From Sacculina carcini (lineage: Eukaryota > Arthropoda > Thecostraca > Sacculinidae), in NCBI GenBank assembly GCA_916048095.2, contig OU696586.1:124001-188000 (forward strand): a DNA stretch of 64,000 nucleotides, given 5' to 3'. The notes beneath the pieces were generated by a model that was given only the letters and a program-made list of their open reading frames with translations, made no database searches and was not told the origin of the DNA. The position numbers were made by a program, and so were the translations under genes. Below, one piece after another: positions 1 to 64,000 of the stretch; the stretch's first letter is position 1; every line of letters begins with the position of its first letter.

Positions 1-2200
1 ACACTTAGGTAACACTTAGGTAACACTTAGGTAACACTTAGGTAACACTTAGGGCACACTTAGTTAACACTTAGGGCACACTTAGGTAACACTTAGGTAA
101 CACTTAGGGCACACTTAGGTAACACTTAGGGCACACTTAGGTAACACTTATGTAACACTTAGGGCACACTTAGGTAACACTTAGGGCACACTTAGGTAAC
201 ACTTAGGTAACACTTAGGGCACACTTATGTAACACTTATGTAACACTTAGGTAACATTTATGTAACACTTAGGTAACACTTAGGGCACACTTAGGTAACA
301 CTTAGGGCACACTTAGGTAACACTTAGGGCACACTTAGGTAACACTTAGGGCACACTTAGGTAACACTTAGGGCACACTTAGGTAACACTTAGGTAACAC
401 TTGAGGCACACTTAGTTAACACTTAGGGCACACTTAGGTAACACTTAGGTAACACTTGAGGCACACTTAGTTAACACTTAGGGCACACTTAGGTAACACT
501 TAGGGCATACTTAGGTAACACTTAGGTAACACTTAGGTAACACTTAGGTAACACTTAGGTAACACTTAGGTAACACTTAGGGTACACTTAGTTAACACTT
601 AGGGCACACTTAGGTAACACTTAGGTAACACTTAGGTAACACTTAGGGCACACTTAGGTAACACTTAGGGCACACTTAGGTAACACTTATGTAACACTTA
701 GGTAACATTTATGTAACACTTAGGTAACACTTAGGTAACACTTAGGTAACACTTAGGTAACACTTAGGGCACACTTAGGTAACACTTAGGGCACACTTAG
801 GTAACACTTAGGTAACACTTGAGGCACACTTAGTTAACACTTAGGGCACACTTAGGTAACACTTAGGGCATACTTAGGTAACACTTAGGTAACACTTAGG
901 TAACACTTAGGTAACACTTAGGTAACACTTAGGTAACACTTAGGGTACACTTAGTTAACACTTAGGGCACACTTAGGTAACACTTAGGTAACACTTAGGT
1001 AACACTTAGGGCACACTTAGGTAACACTTAGGGCACACTTAGGTAACACTTATGTAACACTTAGGTAACATTTATGTAACACTTAGGTAACACTTAGGTA
1101 ACACTTAGGTAACACTTAGGTAACACTTAGGGCACACTTAGGTAACACTTAGGGCACACTTAGGTAACACTTAGGGCACACTTAGGTAACACTTAGGTAA
1201 CACTTAGGTAACACTTAGGTAACACTTAGGTAACACTTAGGGCACACTTAGGGCACACTTAGGTAACACTTAGGTAACACTTAGGTAACACTTAGGTAAC
1301 ACTTGGGTAACACTTAGGTAACACTTAGGTAACACTTATGTAACACTTAGGTAACACTTAGGTAACACTTAGGTAACACTTAGGTAACACTTAGGTAACA
1401 CTTAGGTAACACTTAGGTAACACTTAGGTAACACTTAGGTAACACTTAGGGCACACTTAGGGCACACTTAGGTAACACATATGTAACACTTAGGTAACAC
1501 TTAGGTAACACTTAGGGCACACTTAGGTAACACTTAGGGCACACTTAGGTAACACTTAGGTAACACTTGAGGCACACTTAGGTAACACTTAGGGCACACT
1601 TAGGTAACACTTAGGGCACACTTAGGTAACACTTAGGTAACACTTAGGTAACACTTAGGTAACACTTAGGTAACACTTAGGTAACACTTAGGTAACACTT
1701 AGGTAACACTTAGGGCACACTTAGGTAACACTTAGGGAACACTTAGGTAACACTTAGGTAACACTTAGGTAACACTTAGGGCACACTTAGGTAACACTTA
1801 GGGCACACTTAGGTAACACTTATGTAACACTTAGGTAACATTTATGTAACACTTAGGTAACACTTAGGGCACACTTAGGTAACACTTAGGGCACACTTAG
1901 GCAACACTTAGGGCACACTTAGGTAACACTTAGGGCACACTTAGGTAACACTTAGGGTACACTTAGGTAACACTTAGGTAACACTTAGGGCACACTTAGG
2001 TAACACTTAGGTAACACTTAGGGCACACTTAGGTAACACTTAGGGCACACTTAGGTAACACTTATGTAACACTTAGGTAACATTTATGTAACACTTAGGT
2101 AACACTTAGGTAACACTTAGGTAACACTTAGGTAACACTTAGGGCACACTTAGGTAACACTTAGGGCACACTTAGGTAACACTTAGGTAACACTTGAGGC
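1..2200 (+). repeat. Left segment: mixed monomers with a 363-bp (33-monomer) higher-order unit
   Basis: The CTTGAGGC monomer is a useful block marker here. It recurs at about 401, 456 and 819, and the 456 to 819 interval is exactly 363 bp. The order of variants after 456 (GTTA, GGGC, GGTA, GGGC, ATAC, then a run of canonical monomers) is repeated after 819 and diverges near 1160. A long canonical run with few GGGC monomers follows at about 1190-1450. The stretch 1475-1485 holds ACACATATGTA, seen nowhere else in the window. There are no coding features. Confidence 0.85.
1475..1485 (+). repeat. Private monomer ACACATATGTA
   Basis: A T-to-A change in a TATG monomer creates the palindrome CATATG at 1478-1483. 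I saw no other CATATG in the window. Confidence 0.88.
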
Positions 2201-2556
2201 ACACTTAGTTAACACTTAGGGCACACTTAGGTAACACTTAGGGCACACTTAGGTAACACTTAGGTAACACTTAGGTAACACTTAGGTAACACTTAGGTAA
2301 CACTTAGGTAACACTTAGGGCACACTTAGTTAACACTTAGGGCACACTTAGGTAACACTTAGGTAACACTTAGGTAACACTTAGGGCACACTTAGGTAAC
2401 ACTTAGGGCACACTTAGGTAACACTTATGTAACACTTAGGTAACATTTATGTAACACTTAGGTAACACTTAGGTAACACTTAGGTAACACTTAGGTAACA
2501 CTTAGGGCACACTTAGGTAACACTTAGGGCACACTTAGGTAACACTTAGGTAACAC
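2194..2556 (+). repeat. Representative 363-bp higher-order unit (33 monomers)
   Basis: This is one clear copy of the 33-monomer block, running from one CTTGAGGC marker to the next. In order it holds CTTGAGGC, GTTA, alternating GGGC and GGTA, a canonical run, GGGC-GTTA-GGGC, canonical monomers, GGGC-GGTA-GGGC, then TATG-GGTA-ACATTTATG, canonical monomers and GGGC-GGTA-GGGC. The same 363-bp spacing between markers occurs at 456-819, 6066-6429 and 15664-16027, so it is a recurring building block of the larger units rather than a continuous tandem. Confidence 0.8.
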
Positions 2557-5342
2557 TTGAGGCACACTTAGTTAACACTTAGGGCACACTTAGGTAACAC
2601 TTAGGGCATACTTAGGTAACACTTAGGTAACACTTAGGTAACACTTAGGTAACACTTAGGTAACACTTAGGTAACACTTAGGTAACACTTAGGTAACACT
2701 TAGGGCACACTTAGTTAACACTTAGGGCACACTTAGGTAACACTTAGGTAACACTTAGGGCACACTTAGGTAACACTTAGGGCACACTTAGGTAACACTT
2801 ATGTAACACTTAGGGCACACTTAGGTAACACTTAGGGCATACTTAGGTAACACTTAGGTAACACTTAGGGCACACTTATGTAACACTTATGTAACACTTA
2901 GGTAACATTTATGTAACACTTAGGTAACACTTAGGGCACACTTAGGTAACACTTAGGGCACACTTAGGTAACACTTAGGGCACACTTAGGTAACACTTAG
3001 GGCACACTTAGGTAACACTTAGGGCACACTTAGGTAACACTTAGGTAACACTTGAGGCACAATTAGTTAACACTTAGGGCACACTTAGGTAACACTTAGG
3101 GCATACTTAGGTAACACTTAGGTAACACTTAGGTAACACTTAGGTAACACTTAGGTAACACTTAGGGCACACTTAGGTAACACTTAGGTAACACTTGAGG
3201 CACACTTAGTTAACACTTAGGGCACACTTAGGTAACACTTAGGGCATACTTAGGTAACACTTAGGTAACACTTAGGTAACACTTAGGTAACACTTAGGTA
3301 ACACTTAGGTAACACTTAGGTAACACTTAGGTAACACTTAGGTAACACTTAGGGTACACTTAGTTAACACTTAGGGCACACTTAGGTAACACTTAGGTAA
3401 CACTTAGGGTACACTTAGTTAACACTTAGGGCACACTTAGGTAACACTTAGTTAACACTTAGGGTACACTTAGGTAACACTTAGGTAACACTTAGGTAAC
3501 ACTTAGGTAACACTTAGGTAACACTTAGGTAACACTTAGGTAAGACTTAGGTAACACTTAGGTAACACTTAGGGTACACTTAGGTAACACTTAGGGTACA
3601 CTTAGGTAACACTTAGGTAACACTTAGGTAACACTTAGGACACACTTAGGTAACACTTAGGTAACACTTAGGTAACACTTAGGTAACACTTAGGGCACAC
3701 TTAGGTAACACTTAGGGCACACTTAGGTAACACTTATGTAACACTTAGGTAACATTCATGTAACACTTAGGTAACACTTAGGGCACACTTAGGTAACACT
3801 TAGGGCACACTTAGGTAACACTTAGGGCATACTTAGGTAACACTTAGGTAACACTTAGGTAACACTTAGGTAACACTTAGGTAACACTTAGGTAACACTT
3901 AGGTAACACTTAGGGCACACTTAGTTAACACTTAGGGCACACTTAGGTAACACTTAGGTAACACTTAGGTAACACTTAGGGCACACTTAGGTAACACTTA
4001 GGGCACACTTAGGTAACACTTATGTAACACTTAGGTAACATTTATGTAACACTTAGGTAACACTTAGGTAACACTTAGGTAACACTTAGGTAACACTTAG
4101 GGCACACTTAGGTAACACTTAGGGCACACTTAGGTAACACTTAGGTAACACTTGAGGCACACTTAGTTAACACTTAGGGCACACTTAGGTAACACTTAGG
4201 GCATACTTAGGTAACACTTAGGTAACACTTAGGTAACACTTAGGTAACACTTAGGTAACACTTAGGTAACACTTAGGTAACACTTAGGGCACACTTAGTT
4301 AACACTTAGGGCACACTTAGGTAACACTTAGGTAACACTTAGGGCACACTTAGGTAACACTTAGGGCACACTTAGGTAACACTTATGTAACACTTAGGGC
4401 ACACTTAGGTAACACTTAGGGCATACTTAGGTAACACTTAGGTAACACTTAGGGCACACTTATGTAACACTTATGTAACACTTAGGTAACATTTATGTAA
4501 CACTTAGGTAACACTTAGGGCACACTTAGGTAACACTTAGGGCACACTTAGGTAACACTTAGGGCACACTTAGGTAACACTTAGGGCACACTTAGGTAAC
4601 ACTTAGGGCACACTTAGGTAACACTTAGGTAACACTTGAGGCACAATTAGTTAACACTTAGGGCACACTTAGGTAACACTTAGGGCATACTTAGGTAACA
4701 CTTAGGTAACACTTAGGTAACACTTAGGTAACACTTAGGTAACACTTAGGGCACACTTAGGTAACACTTAGGTAACACTTGAGGCACACTTAGTTAACAC
4801 TTAGGGCACACTTAGGTAACACTTAGGGCATACTTAGGTAACACTTAGGTAACACTTAGGTAACACTTAGGTAACACTTAGGTAACACTTAGGTAACACT
4901 TAGGTAACACTTAGGTAACACTTAGGGTACACTTAGTTAACACTTAGGGCACACTTAGGTAACACTTAGGTAACACTTAGGGTACACTTAGTTAACACTT
5001 AGGGCACACTTAGGTAACACTTAGTTAACACTTAGGGTACACTTAGGTAACACTTAGGTAACACTTAGGTAACACTTAGGTAACACTTAGGTAACACTTA
5101 GGTAAGACTTAGGTAACACTTAGGTAACACTTAGGGTACACTTAGGTAACACTTAGGGTACACTTAGGTAACACTTAGGTAACACTTAGGTAACACTTAG
5201 GACACACTTAGGTAACACTTAGGTAACACTTAGGTAACACTTAGGTAACACTTAGGGCACACTTAGGTAACACTTAGGGCACACTTAGGTAACACTTATG
5301 TAACACTTAGGTAACATTCATGTAACACTTAGGTAACACTTA
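2200..5342 (+). repeat. Tandem higher-order repeat, period about 1.56-1.60 kb (two copies)
   Basis: Two adjacent copies run roughly 2200-3780 and 3780-5342. Matching markers are CTTGAGGC at 2557 and 4152 (1,595 bp apart), ACAATTAGTTA at 3059 and 4643 (1,584 bp), AGACTTAGGTA at 3543 and 5105 (1,562 bp), and ACATTCATG near 3752 and 5314 (1,562 bp). The offset changes by whole monomers (145, 144, 142) because runs of canonical monomers differ in length between copies. Similarity stops near 3780 and 5342. The second copy is closely similar to 37530-39033. Confidence 0.85.
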
Positions 5343-5969
5343 GGTAACACTTAGGTAACACTTAGGTAACACTTAGGGCACACTTAGGTAACACTTAGGT
5401 AACACTTGAGGCACACTTAGTTAACACTTAGGGCACACTTAGGTAACACTTAGGGCATACTTAGGTAACACTTAGGTAACACTTAGGTAACACTTAGGTA
5501 ACACTTAGGTAACACTTAGGTAACACTTAGGTAACACTTAGGTAACACTTAGGGTACACTTAGTTAACACTTAGGGCACACTTAGGTAACACTTAGGTAA
5601 CACTTAGGGTACACTTAGTTAACACTTAGGGCACACTTAGGTAACACTTAGTTAACACTTAGGGTACACTTAGGTAACACTTAGGTAACACTTAGGTAAC
5701 ACTTAGGTAACACTTAGGTAACACTTAGGTAAGACTTAGGTAACACTTAGGTAACACTTAGGGTACACTTAGGTAACACTTAGGGTACACTTAGGTAACA
5801 CTTAGGTAACACTTAGGTAACACTTAGGACACACTTAGGTAACACTTAGGTAACACTTAGGTAACACTTAGGTAACACTTAGGGCACACTTAGGTAACAC
5901 TTAGGGCACACTTAGGTAACACTTATGTAACACTTAGGTAACATTCATGTAACACTTAGGTAACACTTA
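4716..5969 (+). repeat. Tandem 627-bp unit (57 monomers), two copies
   Basis: The markers CTTGAGGC (4779 and 5406), AGACTTAGGTA (5105 and 5732) and ACATTCATG (5314 and 5941) all repeat at exactly 627 bp. This places two adjacent copies at about 4716-5342 and 5343-5969. The first copy is also the right end of the ~1.58 kb higher-order repeat, so this looks like a later local duplication of that end. Breakpoints cannot be fixed to the base in such a regular array. Confidence 0.85.
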
Positions 5970-7780
5970 GGGCACACTTAGGTAACACTTAGGGCACACT
6001 TAGGTAACACTTAGGGCATACTTAGGTAACACTTAGGTAACACTTAGGTAACACTTAGGTAACACTTGAGGCACACTTAGTTAACACTTAGGGCACACTT
6101 AGGTAACACTTAGGGCATACTTAGGTAACACTTAGGTAACACTTAGGTAACACTTAGGTAACACTTAGGTAACACTTAGGTAACACTTAGGGCACACTTA
6201 GTTAACACTTAGGGCACACTTAGGTAACACTTAGGTAACACTTAGGTAACACTTAGGGCACACTTAGGTAACACTTAGGGCACACTTAGGTAACACTTAT
6301 GTAACACTTAGGTAACATTTATGTAACACTTAGGTAACACTTAGGTAACACTTAGGTAACACTTAGGTAACACTTAGGGCACACTTAGGTAACACTTAGG
6401 GCACACTTAGGTAACACTTAGGTAACACTTGAGGCACACTTAGTTAACACTTAGGGCACACTTAGGTAACACTTAGGGCATACTTAGGTAACACTTAGGT
6501 AACACTTAGGTAACACTTAGGTAACACTTAGGTAACACTTAGGTAACACTTAGGTAACACTTAGGGCACACTTAGTTAACACTTAGGGCACACTTAGGTA
6601 ACACTTAGGTAACACTTAGGGCACACTTAGGTAACACTTAGGGCACACTTAGGTAACACTTAGGGTACACTTAGGTAACACTTAGGTAACACTTAGGGCA
6701 CACTTAGGTAACACTTAGGGCACACTTAGGTAACACTTATGTAACACTTAGGTAACATTTATGTAACACTTAGGTAACACTTAGGTAACACTTAGGTAAC
6801 ACTTAGGTAACACTTAGGGCACACTTAGGTAACACTTAGGGCACACTTAGGTAACACTTAGGTAACACTTGAGGCACACTTAGTTAACACTTAGGGTACA
6901 CTTAGTTAACACTTAGGGCACACTTAGGTAACACTTAGGTAACACTTAGGGCACACTTAGGTAACACTTAGGGCACACTTAGGTAACACTTAGGTAACAC
7001 TTAGGTAACATTTATGTAACACTTAGGTAACACTTAGGTAACACTTAGGTAACACTTAGGTAACACTTAGGGCACACTTAGGTAACACTTAGGGCATACT
7101 TAGGTAACACTTAGGGCACACTTAGGTAACACTTAGGGCACACTTAGGTAACACTTAGGGCACACTTAGGTAACACTTAGGGCACACTTAGGTAACACTT
7201 AGGTAACACTTGAGGCACACTTAGTTAACACTTAGGGTACACTTAGTTAACACTTAGGGCACACTTAGGTAACACTTAGGTAACACTTAGGGCACACTTA
7301 GGTAACACTTAGGGCACACTTAGGTAACACTTATGTAACACTTAGGTAACATTTATGTAACACTTAGGTAACACTTAGGTAACACTTAGGTAAGACTTAG
7401 GTAACACTTAGGTAACACTTAGGGTACACTTAGGTAACACTTAGGGTACACTTAGGTAACACTTAGGTAACACTTAGGGCACACTTAGGTAACACTTAGG
7501 GCACACTTAGGTAACACTTATGTAACACTTAGGTAACATTCATGTAACACTTAGGTAACACTTAGGGCACACTTAGGTAACACTTAGGGCACACTTAGGT
7601 AACACTTAGGTAACACTTAGGGCACACTTAGGCAACACTTAGGGCACACTTAGGTAACACTTAGGGCACACTTAGGTAACACTTAGGTAACACTTAGGGC
7701 ACACTTAGGTAACACTTAGGTAACACTTAGGTAACACTTAGGGCACACTTAGGTAACACTTAGGGCACACTTAGGTAACA
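5200..7780 (+). repeat. Segmental duplicate A (second copy at 14.8-17.4 kb)
   Basis: This 2.6 kb block matches about 14800-17378 at a constant offset of 9,598 bp (873 monomers less the five 1-bp deletions lying between). Shared markers include ACATTCATG, CTTGAGGC at 6066, 6429 and 6869 (matching 15664, 16027 and 16467), AGACTTAGGTA at 7393 (16991) and the GGCA monomer near 7631 (17229). Spacings of 363 and 440 bp between CTTGAGGC markers are kept. Left similarity fails near 5200, where this copy has GGACAC and the other does not; right similarity fails near 7780. Confidence 0.85.
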
Positions 7781-7959
7781 CTTAGGTAACACTTGAGGCA
7801 CACTTAGTTAACACTTAGGGCACACTTAGGTAACACTTAGGGCATACTTAGGTAACACTTAGGGCACACTTAGGTAACATTTATGTAACACTTAGGTAAC
7901 ACTTGGGTAACACTTAGGTAACACTTAGGTAACACTTAGGGCACACTTAGGTAACACTT

Positions 7960-10900
7960 AGGGCACACTTAGGTAACACTTAGGTAACACTTAGGTAACA
8001 CTTAGGTAACACTTAGGGCACACTTAGGTAACACTTAGGGCACACTTAGGTAACACTTATGTAACACTTAGGTAACATTCATGTAACACTTAGGTAACAC
8101 TTAGGGCACACTTAGGTAACACTTAGGGCACACTTAGGTAACACTTAGGTAACACTTAGGGCACACTAGGTAACACTTAGGGTACACTTAGGTAACACTT
8201 AGGTAACACTTAGGGCACACTTAGGTAACACTTAGGGCACACTTAGGTAACACTTATGTAACACTTAGGTAACATTTATGTAACACTTAGGTAACACTTA
8301 GGTAACACTTAGGTAACACTTATGTAACACTTAGGGCACACTTAGGTAACACTTAGGGCACACTTAGGTAACACTTAGGTAACACTTGAGGCACACTTAG
8401 TTAACACTTAGGGCACACTTAGGTAACACTTAGGGCATACTTAGGTAACACTTAGGTAACACTTAGGTAACACTTAGGTAACACTTAGGTAACACTTAGG
8501 TAACACTTAGGGTACACTTAGTTAACACTTAGGGCACACTTAGGTAACACTTAGGTAACACTTAGGTAACACTTAGGGCACACTTAGGTAACACTTAGGG
8601 CACACTTAGGTAACACTTATGTAACACTTAGGTAACATTTATGTAACACTTAGGTAACACTTAGGTAATACTTAGGTAACACTTAGGTAACACTTAGGGT
8701 ACACTTAGGTAACACTTAGGGCACACTTAGGTAACACTTAGGGCACACTTAGGTAACACTTAGGTAACACTTAGGTAACACTTAGGTAACACTTAGGTAA
8801 CACTTAGGGCACACTTAGGGCACACTTAGGTAACACTTAGGTAACACTTAGGTAACACTTGGGTAACACTTAGGTAACACTTAGGTAACACTTATGTAAC
8901 ACTTAGGTAACACTTAGGTAACACTTAGGTAACACTTATGTAACACTTAGGTAACACTTAGGTAACACTTAGGGCACACTTAGGTAACACTTAGGGCACA
9001 CTTAGGTAACACTTAGGTAACACTTAGGTAACACTTAGGTAACACTTAGGGCACACTTAGGGCACACTTAGGTAACACTTATGTAACACTTAGGTAACAC
9101 TTAGGTAACACTTAGGGCACACTTAGGTAACACTTAGGGCACACTTAGGTAACACTTAGGTAACACTTGAGGCACACTTAGTTAACACTTAGGGCACACT
9201 TAGGTAACACTTAGGGCATACTTAGGTAACACTTAGGTAACACTTAGGTAACACTTAGGTAACACTTAGGTAACACTTAGGTAACACTTAGGTAACACTT
9301 AGGGCACACTTAGTTAACACTTAGGGAACACTTAGGTAACACTTAGGTAACACTTAGGTAACACTTAGGTAACACTTAGGGCACACTTAGGTAACACTTA
9401 GGGCACACTTAGGTAACACTTATGTAACACTTAGGTAACATTTATGTAACACTTAGGTAACACTTAGGGCACACTTAGGTAACACTTAGGGCACACTTAG
9501 GCAACACTTAGGGCACACTTAGGTAACACTTAGGGCACACTTAGGTAACACTTAGGGTACACTTAGGTAACACTTAGGTAACACTTAGGGCACACTTAGG
9601 TAACACTTAGGTAACACTTAGGGCACACTTAGGTAACACTTAGGGCATACTTAGGTAACACTTATGTAACACTTAGGTAACATTTATGTAACACTTAGGT
9701 AACACTTAGGTAACACTTAGGTAACACTTAGGTAACACTTAGGGCACACTTAGGTAACACTTAGGGCACACTTAGGTAACACTTAGGTAACACTTGAGGC
9801 ACACTTAGTTAACACTTAGGGCACACTTAGGTTACACTTAGGGCATACTTAGGTAACACTTAGGTAACACTTAGGTAACACTTAGGTAACACTTAGGTAA
9901 CACTTAGGTAACACTTAGGTAACACTTAGGGCACACTTAGTTAACACTTAGGGCACACTTAGGTAACACTTAGGTAACACTTAGGTAACACTTAGGGCAC
10001 ACTTAGGTAACACTTAGGGCACACTTAGGGCACACTTAGGTAACACTTAGGGCACACTTAGGTAACACTTAGGTAACACTTGGGTAACACTTAGGTAACA
10101 CTTAGGTAACACTTATGTAACACTTAGGTAACACTTAGGTAACACTTAGGTAACACTTAGGTAACACTTAGGTAACACTTAGGGCACACTTAGTTAACAC
10201 TTAGGGAACACTTAGGTAACACTTAGGTAACACTTAGGTAACACTTAGGGCACACTTAGGTAACACTTAGGGCACACTTAGGTAACACTTATGTAACACT
10301 TAGGTAACATTTATGTAACACTTAGGTAACACTTAGGGCACACTTAGGTAACACTTAGGGCACACTTAGGCAACACTTAGGGCACACTTAGGTAACACTT
10401 AGGGCACACTTAGGTAACACTTAGGGTACACTTAGGTAACACTTAGGTAACACTTAGGGCACACTTAGGTAACACTTAGGGCACACTTAGGTAACACTTA
10501 TGTAACACTTAGGTAACATTTATGTAACACTTAGGTAACACTTAGGTAACACTTAGGGTACACTTAGGTAACACTTAGGTAACACTTAGGTAACACTTAG
10601 GTAACACTTAGGTAACACTTAGGTAACACTTAGGTAACACTTAGGTAAGACTTAGGTAACACTTAGGTAACACTTAGGGTACACTTAGGTAACACTTAGG
10701 GTACACTTAGGTAACACTTGGGTAACACTTAGGTAACACTTGGGACACACTTAGGTAACACTTAGGTAACACTTAGGTAACACTTAGGTAACACTTAGGG
10801 CACACTTAGGTAACACTTAGGGCACACTTAGGTAACACTTATGTAACACTTAGGTAACATTCATGTAACACTTAGGTAACACTTAGGGCACACTTAGGTA

Positions 10901-11745
10901 ACACTTAGGGCACACTTAGGTAACACTTAGGTAACACTTAGGGCACACTAGGTAACACTTAGGGTACACTTAGGTAACACTTAGGTAACACTTAGGGCAC
11001 ACTTAGGTAACACTTAGGGCACACTTAGGTAACACTTATGTAACACTTAGGTAACATTTATGTAACACTTAGGTAACACTTAGGTAACACTTAGGTAACA
11101 CTTAGGTAACACTTAGGGCACACTTAGGTAACACTTAGGGCACACTTAGGTAACACTTAGGTAACACTTGAGGCACACTTAGTTAACACTTAGGGCACAC
11201 TTAGGTAACACTTAGGGCATACTTAGGTAACACTTAGGTAACACTTAGGTAACACTTAGGTAACACTTAGGTAACACTTAGGTAACACTTAGGGTACACT
11301 TAGTTAACACTTAGGGCACACTTAGGTAACACTTAGGTAACACTTAGGTAACACTTAGGTAACACTTAGGTAACACTTAGGGTACACTTAGGGCACACTT
11401 AGGTAACACTTAGGGCACACTTAGGTAACACTTATGTAACACTTAGGTAACATTCATGTAACACTTAGGTAACACTTAGGGCACACTTAGGTAACACTTA
11501 GGGCACACTTAGGTAACACTTAGGTAACACTTAGGGCACACTTAGGGCACACTTAGGCAACACTTAGGGCACACTTAGGTAACACTTAGGGCACACTTAG
11601 GTAACACTTAGGGTACACTTAGGTAACACTTAGGTAACACTTAGGGCACACTTAGGTAACACTTAGGGCACACTTAGGTAACATTTATGTAACACTTAGG
11701 TAACATTTATGTAACACTTAGGTAACACTTAGGTAACACTTAGGG
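7960..11745 (+). repeat. Segment present three times (also 17.28-21.07 and 23.88-27.67 kb)
   Basis: This 3.8 kb block is repeated at offsets of 9,323 bp and 15,920 bp. It holds the 10-bp monomers at 8163 and 10945, 2,782 bp apart; the same 2,782-bp interval separates 17486 from 20268 and 24083 from 26865. Other shared markers are ATACTTAGGTA after a canonical monomer (8668, 17991, 24588), several CTTGGG monomers and AGACTTAGGTA (10648, 19971, 26568). I noted single-base differences from the 23.88 kb copy at 8323 (T versus G), 9833 (T versus A) and 11684 (T versus C). Similarity to that copy ends near 11745. Confidence 0.88.
9823..9833 (+). repeat. Private monomer ACACTTAGGTT
   Basis: The last base of a canonical monomer is T instead of A (position 9833). 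The duplicate at 25753 has A, so the change came after that duplication or was lost from the other copy. Confidence 0.85.
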
Positions 11746-14178
11746 TACACTTAGGTAACACTTAGGTAACACTTAGGTAACACTTAGGTAACACTTAGGT
11801 AACACTTAGGTAACACTTAGGTAACACTTAGGTAAGACTTAGGTAACACTTAGGTAACACTTAGGGTACACTTAGGTAACACTTAGGGTACACTTAGGTA
11901 ACACTTGGGTAACACTTAGGTAACACTTGGGACACACTTAGGTAACACTTAGGTAACACTTAGGTAACACTTAGGTAACACTTAGGGCACACTTAGGTAA
12001 CACTTAGGGCACACTTAGGTAACACTTATGTAACACTTAGGTAACATTCATGTAACACTTAGGTAACACTTAGGGCACACTTAGGTAACACTTAGGGCAC
12101 ACTTAGGTAACACTTAGGTAACACTTAGGGCACACTAGGTAACACTTAGGGCACACTTAGGTAACACTTATGTAACACTTAGGTAACATTTATGTAACAC
12201 TTAGGTAACACTTAGGTAACACTTAGGTAACACTTAGGTAACACTTAGGGCACACTTAGGTAACACTTAGGGCACACTTAGGTAACACTTAGGTAACACT
12301 TGAGGCACACTTAGTTAACACTTAGGGCACACTTAGGTAACACTTAGGGCATACTTAGGTAACACTTAGGTAACACTTAGGTAACACTTAGGTAACACTT
12401 AGGTAACACTTAGGTAACACTTAGGGTACACTTAGTTAACACTTAGGGCACACTTAGGTAACACTTAGGTAACACTTAGGTAACACTTAGGGCACACTTA
12501 GGTAACACTTAGGGCACACTTAGGTAACACTTAGGGCACACTTAGGTAACACTTAGGGCACACTTAGGTAACACTTAGGTAACACTTAGGGCACACTAGG
12601 TAACACTTAGGGTACACTTAGGTAACACTTAGGTAACACTTAGGGCACACTTAGGTAACACTTAGGGCACACTTAGGTAACACTTATGTAACACTTAGGT
12701 AACATTTATGTAACACTTAGGTAACACTTAGGTAACACTTAGGTAACACTTAGGTAACACTTAGGGCACACTTAGGTAACACTTAGGGCACACTTAGGTA
12801 ACACTTAGGTAACACTTGAGGCACACTTAGTTAACACTTAGGGCACACTTAGGTAACACTTAGGGCATACTTAGGTAACACTTAGGTAACACTTAGGTAA
12901 CACTTAGGTAACACTTAGGTAACACTTAGGTAACACTTAGGGTACACTTAGTTAACACTTAGGGCACACTTAGGTAACACTTAGGTAACACTTAGGTAAC
13001 ACTTAGGTAACACTTAGGTAACACTTAGGGTACACTTAGGGCACACTTAGGTAACACTTAGGGCACACTTAGGTAACACTTATGTAACACTTAGGTAACA
13101 TTCATGTAACACTTAGGTAACACTTAGGGCACACTTAGGTAACACTTAGGGCACACTTAGGTAACACTTAGGTAACACTTAGGGCACACTTAGGGCACAC
13201 TTAGGCAACACTTAGGGCACACTTAGGTAACACTTAGGGCACACTTAGGTAACACTTAGGGTACACTTAGGTAACACTTAGGTAACACTTAGGGCACACT
13301 TAGGTAACACTTAGGGCACACTTAGGTAACACTTATGTAACACTTAGGTAACATTTATGTAACACTTAGGTAACACTTAGGTAACACTTAGGGTACACTT
13401 AGGTAACACTTAGGTAACACTTAGGTAACACTTAGGTAACACTTAGGTAACACTTAGGTAACACTTAGGTAACACTTAGGTAAGACTTAGGTAACACTTA
13501 GGTAACACTTAGGGTACACTTAGGTAACACTTAGGGTACACTTAGGTAACACTTGGGTAACACTTAGGTAACACTTGGGACACACTTAGGTAACACTTAG
13601 GTAACACTTAGGTAACACTTAGGTAACACTTAGGGCACACTTAGGTAACACTTAGGGCACACTTAGGTAACACTTATGTAACACTTAGGTAACATTCATG
13701 TAACACTTAGGTAACACTTAGGGCACACTTAGGTAACACTTAGGGCACACTTAGGTAACACTTAGGTAACACTTAGGGCACACTAGGTAACACTTAGGGC
13801 ACACTTAGGTAACACTTATGTAACACTTAGGTAACATTTATGTAACACTTAGGTAACACTTAGGTAACACTTAGGTAACACTTAGGTAACACTTAGGGCA
13901 CACTTAGGTAACACTTAGGGCACACTTAGGTAACACTTAGGTAACACTTGAGGCACACTTAGTTAACACTTAGGGCACACTTAGGTAACACTTAGGGCAT
14001 ACTTAGGTAACACTTAGGTAACACTTAGGTAACACTTAGGTAACACTTAGGTAACACTTAGGTAACACTTAGGGTACACTTAGTTAACACTTAGGGCACA
14101 CTTAGGTAACACTTAGGTAACACTTAGGTAACACTTAGGGCACACTTAGGTAACACTTAGGGCACACTTAGGTAACAC
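10875..14178 (+). repeat. Tandem 1,648-bp unit (150 monomers), two copies
   Basis: Two adjacent copies lie at about 10875-12525 and 12525-14178. Paired markers 1,648 bp apart are the 10-bp monomers (10945 with 12593, 12132 with 13780), AGACTTAGGTA (11835 with 13483) and the GGGT-GGGC junction near 11381 and 13029. The value 1,648 is 150 monomers less two single-base deletions per period. Similarity begins near 10875/12518 and ends near 12530/14178, so the copies abut. The second copy and its right flank to 14850 recur at 31.4-33.7 kb. Confidence 0.9.
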
Positions 14179-14850
14179 TTATGTAACACTTAGGTAACAT
14201 TTATGTAACACTTAGGTAACACTTAGGTAACACTTAGGTAACACTTAGGTAACACTTAGGGCACACTTAGGTAACACTTAGGGCACACTTAGGTAACACT
14301 TAGGGCACACTTAGGTAACACTTAGGTAACATTTAGGTAACACTTAGGTAACACTTAGGTAACACTTAGGGCACACTTAGGGCACACTTAGGTAACACTT
14401 AGGTAACACTTAGGTAACACTTAGGTAACACTTGGGTAACACTTAGGTAACACTTAGGTAACACTTATGTAACACTTAGGTAACACTTAGGTAACACTTA
14501 GGTAACACTTAGGTAACACTTAGGTAACACTTAGGTAACACTTAGGTAACACTTAGGTAACACTTAGGTAACACTTAGGGCACACTTAGGGCACACTTAG
14601 GTAACACTTATGTAACACTTAGGTAACACTTAGGTAACACTTAGGGCACACTTAGGTAACACTTAGGGCACACTTAGGTAACACTTAGGTAACACTTGAG
14701 GCACACTTAGTTAACACTTAGGGCACACTTAGGTAACACTTAGGGCATACTTAGGTAACACTTAGGTAACACTTAGGTAACACTTAGGTAACACTTAGGT
14801 AACACTTAGGTAACACTTAGGTAACACTTAGGTAACACTTAGGTAACACT
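12518..14850 (+). repeat. Segmental duplicate B (second copy at 31.41-33.74 kb)
   Basis: This 2.3 kb block matches 31408-33740 at a constant offset of 18,890 bp (1,718 monomers less eight deletions). The 10-bp monomers at 12593 and 13780 match 31483 and 32670, keeping their 1,187-bp spacing. The rare ACATTTAGGTA monomer at 14329 matches 33219; I found it nowhere else. Similarity starts at the junction of the two 1,648-bp copies and fails near 14854, where this copy turns to GGGC while the other continues canonical. Confidence 0.88.
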
Positions 14851-17378
14851 TAGGGCACACTTAGGTAACACTTAGGGCACACTTAGGTAACACTTATGTA
14901 ACACTTAGGTAACATTCATGTAACACTTAGGTAACACTTAGGTAACACTTAGGTAACACTTAGGTAACACTTAGGGCACACTTAGGTAACACTTAGGTAA
15001 CACTTGAGGCACACTTAGTTAACACTTAGGGCACACTTAGGTAACACTTAGGGCATACTTAGGTAACACTTAGGTAACACTTAGGTAACACTTAGGTAAC
15101 ACTTAGGTAACACTTAGGTAACACTTAGGTAACACTTAGGTAACACTTAGGGTACACTTAGTTAACACTTAGGGCACACTTAGGTAACACTTAGGTAACA
15201 CTTAGGGTACACTTAGTTAACACTTAGGGCACACTTAGGTAACACTTAGTTAACACTTAGGGTACACTTAGGTAACACTTAGGTAACACTTAGGTAACAC
15301 TTAGGTAACACTTAGGTAACACTTAGGTAAGACTTAGGTAACACTTAGGTAACACTTAGGGTACACTTAGGTAACACTTAGGGTACACTTAGGTAACACT
15401 TAGGTAACACTTAGGTAACACTTAGGACACACTTAGGTAACACTTAGGTAACACTTAGGTAACACTTAGGTAACACTTAGGGCACACTTAGGTAACACTT
15501 AGGGCACACTTAGGTAACACTTATGTAACACTTAGGTAACATTCATGTAACACTTAGGTAACACTTAGGGCACACTTAGGTAACACTTAGGGCACACTTA
15601 GGTAACACTTAGGGCACACTTAGGTAACACTTAGGTAACACTTAGGTAACACTTAGGTAACACTTGAGGCACACTTAGTTAACACTTAGGGCACACTTAG
15701 GTAACACTTAGGGCATACTTAGGTAACACTTAGGTAACACTTAGGTAACACTTAGGTAACACTTAGGTAACACTTAGGTAACACTTAGGGCACACTTAGT
15801 TAACACTTAGGGCACACTTAGGTAACACTTAGGTAACACTTAGGTAACACTTAGGGCACACTTAGGTAACACTTAGGGCACACTTAGGTAACACTTATGT
15901 AACACTTAGGTAACATTTATGTAACACTTAGGTAACACTTAGGTAACACTTAGGTAACACTTAGGTAACACTTAGGGCACACTTAGGTAACACTTAGGGC
16001 ACACTTAGGTAACACTTAGGTAACACTTGAGGCACACTTAGTTAACACTTAGGGCACACTTAGGTAACACTTAGGGCATACTTAGGTAACACTTAGGTAA
16101 CACTTAGGTAACACTTAGGTAACACTTAGGTAACACTTAGGTAACACTTAGGTAACACTTAGGGCACACTTAGTTAACACTTAGGGCACACTTAGGTAAC
16201 ACTTAGGTAACACTTAGGGCACACTTAGGTAACACTTAGGGCACACTTAGGTAACACTTAGGGTACACTTAGGTAACACTTAGGTAACACTTAGGGCACA
16301 CTTAGGTAACACTTAGGGCACACTTAGGTAACACTTATGTAACACTTAGGTAACATTTATGTAACACTTAGGTAACACTTAGGTAACACTTAGGTAACAC
16401 TTAGGTAACACTTAGGGCACACTTAGGTAACACTTAGGGCACACTTAGGTAACACTTAGGTAACACTTGAGGCACACTTAGTTAACACTTAGGGTACACT
16501 TAGTTAACACTTAGGGCACACTTAGGTAACACTTAGGTAACACTTAGGGCACACTTAGGTAACACTTAGGGCACACTTAGGTAACACTTATGTAACACTT
16601 AGGTAACATTTATGTAACACTTAGGTAACACTTAGGTAACACTTAGGTAACACTTAGGTAACACTTAGGGCACACTTAGGTAACACTTAGGGCATACTTA
16701 GGTAACACTTAGGGCACACTTAGGTAACACTTAGGGCACACTTAGGTAACACTTAGGGCACACTTAGGTAACACTTAGGGCACACTTAGGTAACACTTAG
16801 GTAACACTTGAGGCACACTTAGTTAACACTTAGGGTACACTTAGTTAACACTTAGGGCACACTTAGGTAACACTTAGGTAACACTTAGGGCACACTTAGG
16901 TAACACTTAGGGCACACTTAGGTAACACTTATGTAACACTTAGGTAACATTTATGTAACACTTAGGTAACACTTAGGTAACACTTAGGTAAGACTTAGGT
17001 AACACTTAGGTAACACTTAGGGTACACTTAGGTAACACTTAGGGTACACTTAGGTAACACTTAGGTAACACTTAGGGCACACTTAGGTAACACTTAGGGC
17101 ACACTTAGGTAACACTTATGTAACACTTAGGTAACATTCATGTAACACTTAGGTAACACTTAGGGCACACTTAGGTAACACTTAGGGCACACTTAGGTAA
17201 CACTTAGGTAACACTTAGGGCACACTTAGGCAACACTTAGGGCACACTTAGGTAACACTTAGGGTACACTTAGGTAACACTTAGGTAACACTTAGGGCAC
17301 ACTTAGGTAACACTTAGGTAACACTTAGGTAACACTTAGGGCACACTTAGGTAACACTTAGGGCACACTTAGGTAACA
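14820..17378 (+). repeat. Second copy of segmental duplicate A
   Basis: This block copies 5.2-7.8 kb at an offset of 9,598 bp. It starts where duplicate B ends (about 14,820-14,850) and runs into the first 6,597-bp unit, whose left edge is near 17080. CTTGAGGC markers lie at 15004, 15664, 16027 and 16467, and AGACTTAGGTA at 15330 and 16991. It contains no 10-bp monomer, in line with its likely source left of 8 kb. Confidence 0.85.
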
Positions 17379-20300
17379 CTTATGTAACACTTAGGTAACA
17401 TTCATGTAACACTTAGGTAACACTTAGGGCACACTTAGGTAACACTTAGGGCACACTTAGGTAACACTTAGGTAACACTTAGGGCACACTAGGTAACACT
17501 TAGGGTACACTTAGGTAACACTTAGGTAACACTTAGGGCACACTTAGGTAACACTTAGGGCACACTTAGGTAACACTTATGTAACACTTAGGTAACATTT
17601 ATGTAACACTTAGGTAACACTTAGGTAACACTTAGGTAACACTTAGGTAACACTTAGGGCACACTTAGGTAACACTTAGGGCACACTTAGGTAACACTTA
17701 GGTAACACTTGAGGCACACTTAGTTAACACTTAGGGCACACTTAGGTAACACTTAGGGCATACTTAGGTAACACTTAGGTAACACTTAGGTAACACTTAG
17801 GTAACACTTAGGTAACACTTAGGTAACACTTAGGGTACACTTAGTTAACACTTAGGGCACACTTAGGTAACACTTAGGTAACACTTAGGTAACACTTAGG
17901 GCACACTTAGGTAACACTTAGGGCACACTTAGGTAACACTTATGTAACACTTAGGTAACATTTATGTAACACTTAGGTAACACTTAGGTAATACTTAGGT
18001 AACACTTAGGTAACACTTAGGGTACACTTAGGTAACACTTAGGGCACACTTAGGTAACACTTAGGGCACACTTAGGTAACACTTAGGTAACACTTAGGTA
18101 ACACTTAGGTAACACTTAGGTAACACTTAGGGCACACTTAGGGCACACTTAGGTAACACTTAGGTAACACTTAGGTAACACTTGGGTAACACTTAGGTAA
18201 CACTTAGGTAACACTTATGTAACACTTAGGTAACACTTAGGTAACACTTAGGTAACACTTATGTAACACTTAGGTAACACTTAGGTAACACTTAGGGCAC
18301 ACTTAGGTAACACTTAGGGCACACTTAGGTAACACTTAGGTAACACTTAGGTAACACTTAGGTAACACTTAGGGCACACTTAGGGCACACTTAGGTAACA
18401 CTTATGTAACACTTAGGTAACACTTAGGTAACACTTAGGGCACACTTAGGTAACACTTAGGGCACACTTAGGTAACACTTAGGTAACACTTGAGGCACAC
18501 TTAGTTAACACTTAGGGCACACTTAGGTAACACTTAGGGCATACTTAGGTAACACTTAGGTAACACTTAGGTAACACTTAGGTAACACTTAGGTAACACT
18601 TAGGTAACACTTAGGTAACACTTAGGGCACACTTAGTTAACACTTAGGGAACACTTAGGTAACACTTAGGTAACACTTAGGTAACACTTAGGTAACACTT
18701 AGGGCACACTTAGGTAACACTTAGGGCACACTTAGGTAACACTTATGTAACACTTAGGTAACATTTATGTAACACTTAGGTAACACTTAGGGCACACTTA
18801 GGTAACACTTAGGGCACACTTAGGCAACACTTAGGGCACACTTAGGTAACACTTAGGGCACACTTAGGTAACACTTAGGGTACACTTAGGTAACACTTAG
18901 GTAACACTTAGGGCACACTTAGGTAACACTTAGGTAACACTTAGGGCACACTTAGGTAACACTTAGGGCATACTTAGGTAACACTTATGTAACACTTAGG
19001 TAACATTTATGTAACACTTAGGTAACACTTAGGTAACACTTAGGTAACACTTAGGTAACACTTAGGGCACACTTAGGTAACACTTAGGGCACACTTAGGT
19101 AACACTTAGGTAACACTTGAGGCACACTTAGTTAACACTTAGGGCACACTTAGGTAACACTTAGGGCATACTTAGGTAACACTTAGGTAACACTTAGGTA
19201 ACACTTAGGTAACACTTAGGTAACACTTAGGTAACACTTAGGTAACACTTAGGGCACACTTAGTTAACACTTAGGGCACACTTAGGTAACACTTAGGTAA
19301 CACTTAGGTAACACTTAGGGCACACTTAGGTAACACTTAGGGCACACTTAGGGCACACTTAGGTAACACTTAGGGCACACTTAGGTAACACTTAGGTAAC
19401 ACTTGGGTAACACTTAGGTAACACTTAGGTAACACTTATGTAACACTTAGGTAACACTTAGGTAACACTTAGGTAACACTTAGGTAACACTTAGGTAACA
19501 CTTAGGGCACACTTAGTTAACACTTAGGGAACACTTAGGTAACACTTAGGTAACACTTAGGTAACACTTAGGGCACACTTAGGTAACACTTAGGGCACAC
19601 TTAGGTAACACTTATGTAACACTTAGGTAACATTTATGTAACACTTAGGTAACACTTAGGGCACACTTAGGTAACACTTAGGGCACACTTAGGCAACACT
19701 TAGGGCACACTTAGGTAACACTTAGGGCACACTTAGGTAACACTTAGGGTACACTTAGGTAACACTTAGGTAACACTTAGGGCACACTTAGGTAACACTT
19801 AGGGCACACTTAGGTAACACTTATGTAACACTTAGGTAACATTTATGTAACACTTAGGTAACACTTAGGTAACACTTAGGGTACACTTAGGTAACACTTA
19901 GGTAACACTTAGGTAACACTTAGGTAACACTTAGGTAACACTTAGGTAACACTTAGGTAACACTTAGGTAAGACTTAGGTAACACTTAGGTAACACTTAG
20001 GGTACACTTAGGTAACACTTAGGGTACACTTAGGTAACACTTGGGTAACACTTAGGTAACACTTGGGACACACTTAGGTAACACTTAGGTAACACTTAGG
20101 TAACACTTAGGTAACACTTAGGGCACACTTAGGTAACACTTAGGGCACACTTAGGTAACACTTATGTAACACTTAGGTAACATTCATGTAACACTTAGGT
20201 AACACTTAGGGCACACTTAGGTAACACTTAGGGCACACTTAGGTAACACTTAGGTAACACTTAGGGCACACTAGGTAACACTTAGGGTACACTTAGGTAA

Positions 20301-23300
20301 CACTTAGGTAACACTTAGGGCACACTTAGGTAACACTTAGGGCACACTTAGGTAACACTTATGTAACACTTAGGTAACATTTATGTAACACTTAGGTAAC
20401 ACTTAGGTAACACTTAGGTAACACTTAGGTAACACTTAGGGCACACTTAGGTAACACTTAGGGCACACTTAGGTAACACTTAGGTAACACTTGAGGCACA
20501 CTTAGTTAACACTTAGGGCACACTTAGGTAACACTTAGGGCATACTTAGGTAACACTTAGGTAACACTTAGGTAACACTTAGGTAACACTTAGGTAACAC
20601 TTAGGTAACACTTAGGGTACACTTAGTTAACACTTAGGGCACACTTAGGTAACACTTAGGTAACACTTAGGTAACACTTAGGTAACACTTAGGTAACACT
20701 TAGGGTACACTTAGGGCACACTTAGGTAACACTTAGGGCACACTTAGGTAACACTTATGTAACACTTAGGTAACATTCATGTAACACTTAGGTAACACTT
20801 AGGGCACACTTAGGTAACACTTAGGGCACACTTAGGTAACACTTAGGTAACACTTAGGGCACACTTAGGGCACACTTAGGCAACACTTAGGGCACACTTA
20901 GGTAACACTTAGGGCACACTTAGGTAACACTTAGGGTACACTTAGGTAACACTTAGGTAACACTTAGGGCACACTTAGGTAACACTTAGGGCACACTTAG
21001 GTAACACTTATGTAACACTTAGGTAACATTTATGTAACACTTAGGTAACACTTAGGTAACACTTAGGGCACACTTAGGTAACACTTAGGGCATACTTAGG
21101 TAACACTTAGGTAACACTTAGGTAACACTTAGGTAACACTTAGGTAACACTTAGGTAACACTTAGGTAACACTTAGGTAACACTTGAGGCACACTTAGTT
21201 AACACTTAGGGCACACTTAGTTAACACTTAGGGCACACTTAGGTAACACTTAGGTAACACTTAGGGCACACTTAGGTAACACTTAGGGCACACTTAGGTA
21301 ACACTTATGTAACACTTAGGTAACATTTATGTAACACTTAGGTAACACTTAGGTAACACTTAGGTAACACTTAGGTAACACTTAGGGCACACTTAGGTAA
21401 CACTTAGGGCATACTTAGGTAACACTTAGGGCACACTTAGGTAACACTTAGGGCACACTTAGGTAACACTTAGGGCACACTTAGGTAACACTTAGGGCAC
21501 ACTTAGGTAACACTTAGGTAACACTTGAGGCACACTTAGTTAACACTTAGGGTACACTTAGTTAACACTTAGGGCACACTTAGGTAACACTTAGGTAACA
21601 CTTAGGGCACACTTAGGTAACACTTAGGGCACACTTAGGTAACACTTATGTAACACTTAGGTAACATTTATGTAACACTTAGGTAACACTTAGGTAACAC
21701 TTAGGTAAGACTTAGGTAACACTTAGGTAACACTTAGGGTACACTTAGGTAACACTTAGGGTACACTTAGGTAACACTTAGGTAACACTTAGGGCACACT
21801 TAGGTAACACTTAGGGCACACTTAGGTAACACTTATGTAACACTTAGGTAACATTCATGTAACACTTAGGTAACACTTAGGGCACACTTAGGTAACACTT
21901 AGGGCACACTTAGGTAACACTTAGGTAACACTTAGGGCACACTTAGGCAACACTTAGGGCACACTTAGGTAACACTTAGGGCACACTTAGGTAACACTTA
22001 GGTAACACTTAGGGCACACTTAGGTAACACTTAGGTAACACTTAGGTAACACTTAGGGCACACTTAGGTAACACTTAGGGCACACTTAGGTAACACTTAG
22101 GTAACACTTGAGGCACACTTAGTTAACACTTAGGGCACACTTAGGTAACACTTAGGGCATACTTAGGTAACACTTAGGGCACACTTAGGTAACATTTATG
22201 TAACACTTAGGTAACACTTAGGTAACACTTAGGTAACACTTAGGTAACACTTAGGGCACACTTAGGTAACACTTAGGGCACACTTAGGTAACACTTAGGT
22301 AACACTTAGGTAACACTTAGGTAACACTTAGGGCACACTTAGGTAACACTTAGGGCACACTTAGGTAACACTTATGTAACACTTAGGTAACATTCATGTA
22401 ACACTTAGGTAACACTTAGGGCACACTTAGGTAACACTTAGGGCACACTTAGGTAACACTTAGGTAACACTTAGGGCACACTAGGTAACACTTAGGGCAT
22501 ACTTAGGTAACACTTAGGTAACACTTAGGTAACACTTAGGTAACACTTAGGTAACACTTAGGTAACACTTAGGTAACACTTAGGTAACACTTGAGGCACA
22601 CTTAGTTAACACTTAGGTAACACTTAGGGCACACTTAGGTAACACTTAGGGCACACTTAGGTAACACTTAGGGCACACTTAGGTAACACTTAGGTAACAC
22701 TTGAGGCACACTTAGTTAACACTTAGGGCACACTTAGGTAACACTTAGGGCATACTTAGGTAACACTTAGGTAACACTTAGGTAACACTTAGGTAACACT
22801 TAGGTAACACTTAGGTAACACTTAGGGTACACTTAGTTAACACTTAGGGCACACTTAGGTAACACTTAGGTAACACTTAGGTAACACTTAGGGCACACTT
22901 AGGTAACACTTAGGGCACACTTAGGTAACACTTATGTAACACTTAGGTAACATTTATGTAACACTTAGGTAACACTTAGGTAATACTTAGGTAACACTTA
23001 GGTAACACTTAGGGTACACTTAGGTAACACTTAGGGCACACTTAGGTAACACTTAGGGCACACTTAGGTAACACTTAGGTAACACTTAGGTAACACTTAG
23101 GTAACACTTAGGTAACACTTAGGGCACACTTAGGGCACACTTAGGTAACACTTAGGTAACACTTAGGTAACACTTGGGTAACACTTAGGTAACACTTAGG
23201 TAACACTTATGTAACACTTAGGTAACACTTAGGTAACACTTAGGTAACACTTATGTAACACTTAGGTAACACTTAGGTAACACTTAGGGCACACTTAGGT

Positions 23301-23700
23301 AACACTTAGGGCACACTTAGGTAACACTTAGGTAACACTTAGGTAACACTTAGGTAACACTTAGGGCACACTTAGGGCACACTTAGGTAACACTTATGTA
23401 ACACTTAGGTAACACTTAGGTAACACTTAGGGCACACTTAGGTAACACTTAGGGCACACTTAGGTAACACTTAGGTAACACTTGAGGCACACTTAGTTAA
23501 CACTTAGGGCACACTTAGGTAACACTTAGGGCATACTTAGGTAACACTTAGGTAACACTTAGGTAACACTTAGGTAACACTTAGGTAACACTTAGGTAAC
23601 ACTTAGGTAACACTTAGGGCACACTTAGTTAACACTTAGGGAACACTTAGGTAACACTTAGGTAACACTTAGGTAACACTTAGGTAACACTTAGGGCACA
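17080..23700 (+). repeat. 6,597-bp higher-order unit, copy 1 (600 monomers)
   Basis: This is the left member of the largest tandem duplication in the window. Marker pairs at exactly 6,597 bp are the GGCA monomer (C at 17231 and 23828), 10-bp monomers (17486/24083, 20268/26865, 22478/29075), ATACTTAGGTA after a canonical monomer (17991/24588, 22983/29580) and AGACTTAGGTA (19971/26568, 21708/28305). The value 6,597 is 600 monomers less three deletions. Similarity starts near 17080/23677 and ends near 23710/30307, so the two copies abut. Substitutions seen between copies include 21093 T versus C, 21212 C versus T and 22500 T versus C; I noticed only a few in total. Confidence 0.92.
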
Positions 23701-26700
23701 CTTAGGTAACACTTATGTAACACTTAGGTAACATTCATGTAACACTTAGGTAACACTTAGGGCACACTTAGGTAACACTTAGGGCACACTTAGGTAACAC
23801 TTAGGTAACACTTAGGGCACACTTAGGCAACACTTAGGGCACACTTAGGTAACACTTAGGGTACACTTAGGTAACACTTAGGTAACACTTAGGGCACACT
23901 TAGGTAACACTTAGGTAACACTTAGGTAACACTTAGGGCACACTTAGGTAACACTTAGGGCACACTTAGGTAACACTTATGTAACACTTAGGTAACATTC
24001 ATGTAACACTTAGGTAACACTTAGGGCACACTTAGGTAACACTTAGGGCACACTTAGGTAACACTTAGGTAACACTTAGGGCACACTAGGTAACACTTAG
24101 GGTACACTTAGGTAACACTTAGGTAACACTTAGGGCACACTTAGGTAACACTTAGGGCACACTTAGGTAACACTTATGTAACACTTAGGTAACATTTATG
24201 TAACACTTAGGTAACACTTAGGTAACACTTAGGTAACACTTAGGTAACACTTAGGGCACACTTAGGTAACACTTAGGGCACACTTAGGTAACACTTAGGT
24301 AACACTTGAGGCACACTTAGTTAACACTTAGGGCACACTTAGGTAACACTTAGGGCATACTTAGGTAACACTTAGGTAACACTTAGGTAACACTTAGGTA
24401 ACACTTAGGTAACACTTAGGTAACACTTAGGGTACACTTAGTTAACACTTAGGGCACACTTAGGTAACACTTAGGTAACACTTAGGTAACACTTAGGGCA
24501 CACTTAGGTAACACTTAGGGCACACTTAGGTAACACTTATGTAACACTTAGGTAACATTTATGTAACACTTAGGTAACACTTAGGTAATACTTAGGTAAC
24601 ACTTAGGTAACACTTAGGGTACACTTAGGTAACACTTAGGGCACACTTAGGTAACACTTAGGGCACACTTAGGTAACACTTAGGTAACACTTAGGTAACA
24701 CTTAGGTAACACTTAGGTAACACTTAGGGCACACTTAGGGCACACTTAGGTAACACTTAGGTAACACTTAGGTAACACTTGGGTAACACTTAGGTAACAC
24801 TTAGGTAACACTTATGTAACACTTAGGTAACACTTAGGTAACACTTAGGTAACACTTATGTAACACTTAGGTAACACTTAGGTAACACTTAGGGCACACT
24901 TAGGTAACACTTAGGGCACACTTAGGTAACACTTAGGTAACACTTAGGTAACACTTAGGTAACACTTAGGGCACACTTAGGGCACACTTAGGTAACACTT
25001 ATGTAACACTTAGGTAACACTTAGGTAACACTTAGGGCACACTTAGGTAACACTTAGGGCACACTTAGGTAACACTTAGGTAACACTTGAGGCACACTTA
25101 GTTAACACTTAGGGCACACTTAGGTAACACTTAGGGCATACTTAGGTAACACTTAGGTAACACTTAGGTAACACTTAGGTAACACTTAGGTAACACTTAG
25201 GTAACACTTAGGTAACACTTAGGGCACACTTAGTTAACACTTAGGGAACACTTAGGTAACACTTAGGTAACACTTAGGTAACACTTAGGTAACACTTAGG
25301 GCACACTTAGGTAACACTTAGGGCACACTTAGGTAACACTTATGTAACACTTAGGTAACATTTATGTAACACTTAGGTAACACTTAGGGCACACTTAGGT
25401 AACACTTAGGGCACACTTAGGCAACACTTAGGGCACACTTAGGTAACACTTAGGGCACACTTAGGTAACACTTAGGGTACACTTAGGTAACACTTAGGTA
25501 ACACTTAGGGCACACTTAGGTAACACTTAGGTAACACTTAGGGCACACTTAGGTAACACTTAGGGCATACTTAGGTAACACTTATGTAACACTTAGGTAA
25601 CATTTATGTAACACTTAGGTAACACTTAGGTAACACTTAGGTAACACTTAGGTAACACTTAGGGCACACTTAGGTAACACTTAGGGCACACTTAGGTAAC
25701 ACTTAGGTAACACTTGAGGCACACTTAGTTAACACTTAGGGCACACTTAGGTAACACTTAGGGCATACTTAGGTAACACTTAGGTAACACTTAGGTAACA
25801 CTTAGGTAACACTTAGGTAACACTTAGGTAACACTTAGGTAACACTTAGGGCACACTTAGTTAACACTTAGGGCACACTTAGGTAACACTTAGGTAACAC
25901 TTAGGTAACACTTAGGGCACACTTAGGTAACACTTAGGGCACACTTAGGGCACACTTAGGTAACACTTAGGGCACACTTAGGTAACACTTAGGTAACACT
26001 TGGGTAACACTTAGGTAACACTTAGGTAACACTTATGTAACACTTAGGTAACACTTAGGTAACACTTAGGTAACACTTAGGTAACACTTAGGTAACACTT
26101 AGGGCACACTTAGTTAACACTTAGGGAACACTTAGGTAACACTTAGGTAACACTTAGGTAACACTTAGGGCACACTTAGGTAACACTTAGGGCACACTTA
26201 GGTAACACTTATGTAACACTTAGGTAACATTTATGTAACACTTAGGTAACACTTAGGGCACACTTAGGTAACACTTAGGGCACACTTAGGCAACACTTAG
26301 GGCACACTTAGGTAACACTTAGGGCACACTTAGGTAACACTTAGGGTACACTTAGGTAACACTTAGGTAACACTTAGGGCACACTTAGGTAACACTTAGG
26401 GCACACTTAGGTAACACTTATGTAACACTTAGGTAACATTTATGTAACACTTAGGTAACACTTAGGTAACACTTAGGGTACACTTAGGTAACACTTAGGT
26501 AACACTTAGGTAACACTTAGGTAACACTTAGGTAACACTTAGGTAACACTTAGGTAACACTTAGGTAAGACTTAGGTAACACTTAGGTAACACTTAGGGT
26601 ACACTTAGGTAACACTTAGGGTACACTTAGGTAACACTTGGGTAACACTTAGGTAACACTTGGGACACACTTAGGTAACACTTAGGTAACACTTAGGTAA

Positions 26701-29700
26701 CACTTAGGTAACACTTAGGGCACACTTAGGTAACACTTAGGGCACACTTAGGTAACACTTATGTAACACTTAGGTAACATTCATGTAACACTTAGGTAAC
26801 ACTTAGGGCACACTTAGGTAACACTTAGGGCACACTTAGGTAACACTTAGGTAACACTTAGGGCACACTAGGTAACACTTAGGGTACACTTAGGTAACAC
26901 TTAGGTAACACTTAGGGCACACTTAGGTAACACTTAGGGCACACTTAGGTAACACTTATGTAACACTTAGGTAACATTTATGTAACACTTAGGTAACACT
27001 TAGGTAACACTTAGGTAACACTTAGGTAACACTTAGGGCACACTTAGGTAACACTTAGGGCACACTTAGGTAACACTTAGGTAACACTTGAGGCACACTT
27101 AGTTAACACTTAGGGCACACTTAGGTAACACTTAGGGCATACTTAGGTAACACTTAGGTAACACTTAGGTAACACTTAGGTAACACTTAGGTAACACTTA
27201 GGTAACACTTAGGGTACACTTAGTTAACACTTAGGGCACACTTAGGTAACACTTAGGTAACACTTAGGTAACACTTAGGTAACACTTAGGTAACACTTAG
27301 GGTACACTTAGGGCACACTTAGGTAACACTTAGGGCACACTTAGGTAACACTTATGTAACACTTAGGTAACATTCATGTAACACTTAGGTAACACTTAGG
27401 GCACACTTAGGTAACACTTAGGGCACACTTAGGTAACACTTAGGTAACACTTAGGGCACACTTAGGGCACACTTAGGCAACACTTAGGGCACACTTAGGT
27501 AACACTTAGGGCACACTTAGGTAACACTTAGGGTACACTTAGGTAACACTTAGGTAACACTTAGGGCACACTTAGGTAACACTTAGGGCACACTTAGGTA
27601 ACACTTATGTAACACTTAGGTAACATTTATGTAACACTTAGGTAACACTTAGGTAACACTTAGGGCACACTTAGGTAACACTTAGGGCACACTTAGGTAA
27701 CACTTAGGTAACACTTAGGTAACACTTAGGTAACACTTAGGTAACACTTAGGTAACACTTAGGTAACACTTAGGTAACACTTGAGGCACACTTAGTTAAC
27801 ACTTAGGGTACACTTAGTTAACACTTAGGGCACACTTAGGTAACACTTAGGTAACACTTAGGGCACACTTAGGTAACACTTAGGGCACACTTAGGTAACA
27901 CTTATGTAACACTTAGGTAACATTTATGTAACACTTAGGTAACACTTAGGTAACACTTAGGTAACACTTAGGTAACACTTAGGGCACACTTAGGTAACAC
28001 TTAGGGCATACTTAGGTAACACTTAGGGCACACTTAGGTAACACTTAGGGCACACTTAGGTAACACTTAGGGCACACTTAGGTAACACTTAGGGCACACT
28101 TAGGTAACACTTAGGTAACACTTGAGGCACACTTAGTTAACACTTAGGGTACACTTAGTTAACACTTAGGGCACACTTAGGTAACACTTAGGTAACACTT
28201 AGGGCACACTTAGGTAACACTTAGGGCACACTTAGGTAACACTTATGTAACACTTAGGTAACATTTATGTAACACTTAGGTAACACTTAGGTAACACTTA
28301 GGTAAGACTTAGGTAACACTTAGGTAACACTTAGGGTACACTTAGGTAACACTTAGGGTACACTTAGGTAACACTTAGGTAACACTTAGGGCACACTTAG
28401 GTAACACTTAGGGCACACTTAGGTAACACTTATGTAACACTTAGGTAACATTCATGTAACACTTAGGTAACACTTAGGGCACACTTAGGTAACACTTAGG
28501 GCACACTTAGGTAACACTTAGGTAACACTTAGGGCACACTTAGGCAACACTTAGGGCACACTTAGGTAACACTTAGGGCACACTTAGGTAACACTTAGGT
28601 AACACTTAGGGCACACTTAGGTAACACTTAGGTAACACTTAGGTAACACTTAGGGCACACTTAGGTAACACTTAGGGCACACTTAGGTAACACTTAGGTA
28701 ACACTTGAGGCACACTTAGTTAACACTTAGGGCACACTTAGGTAACACTTAGGGCATACTTAGGTAACACTTAGGGCACACTTAGGTAACATTTATGTAA
28801 CACTTAGGTAACACTTAGGTAACACTTAGGTAACACTTAGGTAACACTTAGGGCACACTTAGGTAACACTTAGGGCACACTTAGGTAACACTTAGGTAAC
28901 ACTTAGGTAACACTTAGGTAACACTTAGGGCACACTTAGGTAACACTTAGGGCACACTTAGGTAACACTTATGTAACACTTAGGTAACATTCATGTAACA
29001 CTTAGGTAACACTTAGGGCACACTTAGGTAACACTTAGGGCACACTTAGGTAACACTTAGGTAACACTTAGGGCACACTAGGTAACACTTAGGGCACACT
29101 TAGGTAACACTTAGGTAACACTTAGGTAACACTTAGGTAACACTTAGGTAACACTTAGGTAACACTTAGGTAACACTTAGGTAACACTTGAGGCACACTT
29201 AGTTAACACTTAGGTAACACTTAGGGCACACTTAGGTAACACTTAGGGCACACTTAGGTAACACTTAGGGCACACTTAGGTAACACTTAGGTAACACTTG
29301 AGGCACACTTAGTTAACACTTAGGGCACACTTAGGTAACACTTAGGGCATACTTAGGTAACACTTAGGTAACACTTAGGTAACACTTAGGTAACACTTAG
29401 GTAACACTTAGGTAACACTTAGGGTACACTTAGTTAACACTTAGGGCACACTTAGGTAACACTTAGGTAACACTTAGGTAACACTTAGGGCACACTTAGG
29501 TAACACTTAGGGCACACTTAGGTAACACTTATGTAACACTTAGGTAACATTTATGTAACACTTAGGTAACACTTAGGTAATACTTAGGTAACACTTAGGT
29601 AACACTTAGGGTACACTTAGGTAACACTTAGGGCACACTTAGGTAACACTTAGGGCACACTTAGGTAACACTTAGGTAACACTTAGGTAACACTTAGGTA

Positions 29701-30300
29701 ACACTTAGGTAACACTTAGGGCACACTTAGGGCACACTTAGGTAACACTTAGGTAACACTTAGGTAACACTTGGGTAACACTTAGGTAACACTTAGGTAA
29801 CACTTATGTAACACTTAGGTAACACTTAGGTAACACTTAGGTAACACTTATGTAACACTTAGGTAACACTTAGGTAACACTTAGGGCACACTTAGGTAAC
29901 ACTTAGGGCACACTTAGGTAACACTTAGGTAACACTTAGGTAACACTTAGGTAACACTTAGGGCACACTTAGGGCACACTTAGGTAACACTTATGTAACA
30001 CTTAGGTAACACTTAGGTAACACTTAGGGCACACTTAGGTAACACTTAGGGCACACTTAGGTAACACTTAGGTAACACTTGAGGCACACTTAGTTAACAC
30101 TTAGGGCACACTTAGGTAACACTTAGGGCATACTTAGGTAACACTTAGGTAACACTTAGGTAACACTTAGGTAACACTTAGGTAACACTTAGGTAACACT
30201 TAGGTAACACTTAGGGCACACTTAGGTAACACTTAGGGAACACTTAGGTAACACTTAGGTAACACTTAGGTAACACTTAGGTAACACTTAGGGCACACTT
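23700..30300 (+). repeat. 6,597-bp higher-order unit, copy 2 (600 monomers)
   Basis: This is the right member of the 600-monomer pair, with the same marker order as copy 1: 10-bp monomers at 24083, 26865 and 29075, and AGACTTAGGTA at 26568 and 28305. Its first part (23.88-27.67 kb) is also shared with 7.96-11.75 kb, which shows that the 6.6 kb unit was assembled from an older 3.8 kb segment plus other material. After about 30307 the sequence matches 25.2-26.3 kb instead. Confidence 0.92.
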
Positions 30301-31270
30301 AGGTAACACTTAGGGCACACTTAGGTAACACTTATGTAACACTTAGGTAACATTTATGTAACACTTAGGTAACACTTAGGGCACACTTAGGTAACACTTA
30401 GGGCACACTTAGGCAACACTTAGGGCACACTTAGGTAACACTTAGGGCACACTTAGGTAACACTTAGGGTACACTTAGGTAACACTTAGGTAACACTTAG
30501 GGCACACTTAGGTAACACTTAGGTAACACTTAGGGCACACTTAGGTAACACTTAGGGCATACTTAGGTAACACTTATGTAACACTTAGGTAACATTTATG
30601 TAACACTTAGGTAACACTTAGGTAACACTTAGGTAACACTTAGGTAACACTTAGGGCACACTTAGGTAACACTTAGGGCACACTTAGGTAACACTTAGGT
30701 AACACTTGAGGCACACTTAGTTAACACTTAGGGCACACTTAGGTAACACTTAGGGCATACTTAGGTAACACTTAGGTAACACTTAGGTAACACTTAGGTA
30801 ACACTTAGGTAACACTTAGGTAACACTTAGGTAACACTTAGGGCACACTTAGTTAACACTTAGGGCACACTTAGGTAACACTTAGGTAACACTTAGGTAA
30901 CACTTAGGGCACACTTAGGTAACACTTAGGGCACACTTAGGGCACACTTAGGTAACACTTAGGGCACACTTAGGTAACACTTAGGTAACACTTGGGTAAC
31001 ACTTAGGTAACACTTAGGTAACACTTATGTAACACTTAGGTAACACTTAGGTAACACTTAGGTAACACTTAGGTAACACTTAGGTAACACTTAGGGCACA
31101 CTTAGTTAACACTTAGGGAACACTTAGGTAACACTTAGGTAACACTTAGGTAACACTTAGGGCACACTTAGGTAACACTTAGGGCACACTTAGGTAACAC
31201 TTATGTAACACTTAGGTAACATTTATGTAACACTTAGGTAACACTTAGGGCACACTTAGGTAACACTTAG
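30240..31270 (+). repeat. Segment copied from 25.25-26.28 kb, ending in a 374-bp internal deletion
   Basis: From the GGGAAC monomer (GAAC at 30238, matching 25246) the sequence follows 25.25-26.28 kb at an offset of 4,992 bp; CTTGGG at 30994 matches 26002. Near 31270 the offset jumps to 4,618 bp: the GGGAC motif at 31280 matches 26662. So 374 bp (34 monomers) present at about 26.28-26.65 kb, including the GGCA monomer and an AGACTTAGGTA, are absent here. The loss is a whole number of monomers, as expected for unequal exchange. Confidence 0.8.
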
Positions 31271-31407
31271 GTAACACTTGGGACACACTTAGGTAACACT
31301 TAGGTAACACTTAGGTAACACTTAGGTAACACTTAGGGCACACTTAGGTAACACTTAGGGCACACTTAGGTAACACTTATGTAACACTTAGGTAACATTC
31401 ATGTAAC

Positions 31408-33740
31408 ACTTAGGTAACACTTAGGGCACACTTAGGTAACACTTAGGGCACACTTAGGTAACACTTAGGTAACACTTAGGGCACACTAGGTAACACTTAG
31501 GGTACACTTAGGTAACACTTAGGTAACACTTAGGGCACACTTAGGTAACACTTAGGGCACACTTAGGTAACACTTATGTAACACTTAGGTAACATTTATG
31601 TAACACTTAGGTAACACTTAGGTAACACTTAGGTAACACTTAGGTAACACTTAGGGCACACTTAGGTAACACTTAGGGCACACTTAGGTAACACTTAGGT
31701 AACACTTGAGGCACACTTAGTTAACACTTAGGGCACACTTAGGTAACACTTAGGGCATACTTAGGTAACACTTAGGTAACACTTAGGTAACACTTAGGTA
31801 ACACTTAGGTAACACTTAGGTAACACTTAGGGTACACTTAGTTAACACTTAGGGCACACTTAGGTAACACTTAGGTAACACTTAGGTAACACTTAGGTAA
31901 CACTTAGGTAACACTTAGGGTACACTTAGGGCACACTTAGGTAACACTTAGGGCACACTTAGGTAACACTTATGTAACACTTAGGTAACATTCATGTAAC
32001 ACTTAGGTAACACTTAGGGCACACTTAGGTAACACTTAGGGCACACTTAGGTAACACTTAGGTAACACTTAGGGCACACTTAGGGCACACTTAGGCAACA
32101 CTTAGGGCACACTTAGGTAACACTTAGGGCACACTTAGGTAACACTTAGGGTACACTTAGGTAACACTTAGGTAACACTTAGGGCACACTTAGGTAACAC
32201 TTAGGGCACACTTAGGTAACACTTATGTAACACTTAGGTAACATTTATGTAACACTTAGGTAACACTTAGGTAACACTTAGGGTACACTTAGGTAACACT
32301 TAGGTAACACTTAGGTAACACTTAGGTAACACTTAGGTAACACTTAGGTAACACTTAGGTAACACTTAGGTAAGACTTAGGTAACACTTAGGTAACACTT
32401 AGGGTACACTTAGGTAACACTTAGGGTACACTTAGGTAACACTTGGGTAACACTTAGGTAACACTTGGGACACACTTAGGTAACACTTAGGTAACACTTA
32501 GGTAACACTTAGGTAACACTTAGGGCACACTTAGGTAACACTTAGGGCACACTTAGGTAACACTTATGTAACACTTAGGTAACATTCATGTAACACTTAG
32601 GTAACACTTAGGGCACACTTAGGTAACACTTAGGGCACACTTAGGTAACACTTAGGTAACACTTAGGGCACACTAGGTAACACTTAGGGCACACTTAGGT
32701 AACACTTATGTAACACTTAGGTAACATTTATGTAACACTTAGGTAACACTTAGGTAACACTTAGGTAACACTTAGGTAACACTTAGGGCACACTTAGGTA
32801 ACACTTAGGGCACACTTAGGTAACACTTAGGTAACACTTGAGGCACACTTAGTTAACACTTAGGGCACACTTAGGTAACACTTAGGGCATACTTAGGTAA
32901 CACTTAGGTAACACTTAGGTAACACTTAGGTAACACTTAGGTAACACTTAGGTAACACTTAGGGTACACTTAGTTAACACTTAGGGCACACTTAGGTAAC
33001 ACTTAGGTAACACTTAGGTAACACTTAGGGCACACTTAGGTAACACTTAGGGCACACTTAGGTAACACTTATGTAACACTTAGGTAACATTTATGTAACA
33101 CTTAGGTAACACTTAGGTAACACTTAGGTAACACTTAGGTAACACTTAGGGCACACTTAGGTAACACTTAGGGCACACTTAGGTAACACTTAGGGCACAC
33201 TTAGGTAACACTTAGGTAACATTTAGGTAACACTTAGGTAACACTTAGGTAACACTTAGGGCACACTTAGGGCACACTTAGGTAACACTTAGGTAACACT
33301 TAGGTAACACTTAGGTAACACTTGGGTAACACTTAGGTAACACTTAGGTAACACTTATGTAACACTTAGGTAACACTTAGGTAACACTTAGGTAACACTT
33401 AGGTAACACTTAGGTAACACTTAGGTAACACTTAGGTAACACTTAGGTAACACTTAGGTAACACTTAGGGCACACTTAGGGCACACTTAGGTAACACTTA
33501 TGTAACACTTAGGTAACACTTAGGTAACACTTAGGGCACACTTAGGTAACACTTAGGGCACACTTAGGTAACACTTAGGTAACACTTGAGGCACACTTAG
33601 TTAACACTTAGGGCACACTTAGGTAACACTTAGGGCATACTTAGGTAACACTTAGGTAACACTTAGGTAACACTTAGGTAACACTTAGGTAACACTTAGG
33701 TAACACTTAGGTAACACTTAGGTAACACTTAGGTAACACT
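31408..33740 (+). repeat. Second copy of segmental duplicate B
   Basis: This block copies 12518-14850 at an offset of 18,890 bp, with 10-bp monomers at 31483 and 32670, AGACTTAGGTA at 32373 and the rare ACATTTAGGTA at 33219. Its left neighbour resembles 26.65 kb onward and its right neighbour at 33.75 kb carries GGGC-GTTA-GGGA instead of the GGGC-GGTA-GGGC seen at 14.85 kb. It is therefore a transplanted segment, not part of a continuous tandem. Confidence 0.87.
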
Positions 33741-33884
33741 TAGGTAACACTTAGGGCACACTTAGTTAACACTTAGGGAACACTTAGGTAACACTTAGGT
33801 AACACTTAGGTAACACTTAGGGCACACTTAGGTAACACTTAGGGCACACTTAGGTAACACTTATGTAACACTTAGGTAACATTT

Positions 33885-34929
33885 ATGTAACACTTAGGTA
33901 ACATTTATGTAACACTTAGGTAACACTTAGGGCACACTTAGGTAACACTTAGGGCACACTTAGGCAACACTTAGGGCACACTTAGGTAACACTTAGGGCA
34001 CACTTTGGTAACACTTAGGGTACACTTAGGTAACACTTAGGTAACACTTAGGGCACACTTAGGTAACACTTAGGTAACACTTAGGGCACACTTAGGTAAC
34101 ACTTAGGGCACACTTAGGTAACACTTATGTAACACTTAGGTAACATTTATGTAACACTTAGGTAACACTTAGGTAACACTTAGGTAACACTTAGGTAACA
34201 CTTAGGGCACACTTAGGTAACACTTAGGTAACACTTATGTAACACTTAGGTAACACTTAGGTAACACTTAGGGCACACTTAGGTAACACTTAGGGCACAC
34301 TTAGGTAACACTTAGGTAACACTTGAGGCACACTTAGTTAACACTTAGGGCACACTTAGGTAACACTTAGGGCATACTTAGGTAACACTTAGGTAACACT
34401 TAGGTAACACTTAGGTAACACTTAGGTAACACTTAGGTAACACTTAGGTAACACTTAGGTAACACTTAGGTAACACTTAGGGCACACTTAGTTAACACTT
34501 AGGGAACACTTAGGTAACACTTAGGTAACACTTAGGTAACACTTAGGGCACACTTAGGTAACACTTAGGGCACACTTAGGTAACACTTATGTAACACTTA
34601 GGTAACATTTATGTAACACTTAGGTAACACTTAGGGCACACTTAGGTAACACTTAGGGCACACTTAGGCAACACTTAGGGCACACTTAGGTAACACTTAG
34701 GGCACACTTTGGTAACACTTAGGGTACACTTAGGTAACACTTAGGTAACACTTAGGGCACACTTAGGTAACACTTAGGTAACACTTAGGGCACACTTAGG
34801 TAACACTTAGGGCACACTTAGGTAACACTTATGTAACACTTAGGTAACATTTATGTAACACTTAGGTAACACTTAGGTAACACTTAGGTAACACTTAGGT
34901 AACACTTAGGGCACACTTAGGTAACACTT
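33885..34929 (+). repeat. 704-bp-offset local duplicate marked by ACACTTTGGTA
   Basis: The monomer ACACTTTGGTA occurs only at 34000 and 34704, 704 bp (64 monomers) apart. Flanking order matches over about 340 bp: 33885-34225 with 34589-34929, including GGCA, GGGT and TATG-GGTA-ACATTTATG. Left of this one copy has a second ACATTTATG monomer, and right of it one copy has an extra TATG monomer. This is a recent local duplication or exchange. Confidence 0.82.
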
Positions 34930-37530
34930 AGGGCACACTTAGGTAACACTTAGGTAACACTTGAGGCACACTTAGTTAACACTTAGGGCACACTTAGGTA
35001 ACACTTAGGGCATACTTAGGTAACACTTAGGTAACACTTAGGTAACACTTAGGTAACACTTAGGTAACACTTAGGTAACACTTAGGGCACACTTAGTTAA
35101 CACTTAGGGCACACTTAGGTAACACTTAGGTAACACTTAGGTAACACTTAGGGCACACTTAGGTAACACTTAGGGCACACTTAGGTAACACTTATGTAAC
35201 ACTTAGGTAACATTTATGTAACACTTAGGTAACACTTAGGTAACACTTAGGTAACACTTAGGTAACACTTAGGGCACACTTAGGTAACACTTAGGGCACA
35301 CTTAGGTAACACTTAGGTAACACTTGAGGCACACTTAGTTAACACTTAGGGCACACTTAGGTAACACTTAGGGCATACTTAGGTAACACTTAGGTAACAC
35401 TTAGGTAACACTTAGGTAACACTTAGGTAACACTTAGGTAACACTTAGGTAACACTTAGGGCACACTTAGTTAACACTTAGGGCACACTTAGGTAACACT
35501 TAGGTAACACTTAGGGCACACTTAGGTAACACTTAGGGCACACTTAGGTAACACTTAGGTAACACTTAGGTAACACTTAGGTAACACTTAGGTAAGACTT
35601 AGGTAACACTTAGGTAACACTTAGGGTACACTTAGGTAACACTTAGGGTACACTTAGGTAACACTTGGGTAACACTTAGGTAACACTTGGGACACACTTA
35701 GGTAACACTTAGGTAACACTTAGGTAACACTTAGGTAACACTTAGGGCACACTTAGGTAACACTTAGGGCACACTTAGGTAACACTTATGTAACACTTAG
35801 GTAACATTCATGTAACACTTAGGTAACACTTAGGGCACACTTAGGTAACACTTAGGGCACACTTAGGTAACACTTAGGTAACACTTAGGGCACACTAGGT
35901 AACACTTAGGGTACACTTAGGTAACACTTAGGTAACACTTAGGGCACACTTAGGTAACACTTAGGGCACACTTAGGTAACACTTATGTAACACTTAGGTA
36001 ACATTTATGTAACACTTAGGTAACACTTAGGTAACACTTAGGTAACACTTAGGTAACACTTAGGGCACACTTAGGTAACACTTAGGGCACACTTAGGTAA
36101 CACTTAGGTAACACTTGAGGCACACTTAGTTAACACTTAGGGCACACTTAGGTAACACTTAGGGCATACTTAGGTAACACTTAGGTAACACTTAGGTAAC
36201 ACTTAGGTAACACTTAGGTAACACTTAGGTAACACTTAGGGTACACTTAGTTAACACTTAGGGCACACTTAGGTAACACTTAGGTAACACTTAGGTAACA
36301 CTTAGGGCACACTTAGGTAACACTTAGGGCACACTTAGGTAACACTTATGTAACACTTAGGTAACATTTATGTAACACTTAGGTAACACTTAGGTAACAC
36401 TTAGGTAACACTTAGGTAACACTTAGGGCACACTTAGGTAACACTTAGGGCACACTTAGGTAACACTTAGGGCACACTTAGGTAACACTTAGGTAACACT
36501 TAGGTAACACTTAGGTAACACTTAGGTAACACTTAGGGCACACTTAGGGCACACTTAGGTAACACTTAGGTAACACTTAGGTAACACTTAGGTAACACTT
36601 GGGTAACACTTAGGTAACACTTAGGTAACACTTATGTAACACTTAGGTAACACTTAGGTAACACTTAGGTAACACTTAGGTAACACTTAGGTAACACTTA
36701 GGTAACACTTAGGTAACACTTAGGTAACACTTAGGTAACACTTAGGGCACACTTAGGGCACACTTAGGTAACACTTATGTAACACTTAGGTAACACTTAG
36801 GTAACACTTAGGGCACACTTAGGTAACACTTAGGGCACACTTAGGTAACACTTAGGTAACACTTGAGGCACACTTAGTTAACACTTAGGGCACACTTAGG
36901 TAACACTTAGGGCATACTTAGGTAACACTTAGGTAACACTTAGGTAACACTTAGGTAACACTTAGGTAACACTTAGGTAACACTTAGGTAACACTTAGGG
37001 CACACTTAGGTAACACTTAGGGAACACTTAGGTAACACTTAGGTAACACTTAGGTAACACTTAGGGCACACTTAGGTAACACTTAGGGCACACTTAGGTA
37101 ACACTTATGTAACACTTAGGTAACATTTATGTAACACTTAGGTAACACTTAGGGCACACTTAGGTAACACTTAGGGCACACTTAGGCAACACTTAGGGCA
37201 CACTTAGGTAACACTTAGGGCACACTTAGGTAACACTTAGGGTACACTTAGGTAACACTTAGGTAACACTTAGGGCACACTTAGGTAACACTTAGGTAAC
37301 ACTTAGGGCACACTTAGGTAACACTTAGGGCACACTTAGGTAACACTTATGTAACACTTAGGTAACATTTATGTAACACTTAGGTAACACTTAGGTAACA
37401 CTTAGGTAACACTTAGGTAACACTTAGGGCACACTTAGGTAACACTTAGGGCACACTTAGGTAACACTTAGGTAACACTTGAGGCACACTTAGTTAACAC
37501 TTAGGGCACACTTAGGTAACACTTAGGGCA
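34930..37530 (+). repeat. Mixed segment with the last 10-bp monomer
   Basis: This stretch joins the middle zone to the right zone. It holds AGACTTAGGTA at 35595 followed 297 bp later by the last 10-bp monomer at 35892, the same pair spacing as at 10648/10945 and five other sites. It also has CTTGGG at about 36600 within a long canonical run, similar in order to 14.4 kb but with a different spacing from the 10-bp monomer. From 35892 to the window end no further monomer-length change occurs. Confidence 0.75.
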
Positions 37531-39033
37531 TACTTAGGTAACACTTAGGTAACACTTAGGTAACACTTAGGTAACACTTAGGTAACACTTAGGTAACACT
37601 TAGGGCACACTTAGTTAACACTTAGGGCACACTTAGGTAACACTTAGGTAACACTTAGGTAACACTTAGGGCACACTTAGGTAACACTTAGGGCACACTT
37701 AGGTAACACTTATGTAACACTTAGGTAACATTTATGTAACACTTAGGTAACACTTAGGTAACACTTAGGTAACACTTAGGTAACACTTAGGGCACACTTA
37801 GGTAACACTTAGGGCACACTTAGGTAACACTTAGGTAACACTTGAGGCACACTTAGTTAACACTTAGGGCACACTTAGGTAACACTTAGGGCATACTTAG
37901 GTAACACTTAGGTAACACTTAGGTAACACTTAGGTAACACTTAGGTAACACTTAGGTAACACTTAGGTAACACTTAGGGCACACTTAGTTAACACTTAGG
38001 GCACACTTAGGTAACACTTAGGTAACACTTAGGGCACACTTAGGTAACACTTAGGGCACACTTAGGTAACACTTATGTAACACTTAGGGCACACTTAGGT
38101 AACACTTAGGGCATACTTAGGTAACACTTAGGTAACACTTAGGGCACACTTATGTAACACTTATGTAACACTTAGGTAACACTTAGGTAACACTTAGGTA
38201 ACACTTAGGGCACACTTAGGTAACACTTAGGGCACACTTAGGTAACACTTAGGGCACACTTAGGTAACACTTAGGGCACACTTAGGTAACACTTAGGGCA
38301 CACTTAGGTAACACTTAGGTAACACTTGAGGCACAATTAGTTAACACTTAGGGCACACTTAGGTAACACTTAGGGCATACTTAGGTAACACTTAGGTAAC
38401 ACTTAGGTAACACTTAGGTAACACTTAGGTAACACTTAGGGCACACTTAGGTAACACTTAGGTAACACTTGAGGCACACTTAGTTAACACTTAGGGCACA
38501 CTTAGGTAACACTTAGGGCATACTTAGGTAACACTTAGGTAACACTTAGGTAACACTTAGGTAACACTTAGGTAACACTTAGGTAACACTTAGGTAACAC
38601 TTAGGTAACACTTAGGGTACACTTAGTTAACACTTAGGGCACACTTAGGTAACACTTAGGTAACACTTAGGGTACACTTAGTTAACACTTAGGGCACACT
38701 TAGGTAACACTTAGTTAACACTTAGGGTACACTTAGGTAACACTTAGGTAACACTTAGGTAACACTTAGGTAACACTTAGGTAACACTTAGGTAAGACTT
38801 AGGTAACACTTAGGTAACACTTAGGGTACACTTAGGTAACACTTAGGGTACACTTAGGTAACACTTAGGTAACACTTAGGTAACACTTAGGACACACTTA
38901 GGTAACACTTAGGTAACACTTAGGTAACACTTAGGTAACACTTAGGGCACACTTAGGTAACACTTAGGGCACACTTAGGTAACACTTATGTAACACTTAG
39001 GTAACATTCATGTAACACTTAGGTAACACTTAG
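37530..39033 (+). repeat. Second copy of the 3.84-5.34 kb segment
   Basis: The offset is a constant 33,690 bp (3,064 monomers less all 14 deletions). ACAATTAGTTA at 4643 matches 38333, AGACTTAGGTA at 5105 matches 38795, and ACATTCATG at 5314 matches 39004. One visible difference is at about 38181, where an ACATTTATG monomer of the left copy is canonical here. Similarity ends near 5344 and 39034. This links the far-left zone with the right zone across the middle zone, which lacks this marker set. Confidence 0.85.
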
Positions 39034-40532
39034 GGCACACTTAGGTAACACTTAGGGCACACTTAGGTAACACTTAGGGCATACTTAGGTAACACTTAGG
39101 TAACACTTAGGTAACACTTAGGTAACACTTAGGTAACACTTAGGTAACACTTAGGTAACACTTAGGGCACACTTAGTTAACACTTAGGGCACACTTAGGT
39201 AACACTTAGGTAACACTTAGGTAACACTTAGGGCACACTTAGGTAACACTTAGGGCACACTTAGGTAACACTTATGTAACACTTAGGTAACACTTAGGTA
39301 ACACTTAGGTAACACTTAGGTAACACTTAGGTAACACTTAGGTAACACTTAGGGCACACTTAGGTAACACTTAGGGCACACTTAGGTAACACTTAGGTAA
39401 CACTTGAGGCACACTTAGTTAACACTTAGGGCACACTTAGGTAACACTTAGGGCACACTTAGGTAACACTTAGGTAACACTTAGGTAACACTTAGGTAAC
39501 ACTTAGGTAACACTTAGGTAACACTTAGGTAACACTTAGGGCACACTTAGTTAACACTTAGGGCACACTTAGGTAACACTTAGGTAACACTTAGGGCACA
39601 CTTAGGTAACACTTAGGGCACACTTAGGGCACACTTAGGTAACACTTATGTAACACTTAGGTAACACTTAGGTAACACTTAGGGCACACTTAGGTAACAC
39701 TTAGGGCACACTTAGGTAACACTTAGGTAACACTTGAGGCACACTTAGTTAACACTTAGGGCACACTTAGGTAACACTTAGGGCATACTTAGGTAACACT
39801 TAGGTAACACTTAGGTAACACTTAGGTAACACTTAGGTAACACTTAGGTAACACTTAGGTAACACTTAGGGCACACTTAGTTAACACTTAGGGAACACTT
39901 AGGTAACACTTAGGTAACACTTAGGTAACACTTAGGGCACACTTAGGTAACACTTAGGGCACACTTAGGTAACACTTATGTAACACTTAGGTAACATTTA
40001 TGTAACACTTAGGTAACACTTAGGGCACACTTAGGTAACACTTAGGGCACACTTAGGCAACACTTAGGGCACACTTAGGTAACACTTAGGGCACACTTAG
40101 GTAACACTTAGGGTACACTTAGGTAACACTTAGGTAACACTTAGGGCACACTTAGGTAACACTTAGGTAACACTTAGGGCACACTTAGGTAACACTTAGG
40201 GCACACTTAGGTAACACTTATGTAACACTTAGGTAACATTTATGTAACACTTAGGTAACACTTAGGTAACACTTAGGTAACACTTAGGTAACACTTAGGG
40301 CACACTTAGGTAACACTTAGGGCACACTTAGGTAACACTTAGGTAACACTTGAGGCACACTTAGTTAACACTTAGGGCACACTTAGGTAACACTTAGGGC
40401 ATACTTAGGTAACACTTAGGTAACACTTAGGTAACACTTAGGTAACACTTAGGTAACACTTAGGTAACACTTAGGGCACACTTAGTTAACACTTAGGGCA
40501 CACTTAGGTAACACTTAGGTAACACTTAGGTA

Positions 40533-40543
40533 ACACTTAGAGC
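40533..40543 (+). repeat. Private monomer ACACTTAGAGC
   Basis: A single G-to-A change within a GGGC monomer, seen only here. It is useful as a unique anchor in an otherwise repetitive region. Confidence 0.85.
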
Positions 40544-40983
40544 ACACTTAGGTAACACTTAGGGCACACTTAGGTAACACTTATGTAACACTTAGGTAAC
40601 ATTTATGTAACACTTAGGTAACACTTAGGTAACACTTAGGTAACACTTAGGTAACACTTAGGTAACACTTAGGGCACACTTAGGTAACACTTAGGGCACA
40701 CTTAGGTAACACTTAGGTAACACTTGAGGCACACTTAGTTAACACTTAGGGCACACTTAGGTAACACTTAGGGCATACTTAGGTAACACTTAGGTAACAC
40801 TTAGGTAACACTTAGGTAACACTTAGGTAACACTTAGGTAACACTTAGGTAACACTTAGGGCACACTTAGTTAACACTTAGGGCACACTTAGGTAACACT
40901 TAGGTAACACTTAGGGCACACTTAGGTAACACTTAGGGCACACTTAGGTAACACTTATGTAACACTTAGGGCACACTTAGGTA

Positions 40984-40994
40984 ACACTTAGTGC
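40984..40994 (+). repeat. Private monomer ACACTTAGTGC
   Basis: A single G-to-T change within a GGGC monomer that precedes an ATAC monomer, seen only here. It is a likely recent substitution and a possible unique anchor. Confidence 0.85.
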
Positions 40995-43900
40995 ATACTT
41001 AGGTAACACTTAGGTAACACTTAGGGCACACTTATGTAACACTTATGTAACACTTAGGTAACATTTATGTAACACTTAGGTAACACTTAGGGCACACTTA
41101 GGTAACACTTAGGGCACACTTAGGTAACACTTAGGGCACACTTAGGTAACACTTAGGGCACACTTAGGTAACACTTAGGGCACACTTAGGTAACACTTAG
41201 GTAACACTTGAGGCACAATTAGTTAACACTTAGGGCACACTTAGGTAACACTTAGGGCATACTTAGGTAACACTTAGGTAACACTTAGGTAACACTTAGG
41301 TAACACTTAGGTAACACTTAGGGCACACTTAGGTAACACTTAGGTAACACTTGAGGCACACTTAGTTAACACTTAGGGCACACTTAGGTAACACTTAGGG
41401 CATACTTAGGTAACACTTAGGTAACACTTAGGTAACACTTAGGTAACACTTAGGTAACACTTAGGTAACACTTAGGTAACACTTAGGTAACACTTAGGGT
41501 ACACTTAGTTAACACTTAGGGCACACTTAGGTAACACTTAGGTAACACTTAGGGTACACTTAGTTAACACTTAGGGCACACTTAGGTAACACTTAGTTAA
41601 CACTTAGGGTACACTTAGGTAACACTTAGGTAACACTTAGGTAACACTTAGGTAACACTTAGGTAACACTTAGGTAAGACTTAGGTAACACTTAGGTAAC
41701 ACTTAGGGTACACTTAGGTAACACTTAGGGTACACTTAGGTAACACTTAGGTAACACTTAGGTAACACTTAGGACACACTTAGGTAACACTTAGGTAACA
41801 CTTAGGTAACACTTAGGTAACACTTAGGGCACACTTAGGTAACACTTAGGGCACACTTAGGTAACACTTATGTAACACTTAGGTAACATTCATGTAACAC
41901 TTAGGTAACACTTAGGGCACACTTAGGTAACACTTAGGGCACACTTAGGTAACACTTAGGGCATACTTAGGTAACACTTAGGTAACACTTAGGTAACACT
42001 TAGGTAACACTTAGGTAACACTTAGGTAACACTTAGGTAACACTTAGGGCACACTTAGTTAACACTTAGGGCACACTTAGGTAACACTTAGGTAACACTT
42101 AGGTAACACTTAGGGCACACTTAGGTAACACTTAGGGCACACTTAGGTAACACTTATGTAACACTTAGGTAACATTTATGTAACACTTAGGTAACACTTA
42201 GGTAACACTTAGGTAACACTTAGGTAACACTTAGGGCACACTTAGGTAACACTTAGGGCACACTTAGGTAACACTTAGGTAACACTTGAGGCACACTTAG
42301 TTAACACTTAGGGCACACTTAGGTAACACTTAGGGCATACTTAGGTAACACTTAGGTAACACTTAGGTAACACTTAGGTAACACTTAGGTAACACTTAGG
42401 TAACACTTAGGTAACACTTAGGGCACACTTAGTTAACACTTAGGGCACACTTAGGTAACACTTAGGTAACACTTAGGGCACACTTAGGTAACACTTAGGG
42501 CACACTTAGGTAACACTTATGTAACACTTAGGGCACACTTAGGTAACACTTAGGGCATACTTAGGTAACACTTAGGTAACACTTAGGGCACACTTATGTA
42601 ACACTTATGTAACACTTAGGTAACATTTATGTAACACTTAGGTAACACTTAGGGCACACTTAGGTAACACTTAGGGCACACTTAGGTAACACTTAGGGCA
42701 CACTTAGGTAACACTTAGGGCACACTTAGGTAACACTTAGGGCACACTTAGGTAACACTTAGGTAACACTTGAGGCACAATTAGTTAACACTTAGGGCAC
42801 ACTTAGGTAACACTTAGGGCATACTTAGGTAACACTTAGGTAACACTTAGGTAACACTTAGGTAACACTTAGGTAACACTTAGGGCACACTTAGGTAACA
42901 CTTAGGTAACACTTGAGGCACACTTAGTTAACACTTAGGGCACACTTAGGTAACACTTAGGGCATACTTAGGTAACACTTAGGTAACACTTAGGGCACAC
43001 TTAGGTAACACTTAGGGCATACTTAGGTAACACTTAGGTAACACTTAGGTAACACTTAGGTAACACTTAGGTAACACTTAGGGCACACTTAGGTAACACT
43101 TAGGTAACACTTGAGGCACACTTAGTTAACACTTAGGGCACACTTAGGTAACACTTAGGGCATACTTAGGTAACACTTAGGTAACACTTAGGTAACACTT
43201 AGGTAACACTTAGGTAACACTTAGGTAACACTTAGGTAACACTTAGGTAACACTTAGGGTACACTTAGTTAACACTTAGGGCACACTTAGGTAACACTTA
43301 GGTAACACTTAGGGTACACTTAGTTAACACTTAGGGCACACTTAGGTAACACTTAGTTAACACTTAGGGTACACTTAGGTAACACTTAGGTAACACTTAG
43401 GTAACACTTAGGTAACACTTAGGTAACACTTAGGTAAGACTTAGGTAACACTTAGGTAACACTTAGGGTACACTTAGGTAACACTTAGGGTACACTTAGG
43501 TAACACTTAGGTAACACTTAGGTAACACTTAGGACACACTTAGGTAACACTTAGGTAACACTTAGGTAACACTTAGGTAACACTTAGGGCACACTTAGGT
43601 AACACTTAGGGCACACTTAGGTAACACTTATGTAACACTTAGGTAACATTCATGTAACACTTAGGTAACACTTAGGGCACACTTAGGTAACACTTAGGGC
43701 ACACTTAGGTAACACTTAGGGCATACTTAGGTAACACTTAGGTAACACTTAGGTAACACTTAGGTAACACTTAGGTAACACTTAGGTAACACTTAGGTAA
43801 CACTTAGGGCACACTTAGTTAACACTTAGGGCACACTTAGGTAACACTTAGGTAACACTTAGGTAACACTTAGGGCACACTTAGGTAACACTTAGGGCAC

Positions 43901-44041
43901 ACTTAGGTAACACTTATGTAACACTTAGGTAACATTTATGTAACACTTAGGTAACACTTAGGTAACACTTAGGTAACACTTAGGTAACACTTAGGGCACA
44001 CTTAGGTAACACTTAGGGCACACTTAGGTAACACTTAGGTA

Positions 44042-44052
44042 ACACTTAAGGC
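44042..44052 (+). repeat. Private monomer ACACTTAAGGC
   Basis: This stands where other copies have ACACTTGAGGC, with G changed to A, making CTTAAG at 44045-44050. It is the only such site seen, and a point change within the CTTGAGGC block marker. Confidence 0.88.
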
Positions 44053-45039
44053 ACACTTAGTTAACACTTAGGGCACACTTAGGTAACACTTAGGGCATAC
44101 TTAGGTAACACTTAGGTAACACTTAGGTAACACTTAGGTAACACTTAGGTAACACTTAGGTAACACTTAGGTAACACTTAGGGCACACTTAGTTAACACT
44201 TAGGGCACACTTAGGTAACACTTAGGTAACACTTAGGGCACACTTAGGTAACACTTAGGGCACACTTAGGGCACACTTAGGTAACACTTATGTAACACTT
44301 AGGTAACACTTAGGTAACACTTAGGGCACACTTAGGTAACACTTAGGGCACACTTAGGTAACACTTAGGTAACACTTGAGGCACACTTAGTTAACACTTA
44401 GGGCACACTTAGGTAACACTTAGGGCATACTTAGGTAACACTTAGGTAACACTTAGGTAACACTTAGGTAACACTTAGGTAACACTTAGGTAACACTTAG
44501 GTAACACTTAGGGCACACTTAGGTAACACTTAGGGAACACTTAGGTAACACTTAGGTAACACTTAGGTAACACTTAGGGCACACTTAGGTAACACTTAGG
44601 GCACACTTAGGTAACACTTATGTAACACTTAGGTAACATTTATGTAACACTTAGGTAACACTTAGGGCACACTTAGGTAACACTTAGGGCACACTTAGGC
44701 AACACTTAGGGCACACTTAGGTAACACTTAGGGCACACTTAGGTAACACTTAGGGTACACTTAGGTAACACTTAGGTAACACTTAGGGCACACTTAGGTA
44801 ACACTTAGGTAACACTTAGGGCACACTTAGGTAACACTTAGGGCACACTTAGGTAACACTTATGTAACACTTAGGTAACATTTATGTAACACTTAGGTAA
44901 CACTTAGGTAACACTTAGGTAACACTTAGGTAACACTTAGGGCACACTTAGGTAACACTTAGGGCACACTTAGGTAACACTTAGGTAACACTTGAGGCAC
45001 ACTTAGTTAACACTTAGGGCACACTTAGGTAACACTTAG

Positions 45040-48000
45040 GGCATACTTAGGTAACACTTAGGTAACACTTAGGTAACACTTAGGTAACACTTAGGTAACA
45101 CTTAGGTAACACTTAGGGCACACTTAGTTAACACTTAGGGCACACTTAGGTAACACTTAGGTAACACTTAGGTAACACTTAGGGCACACTTAGGTAACAC
45201 TTAGGGCACACTTAGGTAACACTTATGTAACACTTAGGTAACATTTATGTAACACTTAGGTAACACTTAGGTAACACTTAGGTAACACTTAGGTAACACT
45301 TAGGGCACACTTAGGTAACACTTAGGGCACACTTAGGTAACACTTAGGTAACACTTGAGGCACACTTAGTTAACACTTAGGGCACACTTAGGTAACACTT
45401 AGGGCATACTTAGGTAACACTTAGGTAACACTTAGGTAACACTTAGGTAACACTTAGGTAACACTTAGGTAACACTTAGGTAACACTTAGGGCACACTTA
45501 GTTAACACTTAGGGCACACTTAGGTAACACTTAGGTAACACTTAGGGCACACTTAGGTAACACTTAGGGCACACTTAGGTAACACTTATGTAACACTTAG
45601 GGCACACTTAGGTAACACTTAGGGCATACTTAGGTAACACTTAGGTAACACTTAGGGCACACTTATGTAACACTTATGTAACACTTAGGTAACATTTATG
45701 TAACACTTAGGTAACACTTAGGGCACACTTAGGTAACACTTAGGGCACACTTAGGTAACACTTAGGGCACACTTAGGTAACACTTAGGGCACACTTAGGT
45801 AACACTTAGGGCACACTTAGGTAACACTTAGGTAACACTTGAGGCACAATTAGTTAACACTTAGGGCACACTTAGGTAACACTTAGGGCATACTTAGGTA
45901 ACACTTAGGTAACACTTAGGTAACACTTAGGTAACACTTAGGTAACACTTAGGGCACACTTAGGTAACACTTAGGTAACACTTGAGGCACACTTAGTTAA
46001 CACTTAGGGCACACTTAGGTAACACTTAGGGCATACTTAGGTAACACTTAGGTAACACTTAGGTAACACTTAGGTAACACTTAGGTAACACTTAGGTAAC
46101 ACTTAGGTAACACTTAGGTAACACTTAGGGTACACTTAGTTAACACTTAGGGCACACTTAGGTAACACTTAGGTAACACTTAGGGTACACTTAGTTAACA
46201 CTTAGGGCACACTTAGGTAACACTTAGTTAACACTTAGGGTACACTTAGGTAACACTTAGGTAACACTTAGGTAACACTTAGGTAACACTTAGGTAACAC
46301 TTAGGTAAGACTTAGGTAACACTTAGGTAACACTTAGGGTACACTTAGGTAACACTTAGGGTACACTTAGGTAACACTTAGGTAACACTTAGGTAACACT
46401 TAGGACACACTTAGGTAACACTTAGGTAACACTTAGGTAACACTTAGGTAACACTTAGGGCACACTTAGGTAACACTTAGGGCACACTTAGGTAACACTT
46501 ATGTAACACTTAGGTAACATTCATGTAACACTTAGGTAACACTTAGGGCACACTTAGGTAACACTTAGGGCACACTTAGGTAACACTTAGGGCATACTTA
46601 GGTAACACTTAGGTAACACTTAGGTAACACTTAGGTAACACTTAGGTAACACTTAGGTAACACTTAGGTAACACTTAGGGCACACTTAGTTAACACTTAG
46701 GGCACACTTAGGTAACACTTAGGTAACACTTAGGTAACACTTAGGGCACACTTAGGTAACACTTAGGGCACACTTAGGTAACACTTATGTAACACTTAGG
46801 TAACATTTATGTAACACTTAGGTAACACTTAGGTAACACTTAGGTAACACTTAGGTAACACTTAGGGCACACTTAGGTAACACTTAGGGCACACTTAGGT
46901 AACACTTAGGTAACACTTGAGGCACACTTAGTTAACACTTAGGGCACACTTAGGTAACACTTAGGGCATACTTAGGTAACACTTAGGTAACACTTAGGTA
47001 ACACTTAGGTAACACTTAGGTAACACTTAGGTAACACTTAGGTAACACTTAGGGCACACTTAGTTAACACTTAGGGCACACTTAGGTAACACTTAGGTAA
47101 CACTTAGGGCACACTTAGGTAACACTTAGGGCACACTTAGGTAACACTTATGTAACACTTAGGGCACACTTAGGTAACACTTAGGGCATACTTAGGTAAC
47201 ACTTAGGTAACACTTAGGGCACACTTATGTAACACTTATGTAACACTTAGGTAACATTTATGTAACACTTAGGTAACACTTAGGGCACACTTAGGTAACA
47301 CTTAGGGCACACTTAGGTAACACTTAGGGCACACTTAGGTAACACTTAGGGCACACTTAGGTAACACTTAGGGCACACTTAGGTAACACTTAGGTAACAC
47401 TTGAGGCACAATTAGTTAACACTTAGGGCACACTTAGGTAACACTTAGGGCATACTTAGGTAACACTTAGGTAACACTTAGGTAACACTTAGGTAACACT
47501 TAGGTAACACTTAGGGCACACTTAGGTAACACTTAGGTAACACTTGAGGCACACTTAGTTAACACTTAGGGCACACTTAGGTAACACTTAGGGCATACTT
47601 AGGTAACACTTAGGTAACACTTAGGTAACACTTAGGTAACACTTAGGTAACACTTAGGTAACACTTAGGTAACACTTAGGTAACACTTAGGGTACACTTA
47701 GTTAACACTTAGGGCACACTTAGGTAACACTTAGGTAACACTTAGGGTACACTTAGTTAACACTTAGGGCACACTTAGGTAACACTTAGTTAACACTTAG
47801 GGTACACTTAGGTAACACTTAGGTAACACTTAGGTAACACTTAGGTAACACTTAGGTAACACTTAGGTAAGACTTAGGTAACACTTAGGTAACACTTAGG
47901 GTACACTTAGGTAACACTTAGGGTACACTTAGGTAACACTTAGGTAACACTTAGGTAACACTTAGGACACACTTAGGTAACACTTAGGTAACACTTAGGT

Positions 48001-48152
48001 AACACTTAGGTAACACTTAGGGCACACTTAGGTAACACTTAGGGCACACTTAGGTAACACTTATGTAACACTTAGGTAACATTCATGTAACACTTAGGTA
48101 ACACTTAGGGCACACTTAGGTAACACTTAGGGCACACTTAGGTAACACTTGA
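45040..48152 (+). repeat. Tandem 1,562-bp higher-order repeat (142 monomers), two copies
   Basis: Adjacent copies lie at about 45040-46590 and 46590-48152. Pairs 1,562 bp apart are CTTGAGGC (45355/46917), ACATTTATG (45241/46803), TATG (45587/47149), ACAATTAGTTA (45846/47408) and AGACTTAGGTA (46308/47870). Only the GGGCAT junction at 45041/46592 is 1,551 bp apart, a one-monomer difference in a canonical run. After 48152 the second copy turns into a CTTGAGGC block where the first has GGGCAT. Confidence 0.9.
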
Positions 48153-49750
48153 GGCACACTTAGTTAACACTTAGGGCACACTTAGGTAACACTTAGGGCA
48201 TACTTAGGTAACACTTAGGTAACACTTAGGTAACACTTAGGTAACACTTAGGTAACACTTAGGTAACACTTAGGGCACACTTAGTTAACACTTAGGGCAC
48301 ACTTAGGTAACACTTAGGTAACACTTAGGTAACACTTAGGGCACACTTAGGTAACACTTAGGGCACACTTAGGTAACACTTATGTAACACTTAGGTAACA
48401 TTTATGTAACACTTAGGTAACACTTAGGTAACACTTAGGTAACACTTAGGTAACACTTAGGGCACACTTAGGTAACACTTAGGGCACACTTAGGTAACAC
48501 TTAGGTAACACTTGAGGCACACTTAGTTAACACTTAGGGCACACTTAGGTAACACTTAGGGCACACTTAGGTAACACTTAGGTAACACTTAGGTAACACT
48601 TAGGTAACACTTAGGTAACACTTAGGTAACACTTAGGTAACACTTAGGGCACACTTAGTTAACACTTAGGGCACACTTAGGTAACACTTAGGTAACACTT
48701 AGGGCACACTTAGGTAACACTTAGGGCACACTTAGGTAACACTTATGTAACACTTAGGGCACACTTAGGTAACACTTAGGGCATACTTAGGTAACACTTA
48801 GGTAACACTTAGGGCACACTTATGTAACACTTATGTAACACTTAGGTAACATTTATGTAACACTTAGGTAACACTTAGGGCACACTTAGGTAACACTTAG
48901 GGCACACTTAGGTAACACTTAGGGCACACTTAGGTAACACTTAGGGCACACTTAGGTAACACTTAGGGCACACTTAGGTAACACTTAGGTAACACTTGAG
49001 GCACAATTAGTTAACACTTAGGGCACACTTAGGTAACACTTAGGGCATACTTAGGTAACACTTAGGTAACACTTAGGTAACACTTAGGTAACACTTAGGT
49101 AACACTTAGGGCACACTTAGGTAACACTTAGGTAACACTTGAGGCACACTTAGTTAACACTTAGGGCACACTTAGGTAACACTTAGGGCATACTTAGGTA
49201 ACACTTAGGTAACACTTAGGTAACACTTAGGTAACACTTAGGTAACACTTAGGTAACACTTAGGTAACACTTAGGTAACACTTAGGGTACACTTAGTTAA
49301 CACTTAGGGCACACTTAGGTAACACTTAGGTAACACTTAGGGTACACTTAGTTAACACTTAGGGCACACTTAGGTAACACTTAGTTAACACTTAGGGTAC
49401 ACTTAGGTAACACTTAGGTAACACTTAGGTAACACTTAGGTAACACTTAGGTAACACTTAGGTAAGACTTAGGTAACACTTAGGTAACACTTAGGGTACA
49501 CTTAGGTAACACTTAGGGTACACTTAGGTAACACTTAGGTAACACTTAGGTAACACTTAGGACACACTTAGGTAACACTTAGGTAACACTTAGGTAACAC
49601 TTAGGTAACACTTAGGGCACACTTAGGTAACACTTAGGGCACACTTAGGTAACACTTATGTAACACTTAGGTAACATTCATGTAACACTTAGGTAACACT
49701 TAGGGCACACTTAGGTAACACTTAGGGCACACTTAGGTAACACTTAGGGC
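48152..49750 (+). repeat. Third copy of the ~1.56-kb higher-order repeat, three monomers longer
   Basis: ACAATTAGTTA at 49003 and AGACTTAGGTA at 49465 lie 1,595 bp (145 monomers) after their partners at 47408 and 47870, and the internal 462-bp spacing is kept. The unit length therefore changes only outside the ACAATTAG-to-AGAC core. Confidence 0.83.
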
Positions 49751-52700
49751 ATACTTAGGTAACACTTAGGTAACACTTAGGTAACACTTAGGTAACACTT
49801 AGGTAACACTTAGGTAACACTTAGGTAACACTTAGGGCACACTTAGTTAACACTTAGGGCACACTTAGGTAACACTTAGGTAACACTTAGGTAACACTTA
49901 GGGCACACTTAGGTAACACTTAGGGCACACTTAGGTAACACTTATGTAACATTTATGTAACACTTAGGTAACACTTAGGTAACACTTAGGTAACACTTAG
50001 GTAACACTTAGGGCACACTTAGGTAACACTTAGGGCACACTTAGGTAACACTTAGGTAACACTTGAGGCACACTTAGTTAACACTTAGGGCACACTTAGG
50101 TAACACTTAGGGCATACTTAGGTAACACTTAGGTAACACTTAGGTAACACTTAGGTAACACTTAGGTAACACTTAGGTAACACTTAGGTAACACTTAGGG
50201 CACACTTAGTTAACACTTAGGGCACACTTAGGTAACACTTAGGTAACACTTAGGGCACACTTAGGTAACACTTAGGTAACACTTAGGTAACACTTAGGGC
50301 ACACTTAGGTAACACTTAGGGCACACTTAGGTAACACTTAGGTAACACTTGAGGCACACTTAGTTAACACTTAGGGCACACTTAGGTAACACTTAGGGCA
50401 TACTTAGGTAACACTTAGGTAACACTTAGGTAACACTTAGGTAACACTTAGGTAACACTTAGGTAACACTTAGGGCACACTTAGGTAACACTTAGGGCAC
50501 ACTTAGGTAACACTTATGTAACACTTAGGGCACACTTAGGTAACACTTAGGGCACACTTAGGTAACACTTAGGTAACACTTAGGGCACACTTAGGTAACA
50601 CTTATGTAACACTTAGGTAACATTTATGTAACACTTAGGTAACACTTGAGGCACACTTAGTTAACACTTAGGGCACACTTAGGTAACACTTAGGGCATAC
50701 TTAGGTAACACTTAGGTAACACTTAGGTAACACTTAGGTAACACTTAGGGCACACTTAGTTAACACTTAGGGCACACTTAGGTAACACTTAGGTAACACT
50801 TAGGGCACACTTAGGTAACACTTAGGGCACACTTAGGTAACACTTATGTAACACTTAGGGCACACTTAGGTAACACTTAGGGCATACTTAGGTAACACTT
50901 AGGTAACACTTAGGGCACACTTATGTAACACTTATGTAACACTTAGGTAACATTTATGTAACACTTAGGTAACACTTGAGGCACACTTAGTTAACACTTA
51001 GGGCACACTTAGGTAACACTTAGGGCATACTTAGGTAACACTTAGGTAACACTTAGGTAACACTTAGGTAACACTTAGGTAACACTTAGGGTACACTTAG
51101 TTAACACTTAGGGCACACTTAGGTAACACTTAGGTAACACTTAGGGTACACTTAGTTAACACTTAGGGCACACTTAGGTAACACTTAGTTAACACTTAGG
51201 GTACACTTAGGTAACACTTAGGTAACACTTAGGTAACACTTAGGTAACACTTAGGTAACACTTAGGTAAGACTTAGGTAACACTTAGGTAACACTTAGGG
51301 TACACTTAGGTAACACTTAGGGTACACTTAGGTAACACTTAGGTAACACTTAGGTAACACTTAGGACACACTTAGGTAACACTTAGGTAACACTTAGGTA
51401 ACACTTAGGGCACACTTAGGTAACACTTAGGGCACACTTAGGTAACACTTAGGGCATACTTAGGTAACACTTAGGTAACACTTAGGTAACACTTAGGTAA
51501 CACTTAGGTAACACTTAGGTAACACTTAGGTAACACTTAGGGCACACTTAGTTAACACTTAGGGCACACTTAGGTAACACTTAGGTAACACTTAGGTAAC
51601 ACTTAGGGCACACTTAGGTAACACTTAGGGCACACTTAGGTAACACTTATGTAACACTTAGGTAACATTTATGTAACACTTAGGTAACACTTAGGTAACA
51701 CTTAGGTAACACTTAGGTAACACTTAGGGCACACTTAGGTAACACTTAGGGCACACTTAGGTAACACTTAGGTAACACTTGAGGCACACTTAGTTAACAC
51801 TTAGGGCACACTTAGGTAACACTTAGGGCATACTTAGGTAACACTTAGGTAACACTTAGGTAACACTTAGGTAACACTTAGGTAACACTTAGGTAACACT
51901 TAGGTAACACTTAGGGCACACTTAGTTAACACTTAGGGCACACTTAGGTAACACTTAGGTAACACTTAGGGCACACTTAGGTAACACTTAGGGCACACTT
52001 AGGTAACACTTATGTAACACTTAGGGCACACTTAGGTAACACTTAGGGCATACTTAGGTAACACTTAGGTAACACTTAGGGCACACTTATGTAACACTTA
52101 TGTAACACTTAGGTAACATTTATGTAACACTTAGGTAACACTTAGGGCACACTTAGGTAACACTTAGGGCACACTTAGGTAACACTTAGGGCACACTTAG
52201 GTAACACTTAGGGCACACTTAGGTAACACTTAGGGCACACTTAGGTAACACTTAGGTAACACTTGAGGCACAATTAGTTAACACTTAGGGCACACTTAGG
52301 TAACACTTAGGGCATACTTAGGTAACACTTAGGTAACACTTAGGTAACACTTAGGTAACACTTAGGTAACACTTAGGTAACACTTAGGTAACACTTAGGG
52401 CACACTTAGTTAACACTTAGGGCACACTTAGGTAACACTTAGGTAACACTTAGGGCACACTTAGGTAACACTTAGGGCACACTTAGGTAACACTTATGTA
52501 ACACTTAGGGCACACTTAGGTAACACTTAGGGCATACTTAGGTAACACTTAGGTAACACTTAGGGCACACTTATGTAACACTTATGTAACACTTAGGTAA
52601 CATTTATGTAACACTTAGGTAACACTTAGGGCACACTTAGGTAACACTTAGGGCACACTTAGGTAACACTTAGGGCACACTTAGGTAACACTTAGGGCAC

Positions 52701-55700
52701 ACTTAGGTAACACTTAGGGCACACTTAGGTAACACTTAGGTAACACTTGAGGCACAATTAGTTAACACTTAGGGCACACTTAGGTAACACTTAGGGCATA
52801 CTTAGGTAACACTTAGGTAACACTTAGGTAACACTTAGGTAACACTTAGGTAACACTTAGGGCACACTTAGGTAACACTTAGGTAACACTTGAGGCACAC
52901 TTAGTTAACACTTAGGGCACACTTAGGTAACACTTAGGGCATACTTAGGTAACACTTAGGTAACACTTAGGTAACACTTAGGTAACACTTAGGTAACACT
53001 TAGGTAACACTTAGGTAACACTTAGGTAACACTTAGGGTACACTTAGTTAACACTTAGGGCACACTTAGGTAACACTTAGGTAACACTTAGGGTACACTT
53101 AGTTAACACTTAGGGCACACTTAGGTAACACTTAGTTAACACTTAGGGTACACTTAGGTAACACTTAGGTAACACTTAGGTAACACTTAGGTAACACTTA
53201 GGTAACACTTAGGTAAGACTTAGGTAACACTTAGGTAACACTTAGGGTACACTTAGGTAACACTTAGGGTACACTTAGGTAACACTTAGGTAACACTTAG
53301 GTAACACTTAGGACACACTTAGGTAACACTTAGGTAACACTTAGGTAACACTTAGGTAACACTTAGGGCACACTTAGGTAACACTTAGGGCACACTTAGG
53401 TAACACTTATGTAACACTTAGGTAACATTCATGTAACACTTAGGTAACACTTAGGGCACACTTAGGTAACACTTAGGGCACACTTAGGTAACACTTAGGG
53501 CATACTTAGGTAACACTTAGGTAACACTTAGGTAACACTTAGGTAACACTTAGGTAACACTTAGGTAACACTTAGGTAACACTTAGGGCACACTTAGTTA
53601 ACACTTAGGGCACACTTAGGTAACACTTAGGTAACACTTAGGTAACACTTAGGGCACACTTAGGTAACACTTAGGGCACACTTAGGTAACACTTATGTAA
53701 CACTTAGGTAACATTTATGTAACACTTAGGTAACACTTAGGTAACACTTAGGTAACACTTAGGTAACACTTAGGGCACACTTAGGTAACACTTAGGGCAC
53801 ACTTAGGTAACACTTAGGTAACACTTGAGGCACACTTAGTTAACACTTAGGGCACACTTAGGTAACACTTAGGGCATACTTAGGTAACACTTAGGTAACA
53901 CTTAGGTAACACTTAGGTAACACTTAGGTAACACTTAGGTAACACTTAGGTAACACTTAGGGCACACTTAGTTAACACTTAGGGCACACTTAGGTAACAC
54001 TTAGGTAACACTTAGGGCACACTTAGGTAACACTTAGGGCACACTTAGGTAACACTTATGTAACACTTAGGGCACACTTAGGTAACACTTAGGGCATACT
54101 TAGGTAACACTTAGGTAACACTTAGGGCACACTTATGTAACACTTATGTAACACTTAGGTAACATTTATGTAACACTTAGGTAACACTTAGGGCACACTT
54201 AGGTAACACTTAGGGCACACTTAGGTAACACTTAGGGCACACTTAGGTAACACTTAGGGCACACTTAGGTAACACTTAGGGCACACTTAGGTAACACTTA
54301 GGTAACACTTGAGGCACAATTAGTTAACACTTAGGGCACACTTAGGTAACACTTAGGGCATACTTAGGTAACACTTAGGTAACACTTAGGTAACACTTAG
54401 GTAACACTTAGGTAACACTTAGGTAACACTTAGGTAACACTTAGGGCACACTTAGTTAACACTTAGGGAACACTTAGGTAACACTTAGGTAACACTTAGG
54501 TAACACTTAGGGCACACTTAGGTAACACTTAGGGCATACTTAGGTAACACTTAGGTAACACTTAGGTAACACTTAGGTAACACTTAGGTAACACTTAGGT
54601 AACACTTAGGTAACACTTAGGGCACACTTAGTTAACACTTAGGGCACACTTAGGTAACACTTAGGTAACACTTAGGGCACACTTAGGTAACACTTAGGGC
54701 ACACTTAGGTAACACTTATGTAACACTTAGGGCACACTTAGGTAACACTTAGGGCATACTTAGGTAACACTTAGGTAACACTTAGGGCACACTTATGTAA
54801 CACTTATGTAACACTTAGGTAACATTTATGTAACACTTAGGTAACACTTGAGGCACACTTAGTTAACACTTAGGGCACACTTAGGTAACACTTAGGGCAT
54901 ACTTAGGTAACACTTAGGTAACACTTAGGTAACACTTAGGTAACACTTAGGTAACACTTAGGTAACACTTAGGTAACACTTAGGTAACACTTAGGGTACA
55001 CTTAGTTAACACTTAGGGCACACTTAGGTAACACTTAGGTAACACTTAGGGTACACTTAGTTAACACTTAGGGCACACTTAGGTAACACTTAGTTAACAC
55101 TTAGGGTACACTTAGGTAACACTTAGGTAACACTTAGGTAACACTTAGGTAACACTTAGGTAACACTTAGGTAAGACTTAGGTAACACTTAGGTAACACT
55201 TAGGGTACACTTAGGTAACACTTAGGGTACACTTAGGTAACACTTAGGTAACACTTAGGTAACACTTAGGACACACTTAGGTAACACTTAGGTAACACTT
55301 AGGTAACACTTAGGTAACACTTAGGGTACACTTAGGTAACACTTAGGGTACACTTAGGTAACACTTAGGTAACACTTAGGTAACACTTAGGACACACTTA
55401 GGTAACACTTAGGTAACACTTAGGTAACACTTAGGTAACACTTAGGGCACACTTAGGTAACACTTAGGGCACACTTAGGTAACACTTATGTAACACTTAG
55501 GTAACATTCATGTAACACTTAGGTAACACTTGAGGCACACTTAGTTAACACTTAGGGCACACTTAGGTAACACTTAGGGCACACTTAGGTAACACTTAGG
55601 GCACACTTAGGTAACACTTAGGGCACACTTATGTAACACTTATGTAACACTTAGGTAACATTTATGTAACACTTAGGTAACACTTGAGGCACACTTAGTT

Positions 55701-56456
55701 AACACTTAGGGCACACTTAGGTAACACTTAGGGCATACTTAGGTAACACTTAGGTAACACTTAGGTAACACTTAGGTAACACTTAGGTAACACTTAGGTA
55801 ACACTTAGGTAACACTTAGGTAACACTTAGGGTACACTTAGTTAACACTTAGGGCACACTTAGGTAACACTTAGGTAACACTTAGGGTACACTTAGTTAA
55901 CACTTAGGGCACACTTAGGTAACACTTAGTTAACACTTAGGGTACACTTAGGTAACACTTAGGTAACACTTAGGTAACACTTAGGTAACACTTAGGTAAC
56001 ACTTAGGTAACACTTAGGTAACACTTAGGGCACACTTAGTTAACACTTAGGGCACACTTAGGTAACACTTAGGTAACACTTAGGTAACACTTAGGGCACA
56101 CTTAGGTAACACTTAGGGCACACTTAGGTAACACTTATGTAACACTTAGGTAACATTTATGTAACACTTAGGTAACACTTAGGTAACACTTAGGTAACAC
56201 TTAGGTAACACTTAGGGCACACTTAGGTAACACTTAGGGCACACTTAGGTAACACTTAGGTAACACTTGAGGCACACTTAGTTAACACTTAGGGCACACT
56301 TAGGTAACACTTAGGGCATACTTAGGTAACACTTAGGTAACACTTAGGTAACACTTAGGTAACACTTAGGTAACACTTAGGTAACACTTAGGTAACACTT
56401 AGGGCACACTTAGTTAACACTTAGGGCACACTTAGGTAACACTTAGGTAACACTTA
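49750..56456 (+). repeat. Mixed segment of truncated and rearranged ~1.56-kb units
   Basis: AGACTTAGGTA monomers at 51269, 53216 and 55174 are spaced 1,947 and 1,958 bp apart, so unit length varies. ACAATTAGTTA lies at 52270, 52754 (484 bp later) and 54316 (1,562 bp later). The unit with AGAC at 51269 lacks an ACAATTAG upstream. A small tandem of 121 bp (11 monomers) is visible at about 55201-55442, with the GGAC monomer repeated at 55267 and 55388. Double TATG monomers (two in a row before GGTA-ACATTTATG) are frequent here and rare in the middle zone. Confidence 0.78.
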
Positions 56457-59400
56457 GGGCACACTTAGGTAACACTTAGGTAACACTTAGGTAACACTTA
56501 GGGCACACTTAGGTAACACTTAGGGCACACTTAGGTAACACTTAGGTAACACTTGAGGCACACTTAGTTAACACTTAGGGCACACTTAGGTAACACTTAG
56601 GGCATACTTAGGTAACACTTAGGTAACACTTAGGTAACACTTAGGTAACACTTAGGTAACACTTAGGTAACACTTAGGGCACACTTAGGTAACACTTAGG
56701 GCACACTTAGGTAACACTTATGTAACACTTAGGGCACACTTAGGTAACACTTAGGGCACACTTAGGTAACACTTAGGTAACACTTAGGGCACACTTATGT
56801 AACACTTATGTAACACTTAGGTAACATTTATGTAACACTTAGGTAACACTTGAGGCACACTTAGTTAACACTTAGGGCACACTTAGGTAACACTTAGGGC
56901 ATACTTAGGTAACACTTAGGTAACACTTAGGTAACACTTAGGTAACACTTAGGGCACACTTAGTTAACACTTAGGGCACACTTAGGTAACACTTAGGTAA
57001 CACTTAGGGCACACTTAGGTAACACTTAGGGCACACTTAGGTAACACTTATGTAACACTTAGGGCACACTTAGGTAACACTTAGGGCATACTTAGGTAAC
57101 ACTTAGGTAACACTTAGGGCACACTTATGTAACACTTATGTAACACTTAGGTAACATTTATGTAACACTTAGGTAACACTTGAGGCACACTTAGTTAACA
57201 CTTAGGGCACACTTAGGTAACACTTAGGGCATACTTAGGTAACACTTAGGTAACACTTAGGTAACACTTAGGTAACACTTAGGTAACACTTAGGTAACAC
57301 TTAGGTAACACTTAGGTAACACTTAGGGTACACTTAGTTAACACTTAGGGCACACTTAGGTAACACTTAGGTAACACTTAGGGTACACTTAGTTAACACT
57401 TAGGGCACACTTAGGTAACACTTAGTTAACACTTAGGGTACACTTAGGTAACACTTAGGTAACACTTAGGTAACACTTAGGTAACACTTAGGTAACACTT
57501 AGGTAAGACTTAGGTAACACTTAGGTAACACTTAGGGTACACTTAGGTAACACTTAGGGTACACTTAGGTAACACTTAGGTAACACTTAGGTAACACTTA
57601 GGACACACTTAGGTAACACTTAGGTAACACTTAGGTAACACTTAGGTAACACTTAGGGCACACTTAGGTAACACTTAGGGCACACTTAGGTAACACTTAT
57701 GTAACACTTAGGTAACATTCATGTAACACTTAGGTAACACTTAGGGCACACTTAGGTAACACTTAGGGCACACTTAGGTAACACTTAGGGCATACTTAGG
57801 TAACACTTAGGTAACACTTAGGTAACACTTAGGTAACACTTAGGTAACACTTAGGTAACACTTAGGTAACACTTAGGGCACACTTAGTTAACACTTAGGG
57901 CACACTTAGGTAACACTTAGGTAACACTTAGGTAACACTTAGGGCACACTTAGGTAACACTTAGGGCACACTTAGGTAACACTTATGTAACACTTAGGTA
58001 ACATTTATGTAACACTTAGGTAACACTTAGGTAACACTTAGGTAACACTTAGGTAACACTTAGGGCACACTTAGGTAACACTTAGGGCACACTTAGGTAA
58101 CACTTAGGTAACACTTGAGGCACACTTAGTTAACACTTAGGGCACACTTAGGTAACACTTAGGGCATACTTAGGTAACACTTAGGTAACACTTAGGTAAC
58201 ACTTAGGTAACACTTAGGTAACACTTAGGTAACACTTAGGTAACACTTAGGGCACACTTAGTTAACACTTAGGGCACACTTAGGTAACACTTAGGTAACA
58301 CTTAGGGCACACTTAGGTAACACTTAGGGCACACTTAGGTAACACTTATGTAACACTTAGGGCACACTTAGGTAACACTTAGGGCATACTTAGGTAACAC
58401 TTAGGTAACACTTAGGTAACACTTATGTAACACTTATGTAACACTTAGGTAACATTTATGTAACACTTAGGTAACACTTAGGGCACACTTAGGTAACACT
58501 TAGGGCACACTTAGGTAACACTTAGGGCACACTTAGGTAACACTTAGGGCACACTTAGGTAACACTTAGGGCACACTTAGGTAACACTTAGGTAACACTT
58601 GAGGCACAATTAGTTAACACTTAGGGCACACTTAGGTAACACTTAGGGCATACTTAGGTAACACTTAGGTAACACTTAGGTAACACTTAGGTAACACTTA
58701 GGTAACACTTAGGTAACACTTAGGTAACACTTAGGGCACACTTAGTTAACACTTAGGGCACACTTAGGTAACACTTAGGTAACACTTAGGGCACACTTAG
58801 GTAACACTTAGGGCACACTTAGGTAACACTTATGTAACACTTAGGGCACACTTAGGTAACACTTAGGGCATACTTAGGTAACACTTAGGTAACACTTAGG
58901 GCACACTTATGTAACACTTATGTAACACTTAGGTAACATTTATGTAACACTTAGGTAACACTTAGGGCACACTTAGGTAACACTTAGGGCACACTTAGGT
59001 AACACTTAGGGCACACTTAGGTAACACTTAGGGCACACTTAGGTAACACTTAGGGCACACTTAGGTAACACTTAGGTAACACTTGAGGCACAATTAGTTA
59101 ACACTTAGGGCACACTTAGGTAACACTTAGGGCATACTTAGGTAACACTTAGGTAACACTTAGGTAACACTTAGGTAACACTTAGGTAACACTTAGGGCA
59201 CACTTAGGTAACACTTAGGTAACACTTGAGGCACACTTAGTTAACACTTAGGGCACACTTAGGTAACACTTAGGGCATACTTAGGTAACACTTAGGTAAC
59301 ACTTAGGTAACACTTAGGTAACACTTAGGTAACACTTAGGTAACACTTAGGTAACACTTAGGTAACACTTAGGGTACACTTAGTTAACACTTAGGGCACA

Positions 59401-60064
59401 CTTAGGTAACACTTAGGTAACACTTAGGGTACACTTAGTTAACACTTAGGGCACACTTAGGTAACACTTAGTTAACACTTAGGGTACACTTAGGTAACAC
59501 TTAGGTAACACTTAGGTAACACTTAGGTAACACTTAGGTAACACTTAGGTAAGACTTAGGTAACACTTAGGTAACACTTAGGGTACACTTAGGTAACACT
59601 TAGGGTACACTTAGGTAACACTTAGGTAACACTTAGGTAACACTTAGGACACACTTAGGTAACACTTAGGTAACACTTAGGTAACACTTAGGTAACACTT
59701 AGGGCACACTTAGGTAACACTTAGGGCACACTTAGGTAACACTTATGTAACACTTAGGTAACATTCATGTAACACTTAGGTAACACTTAGGGCACACTTA
59801 GGTAACACTTAGGGCACACTTAGGTAACACTTAGGGCATACTTAGGTAACACTTAGGTAACACTTAGGTAACACTTAGGTAACACTTAGGTAACACTTAG
59901 GTAACACTTAGGTAACACTTAGGGCACACTTAGTTAACACTTAGGGCACACTTAGGTAACACTTAGGTAACACTTAGGTAACACTTAGGGCACACTTAGG
60001 TAACACTTAGGGCACACTTAGGTAACACTTATGTAACACTTAGGTAACATTTATGTAACACTTA
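56457..60064 (+). repeat. 3,608-bp higher-order unit, copy 1 (328 monomers)
   Basis: Marker pairs at exactly 3,608 bp are AGACTTAGGTA (57506/61114, 59552/63160) and ACAATTAGTTA (58606/62214, 59090/62698). Similarity starts near 56457/60065, so the copies abut. The unit contains the 484-bp ACAATTAG pair and the 462-bp ACAATTAG-to-AGAC core. One visible difference is near 56759, where this copy has GGGCAC and the other GGGCAT. Confidence 0.9.
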
Positions 60065-63000
60065 GGTAACACTTAGGTAACACTTAGGTAACACTTAGGT
60101 AACACTTAGGGCACACTTAGGTAACACTTAGGGCACACTTAGGTAACACTTAGGTAACACTTGAGGCACACTTAGTTAACACTTAGGGCACACTTAGGTA
60201 ACACTTAGGGCATACTTAGGTAACACTTAGGTAACACTTAGGTAACACTTAGGTAACACTTAGGTAACACTTAGGTAACACTTAGGGCACACTTAGGTAA
60301 CACTTAGGGCACACTTAGGTAACACTTATGTAACACTTAGGGCACACTTAGGTAACACTTAGGGCATACTTAGGTAACACTTAGGTAACACTTAGGGCAC
60401 ACTTATGTAACACTTATGTAACACTTAGGTAACATTTATGTAACACTTAGGTAACACTTGAGGCACACTTAGTTAACACTTAGGGCACACTTAGGTAACA
60501 CTTAGGGCATACTTAGGTAACACTTAGGTAACACTTAGGTAACACTTAGGTAACACTTAGGGCACACTTAGTTAACACTTAGGGCACACTTAGGTAACAC
60601 TTAGGTAACACTTAGGGCACACTTAGGTAACACTTAGGGCACACTTAGGTAACACTTATGTAACACTTAGGGCACACTTAGGTAACACTTAGGGCATACT
60701 TAGGTAACACTTAGGTAACACTTAGGGCACACTTATGTAACACTTATGTAACACTTAGGTAACATTTATGTAACACTTAGGTAACACTTGAGGCACACTT
60801 AGTTAACACTTAGGGCACACTTAGGTAACACTTAGGGCATACTTAGGTAACACTTAGGTAACACTTAGGTAACACTTAGGTAACACTTAGGTAACACTTA
60901 GGTAACACTTAGGTAACACTTAGGTAACACTTAGGGTACACTTAGTTAACACTTAGGGCACACTTAGGTAACACTTAGGTAACACTTAGGGTACACTTAG
61001 TTAACACTTAGGGCACACTTAGGTAACACTTAGTTAACACTTAGGGTACACTTAGGTAACACTTAGGTAACACTTAGGTAACACTTAGGTAACACTTAGG
61101 TAACACTTAGGTAAGACTTAGGTAACACTTAGGTAACACTTAGGGTACACTTAGGTAACACTTAGGGTACACTTAGGTAACACTTAGGTAACACTTAGGT
61201 AACACTTAGGACACACTTAGGTAACACTTAGGTAACACTTAGGTAACACTTAGGTAACACTTAGGGCACACTTAGGTAACACTTAGGGCACACTTAGGTA
61301 ACACTTATGTAACACTTAGGTAACATTCATGTAACACTTAGGTAACACTTAGGGCACACTTAGGTAACACTTAGGGCACACTTAGGTAACACTTAGGGCA
61401 TACTTAGGTAACACTTAGGTAACACTTAGGTAACACTTAGGTAACACTTAGGTAACACTTAGGTAACACTTAGGTAACACTTAGGGCACACTTAGTTAAC
61501 ACTTAGGGCACACTTAGGTAACACTTAGGTAACACTTAGGTAACACTTAGGGCACACTTAGGTAACACTTAGGGCACACTTAGGTAACACTTATGTAACA
61601 CTTAGGTAACATTTATGTAACACTTAGGTAACACTTAGGTAACACTTAGGTAACACTTAGGTAACACTTAGGGCACACTTAGGTAACACTTAGGGCACAC
61701 TTAGGTAACACTTAGGTAACACTTGAGGCACACTTAGTTAACACTTAGGGCACACTTAGGTAACACTTAGGGCATACTTAGGTAACACTTAGGTAACACT
61801 TAGGTAACACTTAGGTAACACTTAGGTAACACTTAGGTAACACTTAGGTAACACTTAGGGCACACTTAGTTAACACTTAGGGCACACTTAGGTAACACTT
61901 AGGTAACACTTAGGGCACACTTAGGTAACACTTAGGGCACACTTAGGTAACACTTATGTAACACTTAGGGCACACTTAGGTAACACTTAGGGCATACTTA
62001 GGTAACACTTAGGTAACACTTAGGGCACACTTATGTAACACTTATGTAACACTTAGGTAACATTTATGTAACACTTAGGTAACACTTAGGGCACACTTAG
62101 GTAACACTTAGGGCACACTTAGGTAACACTTAGGGCACACTTAGGTAACACTTAGGGCACACTTAGGTAACACTTAGGGCACACTTAGGTAACACTTAGG
62201 TAACACTTGAGGCACAATTAGTTAACACTTAGGGCACACTTAGGTAACACTTAGGGCACACTTAGGTAACACTTAGGTAACACTTAGGTAACACTTAGGT
62301 AACACTTAGGTAACACTTAGGTAACACTTAGGTAACACTTAGGGCACACTTAGTTAACACTTAGGGCACACTTAGGTAACACTTAGGTAACACTTAGGGC
62401 ACACTTAGGTAACACTTAGGGCACACTTAGGTAACACTTATGTAACACTTAGGGCACACTTAGGTAACACTTAGGGCATACTTAGGTAACACTTAGGTAA
62501 CACTTAGGGCACACTTATGTAACACTTATGTAACACTTAGGTAACATTTATGTAACACTTAGGTAACACTTAGGGCACACTTAGGTAACACTTAGGGCAC
62601 ACTTAGGTAACACTTAGGGCACACTTAGGTAACACTTAGGGCACACTTAGGTAACACTTAGGGCACACTTAGGTAACACTTAGGTAACACTTGAGGCACA
62701 ATTAGTTAACACTTAGGGCACACTTAGGTAACACTTAGGGCATACTTAGGTAACACTTAGGTAACACTTAGGTAACACTTAGGTAACACTTAGGTAACAC
62801 TTAGGGCACACTTAGGTAACACTTAGGTAACACTTGAGGCACACTTAGTTAACACTTAGGGCACACTTAGGTAACACTTAGGGCATACTTAGGTAACACT
62901 TAGGTAACACTTAGGTAACACTTAGGTAACACTTAGGTAACACTTAGGTAACACTTAGGTAACACTTAGGTAACACTTAGGGTACACTTAGTTAACACTT

Positions 63001-63894
63001 AGGGCACACTTAGGTAACACTTAGGTAACACTTAGGGTACACTTAGTTAACACTTAGGGCACACTTAGGTAACACTTAGTTAACACTTAGGGTACACTTA
63101 GGTAACACTTAGGTAACACTTAGGTAACACTTAGGTAACACTTAGGTAACACTTAGGTAAGACTTAGGTAACACTTAGGTAACACTTAGGGTACACTTAG
63201 GTAACACTTAGGGTACACTTAGGTAACACTTAGGTAACACTTAGGTAACACTTAGGACACACTTAGGTAACACTTAGGTAACACTTAGGTAACACTTAGG
63301 TAACACTTAGGGCACACTTAGGTAACACTTAGGGCACACTTAGGTAACACTTATGTAACACTTAGGTAACATTCATGTAACACTTAGGTAACACTTAGGG
63401 CACACTTAGGTAACACTTAGGGCACACTTAGGTAACACTTAGGGCATACTTAGGTAACACTTAGGTAACACTTAGGTAACACTTAGGTAACACTTAGGTA
63501 ACACTTAGGTAACACTTAGGTAACACTTAGGGCACACTTAGTTAACACTTAGGGCACACTTAGGTAACACTTAGGTAACACTTAGGTAACACTTAGGGCA
63601 CACTTAGGTAACACTTAGGGCACACTTAGGTAACACTTATGTAACACTTAGGTAACATTTATGTAACACTTAGGTAACACTTAGGTAACACTTAGGTAAC
63701 ACTTAGGTAACACTTAGGGCACACTTAGGTAACACTTAGGGCACACTTAGGTAACACTTAGGTAACACTTGAGGCACACTTAGTTAACACTTAGGGCACA
63801 CTTAGGTAACACTTAGGGCATACTTAGGTAACACTTAGGTAACACTTAGGTAACACTTAGGTAACACTTAGGTAACACTTAGGTAACACTTAGG
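60065..63894 (+). repeat. 3,608-bp higher-order unit, copy 2, extending slightly past one period
   Basis: This copy repeats 56457 onward in the same order and continues to match until about 63894 (partner 60286), about 220 bp beyond one full period. The extension shows that the register of the duplication is arbitrary with respect to block markers. After 63894 the sequence has GGTA where the partner has GGGC, and the window ends 106 bp later still inside the array. Confidence 0.9.
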
Positions 63895-64000
63895 TAACAC
63901 TTAGGGCACACTTAGTTAACACTTAGGGCACACTTAGGTAACACTTAGGTAACACTTAGGGCACACTTAGGTAACACTTAGGGCACACTTAGGTAACACT

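What the first reader, a model, noticed from the sequence alone, without database searches (positions are those of the whole stretch)
1..64000. 64 kb of pure 11-bp satellite with multi-level higher-order structure
Seen: one 11-bp monomer type fills the whole window, one orientation, no insertion. Its variants are arranged into nested periods of about 363, 627, 1,562, 1,648, 3,608 and 6,597 bp. Known: higher-order repeats are best described for primate alpha satellite with ~171-bp monomers. Inference: a monomer as short as 11 bp with units of up to 600 monomers is unusual, and this may be an undescribed centromeric or heterochromatic satellite of its host.
Basis: partly seen in the sequence, partly recalled or inferred. 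Interest (0 to 1): 0.7.

Follow-up and report, generated by a model that had tools for sequence, protein, structure and literature searches.

The report
Chromosome-end 11-bp satellite of an arthropod
The window is the middle of a roughly 360-kb block of an 11-letter repeat found at many chromosome ends of an unnamed arthropod, in places just inside the true telomere; no description of it turned up, but it is of a familiar kind and is probably not a centromere.

Summary
All 64 kb is one 11-bp satellite in one orientation: 5,819 monomers, only 24 variants. The "higher-order structure" is real but irregular: 96% of monomers lie in duplicated blocks, yet no period runs through the array; 1,562, 1,648, 3,608 and 6,597 bp are four local tandem duplications.

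The window is C21:124001-188000 of a 264-Mb genome with arthropod-type TTAGG telomeres. The satellite is subtelomeric. On C4, C11 and C18 it lies directly inside the telomere. It is at, or next to the telomere of, 20 of 56 ends of the 28 large contigs (6 other ends read N). A 68-bp satellite with short dyads forms one region on each of 19 chromosomes, away from the 11-bp arrays on all 11 where both were seen; it is the better centromere candidate.

Rarer variants are largely chromosome-specific, with C21 and C36 sharing a set. Best reading: a recently amplified subtelomeric satellite, homogenised by local unequal exchange, whose TTAGG core may let telomerase cap broken arrays. No description was found in the listings seen. 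New member of a known kind.

The parts
1..64000 (+). Uninterrupted 11-bp satellite array (ACACTTAGGTA / ACACTTAGGGC and 22 rarer variants); middle part of an array seen in probes from C21:1 to about 360,650
   Evidence: extent from probes
17079..30305 (+). Largest tandem duplication: 603 monomers (6,630 bp) with its copy at 23,676 (offset 6,597 bp), 99.3% of monomers identical; holds an exact repeat of 365 monomers
56461..63885 (+). Tandem duplication of 347 monomers, offset 3,608 bp, 99.1% of monomers identical
10868..14180 (+). Tandem duplication, offset about 1,650 bp (1,648 with the 10-bp monomers), 99.3% of monomers identical; end coordinate approximate
45054..49740 (+). Successive tandem duplications with offsets 1,562 and 1,595 bp; end coordinate approximate
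8163..35901 (+). Span of the 14 ten-base monomers ACACTAGGTA, which shift the register and account for periods not divisible by 11

Best explanation
This is a subtelomeric (telomere-associated) satellite family of a non-model arthropod. Shown: arrays from about 1 kb to about 437 kb lie at many chromosome ends, directly inside the TTAGG telomere on the three ends where both were read; sampled arrays differ in their rarer variants; the window is a mosaic of recent near-identical duplications up to 6.6 kb; two retrotransposons were seen inserted in arrays. Inferred: the arrays grow and are homogenised by repeated unequal exchange or out-of-register break repair within one chromosome end, with rare transfer between ends (C21 and C36). 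Inferred, less sure: the TTAGG inside the common monomers gives telomerase a primer, so a chromosome broken in an outward-facing array can be re-capped without a seam.
For: Position: C4 array from 11,518,493 (satellite in all seven probes from 11.60 to 11.955 Mb) to the junction at 11,955,808, then telomere to the contig end; C18 array of about 1.2 kb from 9,477,530, then telomere; C11 array, satellite in probes from 9,500,001 and up to about 9,657,100, then telomere. Seventeen further large-contig ends terminate inside the satellite. Mosaic: 161 block pairs, 96% of monomers in a block. Local homogenisation: the longest string shared with the window is 856, 1,273 and 2,486 bp for three other C21 pieces of 8-10 kb, against 133 bp for a 10-kb C30 piece, 152 bp for a C43 piece and 218 bp for a 10-kb C36 piece. 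A 42-bp C21 variant motif has 1,084 exact genome hits; the list, in contig order, starts on C21, so none lie on C1-C20. Healing: at C4 and C18 the switch reads ...CACAC|TTAGG|TTAGG with no extra base.
Against: The C11 junction is not seamless (...CTTAGGTA|AGGTTAGG), so 2 of 3, and the C4/C18 junction form was the search pattern itself. Of 9 telomere-bearing ends, 5 (C7 start, both C9 ends, C26 end, C35 end) showed no 11-bp satellite in the stretches read and C19 start runs into N; on C9 the telomere abuts other DNA at both ends, so the satellite is not needed at every end. An 11-mer holds TTAGG by chance about 2% of the time. Six of 17 satellite termini point the telomere-like strand inward (C11, C21, C23 starts; C16, C22, C29 ends). 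Twenty of 56 ends read as other DNA. No chromatin, FISH or telomerase data.
Confidence: 0.82

Rival explanations
1. Centromeric satellite: the arrays at contig ends are centromeres of telocentric chromosomes at which the assembly breaks.
For: Seventeen of 56 large-contig ends finish in the array; large homogeneous arrays are typical of centromeres.
Against: Arrays lie between other DNA and telomere on C4 and C18 and directly inside the telomere on C11; C11, C15 and C30 carry it at both ends; the 68-bp satellite forms one region per chromosome, interior on C1, C2, C7, C10, C11, C12, C15, C19, C20, C25, C26, C29 and C37. Telocentric centromeres close to the telomere cannot be excluded by sequence alone.
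Confidence: 0.06
2. A recombination-maintained alternative or back-up telomere: long 11-bp arrays themselves protect ends that lack TTAGG, as long satellites are thought to do in lower Diptera (PMC8122249, passages read).
For: Seventeen large-contig ends finish in the array with no TTAGG beyond; the window shows heavy local exchange.
Against: Where the assembly runs through (C4, C11, C18) a TTAGG telomere follows; the other ends may just be assembly breaks.
Confidence: 0.07
3. Assembly artefact: long-read assembly or scaffolding produced the array structure and placed satellite contigs at scaffold ends.
For: The + to - switch on C21 lies exactly at a 200-N gap, 252,968-253,167, so the orientation and place of the outer 253 kb, which holds the window, rest on scaffolding.
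Against: The satellite-telomere junctions on C4, C11 and C18 and the satellite-interior edges on C4 and C18 were read without N. The C21 array on the inner side of the gap carries the same rare variants.
Confidence: 0.05

Closest known systems
Subtelomeric satellites directly attached to telomeres (tobacco HRS60, Silene X43.1; reviewed in PMC9498494, passages read)
   Same: Tandem arrays at chromosome ends; direct attachment to the telomere repeat.
   Different: Much shorter monomer here (11 bp; the lengths of the plant units are recalled); the monomer contains the host telomere repeat TTAGG; the host is an arthropod.
Human satellites 2 and 3, including DYZ1 (PMC4022460, passages read)
   Same: Very short ancestral unit (CATTC) built into kilobase units and chromosome-specific subfamilies; many subfamilies lack a clean ring-like period.
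   Different: Human HSat2,3 lie next to centromeres or on Yq; here the arrays are subtelomeric and the longest units are isolated duplications.
Long satellite ends of lower Diptera (PMC8122249, passages read)
   Same: Tandem satellite at chromosome ends, with unequal exchange as the proposed engine.
   Different: Here TTAGG telomeres lie beyond the satellite on the three ends where the sequence runs through.
Alpha-satellite higher-order repeats (recalled)
   Same: Variants of a short monomer are copied in multi-monomer blocks.
   Different: No array-wide period; monomer 11 bp rather than about 171 bp; not at the candidate centromeres.

Membership tests
Subtelomeric (telomere-associated) satellite | Tandem array lying between other chromosome DNA and the telomere | tested here: met
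   C4 and C18 with both edges read, C11 with the telomere edge read
Subtelomeric (telomere-associated) satellite | Present on several non-homologous chromosome ends | tested here: met
   20 of 56 ends of the 28 large contigs, 6 of the 56 reading N
Subtelomeric (telomere-associated) satellite | Cytological terminal location, heterochromatin | not testable with these tools
   Needs FISH and chromatin profiling
Telomeric repeat proper | Forms the extreme chromosome end and is made by telomerase | tested here: not met
   TTAGG lies distal to it on C4, C11 and C18; telomerase synthesis not testable
Centromeric satellite | One array per chromosome at the primary constriction | tested here: not met
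   Both ends on C11, C15 and C30; the 68-bp satellite has the one-per-chromosome pattern; constrictions themselves not visible in sequence
Centromeric satellite | CENH3 nucleosomes | not testable with these tools
   Needs ChIP or CUT&RUN
Regular higher-order-repeat satellite | Array-wide multimeric period with near-identical consecutive units | tested here: not met
   Best lag matches 0.141 of rare monomers; 10 different best lags in 11 sub-windows
Human HSat2/3-like short-unit satellite | Kilobase blocks built from a unit shorter than about 12 bp, with chromosome-specific variants | tested here: met
   (resemblance in organisation only; no sequence relation)

The most novel reading that the evidence does not exclude
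The satellite is a self-renewing chromosome-end buffer tied to telomerase. Its common monomers carry the TTAGG telomere unit, so a break inside an outward-facing array ends at or near a ready telomerase primer and is re-capped; short telomere tracts left inside arrays are then copied along with the satellite. Subtelomere turnover and telomere healing would be one coupled process in this lineage.
Probability: 0.2. Interest if true: 0.6.

Novelty: new member of a known kind. Interest (0 to 1): 0.35.

Why it matters
It gives a long assembled example of a very short-unit subtelomeric satellite with some of its telomere junctions, and shows that kilobase duplication mosaics need not mean a centromere. 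The TTAGG core and the seamless junctions make telomere healing in an arthropod testable with long reads. The 68-bp satellite is a concrete centromere candidate for the same genome.

Tried and rejected
Array-wide higher-order repeat: rejected from autocorrelation and local scans. Centromere: rejected on position. Satellite made from retrotransposon 3' tails: considered because the C2 copy of the element ends in an A-rich run, 13 monomers and another A-rich run; the C21 copy ends in plain poly-A inside the array, so the C2 tail reads better as transduced satellite. Conserved outward orientation of all arrays: 11 of 17 contig termini are outward, not enough to claim. Host species: not identified. 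No COX1 match, no exact match to a conserved 18S 30-mer, two searches of papers for the chromosome lengths found no genome note in what was listed (0 papers; 12 of 19 listed), and a 31-bp satellite pattern is absent from the prokaryote and viral contig collections. 94 chitin-binding R&R matches support an arthropod. No match to the insect odorant-receptor family was found, but that search rang in no control genome. Three subject searches of papers gave no description of this satellite in their listings (1 paper; 12 of 61; 10 of 87).

Full report
What was checked. The window is C21:124001-188000 of a 264,436,087-base genome in 43 contigs, of which 28 are 6.3 to 14.9 Mb long. Dynamic-programming parsing gives 5,819 monomers in one orientation, 5,805 of 11 bp and 14 of 10 bp, with 24 sequence types, five of them seen once. 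The satellite is there at C21 position 1 and its last monomers lie near 360,650. Within that span one retrotransposon (240,077 to about 246,206) and one 200-N gap (252,968-253,167), where the strand changes from + to -, were seen; the stretches between probes were not read.

Higher-order structure. On rare monomers, lags of 600, 142 and 328 monomers stand out (0.141, 0.107, 0.095; maximum 0.051 in one shuffled copy). Exact repeats of 60 or more monomers cover 86% of monomers, against 0 in one shuffled copy and one Markov copy each of order 1, 3 and 5; at 30 monomers the order-5 copy reaches 23% against 96%. The longest exact repeat is 365 monomers. Allowing mismatches, 161 block pairs cover 96% of monomers. 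The largest pair is a tandem duplication of 603 monomers at 17,079 and 23,676 with 99.3% of monomers identical. Eleven sub-windows give 10 different best lags. So the array is a mosaic of recent duplications of different lengths, not a regular higher-order repeat.

Where it lies. I read 400 bp to 10 kb at both ends of all 28 large contigs. The 11-bp satellite is at 8 starts (C11, C15, C20, C21, C23, C26, C30, C37) and 9 ends (C8, C10, C12, C15, C16, C22, C29, C30, C36). TTAGG telomere is at 3 starts (C7, C9, C19) and 6 ends (C4, C9, C11, C18, C26, C35). Six starts read N, 4 starts are the 68-bp repeat (C36 by one partial unit only), and the other 20 are other DNA. Inside the telomere, the satellite is present on C4 (11,518,493 to 11,955,81x), C18 (9,477,530 to 9,478,76x) and C11 (probes from 9,500,001, up to about 9,657,100). 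That makes 20 of 56 ends. It was not seen near the telomere at C7 start, C9 start, C9 end, C26 end or C35 end (on C26 and C35 the 2.8 kb next to the telomere were not fully read), and C19 start runs into N. Of the 15 small contigs, 5 begin with the satellite: C27, C28, C39, C42 and C43; 2 begin with N. Exact dimers number 133,839. At the density of five of six sampled pieces (two of them on C21) this suggests 4.7 to 6.9 Mb, or about 2% of the genome; the C30 piece, poor in that dimer, would give 20 Mb.

Telomere junctions. C4 and C18 switch from ...CACACTTAGG straight into perfect TTAGG; C11 switches at ...CTTAGGTA|AGGTTAGG. The pattern ACACTTAGG(TTAGG)3 occurs six times in the genome: C4, C18, C16 (9,197,717), C37 (43,576) and twice on C43. 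On C16 and C37 the TTAGG tract is short and followed by other DNA. On C43 two identical 30-bp tracts sit inside the array 3,435 bp apart, so telomere repeats are copied together with satellite. These look like old or repaired ends; that is inference.

Local homogenisation. Over all 204 loci fetched, ACATTTATGTA and ACACTTGAGGC occur on C21 (both sides of the gap) and C36 only; ACATTCATGTA on C21 only; ACACTTAGTTA also on C4, C10, C18, C30 and C37 at low frequency (and once in non-satellite DNA of C6); ACACTTATGTA also on C12, C23, C27, C28, C37 and C43. A 42-bp motif built on these variants has 884 forward and 200 reverse exact hits; the list, in contig order and cut at 100, begins on C21, so none are on C1-C20, and a 10-kb C36 piece holds 13. 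The longest string shared with the window is 856 to 2,486 bp for three other C21 pieces, 218 bp for C36, and 133 and 152 bp for C30 and C43. So exchange is mostly within one chromosome end, with some transfer between C21 and C36.

Retrotransposons in the array. A 6.1-kb non-LTR element with a poly-A tail sits in the C21 array about 52 kb beyond the window; a copy on C2 is 98.1% identical over 5,883 bp, and the C2 copy encodes an endonuclease and a reverse transcriptase ("L1-like" is my label by eye). The C2 copy is followed by an A-rich run, 13 monomers and a second A-rich run, which suggests read-through of a copy that lay in a satellite array, followed by insertion on C2 (inference). A second element with a reverse transcriptase interrupts the C43 array.

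Candidate centromere repeat. A 68-bp satellite with two 16-bp imperfect dyads was located with two exact 68-mers, 22 and 74 hits, on 17 of the 28 large contigs; contig-start reads add C35 and C36, 19 in all. On each it lies in one region (up to 0.56 Mb wide on C25), interior on 13. On all 11 chromosomes where both satellites were seen (C10, C11, C12, C15, C20, C22, C23, C26, C29, C36, C37) they are in different places; C36 rests on the partial unit. Nine chromosomes gave no hit, and exact-match searches miss diverged copies.

Host. TTAGG telomeres and 94 chitin-binding R&R matches indicate an arthropod. Odorant-receptor family 7tm_6 gave none, but no control rang, so non-insect is only suggested. 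The species was not identified.

Known or new. Searches of open-licence full text for all 22 rotations found no satellite of this sequence in the listings (13 of 13, 20 of 36, 15 of 15 and 25 of 27 papers shown). Passages of four papers were read. Attached subtelomeric satellites and kilobase units built from pentamers are both described, so this is a new member of a known kind; its own features are the TTAGG-bearing 11-bp unit and the seamless junctions.

Limits. The outer 253 kb of C21, including the window, is joined to the chromosome across a gap, so its orientation and terminal place rest on scaffolding; the same rare variants on the inner side of the gap support the placement. Function, chromatin state and telomerase healing are untested.

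Noticed in passing
L026 (C22:1-10000); C1 8.98 Mb, C2 8.46, C7 7.64, C10 6.30, C11 2.95-3.10, C12 5.17, C15 4.82, C19 3.25, C20 4.59, C25 3.71-4.27, C26 3.95, C29 3.28, C37 2.09 Mb: A 68-bp satellite with two 16-bp imperfect dyads, one region per chromosome where seen: likely centromeric repeat.
   Followed up: partly
C21:240077-246206 (L109, L129); C2:9621440-9628111 (L130, L024): A 6.1-kb non-LTR element inside the satellite; its C2 copy ends in an A-rich run, 13 satellite monomers and another A-rich run, as if satellite had been transduced.
   Followed up: partly
C43:about 6840-11676 (L028, L131): A second element with a reverse transcriptase inserted in the 11-bp array.
   Followed up: partly
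L167 (C18 near 9.477 Mb), L174-L176 (C26 end), L141 (C16 near 9.197 Mb): A 43-bp tandem repeat (TTTCAATTATATCAGTGTGAGATATGTAACATTTGTACTAGTG) recurs near satellite or telomere at three chromosome ends.
   Followed up: no
C21 near 360.7 kb (L166) and C4 near 11.518 Mb (L025): The inner edges of two satellite arrays abut similar AT-rich sequence (AAAATTTTGGTCAATATTC...), perhaps a shared subtelomeric element.
   Followed up: no
C12:5185001 (L162), C10:6310001 (L164), C23 end (L074), C31 end (L080): A 9-bp (GAAAATAAA)n repeat lies within about 10 to 100 kb of 68-bp satellite hits.
   Followed up: no
C30:335968-429085 (L146, L147): A cluster of 20 near-equal-scoring cuticle-protein (R&R) domain matches in 93 kb.
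   Followed up: no
C7:1-2000 (L018): Start of C7 is degenerate CCTAA repeat followed by a long reading frame that looks like a reverse transcriptase by eye.
   Followed up: no
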